IMG/VR virus record: IMGVR_UViG_3300042569_001383 | Location: 88,125 to 144,950 of that record | Direction: 5' to 3' (one strand) | DNA: 56,826 nt | Source: a virus | In this document: positions 1-56,826 of the stretch, one piece after another | Layout: every line of letters begins with the position of its first letter | Numbering within the stretch: the first letter of the stretch is position 1 | The notes under the pieces: generated by a model | Databases searched by the model: none | Told to the model about the DNA's origin: nothing | What the model saw: only the letters and a program-made list of their open reading frames with translations | Program-made: the position numbers and the translations under genes

Positions 1-258
1 ATCATATACTTTAGCAATTGCATTGATACCAGACTGTAAAGCCAGATTTTCTTTGTTTAATGCCGTTACAACGTTAAAATAATTTTGACCAAAGTTTGAT
101 AGTGCCTCCGCATTATTTTTTAATGTCTCCATCATTCGTTGTAACTCAGCTTCTGTAGCTTGATTTGACGTTACATATTGATTTTGAGGAGGAGTTTGTC
201 CATGTCTAGCCTGTTGTTTTAACAATGCAATGCGATAATATGCGGTATCTTGTTTCAT
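1..258 (-). CDS. Probable tail tape measure protein, N-terminal part (runs off the window)
   Basis: Open frame from an ATG at 258 to the left edge, giving 86 residues with no stop; it begins MKQDTAYYRIALLKQQ. The visible part is hydrophilic and rich in Gln, Asn and Ala, with predicted-helical stretches and no membrane segment yet. The tape measure call rests on position: it is the next gene after tail tube, gp26-type chaperone and a frameshifted chaperone ORF, which is where contractile-tailed phages place the tape measure (T4 gp29 class). It has no Shine-Dalgarno and a late-promoter-like motif ends only 5 nt before the ATG. I cannot check length or the coiled-coil body, so another tail protein is possible. 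Confidence 0.5.
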   Translation of the reverse strand, partial: MKQDTAYYRIALLKQQARHGQTPPQNQYVTSNQATEAELQRMMETLKNNAEALSNFGQNYFNVVTALNKENLALQSGINAIAKVYD

Positions 259-263
259 ATACG

Positions 264-272
264 TATAAATAT
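264..272 (-). promoter_or_regulatory. Late-promoter-like motif before the putative tape measure gene
   Basis: Coding strand reads ATATTTATA, ending 5 nt before the ATG at 258. If it is a promoter the transcript would be nearly leaderless. Confidence 0.4.
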
Positions 273-275
273 TAG

Positions 276-545
276 TTATTTGAATTTACCGGGGAGTTTG
301 GTTTTGGATGTAGTCGTAGTTTCTGCCGGTGTGTTACGCATTGCTATTATTTGATTGACGCGTCTAGTCCACAATGCACGTATATGTACTGGCATATGAT
401 ACACGGTGTTCCAATCCCATCGGCCTTCGCCGAACCAAATCAAATTGAATAAATTTTCATGAAGTGTTAGTTGATGTTCAGGTTTAAACCCAAAAAAGGT
501 CGCCTCCAATTTGAAACCCGGCAGTAAAGGTGCCTCCTGTTTCAC
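276..545 (-). CDS. Second tail assembly chaperone ORF, probably made by frameshifting from the gp26-like gene
   Basis: The frame is open from about 572 to 276 and overlaps the end of the gp26-like gene by at least 62 nt in the other frame. The first possible start is a GTG at 545 with no Shine-Dalgarno; no ATG occurs until residue 51. The product (up to 89 aa) contains HENLFNLIWFGEGRWDW and MPVHIRALW, a pattern I associate with the small T4 gp26/gp51-type hub-assembly and gpT-like chaperone proteins. Position between tube and tape measure is the classic place for a chaperone pair in which the second product is a frameshift extension of the first. I therefore infer a fusion of about 325 aa rather than a separately initiated protein. 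Confidence 0.65.
   Translation of the reverse strand: MKQEAPLLPGFKLEATFFGFKPEHQLTLHENLFNLIWFGEGRWDWNTVYHMPVHIRALWTRRVNQIIAMRNTPAETTTTSKTKLPGKFK
484..501 (-). other. Candidate programmed frameshift site (-2 or +1)
   Basis: The coding strand in the frame of the upstream gene reads GAC CTT TTT TGG GTT TAA, with the six-T run at 492-497 and the stop at 484-486. A -2 slip of the Phe tRNA from TTT (493-495), or a +1 slip of CTT to TTT, both re-pair well and both enter the downstream ORF. The downstream frame is open only from about 572, so any shift must occur inside this short window. Confidence 0.5.
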
Positions 546-1257
546 CCGGGAATTCAGCTTCGAGTTTTATACTTGGCAAATTATCTGCAATGTATTTGCG
601 AAACGTTTTTGATTCCGTTGGAGTCATTTGATAACGTATAAAATGTTCGATATCATGCATGTCTCTTTTGCCGTTAACTTCTTTGATTGTTAATTTTAAA
701 AAATCTGATACAGCATGTTCATCGGATATAGTTTCAATGTCGCGACGTGAAATGTATTTGAATTTAATTGCAATTCCTTCTGCTATGTAATCAAACTCGC
801 CAGCGGCATTTGATTGTATGGTCATTGGATTAACTTGCAATTTAGATAAGTTCATGTTTCGTTGAACTAGCTTTGGTGGATTAACTGTAGAATCCGTTAC
901 AGTAACTGGATATTCTGGTCCGTAACCATGTACTCGTGCTGCAATTATCATTGCCTCTTTATCAGCAACAATCAATTCATTGATATCAATTGGGTCTAAA
1001 ACCAATGAAGCTATCAATTTATCTAATACTACGCCTTGTTTAATATAAGTAGAATTAGTTAAAATATCTTCATCATATGCAGTCATGTACCGCATTTCAA
1101 CAACACCTTTTCTTAATGGACTTGTTTCTGGATATACTTGTCCGTTGCTAGGTAATGGTACCATAACAGATGGCACGACGCTACGTTGTTTGTTTTCGTA
1201 TTGTTGTTTTGCTAATTCAATTAGATTTTTATCGGTTACACGATTTGTTACTGGCAT
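484..1257 (-). CDS. gp26: T4 gp26-like baseplate hub / tail assembly chaperone
   Basis: 257 aa; ATG at 1257 preceded by AAGGAAG. Around residues 35-70 it has LPSNGQVYPE, then EMRYMTAYDEDIL, and later VADKEAMIIAARVHGYGPEYP. This order (LPS-G-Y, MT-x-x-DE, D-x-x-x-hR-x-x-YG-x-Y) is that of the T4 gp26 family of phage baseplate proteins, which act in hub assembly and are encoded beside the tape measure. The gene lies between the tail tube and the putative tape measure. Its last codons overlap the next ORF at a CTTTTTT run, suggesting that a minority of ribosomes make an extended product. It has its own promoter-like motif and follows a terminator, so it can be expressed separately from the tube gene. 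Confidence 0.8.
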   Translation of the reverse strand: MPVTNRVTDKNLIELAKQQYENKQRSVVPSVMVPLPSNGQVYPETSPLRKGVVEMRYMTAYDEDILTNSTYIKQGVVLDKLIASLVLDPIDINELIVADKEAMIIAARVHGYGPEYPVTVTDSTVNPPKLVQRNMNLSKLQVNPMTIQSNAAGEFDYIAEGIAIKFKYISRRDIETISDEHAVSDFLKLTIKEVNGKRDMHDIEHFIRYQMTPTESKTFRKYIADNLPSIKLEAEFPGETGGTFTAGFQIGGDLFWV

Positions 1258-1284
1258 AAACTTCCTTTTCTTTTATAACTTTTA

Positions 1285-1293
1285 TATAAATAT
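1285..1293 (-). promoter_or_regulatory. Late-promoter-like motif before the gp26-like gene
   Basis: Coding strand reads ATATTTATATAAAAG; the core ends 27 nt before the ATG at 1257 and lies directly downstream of the tube-gene terminator. Confidence 0.55.
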
Positions 1294-1303
1294 TGCGGAC
1301 ATG

Positions 1304-1331
1304 AAAAATGGGTGAAATTTCTTCCACCCAT
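1304..1331 (-). terminator. Rho-independent terminator after the tail tube gene
   Basis: Coding strand has a 7-bp perfect stem ATGGGTG/CACCCAT (arms 1325-1331 and 1308-1314) with a 10-nt loop, followed by a T run at 1308-1304. It begins 12 nt after the tube gene stop. Confidence 0.85.
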
Positions 1332-1342
1332 CGCTTAATTTA

Positions 1343-1951
1343 TTAGTAGCTTAACAATGCCCAATCATAATTCAATGTAGCGTCAATCATTACTACATCT
1401 TCAGCTGACCAATCCAATGAACCGAAATTAACTTCCGATAAATAAGCTCCGTATATTTTCCATTCTTCAATAATTTCACCTAATGGAGATAATTGGTTCA
1501 ATGTAATATCTTTTTTATATATCGATGCATACCCATCTCTACCGGTAGCAGATTCATGATGTAAACGAACCCATTCCATGACAGTTTGTGCTCCAGATGG
1601 CATTATTGCATCATACATTGTGATTGCAATGCTATTCCATGAACTTTTACCTTTAAGTTTTCTTTTAACATTGATGTGGTCTAAAACAACTTCTCCATTA
1701 GTTAATGAAGGTTTTGCTGATGTTTTAACTAAAAATGCTGGAATTCCGTCAATATCTAAAACAAATTTATGTTGATATTTTGGTTCCCATGAAAATGCTT
1801 TATCATAAAAATTAGTGTCTAAACCGTAATCGGTTAATGTTGTTGGGTAATCTCCAGTACCATTTGGTGATCCTGCACCTGGAAGATTTGACGGTGTATT
1901 TGTGAACGTACTTAAACCGGTACTGTTTGCGGTCTCTACATTGTATGGCAT
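1343..1951 (-). CDS. gp19: Tail tube protein (T4 gp19-like)
   Basis: 202 aa; ATG at 1951 with GAGGAT upstream. Residues about 50-200 resemble the T4 gp19/Hcp-like tube fold: a segment WEPKYQHKFVLDIDGIPAFLVKTSAKP, followed by VVLDHINVKRKLKGKSSWNSIAITMYDAI, and an end rich in beta strands with WSAEDVVMIDATLNYDW. Polymerised rings of this protein form the inner tube of the contractile tail. The first 45 residues (Ser/Thr/Gly/Asn-rich) look like an extension relative to T4 gp19 (163 aa). It sits directly after the sheath gene as in T4, but terminators on both sides and its own promoter-like motif suggest it is a monocistronic, highly expressed unit. Confidence 0.92.
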   Translation of the reverse strand: MPYNVETANSTGLSTFTNTPSNLPGAGSPNGTGDYPTTLTDYGLDTNFYDKAFSWEPKYQHKFVLDIDGIPAFLVKTSAKPSLTNGEVVLDHINVKRKLKGKSSWNSIAITMYDAIMPSGAQTVMEWVRLHHESATGRDGYASIYKKDITLNQLSPLGEIIEEWKIYGAYLSEVNFGSLDWSAEDVVMIDATLNYDWALLSY

Positions 1952-1975
1952 AATTATATCCTCAATATTTTTACA

Positions 1976-1984
1976 TATAAATAT
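1976..1984 (-). promoter_or_regulatory. Late-promoter-like motif before the tail tube gene
   Basis: Coding strand reads ATATTTATATGTAAAA; the core ends 24 nt before the ATG at 1951 and follows the sheath terminator by about 10 nt. Confidence 0.55.
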
Positions 1985-1993
1985 ACGTAAAGT

Positions 1994-2019
1994 AAAAAAG
2001 GCAGAACCGAAGTTCCACC
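1994..2019 (-). terminator. Rho-independent terminator after the tail sheath gene
   Basis: Coding strand is GGTGGAAC-TTCG-GTTCTGCC followed by TTTTTT. The 8-bp stem (two G-T wobbles) is closed by a C(UUCG)G tetraloop; arms are 2012-2019 and 2000-2007. Confidence 0.9.
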
Positions 2020-2046
2020 TTAATTACATGATTGGTTTAAATTTTA

Positions 2047-4482
2047 TTATTCAGGAAACGCTGCACCCGTTGGTTGAATATTGAAATCTAAAATAATAAA
2101 CTCAGCCGTTCTAGTTGGTTGCAAAAATAATTGTCCATACAATATATTTCTATCAACTAAATCCGGTGTATTATTTGTTGAATCCATTACAACTTTAAAT
2201 GCAGATAAACCTTGATTTTGTTTTACTCCACCTAAATACGGATTAACAATGTTAAGGAACTTGTTACGAGTAGCTTCTGTGTTTTGGTCAAATACTAAAT
2301 AACGAGTTGATGATGCAATAAATTTCTTAACTTCAATCAATAAACGACGAACATTAACACGATCTAATGCACTTGGTCTTGCTTGTAAGGTCTTTTGACC
2401 CCAAATTACAATCGTATTGTTAGGGAATGTCGCAATAGGGTTAACGCGGTTTTCATACAACGTATCTCGTTGAGTTTGTGACAAGTTAACTGCAGTACCT
2501 ACCGCACGTAAACCTCCTCGATTCAAACCAGCTGGGGCATACCATTGTGCAGCTAATCTATCATTGTTTGCTAATGCTCCACCTACTACAACTGATGGTG
2601 GTACCCATAATAATCCACCATTTCCTGCTGGATTGTTAACCGATACCCATGGCCAATATGTTGCTGTATAATTGTTATCAATTGTTCTAACTTGAGTAAC
2701 AACGGTTTGCAAAGAATCACCTTTTGCGTTAGAATCCATAACATAGAATACATCTTGACGTGCTCTACATAAATTTCTAGCTTCAGACGTAACTGCGCTA
2801 TGTAAACTGTCAACTACACCTGGCGTTAACAATACATTCATATCATAATAATCTGTATTGCTTAACAACGTAAATGCTTTGATATATGATTTAGTACCAG
2901 TTGCTGATGTAGAACTACAATCAAATCCAAATGTATTTGCAGCAGTTATATTTGCTCCGGAAAATTTAGGTAAATTTGGACGTGCTCCATCAAACCCACC
3001 TTGCATTGGTACAATGAATTTTCTCGTATTAATTGATACATTTGTTGCAAATGTTCCTGCCGTAATTGCTGCTGACAATGAGCCAGAATATGCAGTTGCT
3101 GCTGTTGGATAATTGTAATTTGCTGATTGAGATACATCTCCTAAATAAAAATCAACATTGTTTCCTACTGTTGCACCTGTTGTTGGAATTGGAGCTAGGT
3201 AGTTCATGTTAGATGCTGCGGTAAAATCAAATCCATGATATACAAATGGACTAAATGCACCACCTACTATTTGATTTAATTTGTAAGTAGATGCTGGCAA
3301 ATTAACATTTCCAGCTACCATTGGTATTGGCGAATTAACTGCACGGAATCCGAATGGGAACAATGTTTTATCAATAGCTTTGTTTGGTACTGCTGCATCT
3401 ACTTCTATTCTTACGAATGGATTTGTATTTGCATAATCTCCGTACAACGAAATTACGTTGTTATCATCTATTGTTTGATATCTATCACCAATTTTCTTAA
3501 CAATGTAATCTGCTGAATCTGGATTCAAACAACAGTTAGTAAATGAAATTACTTCTGATGTTGATGTGTTAATATCGCTGTCTGATACAGATCCGAACAC
3601 TGAATTAGGAATATTTGTAGTATCAACTCGACGAATGATAACATCAAAACGTGCATATCCGTCCGGGTCGCTAACTTCAGTTGATGATTTAATGTTAGCA
3701 ATTGCAACTTTCAATTCATAGTTTGTTGCGTTACCATGTGATAATGAATGCAATTTAAACAAGTTAGTTGCAATCGAACCAATTTTTTGTGAAGTAATCC
3801 ACGGAGTTGCTGCTGCTTGATAGTCTTGTGCAAATGCATACGTTGAAATTGTTTCCAATGACATTGACACTGCTGATAAATCGGCTAACAATGAAGATGT
3901 AAATGCCGCTTCGTATTGTACATAAGCAGGATATGTTTGTCCTTTTGGAGATTTTCCAAAAATTGTTGTTACATAATCAGAATCAGTTGCATTGATTGAT
4001 GCCGAAATTGATGCGCCTTCTGCGTATGATACCGTACCACTATATGAACCAGATAATTTTAAATTAAATCTACCATTTACGTCTGTAGTTAATACCGAAT
4101 CAGCAAAATAAGATGATGTAACATTAACCGGTACCGTTGGATGCAATAAATGTGTCACGTATTTTTGTGAACCTGATTGTGCTACAATTGCTAATGCTCC
4201 GCTGTTTAAAGAATATCCATCTTCATACATTAAACGCGTTACTGTGATTACATTGCCTGATTGCAAATATTCATTTACTGCTACAGGTACATATGATTCA
4301 TCCGTAAAACCTCCAAATACATTTTGGAAATCGCCAATACTTGTAATTTGTATTGGTGTGTATGCAGGTCCTTTTACGGTTGGACCTACAATTGCTGCAC
4401 CGATTTGTGCAATTGCTCCTGGTAAAAACGATTGATCAACTTCATTCGTAAATACACCAGGCGAAACTATTCGTTCTGCCAT
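2047..4482 (-). CDS. gp18: Tail sheath protein (T4 gp18-like)
   Basis: 811 aa; ATG at 4482 with a strong AGGAG eight nt upstream. The N terminus (SPGVFTNEVDQSF, then GAIAQIGAAIVGPTVKGPA and FGGFTDESYVPVAVNEYL) and the C terminus (NPYLGGVKQNQGLSAFKVV, then PTRTAEFIILDF) are typical of contractile sheath subunits. These parts form the conserved interlocking core; the long beta-rich middle section, including the region with SSTSATGTKSYIKAFTLL, corresponds to the variable surface domains. T4 gp18 is 659 aa, so this one is larger in the exposed insertions. It is followed by a strong terminator and preceded by its own late-promoter-like motif, consistent with high-level late expression. Confidence 0.95.
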   Translation of the reverse strand: MAERIVSPGVFTNEVDQSFLPGAIAQIGAAIVGPTVKGPAYTPIQITSIGDFQNVFGGFTDESYVPVAVNEYLQSGNVITVTRLMYEDGYSLNSGALAIVAQSGSQKYVTHLLHPTVPVNVTSSYFADSVLTTDVNGRFNLKLSGSYSGTVSYAEGASISASINATDSDYVTTIFGKSPKGQTYPAYVQYEAAFTSSLLADLSAVSMSLETISTYAFAQDYQAAATPWITSQKIGSIATNLFKLHSLSHGNATNYELKVAIANIKSSTEVSDPDGYARFDVIIRRVDTTNIPNSVFGSVSDSDINTSTSEVISFTNCCLNPDSADYIVKKIGDRYQTIDDNNVISLYGDYANTNPFVRIEVDAAVPNKAIDKTLFPFGFRAVNSPIPMVAGNVNLPASTYKLNQIVGGAFSPFVYHGFDFTAASNMNYLAPIPTTGATVGNNVDFYLGDVSQSANYNYPTAATAYSGSLSAAITAGTFATNVSINTRKFIVPMQGGFDGARPNLPKFSGANITAANTFGFDCSSTSATGTKSYIKAFTLLSNTDYYDMNVLLTPGVVDSLHSAVTSEARNLCRARQDVFYVMDSNAKGDSLQTVVTQVRTIDNNYTATYWPWVSVNNPAGNGGLLWVPPSVVVGGALANNDRLAAQWYAPAGLNRGGLRAVGTAVNLSQTQRDTLYENRVNPIATFPNNTIVIWGQKTLQARPSALDRVNVRRLLIEVKKFIASSTRYLVFDQNTEATRNKFLNIVNPYLGGVKQNQGLSAFKVVMDSTNNTPDLVDRNILYGQLFLQPTRTAEFIILDFNIQPTGAAFPE

Positions 4483-4504
4483 TAGTTACTCCTATGATTT
4501 TTTA

Positions 4505-4513
4505 TATAAATAT
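4505..4513 (-). promoter_or_regulatory. Late-promoter-like motif before the sheath gene
   Basis: Coding strand reads ATATTTATATAAAAAA; the core ends 22 nt before the ATG at 4482, with AGGAG between. Confidence 0.6.
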
Positions 4514-4517
4514 GCGG

Positions 4518-4799
4518 TTATTTAGCTAAACCAACTGCCGGAGTAAATGTTCCATCTACTACGTTGATATGTCCTTCGCCGTAACGATCTCGCATTTTTT
4601 GTATCAATGTAGTTTCCGTTTCTTGCAAAGTTTCATATTCTTGCAAATAGTTGCGTTGTTCTTGTTGTAATTGTTCCGTTTGACGTTGTATTGCGTGAAG
4701 TTCAATTGCAATTTGTCCTAGTATGTTTGCATTTTTTGCAAATGATTCTCGAAGCGATTGAATTTCATCTAAATGTTCCTTGTCCAGTTTTCTGGTCAT
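4518..4799 (-). CDS. Small coiled-coil protein upstream of the sheath
   Basis: From the ATG at 4799 this is 93 aa beginning MTRKLDKEHLDEI. An alternative ATG at 4865 would overlap the preceding gene by 14 nt and has no ribosome site, so I prefer the shorter form. Residues about 5-75 are charged and helical (QRQTEQLQQEQRNYLQEYE), and the end is MRDRYGEGHINVVDGTFTP. Small helical proteins ending in a KYG-x-G-x-h-x-x-x-x-G-x-h-like turn occur widely beside tail genes of T4-like phages; the function is unknown to me. It lies between the appendage array and the sheath and probably belongs to the tail. Confidence 0.7.
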   Translation of the reverse strand: MTRKLDKEHLDEIQSLRESFAKNANILGQIAIELHAIQRQTEQLQQEQRNYLQEYETLQETETTLIQKMRDRYGEGHINVVDGTFTPAVGLAK

Positions 4800-4851
4800 A
4801 ACTTGTTCTTTCTTTCCTTTTATTATATGTAATTTTTTGGTATTATCCAAA

Positions 4852-6063
4852 TTATCCGAAAACATTTACAATTGCTGCATTTGATGCCGATGTTGCTGTA
4901 GATGCTAAACGTTGTCCAATGCTATTAGATGCAGTTAATGCAGTTACAGCATAGTTCCATAAATCTTCTGGTTTTGCAATTGCCGTTCCCGTTGTGTTTT
5001 CTATAGCAACACCCCACGATACTGAGTTTGGATGTGGTACAGCCATTGAACCTGTTAGTACATTGTCAGGTCCATAAATTGTTCCCGTACGTACATCAGA
5101 TCCTGACGGTACTCCTGTAACTTGATCTGGTGATACTATTGAAATTGTATCGGTTGAGCCGGATACTCCTATTACGTATTGAGTTGTAACATCATCATAC
5201 AATTGTACGTTATAGCAATATATTGCGTTACGCGAGCCTGAATTAAGAAATGGGCCTGAAAATACGTTGGTTGCTGTAGTTGATGTTGATGACACTGCAT
5301 TACCCGTTGTTGAGGCTTGTAATTGGCCTATTACGTTGAACGTACCAGCGGTATTTGATTGTAATCCAGGATCATCACCTGTTGTTGTGACGTTACCTGT
5401 TATGTTAACCGTTCCGGTACCATTATTAAATACGGCGGCAGCATTAACTGTTCCAACTAAATTTCCCGTAACATTAATTGTACCCGTTGAATTATTAAAT
5501 ATCCCAAATGGCCCAGTACCACTATTTCCGGCGATAACATTGCCAGTTATGTTAATAGTACCATTACTCGAGTTTAAAATGGCAAAGTTACTTGTCTGTG
5601 TACTAGTGGGGCAAGTAATATTTCCTATAATATTGATAACGCCATTTGAACTGTTAGTTACGGTTCGAGTATTAGGACTTGCACCAGGTATTCTAACTTC
5701 ACCGGTTATATTAATAGTACCATCGTTTACATTTTCTAGGGTATTTCTAGTTTGTAGAAATGTTGCATTTATTGTAATTGAACCGGTATTATAGTATTTT
5801 ATATATCCACCCGTTACTGTTGCTCCTGTACTACTCAATCCTGTTGTTGCTGTTATGTCATAATCACCATATATGTAGAATAACCCACCAGCAATTGCTG
5901 GGCTAGATGCATTATTGATTAGTTGATTAACTGTTATGTCTTGATCAATTATTACAGTAAATCCATTGGGTCTAACATCGTCATCACTTGCAGGTAATGT
6001 TCCACCATCCCAAGTTGCCGTATCAGACCAATTTCCGTTTGCTACTGCATATCTGTTTGCCAT
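4852..6063 (-). CDS. Beta-helix-like appendage protein, paralogue 4 of 4
   Basis: 403 aa; AAAGGAAA upstream of the ATG. The N terminus NGNWSDTATWDGGTLPASDD and strand-like TVIIDQDITVNQL are shared with the three preceding genes. Residues about 100-260 carry short repeats of the type GTINITGNV with a spacing near 20-25 residues, interspersed with Asn/Gly turns, which suggests a right-handed beta-helix. The last 85 residues (GSDVRTGTIYGPDN, SVSWGVAIENTTGTA, ASNSIGQRL) form a second domain common to the family. I infer a fibre-like virion surface protein because the array lies between the fibre gene and the sheath. No catalytic motif is evident. The biochemical role and receptor are unknown. Confidence 0.8.
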   Translation of the reverse strand: MANRYAVANGNWSDTATWDGGTLPASDDDVRPNGFTVIIDQDITVNQLINNASSPAIAGGLFYIYGDYDITATTGLSSTGATVTGGYIKYYNTGSITINATFLQTRNTLENVNDGTINITGEVRIPGASPNTRTVTNSSNGVINIIGNITCPTSTQTSNFAILNSSNGTINITGNVIAGNSGTGPFGIFNNSTGTINVTGNLVGTVNAAAVFNNGTGTVNITGNVTTTGDDPGLQSNTAGTFNVIGQLQASTTGNAVSSTSTTATNVFSGPFLNSGSRNAIYCYNVQLYDDVTTQYVIGVSGSTDTISIVSPDQVTGVPSGSDVRTGTIYGPDNVLTGSMAVPHPNSVSWGVAIENTTGTAIAKPEDLWNYAVTALTASNSIGQRLASTATSASNAAIVNVFG

Positions 6064-6066
6064 ATG

Positions 6067-7176
6067 TTATTTTCCTTTAAAAGCAGCAACTATTGCTGCT
6101 GTGGTTTGTACTGTTGAAATTGATTTTAAACGTTCTCCAATTGTATTTGATCCGGTTAATGAAGTTATAACGTAATCAAATATTTCTTGATGTGTTATGT
6201 TTGTAGCAGAGCCAGTTGTTGTATCTACCGGGACTCCGTAACGTACATCTGATGCTGTTGGTATTATCATGGAACCGGAAAATTCGTTTGAACCGCCATA
6301 TATACTCCCGCTTCGTACATTGGATTGTGCAGGTAAACTTGATGTATATGATGCATCATATAAAAATATATCGCGACCAAAAGTATCAGATTGTATTTCG
6401 TAATACGGTGTTGAAGTTGAAAAAAGTTGAATTTTAGGTGAAAATACTGCGTTGATGTTGTTTTGAGAAATTAATGGACCTTTTACTCGTAATGTTGATG
6501 TAGTTAAGGTTGATGTTATAGCAGGTGCAATTATAGATGTACATGATCCTGTTATGTTCATAGTACACGCAGATGTTTGGTTTACAATTCCTGCGGCAAA
6601 TATAGTAGATGAACCACCCGTTACATTACCTAGTATATTTAAAATGCACGAAGAATTGGCAAGTATAGCAGCAGCAATTGCTGTTCCACTCGGAGCACTT
6701 CCACCAAAGCAGTTTCCTGTTATATTTACTGTTGCAGCAGCACCGATATTTAATGCGGCATTATTTCCACCATTATTAAATGGATTTGATAATTCTCCTA
6801 CAATATTTACTGTACATACACTGTTTACAGATACAGCATATGTAGATGATCCACCGGTAAGTGAACTTCTTAAATTTGAATTTATATTTACTGTTGTTCC
6901 GACTCCCGTTATTCTAACCAATCCTAATCCACCTGTAACAGATTTAGCTACTATACCATTTGTTGCAGTACATGTTAAGGTCCTACTAGTAGAAATAGTT
7001 ACGTTGCTGGTAGCATTTGCAGCTCCTGTTAATGATATAATTGTAGCATCCACATTCAATGTTACTGTATGATTAGCTGCAATTACAACGTCATCTGCAG
7101 CAGTAGGAACTACACTACCTACCCAAGTTCCTGTTGCTGACCAATTTCCTGTTGCTGCACTTGTTATAGTTGCCAT
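6067..7176 (-). CDS. Beta-helix-like appendage protein, paralogue 3 of 4
   Basis: 369 aa, the shortest copy; the ATG at 7176 follows GGAAC. It keeps the family plan: [20 protein letters not shown] at the N terminus, a repeat zone with [18 protein letters not shown] and CILNILGNV units, and the C-terminal module [18 protein letters not shown] ... [17 protein letters not shown] ... GSNTIGERL. Cysteines sit in several repeat units (CTVNI, CILNI, CTMNI), unlike the other copies. It abuts the next gene with only 3 nt between. I infer the same surface appendage role as its neighbours; differences in the repeat zone may change what is bound. Confidence 0.8.
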
Positions 7177-7177
7177 G

Positions 7178-8470
7178 TTATATTGTTCCGTTTGAAGTTA
7201 TTAAATTGGCATCTGTTGAAACTGTCGCAGTATTGCTTAACCGTGCTCCAACACTATTAGATGACGTTAAACTGCTTGTTGCAACGCTCCATACACTTTG
7301 AGTATCAAATGATGCAGAACCCGTAGTATTGTTGATTGGGACTCCTTTAAATACGTCAGATGCGTTTGGCATTGCAATGGTACCTGAAAATTGTCCCGTA
7401 TCTCCAAATGTTACGCCTTGACGTACATTGTTTGTAGCAGGAAAATTACCGGGGTAATTTAGTGGGTAAAGTGTTCGTTGTTCTAATACCGTTTCCGTAT
7501 CAAATGTCCATGTTGGTGTTGAACCCGAGATAAGTTGAATGATTGGAGCATATACTGCATTGCGATTATTAGTATTGTAGAAAGGACCGGTTAAATATAT
7601 TGGAGAAGGATTTGCATTCGTTACAACTCCCGGTGCGACTTGTCCAGCTGTTATAGGTCCTATTATTTGTAAAATACCTGTTGTTGTTTTATATACCGCA
7701 CCGACAGTATCAGTTCGTCCTCCTACTACGCTTCCTGAAATGTAAATGGAACAACCTGCAGAATTGGCTTGTATAGCTGGTGCGACATTTGCAATTACGC
7801 TACCGGTTATATTTAATATTGAATTGGATCCAAATTGTGCTATACCATTCGCTCCGGATCCGATGCCACTTGATACGTTTCCTATTATAATAGTAGTACT
7901 GTTAGCCCCTACATTGTTAATACCTAGCGCCGTTAACGCCGAGCCTCCAGTTACTGAGCCTGTTACATATATAGATCCGGAACTAGTATTACTTATACCA
8001 TGGGTGTTTGTTCCCCTACCACCTCTTACACTTCCTGTAATAATTAAAATACCAGAAGATGCGTGGGTTATGGAATTAGCACCAGTACTAGTATTTCCTG
8101 TAACAGATCCTGATATTGTTATATTAGCAGATTGACTTATTAATAACGAAGTGCCAGCAAGATCACCGCCAATATTTCCATTAATTGTTGCTGAATCAGA
8201 TCCCGTTATTCTAGTTAATGTACCAGCTGCTGGGTTAAATCCTATATCAGCTGTTACCGTTACCATGATACCATTTGCTAAGGCAAATGTTCCGCCAGCA
8301 ACAATTGGAGATGATGCGCCATTTCGTAAGCTAAGTACGGTAATATTTTGATTAACCGTTACGGTAAAATTATTTGGATATACATCGTCTGCAGTAGTAG
8401 GTAGTGCTCCAGTATTCCATACCGTTGTATCAGACCAATTTCCATTTTTTACTGCGTATACGTTTGCCAT
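7178..8470 (-). CDS. Beta-helix-like appendage protein, paralogue 2 of 4
   Basis: 430 aa, the longest copy; 3 nt separate it from the previous gene. The N terminus is [20 protein letters not shown], followed by [19 protein letters not shown], almost the same as paralogue 4 (4852-6063). The repeat zone has units such as [22 protein letters not shown] and ILNITGSV, each with a Gly-rich turn, consistent with stacked beta-strands. The end carries [35 protein letters not shown] and SNSVGARL. There is no evident Shine-Dalgarno, so translation may be coupled to the preceding gene. Inferred appendage or fibre component; function not known. Confidence 0.8.
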
Positions 8471-8473
8471 ATT

Positions 8474-9739
8474 TTAAACTTTAAATGCAGATATAGTTGC
8501 AGCAGTAGTTTGTACAGTAGCAGCGTTTTTCAACGTTGATCCTAAACTTCCTGTTTGTGTTATATCTTGGGTTAATACGTTAAACATGTCTTGTGGTGTA
8601 AATATGGCAGAACCAGTAGTGTTATCTACTGCTACTCCCGATTTAACAACAGTTGGATCTGGCATCTTTAAAGATCCAGTTAATCCAAAATTATATTGTA
8701 TTCCTTGTCGTACATTGTTTTGTTGAGGTACTCCAGGTAATTGATTTGAAGTGTAAAGTATTTTTGAACCACCTGTATCTGTATCGAATCGCCATGTTGT
8801 TGAAGTGGGTTCTATAATTTGCATACGATATGCATATACTGCATTAAATGATCCGGTATTATAGAATGGTCCAGAAAATATGTTAGTTGCTGTAGTTGAT
8901 GTTGAGGAGACACCTACTGCAGTTGTACTAGAGGAGATTGGTCCTATTACTTGAAGGATTGAGTTTCCTGTTAGTGAGATTACGGGTGATGAAACTGCAG
9001 TTAAACTACCTGAGATTAATATTGTTCCGGTTGAAGTATGGCTAATTGCAGAGCCTGTTAAGGAAAGACAGTTTCCATTTACTTCAATATTTCCTGCCAC
9101 TGTTTTTAATATTCCATATGATGTTGCATTAAATGAACCAGTAATTGATCCATTAACAAATATATTTCCTGTACTAGTTGAACTAATTCCGCCGCCAACT
9201 CCAGCTGCAGTTGTTCTGCCGTATATACTTCCAGTTACATATATATTACCGGTGTTTATTTGCACTACTCCAGATGATTGTTGAGTAGTAGGTCCGATAA
9301 TACTTCCTGATATTATTAGGTTTCCTGTTGAGTTGTGGGATATTCCATTGAATGATGCTCCAGCACCTGCGGTTACGGTTCCTATTATGGAAATATTAGA
9401 ATTATCAGATAATGTTAATGCTCTACGTTGTCCGCCAGTTAAATTTCCTATTATAGTAGCTGAGTTAGATCCGGTAATTTGTATTGTATCAGTATTGATT
9501 CCAGTAGTAGGTAATATAACATTTGCGGTAACAATGACGTTATCATTCAAATAAAAAGTACCATTAGCTACAACACTTCCTGTTGATGAATTGCGAAGAC
9601 TTATAACGGTAATATTTGTATCTATATTAACCGTTTGCCCATTTGCAAATACATCATCAGATGCAGTAGGTATTATACTACCACTCCAAATTGAAGCTGT
9701 ACTCCAATTACCAGAAGATATGGGCCATCTATTTGGCAT
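8474..9739 (-). CDS. Beta-helix-like appendage protein, paralogue 1 of 4
   Basis: 421 aa; AAAAGGAC before the ATG at 9739, the best ribosome site of the array, so this may be the main entry point for all four genes. It starts SSGNWSTASIWSGSIIPTAS and follows the family plan, with repeats such as NISIIGTVTAG, NLIISGSIIGP, NIYVTGSIYG, NIFVNGSITG and TILISGSLTA. The C-terminal domain has QNNVRQGIQYNFGLTGSL and SGVAVDNTTGSAI. The segment STSTTATNIFSGPF is shared nearly word for word with paralogue 4, pointing to recent duplication or recombination between copies. Inferred virion surface appendage. Confidence 0.8.
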   Translation of the reverse strand: MPNRWPISSGNWSTASIWSGSIIPTASDDVFANGQTVNIDTNITVISLRNSSTGSVVANGTFYLNDNVIVTANVILPTTGINTDTIQITGSNSATIIGNLTGGQRRALTLSDNSNISIIGTVTAGAGASFNGISHNSTGNLIISGSIIGPTTQQSSGVVQINTGNIYVTGSIYGRTTAAGVGGGISSTSTGNIFVNGSITGSFNATSYGILKTVAGNIEVNGNCLSLTGSAISHTSTGTILISGSLTAVSSPVISLTGNSILQVIGPISSSTTAVGVSSTSTTATNIFSGPFYNTGSFNAVYAYRMQIIEPTSTTWRFDTDTGGSKILYTSNQLPGVPQQNNVRQGIQYNFGLTGSLKMPDPTVVKSGVAVDNTTGSAIFTPQDMFNVLTQDITQTGSLGSTLKNAATVQTTAATISAFKV

Positions 9740-10030
9740 TTATAGTCCTTTTTCTATTATGAATTGTTGTATAACTGTTAATATATTATATGCTGCCGTT
9801 TCAGCAGGCATATCTTCAGATGCAAATACATCTAAATAAACCACAGGACGATCATGACCCGATAACGTATCAGGTACTCCACCATCCAATTCTCGATATG
9901 GAGTTAGTCGCATTGCAACACTAGCTCCTATTTCCGTGGATTTGATTAAAGGAGATATCGATAAATTTACTGTATAGTATGGATATTCAATTCCATCTAC
10001 TACGATTGGGTTTACGGATTGTATTGGCAT
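9740..10030 (-). CDS. Small conserved-looking protein between fibre and appendage array
   Basis: 96 aa; AAAGGAAC before the ATG at 10030. It begins MPIQSVNPIVVDGIEYPYY and alternates strand-like stretches (VNLSISPLI, ASVAMRLTPYREL, PVVYLDVFASED) with a C-terminal helix (ETAAYNILTVIQQFIIEKG). I do not recognise the family. Its place directly after the repetitive fibre gene and before the paralogous array, and its own promoter-like motif, suggest a role in fibre assembly, attachment or as a small structural piece. No signal peptide or membrane segment is seen. Confidence 0.75.
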   Translation of the reverse strand: MPIQSVNPIVVDGIEYPYYTVNLSISPLIKSTEIGASVAMRLTPYRELDGGVPDTLSGHDRPVVYLDVFASEDMPAETAAYNILTVIQQFIIEKGL

Positions 10031-10044
10031 AACGTGTTCCTTTA

Positions 10045-13000
10045 TTATAAATATGTAACAGTGTATCTATCCGTCCAAGCTGCACTTGAGGTTGTTTGAG
10101 TTAAAGTTGCGCCCGATGATGAAATTGATAATCGCGAAATATCCCAAACGTTGGCAGATTCTGATGATCCAGCTTCAGCATCTCCTAGATATAGGTAATT
10201 TACATTTGGATCTAATGATGATGTATAATCACTTCTACGAATGTAAGTTGTTCCTGCTCCGCCGCCGCCGTTCATTGCATATGATGCCGTTAATGCATAT
10301 GATGCCGACACCACCGTTCCTACCACATTTGATGCTGTAACAAATGATGCAGTGTTTGCAAATGATGCACTTAACACCGTCATTGAAGCCGTTTGCGAAG
10401 TTAATACATATGGAGCTAACATTGATGCAGTGGCACTTGTTAACATGTAGCTTGAAGTTGCTGCAGTTAATGAATTGACTTGTCCTTGTATCGAACTAGT
10501 AAATGAATTGAATGATGACGTTGTAGTGTATAATCCTAAATCCAATCCTTGCAAAAAGCTAGCAGAGACTGCATATGATGCAGATGTTACCGTTCCAACA
10601 ACGTTTGATGCAGTTACGAATGATGCAGTTTCTGCGGTTTTTGGAGTTCCATTTTTCCAAATATCGTCATCATATATTAATGCTTGTCCATTTGTAGGAC
10701 TTACAATAGAAACATCCGTTAAGTCATCTAAATTACTTAATGCTATTCCACCTCCACTACCTTGTCCACTACCTCTAAATAAACCTCCGTTTAATATAGA
10801 ATTAGCGGCAGTGTCAGTTATATCAGATGCATTTCCTTTTAATACTAGATAACCTACAAATGTTGTAAAATCAAAAGTATCGCCTTCTGTAAATGGATCT
10901 GTTGGTAAATATTGAAGTGCATTTAATAAAGATGTATATTTGGCTTGACCATAGTAAACATATAATACTCCAGTTTTTGGATCCGTAAATACCCGTTGAA
11001 TTGACCAGTTACCAGCACCCATATTAGCTAATGTACCATCGCCAGTTTCATCATATTTTGTAGGATCAACAACTGTGTATAAATTTCCGTTATTCGTATC
11101 AAAGGTAATAACAGAACCAGATCTTTGAACCCGGACCATGCTAGCAGTTGCTTGTGTTGATGTTGTTGTTTGAGATGGAAACTCTGGATTGTTTTGATAA
11201 AATCCTCCATGGATAAAAGAAGTACCAGATCCTACTGATAATCTTAAACTACCCGGTTGACCGGTTAATCCATATCCTGACATCTTTAATGGACCAAATG
11301 CATCTAAGAAATTTGATATTTGTGATATTTGATCATATGCTGTTTTTACAGATCCGCCAAATGCAGATACATGTGTGTAGTCAAAATGACCTACTGCCCC
11401 TAATGGTATATAATCGTGGTATTGTTGTGATGTAAATCTAGTTGATTGTTGTTGTAAAGTTCCGGTATTATCAATGTATAAATAAGTTACTTGTTGGGTT
11501 GCAATGTTTGTTATACTTTGTGTAATTGCATTCCAGGTAACATATTCAATCATAGGAGAAACTTCTGAACCTGTTGTTGCGTTGTGATCTGCTATGATAC
11601 CACTACCAGGGGAAACAAACACATCGCTTCCACTATATGTAACAACACCACCATACAATAATCCAGTTTCTAGAATACCTTCAATCCATTTCCATTTTAC
11701 AAGATTTCCATTTTGTCGAACATATAAATCATATCCTAATGCCGTATTGGAGCTACTTTGAAATAAAACAGTTGAATCTAAATCTAAGCCGGTTGGGTCC
11801 GGGTCTTGTGTTGGGTCTAGTTTTAAGCTACCCGATAGTATAATTTGTTGAGATAATGGGGTTACATAAGATGCGGTGTTTGCATATGATGCACTGACAG
11901 CTTGTAAAACATATGACGCAGTTTGAGCATTTTGTACATATGATGCCGTTTCTGCATATGATGCACTTGCAACTATTCCATATACATTTGATGCGGTTAC
12001 GAATGAAGCAGTTACCGAATTTGTTGCCCATGATGCAGTTCCATTTAATGTTCCTGTAAACGATCCTGTAAAACTACCCGTTGTATATGATGCAGTAAAT
12101 GCATTGAATGATGCGGTAGTAACAAATGAACCAGTACCACCAATTAAATGTGATGCTGACTCGGCATATGAAGCACTAGTTACGGTACCTACTACGTTTG
12201 ATGCAGTTACAAATGATGCCGTATCTGCGGTTCCCGAAAATGTACCTAGTCCCCAATCTACAATTACATTACTGTTAGAATTTAGTAACTGTCTATTATT
12301 CCAATCAATTGAAGTAAGTTCACCGGTATCTTTTAAATATCTAGTATGCCAATCAGCTGATTGTTTTCCATTATAATCTTTTAATAATTGAGTCTCCCAA
12401 TCTAATACCGTACCGTTAGTTGAGTTTAAAGTTCTTTGAGTATCCCATAATATAGCAGAACTTCCATTTTCATCTGATAACTGTCTATTTTCAGCATCGA
12501 TTGATTCAACATCAGATGTATCCGAGATTGTAACGCCTTTGGTATTACTAGCTGCTAATAAATTTGTATTTACTGCAGGACTATGAATAGTAAATGAATC
12601 TGTTTCTAAATTTACTCCAGATCCTGTTACTGTTACTGAACCTGAAATAGTTTGATCGCCAATGAATATATTAGATCCGGTGGTCGCAAATGAACCGGTG
12701 TCAATTGTTACACCTCCTATTAGATGTGATGCTGATATAGCATATGAAGCACTAGTTACAGTACCTATTACGTTTGATGCAGTTATGAATGAAGCAGTTA
12801 CTGAATTTGTTGCCCACGATGCGGTGCCATTTAATGTTCCCGTAAAACTTCCGGTAAACGAACCCGTTGTATAACTACTAGTAAAGCTATTGTAACTGCT
12901 TGTAAGTGTGTTGATACTACCCGTTAGGGAATTTATCCTAGAATCAAATGATTGGCTTACAAGTGATTGACTAGCAGTATACGCGAAGAATGATGCAGTG

Positions 13001-13122
13001 GTAACAAGAGAGCCAGTATCGATACTTACGCTTCCAGAAACATATGAAGCCGTTAACGCATAACTAGCGCTTATCGGATAAATAGATCCTGTTTGTAATT
13101 GTCCCGGTTTAAATTGTCTCAT
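10045..13122 (-). CDS. Large repetitive tail fibre-like protein
   Basis: 1025 aa from ATG 13122 (MRQFKPGQ), whose A overlaps the TAA of the upstream gene (TAATG) with GGAAG nine nt upstream. An ATG at 13131 is possible but leaves no room for that site. Residues about 10-430 and 800-950 are built of Ala-Ser-aromatic repeats (TASFVTASNVVGTV, SASYAESASHLIGG, GSFTGSFTGTLNGTASWATN), a composition seen in long fibrous phage adhesins. A non-repetitive globular section (about 430-790, with HDYIPLGAVGHFDYTHV and NPEFPSQTTTSTQ) and a short C-terminal domain with NYLYLGDAEAG follow. It lies immediately after the neck genes. I infer a trimeric fibre or whisker that contributes to host contact. Confidence 0.8.
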   Translation of the reverse strand: MRQFKPGQLQTGSIYPISASYALTASYVSGSVSIDTGSLVTTASFFAYTASQSLVSQSFDSRINSLTGSINTLTSSYNSFTSSYTTGSFTGSFTGTLNGTASWATNSVTASFITASNVIGTVTSASYAISASHLIGGVTIDTGSFATTGSNIFIGDQTISGSVTVTGSGVNLETDSFTIHSPAVNTNLLAASNTKGVTISDTSDVESIDAENRQLSDENGSSAILWDTQRTLNSTNGTVLDWETQLLKDYNGKQSADWHTRYLKDTGELTSIDWNNRQLLNSNSNVIVDWGLGTFSGTADTASFVTASNVVGTVTSASYAESASHLIGGTGSFVTTASFNAFTASYTTGSFTGSFTGTLNGTASWATNSVTASFVTASNVYGIVASASYAETASYVQNAQTASYVLQAVSASYANTASYVTPLSQQIILSGSLKLDPTQDPDPTGLDLDSTVLFQSSSNTALGYDLYVRQNGNLVKWKWIEGILETGLLYGGVVTYSGSDVFVSPGSGIIADHNATTGSEVSPMIEYVTWNAITQSITNIATQQVTYLYIDNTGTLQQQSTRFTSQQYHDYIPLGAVGHFDYTHVSAFGGSVKTAYDQISQISNFLDAFGPLKMSGYGLTGQPGSLRLSVGSGTSFIHGGFYQNNPEFPSQTTTSTQATASMVRVQRSGSVITFDTNNGNLYTVVDPTKYDETGDGTLANMGAGNWSIQRVFTDPKTGVLYVYYGQAKYTSLLNALQYLPTDPFTEGDTFDFTTFVGYLVLKGNASDITDTAANSILNGGLFRGSGQGSGGGIALSNLDDLTDVSIVSPTNGQALIYDDDIWKNGTPKTAETASFVTASNVVGTVTSASYAVSASFLQGLDLGLYTTTSSFNSFTSSIQGQVNSLTAATSSYMLTSATASMLAPYVLTSQTASMTVLSASFANTASFVTASNVVGTVVSASYALTASYAMNGGGGAGTTYIRRSDYTSSLDPNVNYLYLGDAEAGSSESANVWDISRLSISSSGATLTQTTSSAAWTDRYTVTYL
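10046..10054 (-). promoter_or_regulatory. Late-promoter-like motif before the 96-aa gene and appendage array
   Basis: Coding strand reads ATATTTATAATAAAGG; the core ends 15 nt before the ATG at 10030 and overlaps the stop codon of the upstream fibre gene. Confidence 0.5.
11990..12900 (-). repeat. Direct repeats within the fibre gene
   Basis: Two diverged copies of a segment of about 85-100 bp lie at roughly 11995-12085 and 12778-12870. Both encode the GSFTGSFTGTLNGTASWATN block; they differ mainly at synonymous positions. A shorter unit encoding TASFVTASNVVGTV recurs near 10310-10340, 10590-10625, 12185-12220 and 12760-12790. Such repeats allow slippage or recombination that would change fibre length. 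Confidence 0.7.
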
Positions 13123-14321
13123 TATGCCCATCTTCCTTTAATAATTATTACATCGGTAGATTCTATATTATATCCCAATGCACTGGTATTAAACGTAATT
13201 GTTTGTGATGCTGCATCGCTAGGCGTCCAAGTATATACTGCTTTATCGATATATTGTCCGTTTATATAAACATCAAATTCATTTTTTGTTGCAACTACAT
13301 ATGTAACTGGATTAATTGCGGCAGTAGCTGTTACCGTAATCGTTGTTGCATTTGAATATGTAGCTTGTTTTTCTGTTAAATTTATTAAATAATTCATAAT
13401 TTCCGGAGTTATTTGTATTACGGTATTACCTGTTACGATATTTCCAACATTACTTTGTAATAGTTCATATGGAACGCGTGTAGTATTAAATATTTCTTCG
13501 GTAACTGTAACATCAAATGAAACTTTTTTAATGGAATACATTTTACGTATCGTATCTTTTCTAGTTTCTTGTGCAGCTAACAATGTACCTAATACAGTAA
13601 GCGGTATCGTTGCACGAACAAGTCGATCTTCTCCAACAGTATTCACAGTTTCAAATGCAACGCTTCCCATAGAAACATGAAATTTATTTCCTTCATTTCC
13701 CCAACCGTAACGATTGTATGGTAAAATTTGGTCAATTAAATCATTCATTTGTGTAGAAAAATCACACCATAACAACATTTCATATTCCAATGTTACATAT
13801 TTAGGAATATCAATTACAAATATTTCTTGAGAGCCAGCTGGTTCTGATTTTGGCATTGGAAATAATAAATCTTCATAACGATTGCGTTTATTGTAGTGTT
13901 GTTTATGAATAAAATGATTTCCTGGATATTGACGATTAACATCCAATGTTTTGTTGTTATCTCGTTCTTGAACTGAATTGCGTTTCAACATGATTAATGG
14001 AGATTGCAATTTGCCTTTTTCATCACGCAAATATCCTAAACGTCGTACGTTATCAGCTTTTTCTCCGTTAGCAAAAATTACCGGAACATTGATCAACGTT
14101 TGGTCTGTTCTAATTTGTGGTTGTATTTCCGAATCAATAAAATATTTTACAGCATAATCAATATCATATATAGTACGTTGTTTTGAACGAATGACATCGT
14201 CATCTCGTCGTACTTCGTTGGCTCTATTGAATGTAGGATCGTTGAATAATCCTCCTTCTGAATTGCGAGGATTTGGTTTATTCGTTCTACGATCTATATT
14301 ATTTTTATTTTCTTTAGGCAT
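13122..14321 (-). CDS. gp15: Tail completion / sheath terminator protein (T4 gp15-like) with a C-terminal extension
   Basis: 399 aa from ATG 14321, which overlaps the TGA of gp14 (TGATG) with AAAGGA upstream; a TTG at 14324 is less likely. Residues about 40-260 follow the T4 gp15 pattern: INVPVIFANGEKAD near the start of the domain, PLIMLKRNSV, and VTLEYEMLLWCDFSTQMNDL with QILPYNRYGWG, comparable to the T4 gp15 stretch in which a bi-partite beta sheet is followed by VEQILPYF. gp15 caps the tail and joins it to the neck. T4 gp15 is 272 aa; the extra 110 residues here (after about 290, with DVYINGQYIDKAVYTW) look like an added beta-sandwich domain. Order gp13-gp14-gp15 matches T4. Confidence 0.8.
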   Translation of the reverse strand: MPKENKNNIDRRTNKPNPRNSEGGLFNDPTFNRANEVRRDDDVIRSKQRTIYDIDYAVKYFIDSEIQPQIRTDQTLINVPVIFANGEKADNVRRLGYLRDEKGKLQSPLIMLKRNSVQERDNNKTLDVNRQYPGNHFIHKQHYNKRNRYEDLLFPMPKSEPAGSQEIFVIDIPKYVTLEYEMLLWCDFSTQMNDLIDQILPYNRYGWGNEGNKFHVSMGSVAFETVNTVGEDRLVRATIPLTVLGTLLAAQETRKDTIRKMYSIKKVSFDVTVTEEIFNTTRVPYELLQSNVGNIVTGNTVIQITPEIMNYLINLTEKQATYSNATTITVTATAAINPVTYVVATKNEFDVYINGQYIDKAVYTWTPSDAASQTITFNTSALGYNIESTDVIIIKGRWA

Positions 14322-14842
14322 CAAAGTCCTTTATATGCTGGTAAATTGTTGTTTCCACCTCGACGAATGTCTCGTATGCCGGTTGGAGTTTGGCGCGTTA
14401 CATGCGCATCTACAACGATTGACACACTGTATCCGTGACTTGAACCATTTGGCCATGTTTCTGGATTTTTGCCCGTAAAATATTGATTTGCATCAACGTT
14501 GTCAATTTCAAAATATTCATTGTCCCACAATATAATATCTCCAACTTCCGGATACAATGTTATGGTTTCCAATAAATCTCGAGACAATGCAAATTTTGCT
14601 GTACGATTATAGGTATGTCCATAATCATCCATCGTCGAAGTTTTATCGTCTTTTGTAATTAAACATGGTATTAATATGGAATCGTAATATGCTTTGCGTT
14701 CCGATTCTCCATACAAATTAGCATTGCTTTGTTCAATTTGAATTTTAAAATATTCAATTTCCGTATCTACAATTGAATTAATTAATTCAGAATTAATTGC
14801 TGCTAAAAATTTTGCATCTCGTCTGCCTCCAAAAAGTGCCAT
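14321..14842 (-). CDS. gp14: Neck protein (T4 gp14-like)
   Basis: 173 aa; ATG at 14842 with AAGGAG nine nt upstream. Key stretches are GESERKAYYDSILIPCLITK, DDYGHTYNRTAKFALSRDLL, PEVGDIILWDNEYFEIDNV and the terminal VSIVVDAHVTRQTPTGI, which follow the T4 gp14 head-completion/neck family. This protein, together with gp13, closes the filled head and provides the site for tail joining. It is shorter than T4 gp14 (256 aa), having lost or never gained insertions. Its stop overlaps the start of the gp15-like gene (TGATG), so the two are translationally coupled. Confidence 0.85.
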   Translation of the reverse strand: MALFGGRRDAKFLAAINSELINSIVDTEIEYFKIQIEQSNANLYGESERKAYYDSILIPCLITKDDKTSTMDDYGHTYNRTAKFALSRDLLETITLYPEVGDIILWDNEYFEIDNVDANQYFTGKNPETWPNGSSHGYSVSIVVDAHVTRQTPTGIRDIRRGGNNNLPAYKGL

Positions 14843-14853
14843 ATACTATCTCC

Positions 14854-16077
14854 TTATCCAACATATATTCTTAAAGGTGCTTTAGACAACAATTCATTCA
14901 TTTGTGTTGCTTCTGCATTTTGTCGAGTTAACATTTGTTCTTTGGTTAATTTATCTAGAAATTCGCGAAGCTGTGCAACCAATGATTCTTTTTCTGATTG
15001 ACCTTGCGATACTAAATCCGAACCATTCAATGTTACTTCTCCGTTTGGTATCGGTACAGATGAATATTTGTTTCGGACATATCCTAGCATTTCTTTAACC
15101 AATGCTACACCATATCGAAGAATCCAAGCACGACCCATATCATTGATTGTTCCGTACTGTTGATATGTATATGGTATATTTGATGAATCACTTACAACAT
15201 TTTCCATAACAGCAGAATTTCCAAAAAGCAACGCTTCCGTATTTTTTTGTTCTTCAAATAAAAATTCAAACCAAACCGTACCAAAATATGCAGTTGATAT
15301 TGTACCTTGCGTTCCTGGTACTGGATAAATGCGTAAATCATCGCCATGTATTTCAAATGAAAAATGTGATTTACGTATTTGATCGTTGAATTCAATAGCC
15401 TGTAATCTCATTAAATCTGCATGTAATGGCATCATCATGAAATTTACAGATGGCGAAAATCCACCAAAGTCGAATGCATCTAAAAGTCCTTGTGAACCTA
15501 AACCAGTTCCAACGAATGGGTCAAAATAACGTATTACTGCTGGAGGTGGATTATGTAACACTCGACGTATTTCAATTGAACTAGTATTGCTTAAAGGTAT
15601 TCCCAATGATGCAGATACTGCATCTCGAATGCTATAATTTTGACGTCCCGATTCCACAGTAAATGATGCGGAATGCCATTTTAATGTACCACCCGATTCT
15701 GCTTCAGTTCCGTATGCTTTGCTAAGTTTAACAATATACGATAATGAATTTCCTACTTGTTTACCCGTTAAACCTGCACTACCTAACAATGATGACGATG
15801 TTTGTAGTCCCATTGTATTAAGTAAATTGTTAACGATATTAACTTGATTAACTTGATTTGAATATTCAATTACCGCAGCTTCGAAAGCTGTATAAAAGTT
15901 TATGTCTTGAAGTTCAACATCCATAATTGGATATCCAACTGTCTGTGCTGCAAATTTTGCAAATTTATCTGCATGTTGTTGAAACATGGGATCGGCATCG
16001 AAATACCCAAATGGAGTAGATCCAGTTGTAAATGATGAACTCCCGGGCCAAATTGGTTTTTCTATGCTATAGTCCAT
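14854..16077 (-). CDS. gp13: Neck protein (T4 gp13-like)
   Basis: 407 aa; ATG at 16077 with AAAAGGAAA upstream. Early residues MLLxx-free region aside, it shows GYPIMDVELQDINFYTAFEA followed by IEYSNQVNQVNIVNNLL, and later NPPPAVIRYFDPFVGTG, SPSVNFMMMPLHADLMR, HGDDLRIYPVP and ILRYGVALVKEMLGYVRNKY. This is the T4 gp13 neck-protein pattern (T4: 309 aa); the insertions around residues 85-130 and 180-230 account for the greater length. It forms the upper neck ring on the portal after packaging. A promoter-like motif overlaps the stop of the preceding phoH gene, so a neck operon 13-14-15-fibre probably starts here. Confidence 0.85.
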   Translation of the reverse strand: MDYSIEKPIWPGSSSFTTGSTPFGYFDADPMFQQHADKFAKFAAQTVGYPIMDVELQDINFYTAFEAAVIEYSNQVNQVNIVNNLLNTMGLQTSSSLLGSAGLTGKQVGNSLSYIVKLSKAYGTEAESGGTLKWHSASFTVESGRQNYSIRDAVSASLGIPLSNTSSIEIRRVLHNPPPAVIRYFDPFVGTGLGSQGLLDAFDFGGFSPSVNFMMMPLHADLMRLQAIEFNDQIRKSHFSFEIHGDDLRIYPVPGTQGTISTAYFGTVWFEFLFEEQKNTEALLFGNSAVMENVVSDSSNIPYTYQQYGTINDMGRAWILRYGVALVKEMLGYVRNKYSSVPIPNGEVTLNGSDLVSQGQSEKESLVAQLREFLDKLTKEQMLTRQNAEATQMNELLSKAPLRIYVG

Positions 16078-16092
16078 TCCGTTTCCTTTTTA

Positions 16093-16101
16093 TATAAATA
16101 T
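16093..16101 (-). promoter_or_regulatory. Late-promoter-like motif before the neck operon
   Basis: Coding strand reads ATATTTATATAAAAAGG; the core ends 15 nt before the ATG at 16077 and overlaps the stop of phoH. Confidence 0.6.
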
Positions 16102-16766
16102 CAATATGATTCGTTTAAGAGACGCAATATCTCCGTTAACGCTTCGTGTCGATGATTATCTTTTAAAATAATTTCATTCACAAAACGAGATTTCGTAATT
16201 TTAGGAATATCATGTATTGCCGAATCATTTTTAAATTTTAAATCAATCTGATGTTTATCACCAGTTAATATCATGATGCTATCTTTTCCTAAACGAGATA
16301 ATACCATTTGTAATTGTTGTTTTGTTAAGTTTTGACATTCATCCACAATACAAATTGCATTGTCAAATGTACGTCCGCGGAAGTGTGCCAATGAAACTAA
16401 TTCAATGTTTTCTTCCTTTTCCATTTTGTCTAATACTTCCGGTTTGTTGTAAACTTTACGCATATTGCTACGTAATGGAACTAACCATGGATCCATTTTT
16501 TCTGCTAATGATCCTGGTAAAAAACCGTTATCTTCATTTGATACGGTAGGTCTTGTTATGATTATTTTGTTAACTCTACGTTTAAAAAACATGTCCAACG
16601 CAATTTGAACTGCTAACAATGTTTTTCCTGATCCTGCTTGTCCTAATATAAAATTAAAAGGAGTTTCAATTATCCGAGCTTTTGCTTCTCGTTGTTCTTC
16701 CGACAATGATATTGAAAATTTAACATCATTCTTTGGTGGAGTTTTATCCTTGTTTGGAGTTGCCAT
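16101..16766 (-). CDS. phoH: PhoH-like ATPase
   Basis: 221 aa; ATG at 16766 with TAGGAC upstream. Walker A GQAGSGKT at 42-49, the family motif ITRPTVSNEDNGFLPG at 70-85, GRTF at 131-134, Walker B AICIVDECQN with D142-E143, and MILTGDKHQIDLK at 165-177. This is the RecD/superfamily-1-like ATPase domain of PhoH, complete but without the PIN nuclease or KH domain of cellular PhoH2/PhoH proteins. PhoH is common in marine and freshwater myoviruses; a role in RNA metabolism or phosphate stress is proposed but unproven. Here it sits between capsid and neck genes and is expressed with late genes. Confidence 0.92.
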   Translation of the reverse strand: MATPNKDKTPPKNDVKFSISLSEEQREAKARIIETPFNFILGQAGSGKTLLAVQIALDMFFKRRVNKIIITRPTVSNEDNGFLPGSLAEKMDPWLVPLRSNMRKVYNKPEVLDKMEKEENIELVSLAHFRGRTFDNAICIVDECQNLTKQQLQMVLSRLGKDSIMILTGDKHQIDLKFKNDSAIHDIPKITKSRFVNEIILKDNHRHEALTEILRLLNESY

Positions 16767-16785
16767 AACTAGTCCTAATTAAAAA

Positions 16786-17061
16786 TTAATGTAATTTTGT
16801 AAGAGTTGTTTCTTGCAATGTCATTTCGCGAAGGGTTTCAATTTTACCTATACACATTTTTCTTATTGCAAAAAACGTTTCACGTGGTGCATACGGCGTC
16901 ATTATCTTCAATGTAATGCGTTCGCGATCTGGACCTAAGTCTTGTTCAATATGAACCATTAACACCAATCTAACTGCGCGTATTCTATCTAGCACGTCGA
17001 TTAAACGACCATCATATCGAATAATCGCTTCCATGGAATATTTGTTTCTTTCTACTGCCAT
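16786..17061 (-). CDS. Small hypothetical protein downstream of the capsid gene
   Basis: 91 aa; ATG at 17061 with no Shine-Dalgarno and a promoter-like motif 12 nt upstream. Predicted order of elements looks like strand (YSMEAIIRYDG), helix (RLIDVLDRIRAVR), strand (VLMVHIEQDL), strand (RITLKIMTPYAP), helix (ETFFAIRKMCIGKIETLREM), which would suit a ferredoxin-like fold. That is only a visual inference. I do not recognise the family. It follows the capsid gene's terminator, so it begins a new transcription unit with phoH, 20 nt downstream. Confidence 0.75.
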   Translation of the reverse strand: MAVERNKYSMEAIIRYDGRLIDVLDRIRAVRLVLMVHIEQDLGPDRERITLKIMTPYAPRETFFAIRKMCIGKIETLREMTLQETTLTKLH

Positions 17062-17073
17062 AATTTATTTTAT

Positions 17074-17082
17074 AATAAATAT
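17074..17082 (-). promoter_or_regulatory. Late-promoter-like motif (variant) before the 91-aa gene and phoH
   Basis: Coding strand reads ATATTTATTATAAAA; the core ends 12 nt before the ATG at 17061, just downstream of the capsid terminator. Confidence 0.5.
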
Positions 17083-17106
17083 CAAGTAACAAGGTTTCGC
17101 GAACAT

Positions 17107-17137
17107 AAAAAAAGTGCTAACATTTCTGCTAGCACTT
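17107..17137 (-). terminator. Rho-independent terminator after the major capsid gene
   Basis: Coding strand has an 8-bp stem AAGTGCTA/TAGCACTT (arms 17130-17137 and 17112-17119) and a seven-T run at 17113-17107. It starts 21 nt after the capsid stop. Confidence 0.9.
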
Positions 17138-17158
17138 AATTTTGACTAATTCAGCCGA

Positions 17159-18811
17159 TTAAAGAGTATTTAATCCGTGAACGTATACTTTTCCGTAGAA
17201 TTCTGGTCTAACCACTTTCTTCGCGTAACGTGTCATGACACCTTTACGTGGAGTGAAGTTGATTGGATCATATACTAATGGAGTCATAATCAACGGAATA
17301 TAAGGGCTAAATACAGCACCTGTTTCAAGGAATTGTGTTCCTCTGAATCCCATTAAGATTATGTTTTCTTTCATGTATGGGTTTTTGTATACAGTGTAAC
17401 GGTTATTGATAGCACCAATTTTTTGTACACCTGCTGCAAATTCCATTTTAGTTCCGTCAGTGTCTGCTGCAAATCCTGGGATAGACTCAAGAATTGTTGC
17501 TACTGCTGGACTAGTTACAAGGAAGTTAGCTCCACCACGCAATGTTTTTTGGTGAATTTTGTTAGATACTTTTTGAAGTTTAGTACCTAATGTTTGGAAC
17601 CATCCACCTTGAGTGTTGTAGAATCCGTCACCTGTCGCAGTTTGTTGAGTAAATCCTGTACCATTCCAGATGTTGTTGTTTTTAGCTGACCAATACTCAG
17701 TTGTTGGTGCTGCAGAAATTAACATATCTAAAATTTCCAAGTCAATTTCCATAGAAACATACTCAGATAACATTGAAGTTAATTCAGCTTCAGCATCAAT
17801 TGAATGGTAAGCGTTTAAATCTTGTGCAAACTCAGGTGTCCAAACTGCTTTCAACTTACGTGTTTTAGCAACGATTGGCTCTGATTGCATTTCCAAGTTC
17901 AATTCAGGGATATCAATGTCAGTACCTTGGTTGATTCCAGACGCACCTGATCCTTTAAATGGATTGGTATCTTCAAAATCACCTCTAGTAATATCATCTG
18001 GTTGTTTGCTATATGCTACAACGTATGCAGAAGTACCATTTAATCCTGCTGATGCAGATACAACAAATTCAATTCTACCCGTAGATGCATTGTATTTTGT
18101 AAATGCTGGCAAGTTCATTGCTGTAGTAATTGCAGATCCTGAAGTTAAAATAAATGAACGAACCGCGGTTGAATCAAAGTTAGTTAATGATGCAGTTGAT
18201 GCATATACTACTGTGTATCCTGTTAAATTTGAAGTATAATCACTATCAAAATTAACTGATCCAGATCCTGCAGATGCTGCAGATGCTGTTGTTGCAGCAA
18301 CCGATGCAGTTACCGAGTTAATTGAATATCCAAAACGTCCTGCTCCATATAAACCACCTGACGGGTCATTTGATGTACTTGTTACACCGAATAAAGAGTC
18401 ATCTGCGTCTGGAGAACCAAATGGATCGCCTGTTCTGTTAAGATTACCATTATCATCATCAAATCCTGGTTGCGCTGTACCATATTTAAAATCTAAATAA
18501 AAGATTAGACCTGATGGCAAATTCATTGGTTGAACTGAAACGAATTCTTTTGCTGCAAATTCAGCGAAAATTCTACGTACCAATGGAAGTGCTACACCTG
18601 CCCACTCTTCAGATCCATTTGCTGTACCTGTTTGTGATGATTCTTTTACTAATTGACGTGCTTGGTTTTCAAGCAATTGTGCCATACCTGCTTTTTCAGT
18701 CTCTGTACGAAGACCTTCTAGCAATCCAGTTTTTTCCCATTTTACAATCGTTGATTTAACGGCTGCTCTTTGTGAATTATCTGGACTTTGTAATAATGAA
18801 TTTAAACTCAT
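17159..18811 (-). CDS. gp23: Major capsid protein (T4 gp23-like)
   Basis: 550 aa (T4 gp23: 521); ATG at 18811 with AAAAGGAAAAC upstream. Features typical of gp23 are the N-terminal helical pro-region (residues 1-60), EEWAGVALPLVRRIFAEF, SVQPMNLPSGLIFYLDFKYG, then LEMQSEPIVAKTRKLKAVW, PEFAQDLNAYHSIDAEAEL, GANFLVTSPAVATILESI and the C-terminal MTPLVYDPINFTPRKGVMTRY. The pro-region should be removed by the prohead protease; LLE-N near residue 47 is a candidate cleavage site of the L/I-x-E type. An Ala/Ser/Thr-rich insert (about 145-260) probably forms a surface domain. No promoter motif precedes it; it appears to be read through from the core gene 31 nt upstream and is followed by a strong terminator. 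Confidence 0.95.
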   Translation of the reverse strand: MSLNSLLQSPDNSQRAAVKSTIVKWEKTGLLEGLRTETEKAGMAQLLENQARQLVKESSQTGTANGSEEWAGVALPLVRRIFAEFAAKEFVSVQPMNLPSGLIFYLDFKYGTAQPGFDDDNGNLNRTGDPFGSPDADDSLFGVTSTSNDPSGGLYGAGRFGYSINSVTASVAATTASAASAGSGSVNFDSDYTSNLTGYTVVYASTASLTNFDSTAVRSFILTSGSAITTAMNLPAFTKYNASTGRIEFVVSASAGLNGTSAYVVAYSKQPDDITRGDFEDTNPFKGSGASGINQGTDIDIPELNLEMQSEPIVAKTRKLKAVWTPEFAQDLNAYHSIDAEAELTSMLSEYVSMEIDLEILDMLISAAPTTEYWSAKNNNIWNGTGFTQQTATGDGFYNTQGGWFQTLGTKLQKVSNKIHQKTLRGGANFLVTSPAVATILESIPGFAADTDGTKMEFAAGVQKIGAINNRYTVYKNPYMKENIILMGFRGTQFLETGAVFSPYIPLIMTPLVYDPINFTPRKGVMTRYAKKVVRPEFYGKVYVHGLNTL

Positions 18812-18842
18812 TTTTGTTTTCCTTTTTTTTTTGTTTTTTAAA

Positions 18843-19886
18843 TTAAATTAATCCTGCTAATTTTTTCCAACGATTTGCCATTTCAAATCCTTCAGATAAA
18901 ATTTGCGTTGTTTCTTTTGACGGTGCTGTCGTACGCGTTGGACGAGATGCTGCTGATTCTTTAACCATTGCACGTTTTTGTGTTGGCTTGTTAAAGCTTT
19001 CTGCTAACGTTGCAAATACTAATTTAGCTTCTCTTGGCGAAACGGCTCTATCAAAGTTTTCGATAACTTTCATTTTTTGACCTTCGTTTAAGTCAAAGTT
19101 ACGGAACAATTTGTTTGTGTAAAGAAGTTTTGCGTTAAGTAAATTTACTTCATTAATTACTGAATTCAAATGTTTAACTGTTCGATACGCTTCTTCTAAG
19201 TTTTTCTCTAATTCTTCATTTTCAGTTTTTAATGCGTCCATTGCTGCTGGATCTTCTGCTGGTGGTTCCATTCCCATGTCAGTTTCACGTAAGATTGCTT
19301 CGATAATTTCGTTGATGTCTTCTTCATTTTCATCGTAATCATCTACCTCAGAACCACTAGGTCGTCCTCCGTCCATTACTGGAAATCCGTCGTCATCTAC
19401 TTCTTCATCATCATAATCGTCAACTGGCTCTCTGTCTGCTGGCATTTCTAATTCTCTTAAAATTTCTTCAAGATTAAGATCATCTTCTGCCGGTGCGTCT
19501 GCGCCAAATTCATCTTCTACCGGAGCTTTTGCACCAAATTCATCACCTAAATCGTCTTCGTCTTCGCCAGCCATTCCAACTTGAAATGAATAGTCTTGAC
19601 CACCAACGTTTGCTGCTAATGTGTCATCTGTCCAATTGAAGTCTTCTTCAGCGCCCATTTCTCCGTCGATTGGTGCGTCTGCACTCATATCAGTATCTGC
19701 ATCTAAATCCATGTTAACATCTACATCATCTTCGCCTTCGATTTCTCCAATTAGCTTAGATTGTAACATGCTTTCAAGTCTAGGTGCAAATGCTTCTTGT
19801 AATGCAAGTTTTGCGTTTGCTAATGCTGTTTCTTTTACTGCTTTAGCATCGGCGATTGCTTGTTTTAGCAAATCTGATTTTGCCAT
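18843..19886 (-). CDS. gp22: Prohead core (scaffold) protein (T4 gp22-like)
   Basis: 347 aa; ATG at 19886 with AAGGGGAA upstream. It is highly acidic: residues about 50-190 are dominated by Asp/Glu with D-D-x-D clusters and Gly/Ala, followed by a coiled-coil zone (ALKTENEELEKNLEEAYRTV) and a basic C-terminal tail ending EMANRWKKLAGLI. Position directly upstream of the capsid gene and downstream of the protease, its acidity and its helical ends fit the T4 gp22 scaffolding core, which is degraded by gp21 during maturation. T4 gp22 is 269 aa; the acidic repeat section explains the difference. A long structured leader precedes it. Confidence 0.85.
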   Translation of the reverse strand: MAKSDLLKQAIADAKAVKETALANAKLALQEAFAPRLESMLQSKLIGEIEGEDDVDVNMDLDADTDMSADAPIDGEMGAEEDFNWTDDTLAANVGGQDYSFQVGMAGEDEDDLGDEFGAKAPVEDEFGADAPAEDDLNLEEILRELEMPADREPVDDYDDEEVDDDGFPVMDGGRPSGSEVDDYDENEEDINEIIEAILRETDMGMEPPAEDPAAMDALKTENEELEKNLEEAYRTVKHLNSVINEVNLLNAKLLYTNKLFRNFDLNEGQKMKVIENFDRAVSPREAKLVFATLAESFNKPTQKRAMVKESAASRPTRTTAPSKETTQILSEGFEMANRWKKLAGLI

Positions 19887-20004
19887 ACTAGTTCCCCTTA
19901 AATTTTGTTTTTTTGGAAGTAAGATTATTTGTAAATCTTAATAAGAATAAATTGTTTTGTAACGCTATATAAAGAACAAAATAGCGTATTCTAAGAATAA
20001 ATAT
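19887..20004 (-). promoter_or_regulatory. Promoter-like motif and structured leader of the core-capsid operon
   Basis: The variant motif ATATTTATT lies at 19996-20004, 109 nt before the start codon. The leader contains a 7-bp stem ACGCTAT/ATAGCGT (19962-19968 with 19981-19987), a 6-bp stem AAGATT/AATCTT (19921-19926 with 19934-19939) and a direct repeat aagaataaat (plus strand) at 19943-19952 and 19993-20002. It is much the longest leader in the window and precedes the most highly expressed head genes, so it may stabilise the mRNA or control its translation. Confidence 0.5.
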
Positions 20005-20025
20005 AAGCAAGTTTGAAAAAACAGT

Positions 20026-20055
20026 AAAAAAGTCCTAACTTTTTCAGCTAGGACC
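20026..20055 (-). terminator. Rho-independent terminator after the bS21 gene
   Basis: Coding strand is GTCCTAGC-TGAAAAA-GTTAGGAC followed by TTTTTT; 8-bp stem with one G-T wobble (arms 20047-20054 and 20032-20039). It begins about 22 nt after the stop codon. Confidence 0.88.
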
Positions 20056-20077
20056 TTAAAAATAAAAAAATTGCAAT

Positions 20078-20323
20078 TTAATCTCTATGCATATCGCGGA
20101 TTTTCTGAATATATCGCGCTGCATTAAGTTCATCACGACGTTCAACGCAAGGTTTAGTAAAAGTACGAATATCTTTAACTTTTTCTAAAACGCCGGCAGA
20201 TTTCATTTTTCTTTTAAACGTTTTCAATGCGTGCGATAAATCTTCTCGGGTTGTACCTTGAACACTTACTGCTAATGAATTGCCTGGGACAATTGCTTTG
20301 TGTTGTTTTTGTTTTTTACTCAT
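20078..20323 (-). CDS. rpsU: Phage-encoded ribosomal protein bS21
   Basis: 81 aa. Residues 32-68 (ALKTFKRKMKSAGVLEKV, then FTKPCVERRDE) match the bS21 core A-L-x-x-F-K-R-x-x-x-x-A-G-V-x-x-x-h and the downstream F-x-K-P-x-V-x-x-R. The tail AARYIQKIRD resembles the A-x-Y-I-Q-x-x-R-D ending I associate with Bacteroidota bS21, in which the Tyr is part of the anti-Shine-Dalgarno pocket; the equivalent here would be Tyr71. An N-terminal extension of about 15-18 residues (basic, Gln/Lys-rich) is unusual. bS21 sits on the 30S platform next to the 3' end of 16S rRNA and affects initiation. The gene is last in the protease-to-bS21 unit, 9 nt after the upstream stop, has no Shine-Dalgarno and is followed by a terminator. 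Confidence 0.92.
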   Translation of the reverse strand: MSKKQKQHKAIVPGNSLAVSVQGTTREDLSHALKTFKRKMKSAGVLEKVKDIRTFTKPCVERRDELNAARYIQKIRDMHRD

Positions 20324-20332
20324 ATAACTGTT

Positions 20333-20857
20333 TTAAATTTTACGTATAGGAACTTGTGGATTTGGTGTTGGTTTAGGTTTTGATTCTCCTCTTACTCGAA
20401 ATCTAAATGCTGATAATTCCATTCGTTGTGCAAAATATCCTTGAATGCGTTGTGCATCTTTTGCAGGATCATCGCTTAGTCTAAAATAAAAATATCCATT
20501 TTTACCGTTTTTAGATACAGTACGTTTAATTATTGTGAATCCTTTTTTCTCTGCCCATTGACGAATATCATCTGATACTTGTTTTGCTATAGTTGCATCT
20601 TTAATTGCATATTCTACTCCACCGCGGTATTCGTCGATTCCGTTAACTAGTTTAGCTTCATCAACTAATTCTTCTTCGATATGAATTCTGCCTTTTGTAG
20701 TTTTCAAAATATTTTGTGCTGCTTGAACTTTTTTTGGATCTTTCGCGTCAATTGGAGATAACACAACGTCTTTGCTAGGATCTGCTTTAGTCGACATTGC
20801 CGTTTGTTCAGTTAAACCAAAAAAATCGCGATATAATTTTTTAAATGTATTCATCAT
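20333..20857 (-). CDS. Hypothetical head-region protein with a candidate protease site
   Basis: 174 aa from the first of two adjacent ATGs (20857; the second is at 20854), with AAAGG upstream. Residues 5-18, FKKLYRDFFGLTEQ, form a short amphipathic helix ending in L-T-E-Q, a possible prohead protease site. The rest is alpha/beta: AKLVNGIDEYRGGVEYAI, then KQVSDDIRQWAEKKGFTIIK and GYFYFRLSDDPAKDAQRIQG, and a Pro/Lys-rich tail. I do not recognise the fold. Sitting between protease, core and capsid genes, it could be an internal or core head protein, but that is inferred only from context. Confidence 0.75.
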   Translation of the reverse strand: MMNTFKKLYRDFFGLTEQTAMSTKADPSKDVVLSPIDAKDPKKVQAAQNILKTTKGRIHIEEELVDEAKLVNGIDEYRGGVEYAIKDATIAKQVSDDIRQWAEKKGFTIIKRTVSKNGKNGYFYFRLSDDPAKDAQRIQGYFAQRMELSAFRFRVRGESKPKPTPNPQVPIRKI

Positions 20858-20897
20858 ACTTACCTTTATAATATAAAATTATTTTTAAACATCCAAA

Positions 20898-21314
20898 TTA
20901 TTGAACATCATAATATTTTTTCAATCCTTCGGAAATGTCTTGGTATGCAGCTTCCATTCTACGTTCGTGAATCATTACTTCGTTTGATGCTTTTTGAAAC
21001 GCTTTTAACGCTTCGTCAATCAATTTCATGTGACGTCCTGCAGCAACTTTTTCTACCATATCATCATCAGATTCACCGATTAATTTAGTAGCAGTCTCAA
21101 CCATTTTAGTTACGCGTTTAACTGTTTCTTGTAATCGTTCTCCACGTGACATAACTATTTCTGACAATTCAGAAAATGTTCGTAACGAGTTTGCAAACTC
21201 ACGTTTATCTTCAACTGTCAGTGGTGCATCTTTTTCACTGAATACTGTTTGCTTTGGTTGTGTTTGTTCACCTAACCAAAGATCTTTAACTATTTGTAAA
21301 TTGCTTTTTGCCAT
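20898..21314 (-). CDS. Hypothetical helical head-region protein
   Basis: 138 aa from ATG 21314 (MAKSNLQIVKDLWLGEQ), chosen because AGGAT lies eight nt upstream; an ATG at 21338 is in frame but has no such site. It overlaps the end of the protease gene in another frame. After an N-terminal helix ending L-G-E-Q at 14-17 (a possible gp21 cleavage site) the sequence is long charged helix (NSLRTFSELSEIVMSRGERL, VKRVTKMVETATKLIG, EALKAFQKASNEVMIHERRM), probably coiled coil. I suspect a minor prohead core protein comparable in position to T4 gp67/gp68, but there is no recognisable sequence match. Confidence 0.72.
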   Translation of the reverse strand: MAKSNLQIVKDLWLGEQTQPKQTVFSEKDAPLTVEDKREFANSLRTFSELSEIVMSRGERLQETVKRVTKMVETATKLIGESDDDMVEKVAAGRHMKLIDEALKAFQKASNEVMIHERRMEAAYQDISEGLKKYYDVQ

Positions 21315-21318
21315 TTTG

Positions 21319-21948
21319 TTATATCCTACATTTTCCATCTTCGCATAATATCGAGGTAATGATACCGTTTACGTCTGCGTATTTATTTTTTGTTATATTG
21401 TTATTAACTGATTCTCTTAGGCCCGTAGGCTTCATAAAAGCACCTTGCGTTGAAGGATTTGATACAAAGTCCCAACATATTAATTCAAAATCTTCTTGTA
21501 CTTCAACTGTGCCTTCATTTCTTAATTCTTTGACAGAACCTAATCCGCGAGATGAAATACCTAAAGTAATTCCGGCTTTGAACAATGATTTTAAAATATT
21601 ACCTGATGGTGTATCTAATATTTGAACTGCTCCTAATAAATCATTGCCTTCCCACCATATTTTTAAAATATTATGAGATACATTGTTTAAATTTACCACC
21701 ATCGATTCTGGGTGATCTAATTCTCCTAATGCACGGTGTTGGTCAATATATTCTTGTTGATATTTTTGACATTCACGCATTAATATATGTTTAGGATATA
21801 CGCGTCCGTTTTGATTTTTAGCACCAGCTCGTTGCAATACACCTTTTACAACATATCCACCCGGAATTCCGTATGAATCTCCAGATTGTTCATTCAATGA
21901 CCCAATTGGACGAAATGGCATATATTCTACAATTAATTGTTTTGACAT
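21319..21948 (-). CDS. gp21: Prohead maturation protease (T4 gp21-like)
   Basis: 209 aa (T4 gp21: 212); ATG at 21948 with AGGGGAG upstream, embedded in the stop of the previous gene. Motifs: NQNGRVYPKHIL at 45-56, GELDHPES with His79, and ITLGISSRGLGSV at 127-139 with the candidate catalytic Ser in GISSRG, as in the herpesvirus-like serine protease fold of T4 gp21. The enzyme activates itself and cleaves capsid and core proteins after L/I-x-E; a possible self-cleavage site LNEQ lies at 18-21. It lies between portal-associated genes and core/capsid genes, as in T4. Confidence 0.93.
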   Translation of the reverse strand: MSKQLIVEYMPFRPIGSLNEQSGDSYGIPGGYVVKGVLQRAGAKNQNGRVYPKHILMRECQKYQQEYIDQHRALGELDHPESMVVNLNNVSHNILKIWWEGNDLLGAVQILDTPSGNILKSLFKAGITLGISSRGLGSVKELRNEGTVEVQEDFELICWDFVSNPSTQGAFMKPTGLRESVNNNITKNKYADVNGIITSILCEDGKCRI

Positions 21949-21949
21949 A

Positions 21950-22681
21950 TTACTCCCCTAATGCTCTTACTCGTTCTGATATTTTAATTAATCGTTCTGA
22001 TATTTTGTTTAATGCACGTGTCGTCGATGGTCCGTAATTTGAAGATGTAACTCCCGATTCAGTTTTTAATTTAGAATTGTAACCTACCAACGTTTCGATT
22101 TCACGCAATTTCATTGCAATTTCTTGTATTGTACGTTTAACTTTGGTTGATGGTTTATCATCTCCTTGTTTAAAATTACGATATGATTCGATAAGTTGTT
22201 CGTATTTAGAATCCATTGCTTCGTGTATTTTGTTTGTTTTATTTTTAACGCCGGACCAATCATATTCAACATGAGTTGTTTCTTGTACATGTGCCGGACG
22301 ATCGTCGTATTTTTTATATGTTTTTAATAATGGTTGCGTCGGATAATTAAATTTTCCATGTTGCCATGCATTATCATTATCTGCAAATGGAAATTTATCT
22401 ACATATTCTTCTTCTGCAGATTCTGGACGTTGATATTTCCCATATTGATAAGTTGGTGGCGTATTAACTGATTCACGAACTCGTTTCATGCCTAATACTT
22501 CTACCGTATCATCATCTGCTTTAGAAAATGCATTTGGTGTCATGTAACCGGCAACTCCCGCAGATGTGGATGCCTCTTCCAATTCATCCTCTTGTTGATT
22601 GTTTGCAATATCATCTATGATGTCATTGGTTTGATCAACTGCTTCGAATGCTTCTTCTATTTGTTGCAAAAACGTTTTCAT
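21950..22681 (-). CDS. Hypothetical head-module protein
   Basis: 243 aa; its ATG overlaps the TGA of the upstream gene (ATGA). The N terminus MKTFLQQIEEAFEAVDQTND is a charged helix. ASTSAGVAGYMTPNAFSK at 37-54 resembles a Gly-rich motif seen in structural or core proteins of environmental T4-like phages. The middle is rich in Tyr, Pro and charged residues (TYQYGKYQRPESAEEEYV), and the C terminus is helical with ALNKISERLIKISERVRAL. Function not known; coupling to portal-side and protease genes suggests a prohead component. Confidence 0.72.
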   Translation of the reverse strand: MKTFLQQIEEAFEAVDQTNDIIDDIANNQQEDELEEASTSAGVAGYMTPNAFSKADDDTVEVLGMKRVRESVNTPPTYQYGKYQRPESAEEEYVDKFPFADNDNAWQHGKFNYPTQPLLKTYKKYDDRPAHVQETTHVEYDWSGVKNKTNKIHEAMDSKYEQLIESYRNFKQGDDKPSTKVKRTIQEIAMKLREIETLVGYNSKLKTESGVTSSNYGPSTTRALNKISERLIKISERVRALGE

Positions 22682-23532
22682 TTATGTATCTCATTTAATT
22701 CGTCAACTAAATCCATGTATCGCATTAGATTCAATATATGTGATTCTTTTATTTTTTTTATCGTTTCCACATTACATAGCATTTCCGACAATTGTTCAAC
22801 TTTAATTTTAACAACTGCATCATCGATATGTTTAACATGTTCTGCTAAACGTTTTTTTATTTTAGGAATTACTTGTTGAACATATTCGCGAAGTGCCTCT
22901 GTGTCATTAACGTGTGTAATGTATTTGTTTAATAGTTGTTTTTGTGATTCTGATAAAACTTCGGAATACGTGCTATTAAATTTATCAACTAAAATTTTAT
23001 ATGTTAACAGTCTAACGTCTTTATCTTGTTTAGAAAACGATTCCATTACTAAATCTTTTGCTTCAACAACTTGTTTTTTCGGCAACGCATGTTCCAACAA
23101 AACGTTCTTGCATTGCATTAATTGTTTTGGATTATCAGTTTCCGTATATTCGAACAACATGTAAATTGATGCCAATTCTTTGTAATTATTAATATGTATT
23201 TTAGACATATTTTCAAAGACAAAATTTTCAGATATTTCTTTAACTAAATTGTATTTTTGGCGATTCAAAACAGTTTGATTTAATTTTGCATGTGCATCTT
23301 TAACAGTACGAATAAAGTCTAACGCACGTGCTTCAGATTTATGATGTTCTTTAATTAATGCATTGTACAATTGCAATTCTTTTGATAATTCAGTATTACG
23401 TCCGAAATATTTTTTAATAATATCAATTGTTACTGATTTATCAGATGTTAACGTTTCGGAAGTTAATTTTCTAACTAACATTTCAAATAGAATGCCGGTG
23501 TTTTTGTATTTTGAATGTTTTAATTTTTTCAT
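22678..23532 (-). CDS. Hypothetical conserved protein between portal and protease
   Basis: 284 aa, strongly basic and almost all helical. It begins MKKLKHSKYKNTGILFEMLV and continues RKLTSETLTSDKSVTIDIIK; the opening K-L-K-H-S-K-Y-K-N-T-G-I-L-F-E-h-L-h-R is a pattern I recall from uncharacterised proteins of T4-like environmental phages, always in the head region. No nucleotide-binding or membrane motif is visible. It starts a unit with its own variant promoter motif, and its stop overlaps the next start. Role in head assembly is inferred from context. Confidence 0.75.
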   Translation of the reverse strand: MKKLKHSKYKNTGILFEMLVRKLTSETLTSDKSVTIDIIKKYFGRNTELSKELQLYNALIKEHHKSEARALDFIRTVKDAHAKLNQTVLNRQKYNLVKEISENFVFENMSKIHINNYKELASIYMLFEYTETDNPKQLMQCKNVLLEHALPKKQVVEAKDLVMESFSKQDKDVRLLTYKILVDKFNSTYSEVLSESQKQLLNKYITHVNDTEALREYVQQVIPKIKKRLAEHVKHIDDAVVKIKVEQLSEMLCNVETIKKIKESHILNLMRYMDLVDELNEIHK

Positions 23533-23552
23533 ATCGATGTGATACTTTTTTA

Positions 23553-23561
23553 AATAAATAT
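23553..23561 (-). promoter_or_regulatory. Late-promoter-like motif (variant) before the 284-aa gene
   Basis: Coding strand reads ATATTTATTTAAAAAA; the core ends 20 nt before the ATG at 23532 and lies just past (upstream-side) the portal gene's stop. Confidence 0.5.
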
Positions 23562-23562
23562 G

Positions 23563-25398
23563 TTATAAAATATTATTTTCATCTAATAATGTCCCAGAGT
23601 CATTATCAGTAGGTTTATTAGTTGTTATTGATTCTAATATCATTTTATTGGTTTTTTTGTATTTTGAACCATTCAATGTTTTTATAACATTTTCGTACGC
23701 AACATCTAATTTACGTTCACGTCTCGGATTAGGTAAAAATGCAGTTTTTTGATTTTCAGTATCAAATGCTTGGTCTATTTCTTTTTTACCGGTAGGATCC
23801 CATCCAAACGCGTTTTTGTGTTGTCCAAATTTAATTCCTTCTTTAGGACGTCCGCCTGGATCTTTTTGTTCAACATCATCCGAACTCATATGCATTGATG
23901 CTAAATCGTGAGGTGTTCCATATGACGTACCAGTTACTGCTGGATCATTTCCTTCTTGTTCAAGTTGATTTTGACGGAAACGAAGTTTTAAATCTTCAAT
24001 AACATTTGTACGTTCTGCTAACCATTGTTCTTCTGACATATTGAATATGAATTCATATATGTATTTGTCTGAAACTAGTTTTGAATCTTTCATTGCCGTT
24101 GCTAATGTCATTTTTTCTGTCATTAATGCAATTTTTTGTTGATCATAAACTATAGATGGCGCCGTTAATTGCAATTCAAATCCAATTAAATCTTCATCAT
24201 CAAATCCTTGTGCATATAAATGTATAATGGCTATTTTATACAATTCAGATGTAACAATTTTTTGTATGCGTTCAATTGTTCTTGCAAAACGAATATCCAT
24301 TGATGCTAATGTAGTTTTTCCTTCAACAGCTTCAGCATATCCTAAAAATGGTTTAGGAATCTTAAGTGCAGCCATCATTTTGTCTTTAACATAATTGATG
24401 TCATCAATTCCTGTAAATGTCATACCAGGAAGTGTATCAATTGCAGTTGAAGATTGTCCACCACGTACTGGCAAATAATAATCTTCTAACATGTTGTTCA
24501 AGTTAAATTTAAGATTATAATTTCCTGTATTTGGATCTACGTGTGGAATTTTTTTCATTTTATTGATAACTGCTTCCATGAATGAATCAACTTCATTAGG
24601 AGGTATATTACCAATATCAATTTTAAATATGCGTTTTTCTGGTGCACGCATTATACGATGTATAAGCATCGCATCCTCTAACATTGTTAATTTTTGAAAT
24701 TCTTTTCTTGCGCCTTCCAACATAGACTTACCGTACGGTAAAAAGTTTGAATCTGACAACATACGGAAATGTGCTACTTCAAACACATCATACATTAAAT
24801 TAGGACTAGATGCATGTCGAAATTTAATTTTATATTCGCCAGTTTCTTCATCAAATTCTTCCCAACGTTCAACTTCGTAACTAGAAAATGGACGTGCGTT
24901 AATAACTCCCAATTCGTTTGCAATGTCTAACTTTAAAAAGAAATCTCCGTATTTAGTTATGTTGCGAATCCATGGCCATAAATTAAATTCAATGTTCAAT
25001 ACATCGTAAAATAAATTGTAAAGAATTTTTTGTATGTTAGATTTGTTGGTTTTGATAGTTAAAATATCACCAAATTGGTCTTCCAATGTAGATTCATCTG
25101 CATATATATCTAATGCTGCACTGATAATAGGATCTTTATCCATCATTTCGTAATCAGTGTATAACTGCATACGATTTTGGTGCATATAATAATTAGAATC
25201 ATATCCACCCATTCCGCCAACACGATGGCGATTTGATCCATGCAATCTTGTATATCGGTCTGCTACTTTTGTTTGATTCAAGTTACCGGAAGATTGTAAA
25301 CGGTTTGTATCTACAATTTTAAGTTGATCTTTTCCAAACGTACGTACTATAACATTCGTAGCAAATAGATTCTGTAATCGTTTTCTTAATGATGCCAT
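23563..25398 (-). CDS. gp20: Portal vertex protein (T4 gp20-like)
   Basis: 611 aa (T4 gp20: 524). Diagnostic stretches are YTDYEMMDKDPIISAALDIY followed by ADESTLEDQ at 80-110, then YDVLNIEFNLWPWIRNITKY-type text, MLEDAMLIHRIMRAPEKRIF, NIPPNEVDSFMEAVINKM, PVRGGQSSTAIDTLPGMTFT and DDINYVKDKMMAALKIPKPF with GKTTLASMDIRFARTIERIQ. The dodecameric portal nucleates head assembly and forms the DNA entry channel. The C-terminal 120 residues (after ERTNVIEDLKLRFRQNQ) are extended and polar. It lies directly after terminase, as expected for the packaging pair; a promoter-like motif precedes it. Confidence 0.95.
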   Translation of the reverse strand: MASLRKRLQNLFATNVIVRTFGKDQLKIVDTNRLQSSGNLNQTKVADRYTRLHGSNRHRVGGMGGYDSNYYMHQNRMQLYTDYEMMDKDPIISAALDIYADESTLEDQFGDILTIKTNKSNIQKILYNLFYDVLNIEFNLWPWIRNITKYGDFFLKLDIANELGVINARPFSSYEVERWEEFDEETGEYKIKFRHASSPNLMYDVFEVAHFRMLSDSNFLPYGKSMLEGARKEFQKLTMLEDAMLIHRIMRAPEKRIFKIDIGNIPPNEVDSFMEAVINKMKKIPHVDPNTGNYNLKFNLNNMLEDYYLPVRGGQSSTAIDTLPGMTFTGIDDINYVKDKMMAALKIPKPFLGYAEAVEGKTTLASMDIRFARTIERIQKIVTSELYKIAIIHLYAQGFDDEDLIGFELQLTAPSIVYDQQKIALMTEKMTLATAMKDSKLVSDKYIYEFIFNMSEEQWLAERTNVIEDLKLRFRQNQLEQEGNDPAVTGTSYGTPHDLASMHMSSDDVEQKDPGGRPKEGIKFGQHKNAFGWDPTGKKEIDQAFDTENQKTAFLPNPRRERKLDVAYENVIKTLNGSKYKKTNKMILESITTNKPTDNDSGTLLDENNIL

Positions 25399-25411
25399 AT
25401 ATTTTTTTTAA

Positions 25412-25420
25412 TATAAATAT
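25412..25420 (-). promoter_or_regulatory. Late-promoter-like motif before the portal gene
   Basis: Coding strand reads ATATTTATATTAAAAA; the core ends 13 nt before the ATG at 25398. Confidence 0.55.
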
Positions 25421-25444
25421 AGGTAAATACAGATCTACCATGGT

Positions 25445-27022
25445 TTACAACAACCAAGTTAAACTTTCATCAGTTGAACCATTATTCCAAGTCCAACCCG
25501 TATCTTGACGTCGTTGGTTGTTTGTGTATATAACTGGGTCTGTTTTCGTAAAATTTGAGATTGCTCGTTTATTCAACTCAATTCCTTGTTGTCGTAATTT
25601 TAATGTAGAATCGCGTAACCATAATCCAATACAAAATGACATTACTAAATCGTCATTATATCCTTGTTGTGATTGTGCTTTACCATTAAGCCAAATAAAT
25701 ACTAGCAATTCTTGTATTAATCGTTTACTGCGAATCACCGGAGTTTTTTCTCGCATATACATTTCTAAAGCTGATATCATTAATGGACGAGTACGTGTTG
25801 AAGTCGTAACACCGGGAACCATTTGTGTTTTATCTTTCATATCATAACCTTTTTTCAATTGCACATCTGCATCCGTATATCCATCGTCGCGGTATGTGTA
25901 ATGTAGGTTTTGATATCCTCGATCAATTGCTGGTTGAATTGCGGCCCAACCAATATTGGCATTTTCAATTGCTAGTAATGCATTGTTCCATTCCGTTGCA
26001 ACTGTAACTAACATGTTACCGTATTCATTTGGCGGAATTTTTCCCTTGTACTCAGCAACTTGTTTTACGTCTTGTACATCGAATACGTGGAATGCAGAAT
26101 AATCACCACCATCGCCGCGTGCGACGTCAGCCACTACTAAATAATCGCGTGAATAGTCTGGATATTCCCATACCCAATAATTTCCGTCGAAGCCGCGTCT
26201 TTCAATTGGATCGATGCATTTTGATTCATATTCTAGCAATAATGGACCATCGACAACAGTATGTCCTGAACTTACAAAGTCACAATCACATTCTTGTGCT
26301 GCTCCACGTTCTCCAAGCAAACGTGTTTGTTCGTCACGCCAATCTTGATCGCGTTCTGGATGAACTGTCCAATGCAATTTAATTGTATGGAATCCGTTTA
26401 TGTCAGCTTCAGCATCAGCCCATGTTTGATGAAACCAATTACCAACACCGTTTGGAGTTGATAATACAATTGCACCCCCACCCGTAGATAATGTTGCTTG
26501 CGATGCTATCCATATTTCTTCAATGTTACGAATAAATGCAGCCTCATCAACTATTAATAGTGACAATGCTTCTGAACGTGCTCCCGTACCAGCAGATGAA
26601 ACTGCTTTAATTTGCGAACCGTTTTTAAATTTTAAAGATAATTTATTATCAGCTTCAACCGTACCTTTCAGCCAAGTTGGCAAGTTATCGTGCATTACAC
26701 GAACTTTTGTTACCAAGTTTTTTGCTACCTCTTGTGTTGTAGCAATAACTAATACGTTGAAATCTTCATTGAATAACATGCTCCATAATGCAAATCCAGC
26801 TGCTAATGTTGATATACCTAACTGACGTGATTTCAATATAACATTGTATCGATTATCACGTAATTCCGTTAATGAATCTTCCTGGAATGGAAACAAATTA
26901 AACTTAATTTTTCCACGTTTAGGATGTTGGATATAACAATAATTTCGCATAAAAAATACAGGATCTTTAGCACACATCATGTACTGTTGCTGTATTATTT
27001 GTTTTATTGTTGGTTGAGACAT
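25445..27022 (-). CDS. gp17: Terminase large subunit (T4 gp17-like)
   Basis: 525 aa (T4 gp17: 610). ATPase domain: FQEDSLTELRDNRYNVILKS with Walker A-like SRQLGIST at 65-72, Walker B LLIVDEAAF with D159-E160, and STPNG at 188-192. Nuclease domain: YLVVADVARGDGGDYSAFHV with Asp299 as first RNase-H-like acidic residue, LAIENANIGWA, and the late YNDDLVMSFCIGLWL with the third Asp pair. The enzyme packages DNA into proheads through the portal and cuts concatemers. The N-terminal part is shorter than in T4. No separate small terminase is recognised; the Cys-rich gene at 27725-28381 is the nearest candidate by position only. Confidence 0.96.
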   Translation of the reverse strand: MSQPTIKQIIQQQYMMCAKDPVFFMRNYCYIQHPKRGKIKFNLFPFQEDSLTELRDNRYNVILKSRQLGISTLAAGFALWSMLFNEDFNVLVIATTQEVAKNLVTKVRVMHDNLPTWLKGTVEADNKLSLKFKNGSQIKAVSSAGTGARSEALSLLIVDEAAFIRNIEEIWIASQATLSTGGGAIVLSTPNGVGNWFHQTWADAEADINGFHTIKLHWTVHPERDQDWRDEQTRLLGERGAAQECDCDFVSSGHTVVDGPLLLEYESKCIDPIERRGFDGNYWVWEYPDYSRDYLVVADVARGDGGDYSAFHVFDVQDVKQVAEYKGKIPPNEYGNMLVTVATEWNNALLAIENANIGWAAIQPAIDRGYQNLHYTYRDDGYTDADVQLKKGYDMKDKTQMVPGVTTSTRTRPLMISALEMYMREKTPVIRSKRLIQELLVFIWLNGKAQSQQGYNDDLVMSFCIGLWLRDSTLKLRQQGIELNKRAISNFTKTDPVIYTNNQRRQDTGWTWNNGSTDESLTWLL

Positions 27023-27023
27023 A

Positions 27024-27404
27024 TTATTTCGTTAGTTGATTGATTAATATTCCAGATCCAATTGTTGTTAATATTCCGGAAAAAAACCAAATATTTTTAT
27101 TATCGTACCACTTAGGCTGTAATCGTTTTTCTCGTTCAACATAAGTGTCAATATTTTTTTGTAGTAGTAAAACTTGTTGTTGTTGCAATGCAATTTGTAT
27201 CGAATCTAAATAAATAAGACTACGTTGTTTTTTTATTATTGATTCTTGTTGCGAAATTATTTTGTTGTTTATTGCATCAAGTTCCCATAGTGAATCAAGC
27301 GTAGTCGATATACTAAATAATTCTTGTGTAGTAAAACATGTATCTGGAATTGTTTGTGTTAAACTATAGAATGGAAACAACAATATTACGATTAAATGTT
27401 TCAT
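27024..27404 (-). CDS. Small secreted/membrane protein with signal-like N terminus and C-terminal membrane span
   Basis: 126 aa. MKHLIVILLFPFYSLTQ is a signal-peptide-like start; no lipobox cysteine is obvious, though Cys23 follows. Residues 25-98 are helical and Gln-rich (IALQQQQVLLLQKNID), probably a coiled coil. Residues 105-122 (WFFSGILTTIGSGILI) form a membrane span before a short basic tail. Topology is that of a periplasmic coiled coil held to the membrane, as in spanin-like lysis proteins, or a membrane structural protein. It is placed, with the next gene, just upstream of terminase. Lysis function is inferred from topology alone. Confidence 0.7.
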   Translation of the reverse strand: MKHLIVILLFPFYSLTQTIPDTCFTTQELFSISTTLDSLWELDAINNKIISQQESIIKKQRSLIYLDSIQIALQQQQVLLLQKNIDTYVEREKRLQPKWYDNKNIWFFSGILTTIGSGILINQLTK

Positions 27405-27405
27405 G

Positions 27406-27741
27406 TTATTTTTTATTCTTGTTTGTTTTACTTAGTATGTTTTGTTTAGCTTGTTTAGCCGTTTTAGGTTTTTCAGTTTTAATTGTTTCTTTTGCTGTTT
27501 CTAAAACTTCTAATTCTTTTTCTGATTGTTTAATATCAGTTTTAATATCTTGTTTTTGTTCTTCAATTGCTTCAACTTTACCTGTTATGATATCAACTTG
27601 TTGTTTGTTATTATCAATTTGTTTGTCTAAATTGTCAAGCTGTTTTTCATTGGATTTTTTATTGCTAGCAATTAATATGCCAACGAACGCAACAATTGCA
27701 CCGACAATAATTGCCCAATATTTTTTAACAAACTTCTTCAT
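27406..27741 (-). CDS. Small N-anchored coiled-coil membrane protein
   Basis: 111 aa; AGAAGGAAAA before the ATG at 27741. MKKFVKKYWAIIVGAIVAFV places one membrane span at about 9-26 after a basic N-terminal patch (cytoplasmic by the positive-inside rule). Residues 35-90 are a Lys/Gln/Glu-rich heptad-like helix (DKQIDNNKQQVDIITGKVEA), and the C terminus is very basic. The plan of an N-in anchor plus periplasmic coiled coil is like an inner-membrane spanin (Rz), and it pairs with the downstream signal-bearing gene. It overlaps the upstream gene by 17 nt. No holin or endolysin was recognised nearby, so the lysis call stays tentative. Confidence 0.7.
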   Translation of the reverse strand: MKKFVKKYWAIIVGAIVAFVGILIASNKKSNEKQLDNLDKQIDNNKQQVDIITGKVEAIEEQKQDIKTDIKQSEKELEVLETAKETIKTEKPKTAKQAKQNILSKTNKNKK

Positions 27742-28381
27742 CTTGTTTTCCTTCTAATCGTTTTAAAAAATTTTCTTTGAATATATCGAATTGTTTCTGT
27801 ACAGTTTCTTCAAATTCTTCCGGAGTCATTTTCGCAGTCCATGTTTCTTTTTCTCCTGCAGAATTAGTAACAAATTGTGCTGCGGTTGTATATGCTTCTT
27901 TTAACATTTCAACATCGCGTTCTGCAGTTGCTAACCACGCTAATGCATTTTCTCGAATTTTATTTTTTTCGTATGAATCATATTCACCGGATTTTTTTAG
28001 TTCATGTTCCATTTCAATAGTGCAATCTAAGCACATGCCATGAATCTTTTGCATTTTTTGGTCTATACGATTTTTGCCAGAACATGTACATGTTTCTTTG
28101 CGACAATTGGGAAATGATCTTAGATCATCTCGTACTGATTGCAATACGTCGGTACTTTTTGTTTTCTTGATACGGAAACCGTCGTGCTGTTCAATAATGT
28201 GAACGAATCCCGTTTTTGGATCAGTTTCTTCCCAAACGTCTCCGATTTCATGACGTTCTGATTTACGTGCCATATCAGCCGTATCAGAGAATCCAATCGT
28301 TTTTTTGGTTTGAAACTTGTGAGTGCCGTCTATCATTTGTTGTACGGCTTTTATGTTTTGTAACTTGTTAGAATTTGACAT
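27725..28381 (-). CDS. Hypothetical Cys-rich, probably zinc-binding protein
   Basis: 218 aa. A cluster NCRKETCTCSGKN (Cys93, Cys98, Cys100) and HGMCLDC (His114, Cys117, Cys120) would suit a zinc site. The N-terminal part contains EIGDVWEETDPKTGFVHIIE and GFRIKKTKS, a strand-rich stretch; the C-terminal half is helical and acidic (ALAWLATAERDVEMLKEAYT, TPEEFEETVQKQFDIFKENF). I do not recognise the family with certainty; similar proteins occur in T4-like environmental phages near terminase. It may help packaging or carry another role; small terminase is possible by position but it lacks an obvious DNA-binding motif. Confidence 0.7.
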   Translation of the reverse strand: MSNSNKLQNIKAVQQMIDGTHKFQTKKTIGFSDTADMARKSERHEIGDVWEETDPKTGFVHIIEQHDGFRIKKTKSTDVLQSVRDDLRSFPNCRKETCTCSGKNRIDQKMQKIHGMCLDCTIEMEHELKKSGEYDSYEKNKIRENALAWLATAERDVEMLKEAYTTAAQFVTNSAGEKETWTAKMTPEEFEETVQKQFDIFKENFLKRLEGKQDEEVC

Positions 28382-28384
28382 ATA

Positions 28385-29281
28385 TTATTCTGTTTCTGAT
28401 TCTGTTTCTTTTGGTTGAGTTGATTTTATTTTGCTTAAACGACGTAAAATCATAATTTTTGCAATTCTTAAATCTTTGCTATCTAAATTTCCTAATGCAT
28501 TAGCTAATGGCTCGAATCCAGTATCAACTAAACTGTTAGGTCCGGATTGATCTGACAATGTTTCTTGCCAATATTTCAATGCAATTTTTTGTTTTGCTAA
28601 TTTTTCTTTTGCTTTATCTTCAGGTGTTGCTGTATCTGTTTCATCGCTTGGTTCAGTAACAGTAGCATCTGTTGGTGTATCAGTTGCTGGAGCAGTTGCG
28701 TCTGTAGGTGGCGTTGCAGGTGCAGCAGTATCTACCGGTGGAGTTGCCGGTGCTGTCATATCTGGCGCTGCCGTTGGATCTGTTGGCATAGCTGGTGCTG
28801 CTGGATCTGGTGTAGTAGCATCCGGTGCCGGTTCTGCATTTGGGTCTTCTACTGCATTTGGATCTTCTTGTTCTTCTTGTTCTATTAAACGTTTAACAAT
28901 AGTACGACGTACATATTCTCTAATTAAACGAGTACGTTGTTCTAATGTAAGATTTTCAACTTTATCTTTAATAGAATCTTTAGATTTTTTTGTTTCAGCG
29001 TCTTCGCGTTTCTTTAAACGTTTTGCTGCAATTTTAGGATCATATTCACCGGCTTCTAAATCTTTATAAAGACGATCATCCGCATCATATTTTGGAAACA
29101 TTTTACCGTCATCTTGAACAGCTTTATCTGTTTTACGTAATACGTTAAGTTGTTTATCGCCAGTTGTTTTAGGATTCAATTTACCATCTTTATCATCGTG
29201 TGTATAATCTTTTAAATCTTTACGATAAGTTGGTTTTTTGTTTTCCGGTTTTTTGTATTTACTTTTGTGCTTTTCTGCCAT
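28385..29281 (-). CDS. Hypothetical low-complexity protein (Pro/Ala/Thr/Asp-rich linker)
   Basis: 298 aa; AGGAAA before the ATG at 29281. Residues 1-110 are highly charged and Lys-rich; 110-137 form a helix (LEQRTRLIREYVRRTIVKRL) ending in L-I-E-Q, a possible prohead protease site. Residues 138-220 are a disordered run of Pro, Ala, Thr and Asp with repeated A-P-A-T-P-P and T-D-A-T units. The last 70 residues are helical again (ALANALGNLDSKDLRIAKIM). A soluble virion or scaffold-like protein is plausible. I do not assign a function. Confidence 0.72.
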   Translation of the reverse strand: MAEKHKSKYKKPENKKPTYRKDLKDYTHDDKDGKLNPKTTGDKQLNVLRKTDKAVQDDGKMFPKYDADDRLYKDLEAGEYDPKIAAKRLKKREDAETKKSKDSIKDKVENLTLEQRTRLIREYVRRTIVKRLIEQEEQEDPNAVEDPNAEPAPDATTPDPAAPAMPTDPTAAPDMTAPATPPVDTAAPATPPTDATAPATDTPTDATVTEPSDETDTATPEDKAKEKLAKQKIALKYWQETLSDQSGPNSLVDTGFEPLANALGNLDSKDLRIAKIMILRRLSKIKSTQPKETESETE

Positions 29282-29301
29282 TGGATATTTCCTATATTTT
29301 A

Positions 29302-29310
29302 TATAAATAT
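29302..29310 (-). promoter_or_regulatory. Late-promoter-like motif before the low-complexity gene
   Basis: Coding strand reads ATATTTATATAAAAT; the core ends 20 nt before the ATG at 29281, just before the end of the ligase-fusion gene's 3' flank. Confidence 0.55.
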
Positions 29311-29311
29311 A

Positions 29312-31807
29312 TCATCGAGTGTATTTCAATACTCCTAGTATCTGATTAACTGGAGCAAATGCCCCTGTCATTTTATATGTATGCCCTCCGTATACAAATA
29401 CAACACCTTCCGAAGGTACAATTGTATCAAACCCTCCTAGTTTTTGTATACGACGAAGTTCTTGTTCTAATTTTTGTATTGTAGCAGGGTCGCCTTTTGT
29501 TTGTAATTCTCTGATAAGTTGTGCTAGTTCAGTTTTAATATCTTGAACTGTTTTGTTAGGATTTGCCGCTAAGTAATTAGATGCATTCTGTAATACAACT
29601 ACTCCTAATCTCAAAAATATATTTTCAAATGGCTCTAGGTTTTGTTTTTTGTATTGTTTGAAATCTTTTTTATCAAATGCATCAACCCAAGCTAAAAATT
29701 CTGGATTCGTAATTTGTTTTTTAAGTATAGATATGTTTGATGATTTATCGCCGAATGCCCAACGATACATTAATGTATTAACTAATTCGTCTGAAATTTC
29801 ATATCCTAATTGTTGTGCTTTTGTTTTGATAACATCACGCCACCACGCTTTGTGATATTCACTAATCAAATCAGTATCTTTTAAATTGTATTTTTGTTGC
29901 AATTGATTAATTTCATTGAAGAATGCCGCTTGTTGGTCTTCAAAATTATATACTCGTCCTAATTTAATACGTTGTGGCGGAATAAATGAAAATGTTTTTT
30001 GCATATGGGCATTTGCATCTTGAATAATTTGTTGCATTAATGCACCGCCGGCTAAATCAGTTAATACCGTAACACCTTTTTCATCATATTCAACTAAATT
30101 GTGAAATTGTAAATGTGCTTTATCATATGCAATTACATTTTTTGTAGCTGGATATATGATTTCCATGTTAGCAAATACTCGTCCATTTTTAAAAATTGCG
30201 TTTAATTTATCTGCTGGTATCATTCTAAACGATTCAGTTAAATCTTCAGCACATGCTCGATATGCTTCTACAACTTGTTTATAACCTTCCGCAGCTTCCG
30301 CTCCATTTTTAGCAACACTTTCTTGATATTTTCTTTCAAAGTCTGCAATAATTTCACTTGTTGTCATTGGATTAATTACAGTACCTTTATTACGAGCAAA
30401 ACCAATTTCACCATTTTTCCATGTTACTTGAATATTTTGGCCATCTGTTTTTTCAGTAACAGCAGCTTCGATATCCAATCGCCCGGCTAATGCTCGAGAT
30501 ACAATTTCTTTCATATCATTAAATGATAATCCGTGATCATCCCATGGGTGAGCCATATGTCCTGCAGCTCCTCCTTCGGTGATAAGTTCACCTTTACCCA
30601 TTGCTGATTCTATTTTATATACAATATCATCCGGATTATTTTTTTGCCATGGACGACGCTGTTTTTTAATTGTTCTAGGAATTAATTCAATCATTTTTTT
30701 GTTTGGATTCCATTGCAACATGAACGGCATATGAATTGGAACATCGAATTGGTAATCGGATCCAACACCGGTAGGACGTTCTAATCGCAGTTGCCTAGCA
30801 ATTTTATCGCCGTATTCTGTTGCTAAATCTTCGAAGAAATCACGAAGTTCATCCATGTATATAGGAGCTTCATTTCTAGGATCATTTAGTCGGTCAATAA
30901 AATGTGTAAACTTGCCTTGGAAATCTACATCAATTCCATACTCAGAAAAGAACCCATCAACTGCTTGTTCGATTGATGCTAATTCGTCACGTGTTATATA
31001 ATTTTCAGTCAATATAGATTCTATTAATTTTGCACCTGCAACTGTTTTTGTAAAATTATCAAAATCATATACAAAAGATTTGCCTCGATTTTTTTCTAGG
31101 AATGACCGTAATTGTTTTATTTTTGAACCATGTCTTGTTGTTTCTTTTGGATTCATTATTGCTTCAAATATATCGTCAACATCGCGATGTAATTCAGTTA
31201 CCCACCATGATTTTGAAAATAAAGATTCGCTTACTCCTCGCAACATGCTCCATATTTTTTTTACAACATCATCAGTTTGATTTGGATATGATGCACGAAA
31301 TGTTTCATAATCGCCATTTGCTAATGCAGCACGAATTGTTGATGCTGATATTGGTTCTCCGTTTGCATATAACAATGGATCGATATCAATGTTTAATTCA
31401 GTTGCATCAATTCCTGCAGGAATCGTACGTCCTTTTTTATCTCCAACTGTTTTATATTTATCTACATTAGGAACAAAATCCTTTGCTCGTACGTAGTCAT
31501 CTCCTTTAGTTGATGCTGCCATTGCAAATCTACCTTTTGCATCAGGTGGCAATGCAAATAGATATTCATATGCTGCCATGATAGGCGAATTAAATTCAGT
31601 TGGTTGAATTGTAATTTTTGGATTTTGATTTAGTAAATTGAATATTTTGATTGTATTTTCTCGAGTGATACCATCACGTTCTTTAGGTCCGATTAATAGT
31701 ATTACGCGTTCCGTTTCTGGAGATTCGGCATATCGTTCTGCTAATGCTAAATGTGCTCCGGTTAGCGGTTTAAACCCGCCAGGAAATAACGTTGTTATTT
31801 TATTCAT
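29312..31807 (-). CDS. Fusion of an NMN-adenylyltransferase-like nucleotidyltransferase and a ligase-like (KxDG) nucleotidyltransferase
   Basis: 831 aa. Residues 1-175 form a HIGH-superfamily nucleotidyltransferase: FPGGFKPLTGAHLALAERY at 8-26 (the GGFKP...GAH loop replacing the usual T/HxGH) and PISASTIRAAL at 152-162, the ISSTxIR motif of NMN/pantetheine adenylyltransferases. A linker (175-405) follows. From about 405 the sequence reads EGGAAGHMAHPWDDHGL, then VTEKTDGQNIQVTW with Lys453 in a ligase motif I K-x-D-G, an ARNKG segment at 471-475, FANMEIIYP at 545-553 (motif III-like), SEGVVF at 799-804 (motif IV) and YKMTG with Lys812 (motif V). A long insertion separates III from IV. The family of covalent nucleotidyltransferases includes RNA and DNA ligases and capping enzymes. 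Substrate is unknown. The two activities may be linked by ATP/NAD or act on the same RNA. Confidence 0.8.
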   Translation of the reverse strand: MNKITTLFPGGFKPLTGAHLALAERYAESPETERVILLIGPKERDGITRENTIKIFNLLNQNPKITIQPTEFNSPIMAAYEYLFALPPDAKGRFAMAASTKGDDYVRAKDFVPNVDKYKTVGDKKGRTIPAGIDATELNIDIDPLLYANGEPISASTIRAALANGDYETFRASYPNQTDDVVKKIWSMLRGVSESLFSKSWWVTELHRDVDDIFEAIMNPKETTRHGSKIKQLRSFLEKNRGKSFVYDFDNFTKTVAGAKLIESILTENYITRDELASIEQAVDGFFSEYGIDVDFQGKFTHFIDRLNDPRNEAPIYMDELRDFFEDLATEYGDKIARQLRLERPTGVGSDYQFDVPIHMPFMLQWNPNKKMIELIPRTIKKQRRPWQKNNPDDIVYKIESAMGKGELITEGGAAGHMAHPWDDHGLSFNDMKEIVSRALAGRLDIEAAVTEKTDGQNIQVTWKNGEIGFARNKGTVINPMTTSEIIADFERKYQESVAKNGAEAAEGYKQVVEAYRACAEDLTESFRMIPADKLNAIFKNGRVFANMEIIYPATKNVIAYDKAHLQFHNLVEYDEKGVTVLTDLAGGALMQQIIQDANAHMQKTFSFIPPQRIKLGRVYNFEDQQAAFFNEINQLQQKYNLKDTDLISEYHKAWWRDVIKTKAQQLGYEISDELVNTLMYRWAFGDKSSNISILKKQITNPEFLAWVDAFDKKDFKQYKKQNLEPFENIFLRLGVVVLQNASNYLAANPNKTVQDIKTELAQLIRELQTKGDPATIQKLEQELRRIQKLGGFDTIVPSEGVVFVYGGHTYKMTGAFAPVNQILGVLKYTR

Positions 31808-31822
31808 TATGATTCCGTTTTA

Positions 31823-31831
31823 TATAAATAT
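31823..31831 (-). promoter_or_regulatory. Late-promoter-like motif before the nucleotidyltransferase-ligase gene
   Basis: Coding strand reads ATATTTATATAAAAC; the core ends 15 nt before the ATG at 31807. Confidence 0.55.
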
Positions 31832-31839
31832 TTGATATG

Positions 31840-34560
31840 TTATTTTATAGGGAATGTAGGTGCGATTGTGCTACTACCAACTTCTCGACTAGTACGATAT
31901 ACAAATTGTTTCATTTTAAATACAGATAATGCACTACCTGGGCTGGCATGATCCACCATCATATATATTCTAACATATTTACCTTGACAGTTTGCAAAAT
32001 TATCTTGTCCAGTTGTTCCTACAGCTACATTACTAGTTAGAGATGTGCCTGTTGTTGCACCAGATAATGCAGTCAATATACTTATACCAGGTGCTGCATT
32101 TAAAGGTTCGGGTATACTCCATGTATCATATCCATTTACTCCGCTTGTGTTAGATGATATTACACTCGCAGATTGTATATACCAACGAGCTCGTAGTGTT
32201 CTGGAGCCAGCAGACGCATTGTAAAATTCAGTAGTCGATGTATATTGTAAACGAGTTTCGCCTGGAAGTATAAATGTTTCAAATATAGATGCAGTTACCG
32301 GTGTTCCATCACTACCAAAATTGGCGCCAGTATGTGTAAATTCATTGCGGTCAAAATATACTACGCGGCCTACGTTTAAGCCATCAACAAATTCATTGTT
32401 GGAATCAAACAATACATTACCGGTATTGTCAACTGCAATAAATGCAGATGCAGTTACGGTGCCATTAGTATTAAGAACAAAACCACTAGATGATATTTGA
32501 AGCAATCCGGTGCTACCACTAATAAATGTTCCATTTGGATTTCCAAAAAAGAAGTTGTTTGTAGCAACATAAATTTCATCATCTGTAGTTGAATAACGAA
32601 AATAGCTAGAAGTATTAAGATATAATTCTAAACCTACACCTGAATATAAATTACCGTATTTTGTTAACGAGCCAGTTAAGGCAGACCCGGACCACAATAA
32701 AAATCCTGGAAAGCCTGCATCAAATCCATCATATCCTAAAGATCGTATAAATCCGGAATTTTTATATCCGCTAATTGCGACTCCCGATTCCAATGAATCT
32801 GCTACATACAATGATCCAGTTAACATGGAATAATCGCCGTCGATATAACGGTTACCACCTTGCCATGATTTATCGTAAAGATATGAAACTTGTTTGCTAC
32901 GAACTCCGTCTACATTGTAATATTCAACTTTGAATGATATTTGATTGTTTGCTTTATGTGGCGTATTAATCAATGAACGTATTCTAGTATAATTCGGCGA
33001 ATATCCGGCATCATTATCTGTTGTAGTTCGTACATCAGCAATTTGCCATGTTCCCGATTCTATCACAAATATCAACGTTGCAGTGCCTTGGTAATCAGTT
33101 TCAAAATTAAATACCATGTCGTCGATGCGTTGTGAGTCAGATGATATTTCAATTTGTCCGATACGTTTGCCTAGTATTTTTGGTAATTCTTGATTGAAAT
33201 AATCAGTTGAATCATATGCAACAGCACTACCAGATACATATACAGATAATTTAGGATTAATTCCGGTGTTATCTCGTGTACCTAATGCATCTATTGTAAC
33301 TTTGTATGATGATGTTGCAATGAATATTCCAGAATATGCTGGTTTCGTTTGTACAATTGTTACAGCATTAAGTGCTGATATATTTGTTGCGTTTGCAATT
33401 TGCATTGCATTGTTAATTGATGCAGTTTCCCATGTTAGTGTAGGAGCAGTGCTGGTTGTTTTACCAACATATGTAAACCCTTCCCAATATGTATCAATAA
33501 CGCTTTGTGATGTAAATATTCCAATGCTAACATCTGGAAATAAAGATGCAGTACTTGATATGAATATTTCAGTTTCTTCTAATTCAACATCATTAACCAA
33601 TTCCCATGTGCCAACCGTACCTTTATTCGTAGTAAAAACTTTGATTCTAGATACGTCGCCAGTTGCTGGTTCTAAACCATTAACTTGTATCAATGCAAAT
33701 GATTGCGAATTTTGTGTAGCTACATATGTAGGAGTTGCTTCATATGTTAATGAAAATGTTGAATTTGCAAATTCCGTATAAACGTGTGGAAAAATACTTT
33801 GGCTACTATACACCGTATACGGCACATCTAACAATGCCGTAGTATCGGATAATATCTTTTTTATCGTTGAGATGTAAGGCGTTGTACTGATTGCGTAATT
33901 AGGCGTAGGCGTAGGATTTTGTGGAGTTGTAATTGTAACGGTTCCTGTTTTCATATCGCCGGTAAATTTACCGCCGGTTAATTCAATAGCAGGTGTTCCA
34001 TTCAATGAAAATAAACGAACTGCTCCTGTAGTGTATGTTGGAAATTGTTGGCTACCGGAATAGATTCGATCTAACTGAACTCCTACTTGTTCAGAAACTG
34101 TTATTTGTGGTATTTTGCTAAATATTATTTCAGATACATTTGATACATTCGGATTCACCGGGACTGTACGAGACCATTTAATGTTAGGACGACCTTGCCA
34201 TGATGTTGGCACTACACCGCCTTGAATTGTTTGTGCTTCCGCAACCAATGTTACAGTGCAATCGCCAGGCGATGTTTCCGAATAAATATAAATTGCAATT
34301 ACGCGAGATTTGTCTTCATCAATATAATCGACTACTTCCGTGTATATCGGATCGTCGTTGTAATCTAATACTTCAACGTTCAATACTCCACCTACTTTTA
34401 AATTAGTAGGATGTCCACGAAGTTTAAATAAATTTTTACCAGCAGTTAATCGAGTTGGAAATTCCGTTATTTGAAAATAATCCGGAGAAGTCAACGAAGT
34501 ATCTTCAAAATAAACTTGTGTAAATTGTAAACCTTTATATATTGCTTCTTTGCGTTTCAT
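31840..34560 (-). CDS. Large tail/adhesin-like structural protein
   Basis: 906 aa, beta-rich throughout. It begins MKRKEAIYKGLQFTQVYFED and contains RLTAGKNLFKLRGHPTNLKV near 40-55, several beta-sandwich-like segments rich in Thr, Ser and Tyr, and fibre-like stretches (LLQISSSGFVLNTNGTVTAS, AFIAVDNTGNVLFDSNNEFV) near 700-730. The C-terminal 150 residues (RTLRARWYIQSASVISSN ... YVRIYMMVDHASPGSALSVF) resemble a carbohydrate-binding or jelly-roll-type domain. The family is not certain. I infer a distal tail or fibre protein. It stands between a DNA-repair island and the ligase fusion, with its own promoter-like motif, so it is a separate unit. Confidence 0.72.
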   Translation of the reverse strand: MKRKEAIYKGLQFTQVYFEDTSLTSPDYFQITEFPTRLTAGKNLFKLRGHPTNLKVGGVLNVEVLDYNDDPIYTEVVDYIDEDKSRVIAIYIYSETSPGDCTVTLVAEAQTIQGGVVPTSWQGRPNIKWSRTVPVNPNVSNVSEIIFSKIPQITVSEQVGVQLDRIYSGSQQFPTYTTGAVRLFSLNGTPAIELTGGKFTGDMKTGTVTITTPQNPTPTPNYAISTTPYISTIKKILSDTTALLDVPYTVYSSQSIFPHVYTEFANSTFSLTYEATPTYVATQNSQSFALIQVNGLEPATGDVSRIKVFTTNKGTVGTWELVNDVELEETEIFISSTASLFPDVSIGIFTSQSVIDTYWEGFTYVGKTTSTAPTLTWETASINNAMQIANATNISALNAVTIVQTKPAYSGIFIATSSYKVTIDALGTRDNTGINPKLSVYVSGSAVAYDSTDYFNQELPKILGKRIGQIEISSDSQRIDDMVFNFETDYQGTATLIFVIESGTWQIADVRTTTDNDAGYSPNYTRIRSLINTPHKANNQISFKVEYYNVDGVRSKQVSYLYDKSWQGGNRYIDGDYSMLTGSLYVADSLESGVAISGYKNSGFIRSLGYDGFDAGFPGFLLWSGSALTGSLTKYGNLYSGVGLELYLNTSSYFRYSTTDDEIYVATNNFFFGNPNGTFISGSTGLLQISSSGFVLNTNGTVTASAFIAVDNTGNVLFDSNNEFVDGLNVGRVVYFDRNEFTHTGANFGSDGTPVTASIFETFILPGETRLQYTSTTEFYNASAGSRTLRARWYIQSASVISSNTSGVNGYDTWSIPEPLNAAPGISILTALSGATTGTSLTSNVAVGTTGQDNFANCQGKYVRIYMMVDHASPGSALSVFKMKQFVYRTSREVGSSTIAPTFPIK

Positions 34561-34578
34561 TGCGTTTGATATCTTTTA

Positions 34579-34587
34579 TATAAATAT
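34579..34587 (-). promoter_or_regulatory. Late-promoter-like motif before the 906-aa tail protein gene
   Basis: Coding strand reads ATATTTATATAAAAG; the core ends 18 nt before the ATG at 34560 and touches the stop of the recombination gene. Confidence 0.55.
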
Positions 34588-37500
34588 CAAACATGATTTA
34601 TTTGGCTGAAACCGTTATGTTTATCTACATTGATTAATGAATCAACCATATCTCGCATAGAATCTACGTGACTAATTATGATTGAAAAGTCAAATTTAGT
34701 ACGGAAATAATCAAACAAATTAACTACCGATGAAATATGTTCTGAATCTAACGAGCCCCATCCTTCGTCGATTGCAATAAAATTAGGTCTAGGCAATGCC
34801 GATACATTAATCAATGCAATTCTAATTGCCAATGAAGATATAAAACGTTCCATGCCGCTAGTTAATTCTAATGGCCAATAATTATCTTCATCATAAATAA
34901 TGTATCCGTTAATATTTTTACCATCAGTATTCATTACCATGTTGAAATCAACTATTTGGTTAAGTACATTGTTAATTTCAGCTTCAATTTTAGGTAATGC
35001 CTTTGTAACTAATTCATATGGAATTCCATCGCGTTTTACTGATTCTAAATAATATTCATATGCTTTGTATTCCGTTTCCAATGTTCGGTATCGTTCAAGT
35101 TGTTGCATTGCAGTTGATTTTTTTGTTTTTGCAACTTCAATCGCTCCATACATGTTTTTAATTTGAGTTTGAATCGTTTTGATTTCATTGCTAATGTCTG
35201 TAATGTTTTGTTTACATGTAGCAATTTGTTCATTAATTTGTATGTTGTGTTTAATTGCCGTTTCATTTTTCTTGAATGAATCTTGACGTTCAATCACAAT
35301 TTCCAATTCAGACTCGCGGGTTTGCAAATCGCTTTCTAATATTTGTAGTTGTAACTCATTGCGTTCTGCTGTAATATTTTCAGTTGCAAGTTTGTTACGT
35401 AATTCATTTAATTGTTCCGTTTTTTCAAAAACCGGTTTCAATTCTGTTATTTCTGAATTTAAACTTACAATTCGTTGTTTAGTGTTTTCTAATAAGTCTC
35501 TATCTTCTGTAATTGTGTTTTGTGCTTCAATTGCATTTTGTACGAAAACGTTAGATGTACAGTATTTACATTTCGGATCATATTCATGGTCGGAAAGATG
35601 ATTAATTTTTTCTTGTTTAGCATTTACTCGCTCCTGTTGTTGACGTAATTTTTGTAAAAGTATATTAACTGAATATTCTTTTTTCGAATATAATTCGGTT
35701 GCTGCATTAATAGCCGCAATATCATATTCTGCTAATTTTGTTTCACGTTCATCAATATTTGCATGTAACGTTTCTAAATCAAATTCCGCAGTTTCAATAT
35801 CCGTTTGTATTGATTCAATTAATTGAATTAAATCTTGTTCTTGTTTTTTTAATTCGTTGATATCTGGCCCATCATACGTTGTTGGCATTTTAGTTTCAAT
35901 CAATGAAACAATTCGTTCTTGTAAAACATTTCGCTGTTCTTGCAATACATCTTCTTTTGTTTCTAATGTATTAATGTTGTCTTGATTGTCAGAAATAATT
36001 GTGTCTGCAGTTATGATTATATCAGCAAAATCAGTTTTTTTATAATCTTTTAAACGTCCAGCTGTCTCTTTTATTTCATCGGCTGCCAATTGATACAATT
36101 GTTCAAACACCGTGATGTCTAAGAATTGTGAAAGTAAATCTTTGCGTTCTTTTTGCGATTTTTCAATGAAATTGTTATTGTCGGCTTGCAATGAAAATGC
36201 CGTTAAAATGAAATCATCATATGTTCCTAGATAACGACGAATGTTTTTATTTGTTTCACTACGTTCTTCTCCATTAAGATTATCAGCATCGGTATAAAAA
36301 TCCACATCAACTTTTACATGTGATTCTTTCTTTTTATTTTGAGTACCACGACGTTCGATAGTATAAATTGTGCCGTTCATTTCAAAACGAAATACACCTC
36401 GGAACCAAGTTTTTTTGTTGTTTAAAACTTCGTTTGCTTTTCCGGTTTTGCTACATTTATCAAATATCGTATAAGTTATTGCATCTAATAAACTAGATTT
36501 ACCTGAAGTGTTTGCCGCAAACAATCCGCAAACATTTGACAAATTTTCAAAATTAATTAAATTGCCTTCTCCATAAGAAAACATGTTGTCAAATTCAAAT
36601 GATACGGGATGCCATGTAGTATGGCGTATTGATTCTACTGCCGGCAGTTTTGAATTTATAGTTCTATTAATATGTCGTATAGCATCAACTTCTTCTGCAG
36701 TTGCTTGTGGAAAATTTGTATCAATATATTCTGTCAATAAAATATTTTGATATTCAACGTCACGTACATTTCCAATAGCCAAATTATTGCTAGTAGTTGC
36801 TGATGCATGTTCAATTGTGCGTTGAATTGTTATGTCTTGCACATCGTATTTTTTACGAATCGTTGCAATTAATTTTTTCATATCAGCCGCACTAGTGCCG
36901 TTAAACTTGATTCTAATTCTAGGTTTAACTGGCATACGATGTGGATGCGAAACAATTTTATCGCCTTGTGTTTCCAACGTCACATAACCGTAATCATTTT
37001 GTATTTGCGCAAATTCTGCTGTACGTGATTCTAAATCCCATACTAATATTCCATGGTCTAATGCTTCGCCATGATTTTGTTGTATCAAACTACCTGGATA
37101 TGCAATTGTTCTTGCATCATCTAAAAATTGAGCTGGTTTATGAATATCTCCTAACAAAGTAATATCATGTCCTGCAAACAATGCCGTTGTAACATGTTCA
37201 TTTGAAATTTGGTATCCAATATCAGTTTTCGCAGTATTTACAGCGCCATGATGCAATGCAATTTTATAACCTGCTTGAAAATCTTTAGCCATTACGTATT
37301 CAGCTGGCGTTTTATCTACTGCCATATGATTCCAAGTAACGCCTCCTAATTCAAACAATCCGTTCTCTTTAATAAAATAAATGTTTGGATTTCGTATAAC
37401 ATCTAAAACAGGACTAACTGCATCGACGCGATGCATATTATTCAAATTCATGTCATGATTACCAAGAATTACAATTGTAGGAATTGTAAATCCATTAAAA

Positions 37501-37733
37501 AAATCAACTAGCATTTGTACTAGTTCTGGCGACATATCCAATTTGCTATGAACTATATCCCCGGTAACTACTGCTATACTATTTCCGGTGCAATTCGCTT
37601 CAATGTAATCAAATAAATTTTGAAATACCGTACGATATTCGCCATGGCGTTTTAATGTTCTAATATGTATATCAGAAACATGAAATATTTTATCAATTTT
37701 ATCGATTCCGCAATCGATTTGTTTTATGTCCAT
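34587..37733 (-). CDS. gp47-gp46: Single-chain Mre11-Rad50 type recombination nuclease (T4 gp47-gp46 fusion)
   Basis: 1048 aa. Residues 1-270 are an SbcD/Mre11-like phosphodiesterase: SDIHIRT with Asp21-His23, GDIVH at 58-62, GNHDMN at 91-96, HHGAV at 161-165 and GDIHKP at 195-200. After a linker, residues 370-1048 are SbcC/Rad50: SYGEGNLINFENL, Walker A AANTSGKSS around 406-414, long coiled coils, zinc hook CKYC at 722-725, signature LTSGMERFISSLAIRIAL at 957-974 and Walker B NFIAIDEGWGSLD at 984-996. The two proteins are separate genes in T4; here one frame carries both, with no stop between. The enzyme resects DNA ends for recombination-dependent replication. The start overlaps the primase gene by 10 nt, so primase and nuclease are co-translated. 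Confidence 0.93.
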   Translation of the reverse strand: MDIKQIDCGIDKIDKIFHVSDIHIRTLKRHGEYRTVFQNLFDYIEANCTGNSIAVVTGDIVHSKLDMSPELVQMLVDFFNGFTIPTIVILGNHDMNLNNMHRVDAVSPVLDVIRNPNIYFIKENGLFELGGVTWNHMAVDKTPAEYVMAKDFQAGYKIALHHGAVNTAKTDIGYQISNEHVTTALFAGHDITLLGDIHKPAQFLDDARTIAYPGSLIQQNHGEALDHGILVWDLESRTAEFAQIQNDYGYVTLETQGDKIVSHPHRMPVKPRIRIKFNGTSAADMKKLIATIRKKYDVQDITIQRTIEHASATTSNNLAIGNVRDVEYQNILLTEYIDTNFPQATAEEVDAIRHINRTINSKLPAVESIRHTTWHPVSFEFDNMFSYGEGNLINFENLSNVCGLFAANTSGKSSLLDAITYTIFDKCSKTGKANEVLNNKKTWFRGVFRFEMNGTIYTIERRGTQNKKKESHVKVDVDFYTDADNLNGEERSETNKNIRRYLGTYDDFILTAFSLQADNNNFIEKSQKERKDLLSQFLDITVFEQLYQLAADEIKETAGRLKDYKKTDFADIIITADTIISDNQDNINTLETKEDVLQEQRNVLQERIVSLIETKMPTTYDGPDINELKKQEQDLIQLIESIQTDIETAEFDLETLHANIDERETKLAEYDIAAINAATELYSKKEYSVNILLQKLRQQQERVNAKQEKINHLSDHEYDPKCKYCTSNVFVQNAIEAQNTITEDRDLLENTKQRIVSLNSEITELKPVFEKTEQLNELRNKLATENITAERNELQLQILESDLQTRESELEIVIERQDSFKKNETAIKHNIQINEQIATCKQNITDISNEIKTIQTQIKNMYGAIEVAKTKKSTAMQQLERYRTLETEYKAYEYYLESVKRDGIPYELVTKALPKIEAEINNVLNQIVDFNMVMNTDGKNINGYIIYDEDNYWPLELTSGMERFISSLAIRIALINVSALPRPNFIAIDEGWGSLDSEHISSVVNLFDYFRTKFDFSIIISHVDSMRDMVDSLINVDKHNGFSQINHV

Positions 37734-38668
37734 ATTAATCCCATTCTCAATTCCATAACTCGTTCAAAAGTTAAGATAGTTGTATTTTCTAAAATTTCTG
37801 TAATTTTTTCAAAACCTAATTCCGATGCATCTTCGTTTTTTAGTTCAACGAAATATACATTTAAGCCTTCACCCATAAACCGTTCAGCAATCGTTAACGC
37901 ATTTTTCAAAGCATCCGAATCTAAACAAATATAAATTTCTTTAACACGTTCTTGTATGATTTTCTTTTGCAATGCAGGTTGTATGATTTTTCCAAATAAT
38001 GGTATCGCATTGCGTTTAACGGCAATTGCATCAAATGATCCTTCACATAAAACAATTGGTTCAGACCAATTTATTAACATTTCAAAACCAATAATATCTT
38101 TAGAAATTTTAGGATTCTTATGTTTAAATTTATCTGCTTTATAATAAGCACGACTAACAAAATAATTTAATTGACCATCATTATCGTAACTAGGTATGAT
38201 TATTTTGCCGGAATATTCACCAGATTCGCAATATCCAATTCTGTATTTTAAAATATCAAATATTGTTATGCCTCGATTAGTTAAATAATGTATTGCATTA
38301 CGATAATCTGGTGTTGATTTTTTAATCCATAACGGAGAATATTCTGCTGGAATTTGTATGGATTGATTTGGCTTCGTGTCAGTTTCAGTAACGCGATATC
38401 GAGCCGATTCAATTATTCGATTTAATTGTTCGAATCGTTCTTTAGGTAAATTTAATTGTTTAAATAAAGACGCAATACTTCTACCTTTTTTATCTGAAAT
38501 CCAACAATGCCAAGCATTTTCTCCAGAACTAGTTGTATTGATATCAATTTCTAATTTTGGTTTGTAATGAGATTGAAACGGAGAAAAGAACGCAATATTA
38601 TTTCCGGAAGTAATTTTTCCTTTTCCTAATATTGATTCAAGTAATTGAAGTAATTTAAGATTCTTCAT
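37724..38668 (-). CDS. gp61: DNA primase (T4 gp61/DnaG-like) with a degenerate zinc-finger region
   Basis: 314 aa (T4 gp61: 342). The Toprim catalytic core is visible: IVLCEGSFDAIAV with Glu209, and YICLDSDA with Asp250 and Asp252; IKKSTPDYRNAIHYLTNRGI followed by KYRIGYCES is the DnaG-like region between zinc domain and Toprim. The N-terminal part FFSPFQSHYKPKLEI ... AWHCWISDKKGRSIASLF lines up with the usual C-P-x-H ... W-x-C-x-x-C zinc finger but keeps only Cys55. It synthesises RNA primers for lagging-strand replication. A 200-base AT-rich gap precedes it. It is followed without pause by the gp47-gp46 fusion. Confidence 0.88.
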   Translation of the reverse strand: MKNLKLLQLLESILGKGKITSGNNIAFFSPFQSHYKPKLEIDINTTSSGENAWHCWISDKKGRSIASLFKQLNLPKERFEQLNRIIESARYRVTETDTKPNQSIQIPAEYSPLWIKKSTPDYRNAIHYLTNRGITIFDILKYRIGYCESGEYSGKIIIPSYDNDGQLNYFVSRAYYKADKFKHKNPKISKDIIGFEMLINWSEPIVLCEGSFDAIAVKRNAIPLFGKIIQPALQKKIIQERVKEIYICLDSDALKNALTIAERFMGEGLNVYFVELKNEDASELGFEKITEILENTTILTFERVMELRMGLIWT

Positions 38669-38869
38669 ATTAATATTATATTGAATTTCATAATGATATC
38701 CAAATTAATAATATTAATAATATTAATAATATAAATAATATAATGTTTGACACATACATTAACATTCCTGATCAAACGATCGAATTAATAAATAATTCAA
38801 TCTATTAATTAAATAAATTTCATTAATATTTCATGAATATATTAAAAATATTTTTAATTTCAAACCTTT
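38669..38869. other. AT-rich non-coding gap with tandem 9-mers and small palindromes
   Basis: The largest gene-free stretch in the window (about 200 bases). It holds three exact tandem copies of attaataat at 38704-38730, then ataaataat-type variants; a 6-bp stem GAATTA/TAATTC at 38782-38798; CGATCG at 38778-38783; and a perfect 18-bp palindrome at 38841-38858. None of the window's TATTTATA promoter motifs is present in good form. An origin-like unwinding element, or the promoter region for the primase-nuclease operon, are both possible. Confidence 0.55.
38841..38858 (-). terminator. Weak AT-only palindrome after the resolvase gene
   Basis: An exact inverted repeat ATTAAAAAT/ATTTTTAAT about 12 nt downstream of the stop at 38870. 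It lacks G-C pairs, so termination is uncertain; it could equally be part of an origin-like AT-rich element. Confidence 0.3.
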
Positions 38870-39349
38870 TCAGAAGAATTTTTTAATAACATGTGGAGAT
38901 TCGCCAGTTTTAACACATTCAGTTAACCATTCCGCAGGAATATCGCGTTTAGCAATATGTTTAATTCCTAATTTTTCAGCATAACTTTCATATGTAGTTT
39001 TGCTATTTTTTGAAATTTTTTGTGTAGGTGTTTGAAATACTAAACGAATATCGACGCCAGGATTTGATTGCAATACATGTTTCATTTTTAAACGATCAGC
39101 GCTAGTCCATCGTCCTTTAGTTTCAATATACATGAACGTGCCATCTTTTTTTGTAAATACAAAATCAGGTGTATATTTTGCTTTGCGTTCGGGTACAATA
39201 TAATTTATGATTTCCGTTTCATAATTCAAATCATATTCGGTACTTTTTATCCATTCCGCAACTGTATGTTCTAATCCGGATTTGTAACCGTATTTTAATG
39301 CCGCAGCACGTTTTGCGTTGCCGGCACTATGAAAGTGATTTTTTGCCAT
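38870..39349 (-). CDS. T7 endonuclease I-like Holliday-junction resolvase
   Basis: 159 aa (T7 gp3: 149). Motifs in order: GLEHTVAEWI with Glu27, KYTPDFVF with Asp62, YIETKGRWTSADR with Glu76-x-Lys78, IRLVFQTP and IPAEWLTECVK near the C terminus. The Glu, Asp, Glu-x-Lys set corresponds to the catalytic residues of T7 endonuclease I, and TKGRWTSADRLKMKHV is the recognisable family stretch. It resolves branched DNA before packaging; in T4 that job is done by gp49 (endonuclease VII), which is not seen here. It stands beside primase and the gp47-gp46 fusion, forming a small replication and recombination island inside late structural genes. Confidence 0.9.
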   Translation of the reverse strand: MAKNHFHSAGNAKRAAALKYGYKSGLEHTVAEWIKSTEYDLNYETEIINYIVPERKAKYTPDFVFTKKDGTFMYIETKGRWTSADRLKMKHVLQSNPGVDIRLVFQTPTQKISKNSKTTYESYAEKLGIKHIAKRDIPAEWLTECVKTGESPHVIKKFF

Positions 39350-39380
39350 AACTTCTTTATATGTATTTATTTTTAATTTA

Positions 39381-39926
39381 TCACCAATCTACTAATACTA
39401 TTTTATTGTTCCACATCATTACGTTTTGTGAACTGAAATCTAAATCTAAATCAAATTCCGGAATGTTTAATTTGTCAACATCTCGTTGCAATGCACGTAA
39501 AAAATTAACTAATTCGACTGACGTATCTCTTGCACCATCCGCATCCAGAAAATCAAATATTGAAACTTCGCCTCCTTCACTTCTTGCAAATTGTTTGAAT
39601 CGATTTAAAAAGGAATCAATTTGATTGACCATGTTCGACGAAATAGGATTGGCATTTGCCATTATAAACATATGTTCTTGGTCATTAACATAATACACCG
39701 GTATAAACGTTGTAAATTCATCCCAACGTCCTACAATACGAGTTGCAACTTCAAATTCATCTCGTTCGGTAGTAACTTTAAAAACTTTGTCTGCTCCGTT
39801 AATTTCATATACTCGACCATTATCACCGCGTCCAAGAAATTGGAATTGTTTGTTTCGTATTTTATCTAATAATTGAGAAACCTCTGATTCAGCAATTTCT
39901 GTTAATAATTGTTTTAAACGTATCAT
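39381..39926 (-). CDS. Minimal kinase-like protein (N-lobe plus catalytic loop, no C-lobe)
   Basis: 181 aa; ATG overlaps the stop of the preceding gene (ATGA). Glycine-rich loop LGRGDNGRVYEI at 31-42, VFKVT with Lys50, EFEVATRIV with acidic residue near 57-59, FIMANANP hinge-like at 87-94, the catalytic-loop form DLDFSSQNVMMW with Asp163 and Asn168, and IVLVDW with Asp180 as the DFG-equivalent. The chain ends directly after that W. The pattern is of the aminoglycoside-phosphotransferase/protein-kinase-like superfamily, in which the metal-binding Asp, Asn and Asp are retained. Similar short kinase-like proteins may exist in T4-like phages; a substrate cannot be guessed. It may be active or a pseudokinase. 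Confidence 0.75.
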   Translation of the reverse strand: MIRLKQLLTEIAESEVSQLLDKIRNKQFQFLGRGDNGRVYEINGADKVFKVTTERDEFEVATRIVGRWDEFTTFIPVYYVNDQEHMFIMANANPISSNMVNQIDSFLNRFKQFARSEGGEVSIFDFLDADGARDTSVELVNFLRALQRDVDKLNIPEFDLDLDFSSQNVMMWNNKIVLVDW

Positions 39927-41551
39927 GCTATATTCTTATCTAAATCTATTCTAATTAAAAAATTCATATCAACATCATTGCGTTTACGTATTGGTTGTGC
40001 CATTTTTCCGATAGCAAGAAGTTGACCTGCATCATCATACAATCCAACCGTAGTTATATATGGAGCAAACGCACTGCCAGTAGCAAATGTTCTGTACGTG
40101 ATATCATTATCTGCGGTTAATGATAAATTGCTTGAAACATTGAAATCGCTTGAGTCTACATTCGCAATTACATTAAGTTCATTAATAGTTTTTGTGCTTC
40201 GATATGAAGCTGTATACGGTAAATTTAAAATATCATTGAAACGATAATCCGGGGTTGATATTACAACTTGTCCTTGTTTAGCAAATACATTTCCGATACA
40301 ATTGGTTTGTAAAAATGTACCACCCTCGGTTCTATCAGATAAATATCCAATTTCAGATACAGTTAATGCTTTGTTAAATATGCGTATTTCGTCTAGTTTA
40401 CCTTGCAAATTCATTGACGTGGTATCGAACCCACCAATAAATAAATCCGAGTAATTATCGATCCTAGCAGATGCAGTAAATGGCGATTCATGATATTGTA
40501 ATAACGTGCTAGATGCCGATGCGTGTAAAGCCCCATTAACGTACATATGTAATGCACTGCCAGACTTTTGACACAATATATGCGTCCATGTATTAACTGC
40601 GACGGACGATGTTATAGTTAGTTTAAACGTAGTGCTACCCGCAGCTGAGAAAATTAATTGATTGCTTCCGCTTAATTCTACTCGGAATGGATATTGCGGT
40701 TGCAAAGAACTAGATGCTTTCGATAATACCAATTCATTTGCAGATGTCGTATTTGCTCCGGATATAAAAAATGATATTGCATAATTTACATCTCGAGAAT
40801 AGTCTCCATCTAATTTTGTTTGAATATAGCCCGCGCCATCGAATTGTGCACTTTTACCAATACTTGCAACTGTTCCATTAGTTGTTGCAATTCCATCAAC
40901 ATATGTAACACCGGAGCTATTATACGTGATTCTAGATGTATCAAAATATTCATTGAATCCTTCATAATACGTAACGCCAGATACAATTGAACTAGTAAGA
41001 AATGCTGTATTGTATAAATTTCCGTAACGATCTGATTTTATATACAATGGCAATGGGGTTCCACTATAACTACTAGTACCATACGTGCCTAAACCGTATA
41101 CCGTATTATCATTATAACTAGCAGTTAAAGTAAATGATGCTGGTTTTATGCCTTCTCCAACTTTAACCATTGGAAATGATAATATGGATGCTGATTCGAA
41201 CAATAATTTATTTGTGCGATTCAAATCAGTTGGACCGAATGTGTTGTATGGCTCTGTTTTTCTTTTGTAGAATAAATGATTAATCGAAAAATACGTAATT
41301 GTCTGCAATGAATTATCAATATTTTTTGCATCATTGTATATTAATTCAGTACCTAATGCTGGTAAAATATTTGTATCAGAATAAATTGCAGTTAATGGCA
41401 TTACACTACTAGTAGAGCTACCCGAAATTACAGTCCATGATTTATATGTTTGAAATGGATTAACTTTTACATCAGACTCACCAATCTTTTTAAAGACAGT
41501 TGGAGTTGGGCCTGTGTAATTATCCTGTTGTTTTATTTTTGATTCTGACAT
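39923..41551 (-). CDS. Tail protein with a LamG/concanavalin-like domain
   Basis: 542 aa. Residues about 225-400 form a LamG-like jelly roll: SIGKSAQFDGAGYIQTKL, DVNYAISFFISGA, WTHILCQKSGSALHMYVNGA, SDLFIGGFDTTSMNLQGKLD and EIRIFNKALTVSEI. Such domains bind glycans or act as trimerisation or adhesion modules. The last 45 residues (YITTVGLYDDAGQLLAIGKM) match the end of the upstream gene at 41610-42908, a shared docking or capping module. The N-terminal 200 residues are polar with no known motif. I infer a baseplate-associated or receptor-binding protein. A terminator-like hairpin with an embedded promoter motif precedes it. Confidence 0.78.
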   Translation of the reverse strand: MSESKIKQQDNYTGPTPTVFKKIGESDVKVNPFQTYKSWTVISGSSTSSVMPLTAIYSDTNILPALGTELIYNDAKNIDNSLQTITYFSINHLFYKRKTEPYNTFGPTDLNRTNKLLFESASILSFPMVKVGEGIKPASFTLTASYNDNTVYGLGTYGTSSYSGTPLPLYIKSDRYGNLYNTAFLTSSIVSGVTYYEGFNEYFDTSRITYNSSGVTYVDGIATTNGTVASIGKSAQFDGAGYIQTKLDGDYSRDVNYAISFFISGANTTSANELVLSKASSSLQPQYPFRVELSGSNQLIFSAAGSTTFKLTITSSVAVNTWTHILCQKSGSALHMYVNGALHASASSTLLQYHESPFTASARIDNYSDLFIGGFDTTSMNLQGKLDEIRIFNKALTVSEIGYLSDRTEGGTFLQTNCIGNVFAKQGQVVISTPDYRFNDILNLPYTASYRSTKTINELNVIANVDSSDFNVSSNLSLTADNDITYRTFATGSAFAPYITTVGLYDDAGQLLAIGKMAQPIRKRNDVDMNFLIRIDLDKNIA

Positions 41552-41558
41552 GGTTAGT

Positions 41559-41591
41559 AAAATCCCCGTTATACATATAAATATAACGGGG
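41559..41591 (-). terminator. Terminator-like hairpin with a promoter motif in its loop
   Basis: Coding strand has a perfect 10-bp stem CCCCGTTATA/TATAACGGGG (arms 41582-41591 and 41564-41573), an 8-nt loop, then ATTTTAC. It lies between the 41610-42908 gene and the LamG gene. Confidence 0.65.
41576..41584 (-). promoter_or_regulatory. Late-promoter-like motif inside the hairpin
   Basis: Coding strand ATATTTATATG spans stem and loop of the hairpin; the core ends 24 nt before the ATG at 41551. Confidence 0.5.
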
Positions 41592-41609
41592 CTTAATTAC
41601 TGGTATTTT

Positions 41610-42908
41610 TTAATAATCTAACTTAACACGAATCAATGCTTCACGTTGGAAAGATTTTAATAATGGTTTTGATAGTTTAGCAACTGCTAATAATTCTTGT
41701 GAATCATTATACAATCCAACCGTAGTAATATATGTCTTAGGATCGCCTACAAATGTTGTTTGTGAAATTTGTCCGACACTACCTGTTACATACGATGGAT
41801 TATTTGAGAAATTATATTCTGCATTTTTAACACGAACAAAATAATGTGTACTAGTAATTTTTTCTGAATTACGTGCTAAGAAACCATATGGATCTAATGT
41901 TGCTGGATTTGTTTGTAAAGCCGAACCTGATACTGAATGGAACAATGCAAAATGATTGTTACCTTCTGAACTAGAACCGGTATTGGTTTGGAAATTTAAT
42001 TGTTGATCCAACATTTTTCCATCTAATATCAATGTACCATAATCTGGATATGCTAATCCGTAATAAATTGGCGCTGTTGGATTATGTACTCCTCCATTAA
42101 TCGAACCAGATACGATGTTGTATATTTTTCCAGAATCTCCAATTGTTGCAGATGTTAATGATGAATCATCAATCAATGTAATGACACGCGAGCCTGATAC
42201 ATTTACACTTCCGGTTGCATTAGTAGGACGAGAACCAGAAATTGTCATTAATGGCAATTCCCAATTACCAGCATCTAAACGTTCTTTTAAACGATTACGC
42301 TTAAAGTTAACTACATAAATATAATCAGTGCTACCAGATCCTGCAGTTGTAAAACGACTATCATTTGGATTCAATAAAAGTTGACGGTATTGTGAATAAA
42401 TTGCTTTGCTAGGAGAATCATTAAGTTGTCCTTGCGAATCAGAACCACTACCTAATGCATGTCCAAATGCCAATGAATATTGTACAGCTGAACCCGTTGC
42501 TAATGGTGTTTTATGATATACATCAACATAATAACGACGTTGCGATGTTGTTTGAACTGACGATGTAAAAAATGTAGTTAAACTTGCTACATTGTCGGAC
42601 CATAAACCAGCTGTAACAGTTTCGGTTTGATTTGATACTACATCATTAGCTACATCAAACTTAGTAAATGTTCTTCCGTTTCTGGAAATAATTTGACCTT
42701 GTTGTTGTTCAGCAATCATTTGATTTGCTAATTGTTGAGCCAATTGTTGTACTTGTTCGTTGATAATAGCCGTAGATTGAGTAGTAGTATTTAGTGCATC
42801 TACATTTATCGCAGATACATTTCCTATTTGCAAACCACTTCTATCAAAATTTCTAGGTACACCACCTTGTTTAGGTTGTTGTTTTAAATACTTAGCTAAG
42901 TTATACAT
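41610..42908 (-). CDS. Structural tail/baseplate protein sharing a C-terminal module with the next gene
   Basis: 432 aa, without a Shine-Dalgarno. The N-terminal 75 residues are Gln/Asn-rich and helical (VQQLAQQLANQMIAEQQQGQ). The rest is beta-rich: YYVDVYHKTPLATGSAVQY, YIYVVNFKRNRLKERLDAG, YYGLAYPDYGTLILDG and THYFVRVKNAEYNFSNN. The end YITTVGLYNDSQELLAVAKL is followed by IRVKLDY and is closely related to the end of the LamG protein. I do not identify a T4 counterpart. Its place inside the baseplate region and the shared end suggest both proteins attach to the same part of the particle. Confidence 0.75.
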   Translation of the reverse strand: MYNLAKYLKQQPKQGGVPRNFDRSGLQIGNVSAINVDALNTTTQSTAIINEQVQQLAQQLANQMIAEQQQGQIISRNGRTFTKFDVANDVVSNQTETVTAGLWSDNVASLTTFFTSSVQTTSQRRYYVDVYHKTPLATGSAVQYSLAFGHALGSGSDSQGQLNDSPSKAIYSQYRQLLLNPNDSRFTTAGSGSTDYIYVVNFKRNRLKERLDAGNWELPLMTISGSRPTNATGSVNVSGSRVITLIDDSSLTSATIGDSGKIYNIVSGSINGGVHNPTAPIYYGLAYPDYGTLILDGKMLDQQLNFQTNTGSSSEGNNHFALFHSVSGSALQTNPATLDPYGFLARNSEKITSTHYFVRVKNAEYNFSNNPSYVTGSVGQISQTTFVGDPKTYITTVGLYNDSQELLAVAKLSKPLLKSFQREALIRVKLDY

Positions 42909-42922
42909 AATGTGTTTCTAAT

Positions 42923-43579
42923 TTATTTATTTGCGGTAGCAGTTGTTAGTTGTTTAACTGTCAATGTAATAGTAACACTACCACCAGTTTCATTTCCTAT
43001 AATAGTAATTGTAGCAGTTTTGTCTGATAACATTTGTGTTTTAGCAACAACTCGGAATTCAAATCCAGATACAGCTACACTTTGTGCGTCTTCATTATCT
43101 CCAATAAAACGTGGAGTCGTTGGCAATACTGTATTTTGTAAAGCACGAGTAACTTGTATATCAGCAACAGTAGAATCTGATAATATTGCTGTATAACCTA
43201 AATTTGAATTACCTGATTGGAAATTGCTTGTATTAGGTGCAATGATTGCATTATTACCTGGTGCTGCTAACGTAATCAAAGTGTTACCAACATTAATTAC
43301 TGGTATATTAGTTGTTTGTTTTGGTAATGTAATTAATTTGTATTTCAATGCCTGAGTTTCGTCCGGAATTGCTTCTGTGATTGGCATATTTTCTATGATA
43401 GTACCATAATAATCAGTTCCAAGTGGGTGATCTGGATTCCATAATGAATAATCAATTTCATCGTCTCCTAACGCAAATTGCGAAATTTTAAACGCGTTAC
43501 CACCTTTTGCTAGCAACTCACGTCCTTTTAATGTTAATATTGCGTCAATCGTAACGCTAGAATTATCTAAGTATCCCAT
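42923..43579 (-). CDS. Conserved structural protein of the baseplate/fibre region
   Basis: 218 aa; ATG at 43579 with TAAGG upstream and a promoter-like motif 20 nt away. The N-terminal part, GYLDNSSVTIDAILTLKGRE followed by ISQFALGDDEIDYSLWNPDH and YYGTIIENMPITEA, is a pattern I recall from uncharacterised structural proteins of T4-like environmental phages, in which an N-terminal domain with KGRELLA and DDEIDY is followed by a variable beta-rich part. The C-terminal half is Thr/Val/Ile-rich with FEFRVVAKTQMLSDKT, likely a beta sandwich. Function unknown; a connector for fibres is possible. Confidence 0.78.
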   Translation of the reverse strand: MGYLDNSSVTIDAILTLKGRELLAKGGNAFKISQFALGDDEIDYSLWNPDHPLGTDYYGTIIENMPITEAIPDETQALKYKLITLPKQTTNIPVINVGNTLITLAAPGNNAIIAPNTSNFQSGNSNLGYTAILSDSTVADIQVTRALQNTVLPTTPRFIGDNEDAQSVAVSGFEFRVVAKTQMLSDKTATITIIGNETGGSVTITLTVKQLTTATANK

Positions 43580-43599
43580 ATTGTTTAAACCTTATTTCA

Positions 43600-43608
43600 T
43601 ATAAATAT
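43600..43608 (-). promoter_or_regulatory. Late-promoter-like motif before the 218-aa structural gene
   Basis: Coding strand reads ATATTTATATGAAAT; the core ends 20 nt before the ATG at 43579. Confidence 0.55.
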
Positions 43609-43622
43609 ACATGATGTTATTT

Positions 43623-46600
43623 TTATACCAAAACAAAACTTCCTTGTTCTCCATTGTTTTGATATATTAATTGATTTGGATTTGCGGTTCTCCATTCCGC
43701 TACTGCTCCACCGTCAACAGTTTGAGTTGATACAATATTGAACCCAGGAGATGACATTTTAGTACCAGCATAACGTTGATTGTCGATACCTGTTGGTAAA
43801 TAATCGCTTGTTTCACTTGCTTGATAACTTGCCGTAGAATTTATAATAATTTTATATTGTGCAAACTCTGAAACTACTGATGAAGTAATTGCCGGACAAA
43901 CAGCTTCGCTACGCCAATATGGAGTTGATGCTGTTATGTATGTACTTCCTGACAATACTAAATAATCATATGAATATGTAGTTCCATCGTATTTTTTAGC
44001 TTGAGATGCAGTTAAATACATTTGCCATTGGTCATCATCTTGTGCGGATAATGATAAAATATTTCCGTCTATACTACCTAAATATTGTAAATAATCAGCT
44101 GATGCGGTAGGTTGCGTTTCTGTAATAGTTACCGAATAACTAGAATCAAAACGTTTTATTTTTGGTAATATCGTAGCTTTGCTTCGTTCTAACAAATTAG
44201 GTTGAATTAATATACCTGTTAATTTATCAGCACGTGCTGGCAATATTTGTTCCAATTGTTTGAAAAATGATAAGTCAAACAACGTAAATATTTTAATGTA
44301 TGAATTTATATCATTTTTATCAGAATATTTTTTCCAATAAGATTGTGCGGCTTGTATTAACTGCGGATAATCAGTTGCATCTAATTCTCCTGGATCGCCA
44401 ATATATTGATCTAAATCAGTGAATCCCAATTGTGCAATGATATCTTCATCAATCATTGTTTGTGGCGAAAAATATACACCTAATTTTTTACTGTCTAATG
44501 GAGCAGTATCAAATTGACTACGTTCAGCGCGAGTTTTAACATCTAACGTACCAATTAAATCGTTAGCTTCAATACGTACTTTGTTATCATCATAAGTTCC
44601 TGCACCTAATGACACCGCATCATAATAATACGTTTCTTCAATTGAATCATATGGTGTTGCATTTGTCCAAGCTGTAAATGATGCAGATATGCTAGACGAT
44701 TGTGGTTGTACTCCCGTCAAACTGCTAGTTGTTGCATGATTTATTTTTTGCGTTAATGGCAATCTAAATATCAATTCATCGTATGCATCAACGTTTCCGT
44801 CGTATGCGGCTGGTGCTTTAACATGATTATCGAATGCCGAATCTTGTAAACTTGAAGACCATAATCGCACTTCCTGCAACTGTCCTACAAATCTACTGCC
44901 ACCGGTAGTTCCACCTAACAATACATTGCCTGCTCCACTGAATGGTGATGTATCTGAAGACGAAACTGCTGCGACAATTTTTCCGTATTTTGATTTTTTA
45001 ACTAGTAAATCGCAATCAGCACCATTATTTCTTAATAATAAAGATACCCATTCATCGTTGTATATTTCTATCGGAGATGATGGATTTCCATTCAATGATA
45101 CAGTACCTTTATTTCCACTAACGAAATCTATCGTTACCGTATTAGTTCCAACCGTAACAAGATTCATTGTGTTTGGAATAAACGGGTTGGCTAGAACATC
45201 GTCTGTGCGAAATCTCAATTCAAACGCATTGATTGTATTCGGATAATTAATACTAACAGTTCCTGCAGCACTTCCACTTAAATCCAAAGCGTAATCAAAA
45301 TTTAATTTTTCATATATAGGTGCTCTGTCTAATCTAGGTCCACCATATTCGTTAATTGAAATTATTGATTGTGGAATTCCATAACAAGACAATAATGCTT
45401 GTACACTTCGTTTAGTTCCTTTACTTTTTAAAAGTAACGGTAAATTATTTACAATTCTACGCCATATAGTATACGTACGATCTCTAGCAGATAACGACAT
45501 TCCGTTAACTGAATTAGAACCTGTTTGAGGTGTTCCGGTTTCTGTCGTGCCTAATACATATGACCATAGTTCTTGTTGTTGATTTCCATTAGTTAGATTC
45601 CAACCAAACTGTTTTGCTACTGAATATAATAATTCATTTGCCATTCCTAGTTTTGGATTTTCTTCTCGTTTATGTATCAAATTCATATGATTTATATATG
45701 AATAAATGATGTCATAATGATGACCTAACATTCTTACGAACGTTAATAACTGTTCATTATTGGAATCGAATCTTAAAAATTCCGGAATATTGTATTCTAA
45801 TGCGTTTAAATTAAATGAATCATACAACGATGCAGATTCAAGCAAGGTATTGTACCATGTTGTGAATTGCGTGCTAGCTACGGGGTACAATGTATATGGA
45901 TACGTTGAATTAGACTTAGGTATTGGCTGCACATAACTGCCGGTCATATCAGCATACACTGCATTTTCTTTTGCAATGTCATGTGTCGTTAATTTCGATG
46001 AAGATTCAAAATACAAATATTTTTCAAAATTGTCAAAACCACTCAACAATGTTGTTCGATATGATTCATATTCAGTCGAATTGTTTGATGCATCCGAACC
46101 TGAAATTTGCGATATTACTACACTTTGTGATGCATAATATTCTAACAATTCTAATTTGTATTTAAAATTAATTAAACGTTCTGTAGCGGAACTATAGAAT
46201 ATAAAATTATTGAAATCCGAATAATCAATATTTAACGGTATCCCAGATAAACTGCCGGAAAAATATGTATCGACAATTTGTTGCGATGTTTGAGTCGAAG
46301 AACCTAATAAATCATTCCATGTTTTAAATCCAGTTTCCGATGATAAATTCAATGTATCAGATGCTTGCCAATTTGGATTTGATAATTTATTAAACTGCTT
46401 AATCAAAGACTTTGCAACTATAGATACTCTATCAACATATGGATCTTTTTGTTCTTCAACAATCCAACATTTGAAATCGACATCAATATCCGAAGCTAAA
46501 GGCTCTTGCAATTTAACATATAAATACTCGCCAATTACAACGCTATTAACGAAAAGTACACAATTATTTCTGCTGAAATTTAATAAATAGTTTTTATAAA

Positions 46601-47123
46601 ATGTACTTGAAGTTTGGTTAACTGTTTGGATATACGATGTAATTTGAGTTAAAAACTCAGGATCATCTGCATCTATAGCACGTAAACGTAACTCGGTACG
46701 ATCTGGTGATATTTCATCAATTCGTAAATGTTGTCGTTCGTAATTTCCAATTAAATTTTTAAAAAAATTAATAACAAATCTAAAATTGCCGGATGTTAAT
46801 TTTAATTTATCAAATTCTTCATATAAATTAATAGCTAATGGTTGAGCTAAAAATTGTATGATTTTATTGGTTTGCGAATCGCGATATTCTGGTATTTTAT
46901 TTTGTAATGTTATGCGATGATTACCAGTAATCCACGTATCATCTGCATAAACATGTAATTCAACTCGCTGTGTTTCTGTTTGCGTGTTTATTTCGGTATT
47001 AAAATAAACAGCTTCATCTGCATCAAAACTAACAAAATCAGTTTTACTACTAGATAAACGTTCCGCAGACAATGAACCAGACGCCAATTGTATTTGATTG
47101 ATATTTTTATATTGTGTTAACAT
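43623..47123 (-). CDS. Very large baseplate wedge-like protein with an internal LamG domain
   Basis: 1166 aa, the largest product in the window. It follows gp25 and gp6 after two other genes, the place of T4 gp7 (1032 aa). Residues about 420-520 (IPEFLRFDSNNEQLLTFVRM, LGHHYDIIYSYINHMNLIHK, ELLYSVAKQFGWNL) resemble the helical part of gp7/gpI-type wedge components. Residues about 610-770 hold a LamG-like fold (AFELRFRTDDVL ... GSRFVGQLQEVRLWSSSLQ). The C-terminal third contains ILPARADKLTGILIQPNLLE, a stretch that I associate with large structural proteins of such phages. I infer gp7-like wedge with an inserted glycan-binding module. Direct homology to gp7 is not proven from reading alone. Confidence 0.7.
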   Translation of the reverse strand: MLTQYKNINQIQLASGSLSAERLSSSKTDFVSFDADEAVYFNTEINTQTETQRVELHVYADDTWITGNHRITLQNKIPEYRDSQTNKIIQFLAQPLAINLYEEFDKLKLTSGNFRFVINFFKNLIGNYERQHLRIDEISPDRTELRLRAIDADDPEFLTQITSYIQTVNQTSSTFYKNYLLNFSRNNCVLFVNSVVIGEYLYVKLQEPLASDIDVDFKCWIVEEQKDPYVDRVSIVAKSLIKQFNKLSNPNWQASDTLNLSSETGFKTWNDLLGSSTQTSQQIVDTYFSGSLSGIPLNIDYSDFNNFIFYSSATERLINFKYKLELLEYYASQSVVISQISGSDASNNSTEYESYRTTLLSGFDNFEKYLYFESSSKLTTHDIAKENAVYADMTGSYVQPIPKSNSTYPYTLYPVASTQFTTWYNTLLESASLYDSFNLNALEYNIPEFLRFDSNNEQLLTFVRMLGHHYDIIYSYINHMNLIHKREENPKLGMANELLYSVAKQFGWNLTNGNQQQELWSYVLGTTETGTPQTGSNSVNGMSLSARDRTYTIWRRIVNNLPLLLKSKGTKRSVQALLSCYGIPQSIISINEYGGPRLDRAPIYEKLNFDYALDLSGSAAGTVSINYPNTINAFELRFRTDDVLANPFIPNTMNLVTVGTNTVTIDFVSGNKGTVSLNGNPSSPIEIYNDEWVSLLLRNNGADCDLLVKKSKYGKIVAAVSSSDTSPFSGAGNVLLGGTTGGSRFVGQLQEVRLWSSSLQDSAFDNHVKAPAAYDGNVDAYDELIFRLPLTQKINHATTSSLTGVQPQSSSISASFTAWTNATPYDSIEETYYYDAVSLGAGTYDDNKVRIEANDLIGTLDVKTRAERSQFDTAPLDSKKLGVYFSPQTMIDEDIIAQLGFTDLDQYIGDPGELDATDYPQLIQAAQSYWKKYSDKNDINSYIKIFTLFDLSFFKQLEQILPARADKLTGILIQPNLLERSKATILPKIKRFDSSYSVTITETQPTASADYLQYLGSIDGNILSLSAQDDDQWQMYLTASQAKKYDGTTYSYDYLVLSGSTYITASTPYWRSEAVCPAITSSVVSEFAQYKIIINSTASYQASETSDYLPTGIDNQRYAGTKMSSPGFNIVSTQTVDGGAVAEWRTANPNQLIYQNNGEQGSFVLV

Positions 47124-47140
47124 TAATTCATCTTATCTTT

Positions 47141-48139
47141 TTAGTCAAATATAAATTCATCAGAGCCTGGAATTTTTGTTCCAACTTTAGTTGTTGTGCC
47201 GTCATATATAATTGCATTTAATGTAACAGTTTCACTGCTACCTTGTATGTCGTATACGCCGGACGTATTATTAATTCCATATAACGGGGTTTCAATTGGT
47301 ATATCTACAACTTCTACAGTCCAAAATGATTTGTCAGTTAATACATACGCCGGATTGCCAGCAACTGCATTAATAGTAAATACATCATCTTCTACTAAAT
47401 CATCAGAATTCAATATAAATTCCATACCTAATACCGGATATGCACTAGTTGGGGTTGCTGTGGTTTGCAATTCAATCGCCGGAAATAACCATGGTCGATA
47501 TGATTTAATGTTATCGCGAGTTAAACGAATTTTAACATCTGTATTCGAATTAGTTACTGTAGATACGAATTGCGTTTGTATGATAAACTTTAAAGTTTTA
47601 CCACGAGTACGTAACGTTTCAATTGTACTTTTTGTTAACGTATATGCATTGTCTCGTGTCTGCGTACCACCGGAAAACGGTAATTCTCTAAATCCAGATG
47701 ATTCAAAGCCAGTTGAATAAAACCAATTACTTTCATATGATGTATTAATTTTTTCTATTGTAATAGGTTGATTTTGCTCGTCATATGTAATTGGTAATCT
47801 TAATTCCGTGTTAATATCTTGTTCTAGTTCCGGTAATTCTAAATCGATGCTAGCAGTTGTTGTTTGTATAACTCGAGTAGTTGCTGGAAATTTAAAATAT
47901 TGAAATCGCGTATCTAAAACTTTAAGTACTGAAGCAAGTTGAATTTTTGTTGCAGTCGGCTCAATTATAAGTAACGGATTGGTTTCTGATTCTTCATTTA
48001 ATTGAATATTACCAGATCCGTCACGTGGCACGATATTGGTATTGTTAGATGTAACAGTTAAATTTCCAATATATTTTGTAAATTGAGCCAATTTAATTGG
48101 ATCAAATAGTTTACCGAAATTTCTTATTGGTGTTTTCAT
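47141..48139 (-). CDS. Baseplate-region structural protein (unknown family)
   Basis: 332 aa. Its ATG overlaps the stop of the previous gene (TAATG). It starts MKTPIRNFGKLFDPIKLAQF, followed by IGNLTVTSNNTNIV, and is beta-rich (IQLASVLKVLDTRFQYFKF, TLKFIIQTQFVSTVTNS, MEFILNSDDLVEDDVFTINA). No enzymatic motif or membrane segment. Between gp6-like and gp7-like genes its position fits a wedge or wedge-associated protein such as T4 gp8 (334 aa), which is similar in length; sequence resemblance is not evident, so gp8 is a guess. Translation is coupled to the upstream gene. Confidence 0.72.
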   Translation of the reverse strand: MKTPIRNFGKLFDPIKLAQFTKYIGNLTVTSNNTNIVPRDGSGNIQLNEESETNPLLIIEPTATKIQLASVLKVLDTRFQYFKFPATTRVIQTTTASIDLELPELEQDINTELRLPITYDEQNQPITIEKINTSYESNWFYSTGFESSGFRELPFSGGTQTRDNAYTLTKSTIETLRTRGKTLKFIIQTQFVSTVTNSNTDVKIRLTRDNIKSYRPWLFPAIELQTTATPTSAYPVLGMEFILNSDDLVEDDVFTINAVAGNPAYVLTDKSFWTVEVVDIPIETPLYGINNTSGVYDIQGSSETVTLNAIIYDGTTTKVGTKIPGSDEFIFD

Positions 48140-49272
48140 TATCTAACTACTTTAAAATATACATCATCATCTACAAATTGTTCTGTGAAACCATCAATGA
48201 TTTTAAATTGTAAACGATAGTAACGTTCTGGCATAAACCCATTCATATCTATATAAATGTAATTGCTGGTATTATCACAACTTACTTTAGTATAAATATT
48301 GTCATATGGAATAATGACCTCATCAGTTGCTGCATCTAGTACCGTATAATATGTAGTAGCCGGCAAACGTTTAACGGTTTGTGTTGGAAATAAATTAGTC
48401 GGAGATTTTTGTGGATATTTGTCTCTGGTATATATACGCATCTTAATTATTTCAGTATCACGATATTCTGGTTTTAACTTTGTATACACTGTATACGATT
48501 CTAAATCAACAGCAGACAAAGACGACGAATAATATGTATCATCCCAATACATTGTAAGTTTAGGAACATATATGGTATGTGTCTCTTTGCTAAAAAACTG
48601 CGTAAAACCAGTTACGGCATCATTTAATTCATCAGCATCTGAGAATTTCAATACGAAACCGTTATTATCTATAGATTGACTGTTACTGCCACTTATCCAT
48701 TTTAAAACTATATCGGATACATCAATTGATAAATCTGTAGTTTGATATGAAAATGATTGCGAACATGTAAACACAGAACTACCGGTACTATACAACCAAC
48801 TACCACCCGCGCCAGAACCTGATACAAATATACCAGATGAGCCTAATTCAATTTGTTGTGAACTAGATATCCACAAATTACCTACTTGTGAATCTAATGA
48901 CCAAGATGCATATGGAGTTGCCCATTGTACGCCGTTTGAAATGATTGGATCAGAAGATGCATATCCAGTTCCATTAATCCATGGTTGCCCTGCTAATTTT
49001 ACATCAATTGTATATTGTGATGGCAAGTTTTTTGCATAACTAGTATATAATTGCAATACAAATTTGGCGTTTGCTGGCGATACTGAATATTTTGATAATG
49101 ATGCTGAAACTTCAGTTTTATCAAATTTAATTAACGATCTCGATTTTTGCCATGTACTACCGTCGGTACCTAAACGTTTTCCAATCTCTAAGATTTCATC
49201 TAATCCAGTATTGGTTGTAGGTAAACCTGCGTAAACAGTAGCATCGGCTTCGGGATAAAATATTTTAAACAT
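48139..49272 (-). CDS. Baseplate-region structural protein with a DNRLRE-like beta-sandwich
   Basis: 377 aa. The beginning FYPEADATVYAGLPTTNTGL followed by DEILEIGKR and SRSLIKFD looks like the DNRLRE/CBM-like pattern (x-D-A-x-V-x-x-x-x-x-x-x-N-x-G-x-x-x-x-L-x-V-G ... R-x-L-I-x-F-D) used in surface proteins. Later parts are Ser/Tyr-rich strands (YTVYTKLKPEYRDTEIIKMR) and end YYRLQFKIIDGFTEQFVDDD. I infer a virion surface or baseplate-attached protein, perhaps with glycan affinity. It has a promoter-like motif 13 nt before its ATG and no Shine-Dalgarno. Confidence 0.72.
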   Translation of the reverse strand: MFKIFYPEADATVYAGLPTTNTGLDEILEIGKRLGTDGSTWQKSRSLIKFDKTEVSASLSKYSVSPANAKFVLQLYTSYAKNLPSQYTIDVKLAGQPWINGTGYASSDPIISNGVQWATPYASWSLDSQVGNLWISSSQQIELGSSGIFVSGSGAGGSWLYSTGSSVFTCSQSFSYQTTDLSIDVSDIVLKWISGSNSQSIDNNGFVLKFSDADELNDAVTGFTQFFSKETHTIYVPKLTMYWDDTYYSSSLSAVDLESYTVYTKLKPEYRDTEIIKMRIYTRDKYPQKSPTNLFPTQTVKRLPATTYYTVLDAATDEVIIPYDNIYTKVSCDNTSNYIYIDMNGFMPERYYRLQFKIIDGFTEQFVDDDVYFKVVR

Positions 49273-49285
49273 AATATACTTTTAG

Positions 49286-49294
49286 TATAAATAT
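49286..49294 (-). promoter_or_regulatory. Late-promoter-like motif before the 377-aa structural gene
   Basis: Coding strand reads ATATTTATACTAAAAG; the core ends 13 nt before the ATG at 49272. Confidence 0.5.
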
Positions 49295-49301
49295 TCAAAA
49301 C

Positions 49302-51185
49302 TTAATAACTTACCACACGTCCTCTGATATCTTGTTGAGGAAATTTCAATTCAAAAATGCTAGGATCTAACGACGGATAAATAATACCATTTTTTGTAGC
49401 AGTTGCTAAATCGTATACGTTTCCGGAATAATTAAAATCAGTATCATACAAATTAATAAAGTTAACCCCAACTACATTTTGAACACCTTTAACATTGGCA
49501 ATTGCAGTTAATACTTCAGATTTGTTGATAGGTTGATTTATTTGCCATTTATCGATATTAAACATGTCACGTACTACGGCATTACATTTCAACAAAGTTT
49601 CGTTTGAATTGTAATTTGGAAGCGTTGTAATTTCAAAATCAATACCAATATTAATAATAAATGCATCTTTAATATTTATCGCATCAGTTAACATTCGATA
49701 ATAACCAATGTATGTTTTTAAATTTTCTTTAATTGCTTGGTTACATGCTATTAATTTTTTATTTGCATCAAATCCGAGAATATACATGTTTAATGCTAAT
49801 GGATTTGCAAGTCTAGTTTGTGTGGCATCTGCTTGCGAAATTTGGTCATCTGGTACTATATATGCTTTAGCAACACTACCAAATTTTGCTGGCATTGAAT
49901 ATGCACGAATTACATAATCTTCTTTTGTAACTAAACGATTTTGTGTAGCAAAATTTGCCATCGCATTGTTTTTAATATCAACATCCGAGTCAGCACTTTT
50001 TGCACCTGTAGCTGGACCTGGATTTTGTACAGATACTGACTGTTTAACAAAATTCATCATAGCACCCGATGCTGTAGAGTTGATATCGGAATCATATGTA
50101 ATTGTATTGATTTTAGTCAATGTTTTTGCTGGTACATTTTCGCTAATTCCATTTGATACTACATATGTAATTGTTAACGTAGTGTTTGATGGGGCTTGGC
50201 CGTAAGTTCTTGTATATAAAAAGTTAGCAGGATCAATATCAATATCAATGGTACGACGAAATCCAGCTAATCCATTTCCTACATTGTCTGGGTTTGGAAT
50301 AATTTCTTCATCATTGTTATCAGATATTCCAGCTCCGAATTGTAATTCCATACGATTGTCACTTCGCAATCTCGTAACGAAACGCTTAGCAGTTTTCTTC
50401 ATTTTTAACAAACTTGGTGCATTTGCTCGATATTGCGATAAATCCGGATCATTTTCTAATAGATTAGGTACAGCTTCAAATATAGTATCTTGTGCTAAAT
50501 ATGGAACTTCATACCAATTATCTCCATCTGACTCTGTTACGGAAATTATTTCTATGATGTTCGTATCATTAAGTAAAACTTTGTCATATGGTAACGGCGT
50601 TCCAAAAGAAAATGTAACTGTCTTGGTTTCGCCTGAAACTGCTTTTGCTTTTTTCTTTAATAAAAAATAGGTTGGTGTCGACGTTGCTGCATCCACATCA
50701 TATATGGTTACTTCGGTAGTATCATATGACGAAGAATATGAAAAATTAATAGCATCCAACGTTCGAAATAGACTCGAGTTGTTAGAATCCGGTTTTACTT
50801 GCATTCCGGGTTGAATTGATAATGCGTAATTGTAATCCGGTTTTACATTTGCTCCAGAACCAATTGCCGGAACAATTTGATATACATCTAAATCAACAAA
50901 TGCTGGCGTAGCTGTTTTTGGTTTATATCCTAAAGATTTAGCTAAATCATAAATATTACCGCGTTCAACGGCTTGATCTAAAAATGATTCACGTAAATTA
51001 GTATCCGAATAAAAACTTAAAACGTCGCCTACATATGATGCAAGTTCAATAAACAACATACCAGGCGATGCATCTGAGAAATCAGTGTATGTATTTGGGA
51101 AATATTGTTTCGCAAAATCAATCAAATTTTGTTTGTATTGACCGAAATCTTTTCCTATATATGATATATCTTTTTTAGTTTCCAT
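49302..51185 (-). CDS. gp6: Baseplate wedge protein (T4 gp6-like)
   Basis: 627 aa (T4 gp6: 660). The N-terminal part YIGKDFGQYKQNLIDFAKQY, FSDASPGMLFIELASYVGDV, LSFYSDTNLRESFLDQAVER and NIYDLAKSLGYKPK is the recognisable gp6/gpJ-type wedge motif set. Further on, VTKEDYVIRAYSMPAKFGSV, DAFIINIGIDFEITTLPNYN and KWQINQPINKSEVLTAIANV belong to the C-terminal dimerisation part. Dimers of gp6 form the iris-like ring that links the baseplate wedges. It directly follows gp25, which binds it in T4. It lacks its own promoter-like motif and appears to be read through with gp25. Confidence 0.92.
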   Translation of the reverse strand: METKKDISYIGKDFGQYKQNLIDFAKQYFPNTYTDFSDASPGMLFIELASYVGDVLSFYSDTNLRESFLDQAVERGNIYDLAKSLGYKPKTATPAFVDLDVYQIVPAIGSGANVKPDYNYALSIQPGMQVKPDSNNSSLFRTLDAINFSYSSSYDTTEVTIYDVDAATSTPTYFLLKKKAKAVSGETKTVTFSFGTPLPYDKVLLNDTNIIEIISVTESDGDNWYEVPYLAQDTIFEAVPNLLENDPDLSQYRANAPSLLKMKKTAKRFVTRLRSDNRMELQFGAGISDNNDEEIIPNPDNVGNGLAGFRRTIDIDIDPANFLYTRTYGQAPSNTTLTITYVVSNGISENVPAKTLTKINTITYDSDINSTASGAMMNFVKQSVSVQNPGPATGAKSADSDVDIKNNAMANFATQNRLVTKEDYVIRAYSMPAKFGSVAKAYIVPDDQISQADATQTRLANPLALNMYILGFDANKKLIACNQAIKENLKTYIGYYRMLTDAINIKDAFIINIGIDFEITTLPNYNSNETLLKCNAVVRDMFNIDKWQINQPINKSEVLTAIANVKGVQNVVGVNFINLYDTDFNYSGNVYDLATATKNGIIYPSLDPSIFELKFPQQDIRGRVVSY

Positions 51186-51190
51186 GTGAG

Positions 51191-51637
51191 TTATTCGATT
51201 GTAATATTACCTGTATTTGATGTGTTTAAAGTTATAGTTTGACCTAACAATGATGTTGATACTGTAAACTGAATTGAAATTGTAATTAAATAAATTAAAC
51301 TTGGATCATCTTCTGCAGTTTTAATATCAATGTTTTGTATATTAATATATGGCAACCAAGTAGATACTGCAGATTGTATTAAATCTACTATATCAGGTTT
51401 AATTTCATCTATGTTCGGTTCAAAAATAATTTCTTTTAAATTGCAACCAAATTTTATCCAATCACCGGTTCGTTCACCTGGATATGTTAATAGTAAATTT
51501 TTAAAATTATTCCTAGCTTGTTCTTCATACGTGTACGCTGTTTGAAATGTACCTGGTGCTGAATATAAAAGGGAAATACCAAACGGAGTTTGTGTATTTG
51601 TGTTTGCAACGTTACTAGGAATTATTACATATGACAT
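51191..51637 (-). CDS. gp25: Baseplate wedge protein (T4 gp25-like)
   Basis: 148 aa (T4 gp25: 132); ATG at 51637 with AAAAGG upstream, overlapping the stop of the upstream gene. The gp25/GpW fold is evident: QARNNFKNLLLTYPGERTGD, WIKFGCNLKEIIFEPNIDEI (with the conserved E-P pair), IVDLIQSAVSTWLPYINIQN and a final beta pair LIYLITISIQFTVS. It is a core wedge subunit that helps to start sheath polymerisation and interacts with gp6 and gp53. Despite the old family name lysozyme-like, there is no sign of lysozyme activity. Confidence 0.92.
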   Translation of the reverse strand: MSYVIIPSNVANTNTQTPFGISLLYSAPGTFQTAYTYEEQARNNFKNLLLTYPGERTGDWIKFGCNLKEIIFEPNIDEIKPDIVDLIQSAVSTWLPYINIQNIDIKTAEDDPSLIYLITISIQFTVSTSLLGQTITLNTSNTGNITIE

Positions 51638-52134
51638 TAGTTACCTTTTTTCTTTTCAATTGCTTTCATTAACGCAGAATAATCTCGTGTCATAGCTTGT
51701 GCTACTTCCGGTGCTACGTCATATGTTTTACCAGTTTCTGGGTCTTCCATTATACTTGGCGCAGCATTAACAGTTCGAGACATACCAAACGTTTGTGCAT
51801 TAGATGAGTCGAAACGCAATTCATCCATTCCTTCTTGCAATAGTTCTTTAAACCCACTGATTCCTGCAGGATTAGTTTCAAGTAATGGGTCAGTCTGATT
51901 TAATACAGATGCCCATTTATTTTCAGAAAATTGAACTTTTGGTTTCTTACCAACTTCATTTGCCATTCTCGGAGCAATTGTTTGTCCTGTAATACGAGAA
52001 ACAGCTGATTTCTTCGGCTGTGCCATTTCATTAATAGTAGATTGTAATCCTTCTTTAAGAATTTCAGTTAATTCTTCTTTTATAACTTCACGTACGGCTA
52101 CTTTAAGTGCTTTTATTAATGTTTTTGAATCCAT
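51637..52134 (-). CDS. Hypothetical baseplate-operon protein
   Basis: 165 aa. It starts with an amphipathic helix (LIKALKVAVREVIKEELTEI), followed by RITGQTIAPRM, then PAGISGFKELLQEGMDELRF, VNAAPSIMEDPETGKTYDVA and a C-terminal helix (AQAMTRDYSALMKAIEKKKG). I do not recognise the family. Its stop overlaps the start of gp25, so translation is coupled, suggesting a role in wedge assembly. T4 gp53 would be expected near here, but no resemblance was seen. A variant promoter-like motif lies 14 nt upstream. Confidence 0.72.
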   Translation of the reverse strand: MDSKTLIKALKVAVREVIKEELTEILKEGLQSTINEMAQPKKSAVSRITGQTIAPRMANEVGKKPKVQFSENKWASVLNQTDPLLETNPAGISGFKELLQEGMDELRFDSSNAQTFGMSRTVNAAPSIMEDPETGKTYDVAPEVAQAMTRDYSALMKAIEKKKGN

Positions 52135-52148
52135 ATGATAATTTTATT

Positions 52149-52157
52149 AATAAATAT
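52149..52157 (-). promoter_or_regulatory. Late-promoter-like motif (variant) before the gp25-gp6 unit
   Basis: Coding strand reads ATATTTATTAATAAAA; the core ends 14 nt before the ATG at 52134. Confidence 0.45.
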
Positions 52158-52175
52158 TAGTAATTGTAAATTTGA

Positions 52176-52991
52176 TTATATATTTATGCCAGTACCCCAG
52201 CCTAACTGTGTTTTAGGCCCATATATAATATCAGTATCGGTATCAATATAATAATCGTCGATATCGCCTGCAGATATAGTTGGAGTAGCTGTTCCTGCAA
52301 TAACTTTGCTAGGTGCTTCTTTTAAATTTGTTAACACGTTGACTTGTTGATCTACCAAACTTTCTATCAACAATAATCTAGAATTAATATCAAAATCTGA
52401 TACATTAAGTTCCGTATAAAATTGTGTTGGTACGTTTAAATCATCGTTAAACAAATTTAAGTCATCAATTGCATCATTGATTTCAGCTGACACATTGAAT
52501 GTTTCTGTGTTACATATTGCTGATAATTTAGATATAGCTTTTGCTAATAATTGATTGATTCTCGCAAATGAAATATTGATAGCAGATACCATGCCTTGTA
52601 ACGATGATATTGATGATTTTGCATTCTTACCTAAATTATCGAACGTAGTTATTAATTTGGCAATCGGTCCAGATGGCACGCCTGGAACTGATGGTATTGC
52701 TAATTGTACTGTCGATAAAACAGTAGCAACAGTAGATATTGTAGTAATAACCGGTGTTATTCGATTAATTAAATTTAATCCGTTTTTAATGTTATCAATT
52801 AAACTGTATAATTGTTGCAATTTTAATTTAGCAGATTTAACGGCAGGATCATTGCAATCTAAATTTGGAGATAACTGAGAAACTTCATTAATAAACTTTT
52901 CGGCTTCCGTTGATAATGTATCAACTTGTTTCATTAAAACAGGTATTAACTGTTTAATTAATTTTGCCGGTATGTTAGTTCCTATTGCCAT
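52176..52991 (-). CDS. Helical baseplate-region protein with a fibre-type C-terminal motif
   Basis: 271 aa; ATG overlaps the stop of the upstream gene (TAATG). Residues 1-215 are nearly all helical and amphipathic, with a mildly hydrophobic stretch near 85-120 (VITTISTVATVLSTVQLAIP) that could pack in a helical bundle and is not clearly a membrane span. The end GDIDDYYIDTDTDIIYGPKT, LGWGTGI is the G-D-x-Y-I-D-T-x-T-x-x-I-Y-G-P-K motif known from phage tail fibre and spike proteins. I infer a structural protein attached near the central spike; no T4 equivalent is recognised. Confidence 0.72.
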   Translation of the reverse strand: MAIGTNIPAKLIKQLIPVLMKQVDTLSTEAEKFINEVSQLSPNLDCNDPAVKSAKLKLQQLYSLIDNIKNGLNLINRITPVITTISTVATVLSTVQLAIPSVPGVPSGPIAKLITTFDNLGKNAKSSISSLQGMVSAINISFARINQLLAKAISKLSAICNTETFNVSAEINDAIDDLNLFNDDLNVPTQFYTELNVSDFDINSRLLLIESLVDQQVNVLTNLKEAPSKVIAGTATPTISAGDIDDYYIDTDTDIIYGPKTQLGWGTGINI

Positions 52992-54034
52992 TATATATTA
53001 ATATTAGTTTTTTTGTATTTATCTACTAAAACATTGTCATTGGTTAATTCAGCAAACAATTTAGCATAATCTGCGTCTGGAATAGAATATAACTCAGTAC
53101 AAATTGCACCACTTGAATCTGCAAAACCAATTTTAAGTACCGATACAATTTTTTGTAGTAAACTTACAACAGCTGTAGAATGTAAAAGTGGTTCTTTATC
53201 TGTTTTATCAGACGAACCAATATATACAGTAGGAGCATTTATTTCAATGCTACGTTTAGCATCTACGATAACAGAATCTGTTTTTGATTTCAATACAATT
53301 CTATCCGCAACACCTACTAGTTGTGATTTGTTAAAATTTGATACGCTATTTTCTGACGCTACTGGATTTGATGTTGTTAATGTATTAAGCTTCTGATCGC
53401 TTGTTAAATACAAACACGATGCATCGGTATCAAAATTCTCAACTACAAATTCAGAACCAGATTGTTTTCTGTTTGACAATATTATTATTGGAGAACCAAC
53501 GTTGCCTGAATAATTTGGATTAACATCTACACGTGCACGAGTTGTATCTATTGTACTTCCAAAACGTATACTATTGCCCCACCGACCTTCGATAGCCGAA
53601 TCTCCTTCGTACAATTGAAGCGCCGGTATACTGCGTTCTGTAAACGTATCTGCGGAGCCAGTTGCTGTATTATTATATTTGCTTAAGCCAGGCAACGCAT
53701 TGTTATTTGTATTAGATGATACCGACAATGTAGTTAAATAATACCATTGCGGAGATAAACGTTCGATATTCGAATCTTCCCCATATGCTTTAAATATCAA
53801 AACTTGTTCGCCAACGATTGGAATTCGTTTCGTGTTGTTGTCTGCCGGTTTAATATTGTATAATGTAGGTGAGTATGGATCTGGTGAAATTATTTTGCAA
53901 GTAATTTCATAAACATGATGTACGTTATCCGCAGATTCTCGTTGTTCTCGTAATGTGTATGTTTCTTTAGATGGTATTGCAAGTACCTCTGCTACATACA
54001 ATGATATGGGAGTTCCGTTATATTCGGCATTCAT
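52991..54034 (-). CDS. gp5: Central spike / hub protein (T4 gp5-like, no lysozyme domain)
   Basis: 347 aa; AACGGGGGC lies ahead of the ATG at 54034. The N-terminal 170 residues look like an OB-fold domain with RIPIVGEQVLIFKAYGE. SIPALQLYEGDSAIEGRWGN, SIRFGST at about 135-165 is the hallmark of gp5-like spike proteins of environmental T4-like phages. The stretch SVIVDAKRSIEINAPTVYIG resembles the short-repeat beta-helix of the membrane-puncturing needle. T4 gp5 carries a lysozyme domain between these parts; it is absent here. The spike sits at the tip of the tube and pierces the outer membrane. The gene opens the baseplate module. Confidence 0.8.
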   Translation of the reverse strand: MNAEYNGTPISLYVAEVLAIPSKETYTLREQRESADNVHHVYEITCKIISPDPYSPTLYNIKPADNNTKRIPIVGEQVLIFKAYGEDSNIERLSPQWYYLTTLSVSSNTNNNALPGLSKYNNTATGSADTFTERSIPALQLYEGDSAIEGRWGNSIRFGSTIDTTRARVDVNPNYSGNVGSPIIILSNRKQSGSEFVVENFDTDASCLYLTSDQKLNTLTTSNPVASENSVSNFNKSQLVGVADRIVLKSKTDSVIVDAKRSIEINAPTVYIGSSDKTDKEPLLHSTAVVSLLQKIVSVLKIGFADSSGAICTELYSIPDADYAKLFAELTNDNVLVDKYKKTNINI

Positions 54035-54037
54035 TAA

Positions 54038-54472
54038 TTATGCCCCCGTTATTTTTTGTTTGGCGGAATCTATTTTGTTTTGCAAAACGCGTTCTTGTTG
54101 ATCCATTTTTCGCAGATCTTCAATTTCATCTGTTAATTCTGTTTCCAAAGTAGATTCTGCAATTTTAAGTAATTGTTGTTTTTCATCATCACTTAATAAC
54201 GAGTCGACTCCGGCAATAGTTTGTTGAGTTGAAATATAACGCTGAACAATTGCAGTTAATTTTACGAGGTGATCGTCATTTTTAACTGCAACGTCTAGGT
54301 ATTCTTTGATTAACGGAACAATTATCGTAGCATCAGACGCATTCTTAATTAATGGCTGTAATTGAGCTATTAACTGAGTTATTTGCCTGTCTTTCTTTTT
54401 GCTGTTATGATACACGTCAGACATTAAATCTGCAAATGATGTACCTTTAAATAATTCTTCGTTTTTATCCAT
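54038..54472 (-). CDS. Conserved coiled-coil protein of the late module
   Basis: 144 aa. MDKNEELFKGTSFADLMSDV begins a charged helical protein with QITQLIAQLQPLIKNASDAT, VPLIKEYLDVAVKNDDHLVK and LTAIVQRYIS; the wording E-L-F-K-G-x-S-F-x-D-L ... P-L-I-x-E-Y-L-D-V-x-V-K-N-D-x-x-L-V-K is a pattern I recall from hypothetical proteins of T4-like marine phages, always beside the spike gene. The C-terminal half is a coiled coil. Two overlapping promoter-like motifs precede it and there is no Shine-Dalgarno. Function unknown. Confidence 0.78.
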   Translation of the reverse strand: MDKNEELFKGTSFADLMSDVYHNSKKKDRQITQLIAQLQPLIKNASDATIIVPLIKEYLDVAVKNDDHLVKLTAIVQRYISTQQTIAGVDSLLSDDEKQQLLKIAESTLETELTDEIEDLRKMDQQERVLQNKIDSAKQKITGA

Positions 54473-54485
54473 AATGAAACATTTA

Positions 54486-54500
54486 TATAAATATAAATAT
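54486..54500 (-). promoter_or_regulatory. Tandem late-promoter-like motifs before the coiled-coil and spike genes
   Basis: Two copies of ATATTTATA overlap on the coding strand (54492-54500 and 54486-54494), ending 19 and 13 nt before the ATG at 54472; the only doubled site in the window, placed at the head of the baseplate module. Confidence 0.55.
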
Positions 54501-55201
54501 CAAAACGGTAACTTTATGAAATCAGTTTGTTCGTAGGCTTTAAATTTCTCATCATATATTTGTTTCAACGTTTTAACTACACGTGTAATATTTGTAGTTT
54601 CTAATCCCGTACGTTCTCTAATAAAAATATACAAAGCTTTTTTGTTGAAGTCTTCTATGTTGTCGCGAGATTCAAATATATGCAACACTGAATCAGCAAC
54701 ATGTATATCAGTTGAATTTGAAAAAATTAAATTCAAATTATCATAGCAATATTCAATATACGCATCCATAAAATACCGCAATGTTTCTCGCATTTCATCG
54801 TTGTGAATTTCTGTAAGAATATTGCGTTGTTCGTCGATATCAATTGTTTGTGTATCGGCTTTAACTTTCGCATATCCTTTTTGATTTTCTCCAATTAAAT
54901 AATTGAACGATGTTCTTGTATAATATGAATATGCCTTGCCAGCATCAGGATTGAATTTATCCAATCTTGCAGTTAAAAATGTAACTAAATCAGTTTGTAA
55001 ATCAGCAAACGTTGAATCAATGTAATCTGGTTTCATCTTGTTGATAAGATTTTCTGCCATTTTCATGAAAGCTGGATAAATAAATCTACGATAAATTTTT
55101 TCACGCAAAGCTGGATTAGCTTCGCATTTATTGTAACCCAATATTGCTAATTCGGTTATTTTAGTAAAATATATATTACTTTTCTTCGCTCGCTTCGCCA
55201 T
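54500..55201 (-). CDS. gp55: Late-transcription sigma factor (T4 gp55-like)
   Basis: 233 aa from ATG 55201 (MAKRAKKSN), chosen because AGAGGAG lies six nt upstream; an in-frame ATG at 55225 has no such site. Residues about 80-115, DLQTDLVTFLTARLDKFNPD followed by AGKAYSYYTRTSFNYLIGEN, match the sigma region-2-like motif of T4 gp55 (F-x-P-x-x-x-x-A-Y-x-Y-h-T). The rest is helical with FNKKALYIFIRERTGLETTN. T4 gp55 (185 aa) directs host RNA polymerase to TATAAATA late promoters together with gp33 and the gp45 clamp. Here it would read the TATTTATA motifs seen throughout the window. It overlaps the upstream membrane-protein gene. Confidence 0.85.
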   Translation of the reverse strand: MAKRAKKSNIYFTKITELAILGYNKCEANPALREKIYRRFIYPAFMKMAENLINKMKPDYIDSTFADLQTDLVTFLTARLDKFNPDAGKAYSYYTRTSFNYLIGENQKGYAKVKADTQTIDIDEQRNILTEIHNDEMRETLRYFMDAYIEYCYDNLNLIFSNSTDIHVADSVLHIFESRDNIEDFNKKALYIFIRERTGLETTNITRVVKTLKQIYDEKFKAYEQTDFIKLPF

Positions 55202-55475
55202 CAAACTCCTCTTTAAGATTATCAATTACTTCTTTTAACAAAGAAAATGTAGTACCAGCTTCGTCGTCTTTTTCAAAAGCACCGATACGGTCAAGTTCTT
55301 TCATTTTCATGTATGTTTCGCAAATCTTATCATACATATAAATGTTTGTCAATTCAACACTTTCATGATATTCGTCACTGTCTGCTAATAATCCAGCTAA
55401 AACATAAGCACGATAACCAAAATATACGCAGACTATTAGCAATGCGATACTTGTTAATGATAAAAATACTGTCAT
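55176..55475 (-). CDS. Small membrane protein of the sigma-factor operon
   Basis: 99 aa. Residues 4-29 (FLSLTSIALLIVCVYFGYRA) form one membrane span near the N terminus, with the remainder acidic and helical (SVELTNIYMYDKICETYMKM, SLLKEVIDNLKEEFDGE). The ATG overlaps the TGA of the HD-domain gene (ATGA), and its own end overlaps the start of the sigma factor gene, whose ribosome site lies in its last codons. I do not recognise the family. It could anchor something at the inner membrane; nothing further can be said. Confidence 0.75.
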   Translation of the reverse strand: MTVFLSLTSIALLIVCVYFGYRAYVLAGLLADSDEYHESVELTNIYMYDKICETYMKMKELDRIGAFEKDDEAGTTFSLLKEVIDNLKEEFDGEASEEK

Positions 55476-56245
55476 GAGTTAAATGCTTTAAAAATGTCAG
55501 TTAATGATTTTTCAACTTCTGGATTGTTTTCTGCTAGATTTTTTAATCCGTTGCTTTTAGTAACTTTGCTTTTTTCAACAACTGGTTTAGGAGTTGCATT
55601 GTTTCGATTTCTCCAACGTTCAAATTCAATGGTTGATGCCATATGATCTGCGTGATGCAAAATAATTGGAAGATTGGTTTTCAATTTAGCTTGTGGTGAT
55701 CTAGCAACAAAATACGGTTTATTTGCTTCGTCATACATTCCATCATGAATTTTGATTGCTTGATATTCTGTCCAAGACATTTTAACACCATATTCTTGCA
55801 ACAACCAAATTGATAAATCTGGTACCATTGTGAACGGAATGTTTGGATTTGCTTTGTACAATTTTCCTTGATTCTTACGATGCCAATCTGAAGTTTCTAT
55901 TTGATACACTTCATTGCCGTCACCTGGAAATCCTACTTTGCCTAAATCATGATGCATTGCAGCAAACATCATTTCTTCTTTAGTATAACCAGACATATCA
56001 GCACCCATCGCGGTCCAAGTAAAATGTAATGAATCAACGCAATCCATAACACGAAGTACGTGGTCTACATAACCTCCGGCAAATGCATTATGAAAATGTT
56101 CCATGGAAGATGCTGGCATCATTGCCATGCGATCTTCAAAATCATCATACATTCGATTTAATGCCGTTTTACGAGTAGGAAATAATGTATTAACTAGTTC
56201 TCGATATCGTTCCCAATTCGACTTAATTTTTTCTGCTTCTAACAT
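55472..56245 (-). CDS. HD-domain metal-dependent phosphohydrolase
   Basis: 257 aa. The HD set is clear: GGYVDHVLRVMDCVD with His62, MMFAAMHHDLGKVG with His98-His99-Asp100, AIKIHDGMYDE with His167, and ILHHADHMAS with His197-His198-Asp200. It resembles HD-family hydrolases such as 3'-5' or dNTP/cyclic-nucleotide phosphohydrolases that occur in T4-like phages; the substrate is unknown. A counter-defence role (hydrolysis of a signalling nucleotide) or nucleotide metabolism are both possible. It has a probable basic C-terminal tail. It is first in the operon with the membrane protein and sigma factor. Confidence 0.88.
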   Translation of the reverse strand: MLEAEKIKSNWERYRELVNTLFPTRKTALNRMYDDFEDRMAMMPASSMEHFHNAFAGGYVDHVLRVMDCVDSLHFTWTAMGADMSGYTKEEMMFAAMHHDLGKVGFPGDGNEVYQIETSDWHRKNQGKLYKANPNIPFTMVPDLSIWLLQEYGVKMSWTEYQAIKIHDGMYDEANKPYFVARSPQAKLKTNLPIILHHADHMASTIEFERWRNRNNATPKPVVEKSKVTKSNGLKNLAENNPEVEKSLTDIFKAFNS

Positions 56246-56272
56246 AACTTTTTTTATTATTATAATAAGTAA

Positions 56273-56434
56273 TTATTTTCGCAATTCCAAAACATGACCA
56301 TTAACTAGTTTCGATGTGCATTCCCAACATGTAATTGCAGTGGCTTTTTCATCAACTCGTTCACAAACCGTATCGCAATATTTGCATTGCAACCTTTTAT
56401 ATCCTTTTGGTGGTTGTGTTGTTTTTTTCTTCAT
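56273..56434 (-). CDS. 53-residue zinc-ribbon protein
   Basis: 53 aa, ATG 56434 to TAA 56273. It contains CKYCDTVC at 17-24 and CWEC at 36-39, giving two CxxC pairs, the plan of a zinc ribbon. The N terminus is basic (MKKKTTQPPKGYKR). The ATG overlaps the TGA of the upstream gene (ATGA), so translation is coupled. Small zinc ribbons of this kind occur widely in phages with unknown roles, including RNA polymerase or nucleic-acid binding. The overlap and the clean Cys pairs make it a real gene despite its size. Confidence 0.75.
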   Translation of the reverse strand: MKKKTTQPPKGYKRLQCKYCDTVCERVDEKATAITCWECTSKLVNGHVLELRK

Positions 56435-56610
56435 TCTCGGTCTATGTAATATTTTGCTGAATCTAATTTCGTAAGTGCTTTTGCTAGATTTGTCAATGCA
56501 GATGCCTTGTCGATTTTACCTTCTTTTAACATTAAACCCGTTGTACGGATAATTTCACGAGCATCTTCGATGTCGTCTGTCATTTTTGCTTTGTAACGGT
56601 ACTGTGCCAT
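56431..56610 (-). CDS. Small hypothetical helical protein
   Basis: 59 aa from ATG 56610 (MAQYRYKAKMTDDI). An in-frame ATG at 56643 is unlikely because the promoter-like motif lies between them. The sequence is two helices (DIEDAREIIRTTGLMLKEGK and ASALTNLAKALTKLDSAKYY) with no known motif. Its stop overlaps the start of the zinc-ribbon gene. I do not recognise it. Confidence 0.68.
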   Translation of the reverse strand: MAQYRYKAKMTDDIEDAREIIRTTGLMLKEGKIDKASALTNLAKALTKLDSAKYYIDRE

Positions 56611-56627
56611 AATATAACTTTCTTTTA

Positions 56628-56636
56628 TATAAATAT
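56628..56636 (-). promoter_or_regulatory. Late-promoter-like motif before the 59-aa gene
   Basis: Coding strand reads ATATTTATATAAAAG; the core ends 17 nt before the ATG at 56610 and begins in the stop of the next gene upstream. Confidence 0.55.
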
Positions 56637-56826
56637 TAATCAACTAAAATCGTCGATGTATTTTCTTGACAACATTGAACTCCAATTCGCATCAATGCTT
56701 GCTCTTTTGCTTTGGCTTCTACCATGATATCTACCGCATTAACACCATACGTATCAGGCGTAGACAAAATAAAGTCAGCATGAGCTTGTTCTTTTATTTT
56801 TGTGAATTCTTTGTATTGTTTGTGGA
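56636..56826 (-). CDS. C-terminal end of a gene truncated by the window edge
   Basis: The frame is open from the right edge to a TAA at 56636-56638, giving 62 residues. The readable end contains TPDTYGVNAVDIMVEAKAKE and ALMRIGVQCCQENTSTILVD. Nothing identifies it from this fragment. Its stop overlaps the promoter-like motif of the next gene. Confidence 0.6.
   Translation of the reverse strand, partial: HKQYKEFTKIKEQAHADFILSTPDTYGVNAVDIMVEAKAKEQALMRIGVQCCQENTSTILVD

Follow-up and report, generated by a model that had tools for sequence, protein, structure and literature searches.

The window analysed here is the whole 56,826-nt stretch at positions 88125-144950 of virus record IMGVR_UViG_3300042569_001383 (record length, 144,950 nt), and nearly all genes of substance in the record, as given by mechanical ORF calls, lie on the - strand. 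T4-type head and tail genes are encoded (major capsid, portal, terminase, protease, sheath, tube and baseplate), together with a gp45-type sliding clamp at record positions 59328-60038 (match to phrog_223, E 1.6e-8), and the source phage is a distant relative of T4. By capsid and portal, the nearest annotated relatives are Flavobacterium phage immuto, Microcystis phage Mel-JY01 (record name), the metagenomic record LR756508 and Rhodothermus phage RM378, and the host is therefore likely to belong in or near the Bacteroidota. The uncultured phage group is large (229 and at least 600 contigs matched), and our sample of relatives consisted of 160 IMG/VR loci gathered with the gp55-like protein described below and the capsid protein as queries.

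A short motif recurs ahead of the genes (Table 1). The 9-mer ATATTTATA occurs 17 times in the window, every time on the - (coding) strand, against a mean of 4.9 and a maximum of 13 in dinucleotide shuffles with both strands counted. For the extended form ATATTTATWNNAAA, which includes a phased AAA, 14 copies were found in the window against 0.5 expected and a shuffle maximum of 2. The variant ATATTTATT has five copies in the window, four upstream of genes and one within a gene at 34281. Counted in both orientations over the whole record, ATATTTATA has 26 coding-strand copies and a single copy on the opposite strand. Of the coding-strand copies, 21 are followed within 40 nt by a gene start, a placement shared by 5.1% of random positions, and no other 9-mer in the record ranks higher for closeness to gene starts. 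At the window sites the 9-mer ends 5-27 nt before the ATG, with a single outlier of 109 nt at site 19996 ahead of the capsid run, and by the EM model the motif precedes 52% of window genes. These figures account for those of the initial annotation: its 15 sites of the first form are the 17 copies of ATATTTATA less the in-gene copy (48291) and with the overlapping pair 54486/54492 taken as one, its four sites of the second form are the gene-upstream copies of ATATTTATT, and its spacing of 5-27 nt for 18 of 19 sites is borne out, the exception being site 19996.

Table 1 Motif sites and associated features in the window (positions are those of the window)
Feature	Position	Strand	Context
ATATTTATA	264..272	-	5 nt before ATG of gene leaving the window (record 86451-88382)
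ATATTTATATAAAA	1280..1293	-	before baseplate-hub-like gene 484-1257
ATATTTATA	1976..1984	-	before tail tube gene 1343-1951; directly after terminator-like hairpin and T-run
ATATTTATATAAAA	4500..4513	-	before tail sheath gene 2047-4482
ATATTTATAATAAA	10041..10054	-	before gene 9740-10030
ATATTTATATAAAA	16088..16101	-	before head-tail adaptor-like gene 14854-16077
ATATTTATTATAAA	17069..17082	-	before gene 16786-17061
5' stem-loop ACGCTAT...ATAGCGT	19962..19987	-	capsid operon leader; 3 nt after inferred +1 (19990)
ATATTTATT	19996..20004	-	before run of gene 18843-19886 and major capsid protein 17159-18811; long leader
ATATTTATTTAAAA	23548..23561	-	before gene 22678-23532
ATATTTATATTAAA	25407..25420	-	before portal gene 23563-25398
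ATATTTATATAAAA	29297..29310	-	before gene 28385-29281
ATATTTATATAAAA	31818..31831	-	before gene 29312-31807
ATATTTATATAAAA	34574..34587	-	before gene 31840-34560
ATATTTATA	41576..41584	-	before gene 39923-41551; within hairpin CCCCGTTATA...TATAACGGGG
ATATTTATATGAAA	43595..43608	-	before gene 42923-43579
ATATTTATACTAAA	48286..48299	-	within gene 48139-49272, ~150 nt before gene 47141-48139; possible internal promoter
ATATTTATACTAAA	49281..49294	-	before gene 48139-49272
ATATTTATT	52149..52157	-	before gene 51637-52134
two overlapping ATATTTATA	54486..54500	-	before gene 54038-54472
gp55-like protein, 233 aa	54500-55201	-	sigma region 2 (residues ~13-110), C-terminal helical domain, tail TDFIKLPF
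ATATTTATATAAAA	56623..56636	-	before small gene, first ATG near 56610

The anatomy of the element was resolved by de novo EM, which gave ATATTTATATTAAAA, and a run started from the T4 sequence TATAAAT still ended at ATATTTATATTAAAA with its TATTTAT core (core conservation ~93-99%). The consensus of the 14-15 nt element is ATATTTATATwAAAA. Among 135 independent clusters, A occupies positions 12-14 from the core in 73, 92 and 89%, respectively, and the phase of this AAA is fixed to the motif, not to the ATG, over ATG distances of 7-40 nt. When T4 numbering is applied, with the T of TATTTATA at -13 (PMC2988020), the AAA occupies -3 to -1, and the inferred +1 is mostly a purine; the immuto clade favours C at -14. 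The segment just downstream of the box is AT-rich, and no conserved -35 element was found in the 135 clusters, whose upstream sequences show just a weak T-rich tract from -28 to -24. An upstream T-tract was observed in 40% of clusters and 9% of controls; in most cases it does not belong to a hairpin terminator.

The spacing between motif and start codon bears on the length of the leaders. In the window phage's family, the distance from the 9-mer to the ATG has its mode at 13-20 nt, so that leaders would measure ~8-15 nt. Three sites in this record, and seven more in relatives, have ATATTTATTAATATG or a near-identical sequence directly against the ATG. The very short leaders that the initial annotation had predicted from the close spacing thus remain the expectation. 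In RM378, exactly TATTTA-N7-ATG precedes nine genes and none is closer; the A of AUG would therefore stand at +1, and the mRNAs of these nine genes are predicted to be leaderless. The assumed start geometry is hard to reconcile with genes that have only 3 nt between motif and ATG.

The genes preceded by the motif are of virion, GroEL-type chaperonin, holin, lysozyme-region, glycosyltransferase and homing-endonuclease-like classes, the last assigned from sequence reading only. A late-promoter reading, as first proposed for this DNA, fits these classes (virion, lysis-region and chaperonin). A second motif, TTGG ~20 nt ahead of TTTC(A/T)TATAAT, has 14 copies on the coding strand of the record, none in the window and all outside the structural block; it precedes PD-(D/E)XK nuclease, AAA/VWA and PNK-phosphatase genes and probably marks an earlier gene class.

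The window had also been said to encode a gp55-like sigma factor. Such a protein does exist, located by reading and then by profile comparison, and it has a sigma-region-2 fold, but its kinship to gp55 is remote and it gave no match at E<=1 to PHROG 234, the gp55 profile (late sigma transcription factor). In the AlphaFold model (pLDDT 77.6, pTM 0.49), residues 13-110 form the sigma-region-2 fold with Z ~10; a SigB chain was matched with Z 10.2 (rmsd 2.5 over 90 residues) and most top rows were sigma region 2, with Foldseek E-values above 0.1. Comparison with the gp55 alignment by hhalign gave P of 2e-4 to 7e-4 at a probability of only 26-45%, and the protein ranked first of the phage's 184 own ORF products in the gp55 profile comparison. 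A block FDP...AY(F/I)T is common to T4 gp55 and the gp55-like protein, and Y97 and T99 of T4 gp55 align with Y93 and T95 by eye on the hhalign alignment. A PDB sequence profile search returned no sigma match, and pairwise comparison of T4 gp55 and the RM378 sigma with the phage's own proteins gave nothing convincing. For the C-terminal domain, the rows at Z ~5 were the SRP M domain, sigma region 4 and a homeodomain, and the hydrophobic tail (D/N)F(I/V)(K/N)LPF, a possible counterpart of a clamp-binding C terminus, is conserved in the window phage's clade and absent in the immuto clade. In the phage collection, a gp55-like protein was found only in immuto, Mel-JY01 and LR756508, in none of them annotated as sigma; immuto and Mel-JY01 bear the motif, which was not found upstream of genes in the 16.6-kb stretch of LR756508 that was read, and the Mel-JY01 protein used as query matched no viral contigs. 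In these comparisons, relatives of the gp55-like protein travel with the motif.

The T4 structure suggests how the element might be read. T4 gp55 puts A-12 and A-8 in deep pockets, where they are held by Y97 and T99, and A-9 in a shallow pocket (PMC7892883). TATTTATA retains A-12 and A-8, and differs from T4 in the change from AA to TT at -10 and -9; by analogy, the gp55-like protein would read TATTTATA through the two retained adenines. No residue change was found that explains the AA-to-TT switch, and a change at H95 was dropped as its cause because cyanophage gp55 is also without H95.

It is also conceivable, but in our view unlikely, that the sense promoter is read by a sigma factor of the host and not by the gp55-like protein. 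RM378 carries the TATTTAA motif with no detectable gp55-like gene, but it encodes a phage sigma of its own, of ECF type. The Bacteroidota housekeeping promoter has an unusual -7 box, TAnnTTTG (PMC6847099), which shares TA..T with TATTTAT; however, only 3 of 304 and 7 of 245 upstream clusters contain this box, fewer than contain its reverse complement, and the upstream sequences show no -33 TTG signal. Host TAnnTTTG promoters were rejected on the ground that they are near absent before motif genes. Moreover, the motif precedes late gene classes, apart from the second motif of the other genes.

The leader of the capsid operon provides a further view of the start. In relatives (~30 loci), the inferred +1 of this operon is followed 1-3 nt later by the start of a 7-bp stem, and in 29 distinct sequences, picked with a pattern fixing part of the stem, every cell is paired, nine are double-change cells and two pairs are changed on both sides; the covariation score was reached by no shuffle or slide. 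The stem-loop resembles 5'-terminal stabilising hairpins, and its conserved position supports sense transcription from the inferred +1. Cleavage at the same spot would likewise put the hairpin at a 5' end, and the motif might be not a promoter but an mRNA signal for translation initiation or RNA processing, the more so as the sites lie near start codons in an A-rich context and the Bacteroidota initiate at A-rich, SD-less sites (PMC6847099). We regard such a signal as improbable, given that the distance to the ATG runs from 3 to more than 60 nt, and to 109 nt at the capsid operon, with the 15-nt element nonetheless intact, that some copies directly follow terminator-like hairpins, and that the AAA keeps its phase with the motif.

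The direction of the motif was the main doubt of the initial annotation; a one-strand gene layout cannot settle it, and relatives were therefore tested. In the 160 IMG/VR loci with exact duplicates removed, ATATTTAT stood in sense before 39 and in antisense before none of 85 opposite-strand genes, and in sense before 251 and in antisense before 26 of 1264 other genes; the 39 sense cases are not all independent, since those opposite-strand genes are paralogue clusters, but their sequences are widely different. RM378, which has many genes on each strand, carries sense TATTTAA before 14 of 65 genes on one and 26 of 80 on the other, 40 of the 61 copies in its genome lying upstream of starts. Distant loci with 27-30% identical gp55-like proteins, two of which have 46-47% G+C, show sense TATTTAT before genes on both strands, and in the T4 control region TATAAATA was recovered in sense, 24-28 nt before eight of nine starts. 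The comparison thus settles the doubt, with the motif reading in the direction of the genes. Canonical T4-type TATAAATA promoters firing antisense RNA from the opposite strand were proposed by the exact reverse complementarity of TATTTATA and TATAAATA and by the one-strand layout, but we rejected them as highly improbable because bidirectional relatives carry the motif in sense, flipping with gene direction as it does in RM378. Further reasons are that the downstream AAA and the capsid leader hairpin are found on the side of the box facing the gene and that TATAAATA itself is sense in the T4 control region.

Taken with these results, ATATTTATA and its phased AAA probably constitute the -10-like element of sense late promoters, with the gp55-like sigma as the reader. 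The host core RNA polymerase together with the phage gp55-like sigma (54500-55201) would open the DNA at the element and initiate roughly one helical turn beyond it, within or just after AAA(A/G), a position with which the phase of the AAA(A/G) and the leader hairpin accord; late mRNA leaders would be ~0-22 nt for all window upstream sites but one. The motif with its phase, direction, gene classes and conservation, and the hairpin's fixed position relative to the inferred start, are observed, whereas the precise location of +1, a role of the gp55-like protein in recognition and a contribution of the sliding clamp to activation, if any, are inferred.

The proposed promoter would work like the T4 late promoter but by sequence is not one, because the 8-bp TATAAATA box is matched at six of its eight positions, as had been correctly counted before. 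Both have a single -10-like box, an AT-rich downstream segment, no -35 conservation and late genes under their control, with a sigma-region-2 protein, A-12 and A-8 kept, and T4-type capsid, portal, terminase, sheath and sliding-clamp genes in the phage. In contrast, the core here is TATTTATA with TT at -10/-9, a strong A at -14 and AAA at -3 to -1, the start codon is usually 13-20 nt from the box compared with 24-28 nt at most T4 control-region sites, and the gp55-like protein is ~50 residues longer than gp55, with a helical, weakly HTH-like C-terminal domain. Consensus late boxes have likewise been found in silico in the T4 relatives Aeromonas phage Aeh1, KVP40, 44RR and S-PM2; the boxes of KVP40, 44RR and S-PM2 are described as closely resembling that of T4, the Aeh1 box departs from it at -13/-12, and none is given there with a TT centre (PMC2988020). 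RM378 resembles the window phage in its T4-type structural genes and in carrying TATTTAAnnnAA in sense ahead of genes on either strand, but differs in its TATTTAA core, in the exact 7-nt distance between TATTTA and the ATG at nine genes, and in its ECF-like sigma. Our literature search, with most subscription journals outside its coverage, found no description of a late promoter of the TATTTATA type.

In conclusion, we tentatively suggest that a separate late-transcription lineage may exist in T4-superfamily phages, mainly of Bacteroidota, in which the late sigma, gp55-like but extended by a C-terminal domain, recognises a TTT-centred element of 14-15 nt with a built-in AAA start region; many late mRNAs would begin at or a few nt before the AUG, which would suit hosts without Shine-Dalgarno initiation. 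For a large uncultured phage group, the finding yields a signature of late promoters and a candidate sigma that had gone unannotated, and late-gene calls and operon maps become possible in uncultured relatives. In addition, it allows the reading of the -10 box centre by sigma region 2 to be examined in a natural system in which both deep-pocket adenines are unchanged.

Besides the late motif (consensus ATATTTATATwAAAA), a second promoter-like motif, in which TTGG is followed about 20 nt downstream by TTTC(A/T)TATAAT, was found outside the window, with 14 copies on the coding strand versus one on the opposite strand. The structural block contains no copies of it, and it is probably an early or middle promoter class. 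In the 160 related viral loci (L023-L182), a T-rich tract, usually lacking a hairpin, lies at a fixed distance upstream of the late motif (-28 to -24) in 40% of upstream-region clusters versus 9% of controls.

The ribosomal protein S21 gene (Table) is placed between the capsid and protease genes, and S21 is annotated at the equivalent place in Mel-JY01.

Coordinates of features
Feature	Location	Remarks
Gene with shared N-terminal leader	window 39381-39926	
Genes with shared N-terminal leader	record 34644-35393, 36997-38045, 71113-71991, 78673-78924	
Gene clusters with shared leader	L025, L028, L038, L056, L057	opposite strand
ATATTTATTAATATG sites	record 35405, 38057, 72003	
ATATTTATTAATATG sites	L056, L057, L063, L074, L097, L102	opposite strand
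Second promoter-like motif	record 1280-81912	examples L009, L010, L011
Conserved, covarying 5' stem-loop	window 19962-19987	heads capsid operon transcript
Phage-encoded ribosomal protein S21	window 20078-20323	Pfam PF01165, E 1.4e-10

L275, a contig from the single cell Prochlorococcus sp. AG-409-L21, encodes a gp55-like gene (30% identical) and carries TATTTATatataaaa motifs, which reflects either a wider host range of the phage group or co-sorted virus DNA.

Many otherwise unrelated proteins share the N-terminal leader MIRLK(D/Q)(I/L)L(K/T)E, which reads MKNILAENMLRFGVKNLSES in the relatives and is similar to the T4 capsid-targeting sequence. A subclass of late motifs, ATATTTATTAATATG, directly adjoins the start codon, which would call for a leaderless mRNA or a shifted start, and these sites are mostly located upstream of genes with the targeting-like leader. 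In the relatives, leader-bearing genes are arranged as series of paralogues, and many of these genes have a late motif of their own. The proteins with this leader may make up a large group of internal or ejected proteins.

Follow-up and report, generated by a model that had tools for sequence, protein, structure and literature searches.

Why does a T4-like phage encode, among its head genes, a single chain that joins an NMN-adenylyltransferase-like enzyme to a ligase? The question is raised by a gene found in a 56,826-nucleotide stretch of viral DNA (the window), which is part of a 144,950-base IMG/VR virus record carrying T4-type head and tail genes. The first-pass annotation had placed a fusion ORF at 29312-31807. 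Both the coordinates and the length of 831 residues proved exact, but the ORF is read from the minus strand (31807→29312). The modules of the protein, referred to as P0001, its motifs and the neighbouring genes are listed in Table 1.

Table 1. Modules and motifs of P0001 and genes of the surrounding head operon (window coordinates).
Feature	Coordinates	Strand	Basis
NMNAT-like + middle module + RNA-ligase-like fusion (P0001), 831 aa	29312..31807	-	ORF, homologues, purifying selection
Nucleotidyltransferase module, residues 1-190, HIGH superfamily, NMNAT/PPAT fold	31238..31807	-	Foldseek, profile, PF01467
GGFKPLTGAH nucleotide-binding motif, TxxH form	31751..31780	-	Alignment, motif tally
ISASTIR motif (ISxTxxR, NMNAT-type)	31331..31351	-	S154 and R159 invariant in alignment
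Optional middle module, residues 264-405	30593..31018	-	Many relatives without it; low-confidence fold
RNA-ligase-fold module, residues 406-831	29315..30592	-	AF2, Foldseek, PF09414
EGGAAGHMAHPW, conserved N-terminal element of the ligase module (GGxxGHxxHP)	30542..30577	-	70-member alignment
Ligase motif I, EKTDG (K453)	30440..30454	-	Invariant, 70/70
Ligase motif III region, FANMEIIY (E549)	30152..30175	-	Glu invariant
Helical region between motifs IIIa and IV, residues ~585-795	29423..30055	-	AF2 secondary structure
Ligase motif IV, EGVVF (E800)	29396..29410	-	Invariant
Ligase motif V, YKMTG (K812)	29363..29377	-	Invariant
298-aa downstream gene, freshwater lineage only	28385..29281	-	Kept in 109/111 freshwater loci
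218-aa protein between ligase and terminase, conserved neighbour	27725..28381	-	111/111 freshwater, 42/51 other loci
Terminase large subunit	25445..27022	-	phrog_2, 4e-46
Portal protein	23563..25398	-	phrog_213, 4e-61
Prohead (head maturation) protease, T4 gp21-like	21319..21948	-	phrog_207, 2.2e-56
Major head protein	17159..18811	-	phrog_138, 4e-68

A chance or artefactual origin of the fusion is ruled out by the presence of a 100% identical ORF in a second, independent assembly of this virus (L001), by more than 100 homologous ORFs and by dN/dS values not exceeding 0.18. The fusion occurs at 60-90% identity in about 80 further viral contigs, and environmental T4-like contigs carrying an NMNAT–ligase fusion number more than 100. 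In the P0001 family, dN/dS ranges from 0.05 to 0.18 in all three modules, which is indicative of purifying selection. A nucleotidyltransferase signature was detected in 126 of the 145 ligase ORFs that extend upstream by over 300 residues. Of the other 19, most start at a contig end, and two (L162 and L165) have an ISxTxxR-type motif. The motifs on which the first reading of the gene relied are all in place, namely PGGFKPLTGAH (H19) and ISASTIR (153-159) in the N-terminal half, and EKTDG (K453), FANMEIIYP (E549), EGVVF (E800) and YKMTG (K812) in the C-terminal half.

The N-terminal half had been regarded as adenylyltransferase-like, and both structure and profile searches agree. Residues 1–190 are modelled by AlphaFold with a pLDDT of around 85, and their Foldseek matches are nicotinate/NMN adenylyltransferases and PPAT (8aih, E 1.8e-4; 2qjo; 1yum). 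The profile of the module matches PPAT/NaMNAT sequences in the PDB at 1.9e-6 to 4e-6, and the corresponding modules of relatives match PF01467 (CTP_transf_like). At the HxGH position, the window lineage has TGAH, whereas relatives feature the canonical HSGH or HRGH; TxxH in place of HxGH is the form seen in CoaD. Since P0001 scores 12.7 bits against the curated NMNAT family TIGR00482, the cut-off of which is 112, the module is termed only NMNAT-like.

The C-terminal half had been described as a KxDG ligase, a claim borne out by structure prediction, which gave a ligase fold, and by the fact that RNA ligases are its only consistent fold neighbours in the PDB. Residues 406–831 modelled alone with AF2 reached a pLDDT of 88.4 and a pTM of 0.85. 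The top 13 Foldseek matches, although weak (E 2.7e-3 to 2e-2, low TM), comprise RNA ligases exclusively (T4 Rnl1, fungal Trl1, archaeal Rnl and T4 Rnl2), and DNA ligases rank below them. Of 70 diverse members, 35 match the Pfam family RNA_ligase (PF09414; best 0.0012), and at most 3 match any other family; the PF09414 score of the window protein itself is below the curated cut-off. Comparison of the ligase profile with PDB sequences yielded chance matches only, and an hhalign comparison with the phage's own RNA ligase was not significant.

Residues K453, D455, G456, R472, E549, Y561, H569, E800, G801, K812, T814 and G815 are invariant in the 70 ligase modules, and motifs III (Glu), IV (EG) and V (Lys) occur in the expected order. 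The helical region of ~210 residues that separates motifs IIIa and IV is an unusual layout for a ligase, and the chain stops ~16 residues past motif V. From these features we infer that the module, with its predicted catalytic activity, represents a divergent family of RNA ligases whose domains are arranged in an unusual way.

The element EGGAAGHMAHPW had been singled out as an additional signature of the ligase part. This holds for its core, as the GG pair, G416 and H417 are invariant and H420 and P421 are conserved in 69 of 70 members, but not for the leading E, found in only 54 of 70. The EGG motif was also considered as a general prohead-protease site ([LI]xE|GG) and was rejected, the Glu being replaced by Met in 15/70 and by Cys in 1/70 members. 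In the window lineage, LITE|GG sits at the module junction; this match carries little weight because P0001 contains nine [LI]xE sites, several of which are located inside domains. In two relatives, an HNH-like insert of ~230 residues that bears a zinc finger is placed in frame within the fusion (L071:6001-9195; L064:6001-9285), at the conserved EGG|GGAAGHM codons, which suggests that the ligase signature has been the target of a homing element. An intein or a group I intron was discarded, as no Rfam match and no intein-like C-terminal junction were found.

The optional middle module is a standalone protein in the Methylophilales phage Melnitz and makes up the C-terminal part of a Sinorhizobium phiM12 protein; PDB and Pfam searches gave no match, and its model is of low confidence. 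A different insert, of ~170 residues, follows the nucleotidyltransferase in the freshwater contigs L148 (2263-2900), L150 and L146. It features an IVGDSIATGI motif and resembles SGNH/GDSL hydrolases, with no match in Pfam.

The association of the two enzymes is recurrent. In marine relatives, PolyA_pol/CCA-adding and HD domains are found in the same chain as the fusion (PolyA_pol is present also in L205); others feature a P-loop kinase of the AAA_33/Zeta-toxin type, and Zn-protease domains are added in some multi-domain marine versions. One open frame, exceeding 2,094 residues in length (L162:3-6284), encodes CCA-adding, HD, nucleotidyltransferase, conserved 'DDGP' and ligase modules. In a jumbo phage (L161/L083), the ligase stands alone and the nucleotidyltransferase is encoded by the next gene. 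The cyanophage T4-GC71 proteins, detected by tblastn in 468 phage records, carry KWDG...EGFV...K motifs. A HIGH nucleotidyltransferase gene directly follows T4-GC71 in S-PRM1, S-RSM4, S-CAM3, S-RIM2, Syn19 and S-SM1. The two are fused in S-PM2 and lie one gene apart in Stenotrophomonas phage DLP_6. Xanthomonas phage X1 and Stenotrophomonas phage Moby have other ligase-like genes, each directly followed by a HIGH nucleotidyltransferase gene. No nucleotidyltransferase neighbour of the ligase-like gene was seen in HTVC008M or S-SSM7. Two genes past the T4-GC71 ligase-like gene, the Pelagibacter phage HTVC008M encodes a separate P-loop protein (L251:3518-4180) that starts with MIPFILKEGLYDPGIFKAFFLAGGPGSGKT and resembles the fused kinase module of marine polyproteins.

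Homology of the cyanophage ligases to P0001 rests on motif order, on a similar H..H.ED element and on one fold match, to an S-PM2 entry (Foldseek, E 5.7e-5) that, by length and organism, is probably the 591-aa S-PM2 gene; profile comparison (hhalign) of the ligase with the T4-GC71 family was not significant. The first-pass annotation knew of no described protein with this pairing. A literature search for an NMNAT–RNA-ligase fusion or pairing indeed retrieved no paper describing it, and databases name these proteins only 'cytidyltransferase-like'; the pairing is not, however, peculiar to one chain, being a family-wide fusion and occurring as adjacent genes in several phage groups.

We tentatively propose, giving the idea slightly less than an even chance, that these genes define an undescribed phage family of paired NMNAT-like and divergent RNA-ligase-like enzymes, which would be packaged in the head in many lineages and would reseal RNA early in infection. 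P0001 would be a late, head-operon two-enzyme chain, in which a nucleotidyltransferase is joined to a putative ATP-dependent ligase of Rnl1/Trl1-like RNA-ligase fold. Whether fused or encoded by neighbouring genes, the pair would be kept together and in many lineages enter the cell along with the phage DNA. Once inside, the ligase module would adenylylate its own Lys453 and rejoin RNA that host defence nucleases have cut, tRNA being the likeliest target. The NMNAT-like module would use ATP as the AMP donor for a phosphorylated acceptor, most probably NMN, yielding NAD+.

RNA repair is favoured because relatives have acquired domains that act on RNA ends, the CCA-adding, HD and kinase domains pointing to end-healing partners of RNA ligases. 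Among the three roles suggested at first, it provides the best fit, end-joining is possible, and RNA capping found no support. Speaking against RNA repair, the record already contains an RNA-repair cluster outside the window (G000 C1:23953-27386), consisting of an OB-fold PF09414 RNA ligase of the PHA02142 type, a CCA-adding enzyme, a PNK-like P-loop kinase and a HAD_PNKP phosphatase, and a second RNA ligase is thus not obviously needed.

The genomic setting of the gene, which the first-pass annotation did not mention, is highly conserved. At loci with enough flanking sequence, the terminase gene is found downstream of the fusion or ligase gene in 111/111 freshwater and 50/51 other, mostly marine, cases, and the portal gene nearly always comes next. 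The 218-aa neighbour is present also in Mel-JY01 and L082. The near-invariant position directly before terminase and portal would suit a ligase that seals nicks in the DNA entering the head and acts with the terminase, the nucleotidyltransferase being an accessory. A DNA-sealing role at packaging is possible also because no DNA ligase (PF01068/PF01653) was found in the 145-kb record, which may, however, be incomplete. We consider this explanation unlikely, since RNA ligases come out ahead of DNA ligases as fold neighbours, and relatives are fused to CCA-adding and other RNA-type domains. Moreover, the X1 and Moby pairs and the cyanophage pairs, the latter found near DNA-metabolism genes, are not located at the terminase.

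Alternatively, the NMNAT half could make NAD+ from NMN to counter NAD-depleting defences, the ligase having a secondary or regulatory role. NAD+ salvage is known in phages (PMC9503650), the fold and motifs of the nucleotidyltransferase are NMNAT-like, and the L221 module has archaeal NMNATs as best matches (4yp5/1ej2, ~2.5e-5). Phages with NadM, however, always have NadV (PMC9503650), whereas no NadV/NAMPT (nicotinamide phosphoribosyltransferase, PF04095) was found in the 144,950-base record, which weakens NAD+ synthesis as the purpose of the nucleotidyltransferase. As this explanation also leaves the invariant ligase active site and the RNA-end domains of relatives unaccounted for, we rate it as rather improbable.

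The question of delivery bears on a further alternative, in which P0001 is an ordinary late RNA repair enzyme that stays in the cytosol, its operon position being historical. The setting is that of a packaged effector: the gene lies among head and packaging genes, and a prohead protease is encoded in the window. T4 gp21 cleaves after L/I-X-E, and the 10 N-terminal residues of IPIII are enough for packaging (PMC9026906). An early [LI]xE occurs in 23 of 29 complete non-freshwater N-termini, compared with 83 of 287 other ORFs of the same contigs (Fisher 1.5e-7, the rows being related), and in 9 of 13 lineage representatives, compared with 3.35 expected by shuffling. T4-GC190, the nucleotidyltransferase partner in cyanophages, was detected by mass spectrometry in purified S-SM1 virions (PMC3037559). 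The N-terminus of S-SM1 GC190 reads MKKFSAFLNE|A. The T4 targeting peptide, which we take to be MKTYQEFIAE, is in the same register.

No N-terminal capsid-targeting peptide ([LI]xE) is present in the window protein, and only distant cousins (L149/L150) carry one. Packaging of P0001 is accordingly suggested by its relatives only. The lack of a targeting peptide speaks for the cytosolic enzyme, as does the fact that several RNA ligases with distinct targets are common in phages (PMC7824862). Targeting-like peptides in most non-freshwater relatives and the detection of T4-GC190 in virions speak against it, and overall we find it to have a low probability. The virion-packaging evidence in relatives, too, had been absent from the first-pass annotation. 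That an injected ligase fold AMPylates or RNAylates host proteins instead of joining RNA ends is very improbable: multi-domain head-encoded chains do resemble the host-modifying polyvalent proteins (PMC5512222), but the full ligase motif set is invariant, and the domains that accompany it in relatives are enzymes of RNA ends.

Five genes of the record share an M..L..[IL][IL].E N-terminus, with Glu at position 10 (for instance, MIRLKQLLTE and MIRLKDILKE), which resembles the T4 capsid-targeting peptide. They map to window positions 39381-39926 and to positions 34647-35393, 37000-37713, 71116-71565 and 71575-71991 of record G000. The pattern, chosen after some of the genes had been seen, is expected 0.17 times by shuffling. 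By eye, the protein encoded at window 39381-39926 looks like a small protein kinase; it has no Pfam match.

If the paired enzymes are RNA repair enzymes delivered by the virion, as we propose, they may serve as a repair kit that enters the cell along with the viral DNA. RNA repair would then be in place before any phage gene is expressed, with a bearing on how phages survive tRNA-cutting and NAD-depleting immunity. Two of the most widespread cyanophage genes labelled 'hypothetical/cytidyltransferase', of which one has already been detected in virions, would gain a testable joint function. We see as doubtful the broader notion of an undescribed two-enzyme system, spread across freshwater and marine T4-like phages, cyanophages, jumbo phages and phages of Xanthomonas and Stenotrophomonas, and often delivered in the head and acting as an injected kit against RNA-cutting or NAD-depleting defences. 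In its furthest form, nucleotidyltransferase and ligase would act in sequence on one substrate; for instance, the former might adenylylate an RNA 5' end or build an adenylylated dinucleotide for the latter to use. Such a system could be categorically new.

The component enzymes are known, and what is absent from the papers searched is their stable pairing, its spread, the head-operon position and the likely delivery. T4 RNA ligase 1 and fungal Trl1 (Rnl1-type) are the best solved neighbours of the ligase module (9do4, 8rbj, 6n67) and share with it the motif order I, III, IIIa, IV, V. P0001 differs from them in having no sequence-level match, a helical region between IIIa and IV and no C-terminal domain. 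NadM (NMNAT-Nudix) and NadD/CoaD share the fold and the GxFxPxxGH/ISxTxxR motifs with the N-terminal module; in P0001, the first His of HxGH is replaced by Thr and the partner is a ligase instead of Nudix. In known phages NadM is fused to Nudix and not to a ligase (PMC9503650), as the first-pass annotation had stated for phage KVP40.

Polyvalent proteins, T4 Alt and internal proteins are likewise multi-domain and encoded with head or packaging genes, and are packaged and injected (PMC5512222, PMC9026906); RNA ligase and HIGH nucleotidyltransferase are not among the domains described in the passages searched. The cyanophage T4-GC71 and T4-GC190 ('cytidyltransferase') proteins likewise combine a KxDG...EGxV ligase-like protein with an adjacent or fused HIGH nucleotidyltransferase, and an HxxHxED-type element precedes motif I. 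Unlike P0001, they are often encoded by two genes that are not at the terminase, and profile comparison does not link the ligase halves. In the cultured Microcystis phage Mel-JY01, the protein WWT39297.1 ('cytidylyltransferase like protein') is the same fusion, located before the terminase and with a ligase 34% identical to that of P0001, from which it differs in lacking the middle module and in carrying a targeting-like N-terminal peptide, MGKLINILLSE.
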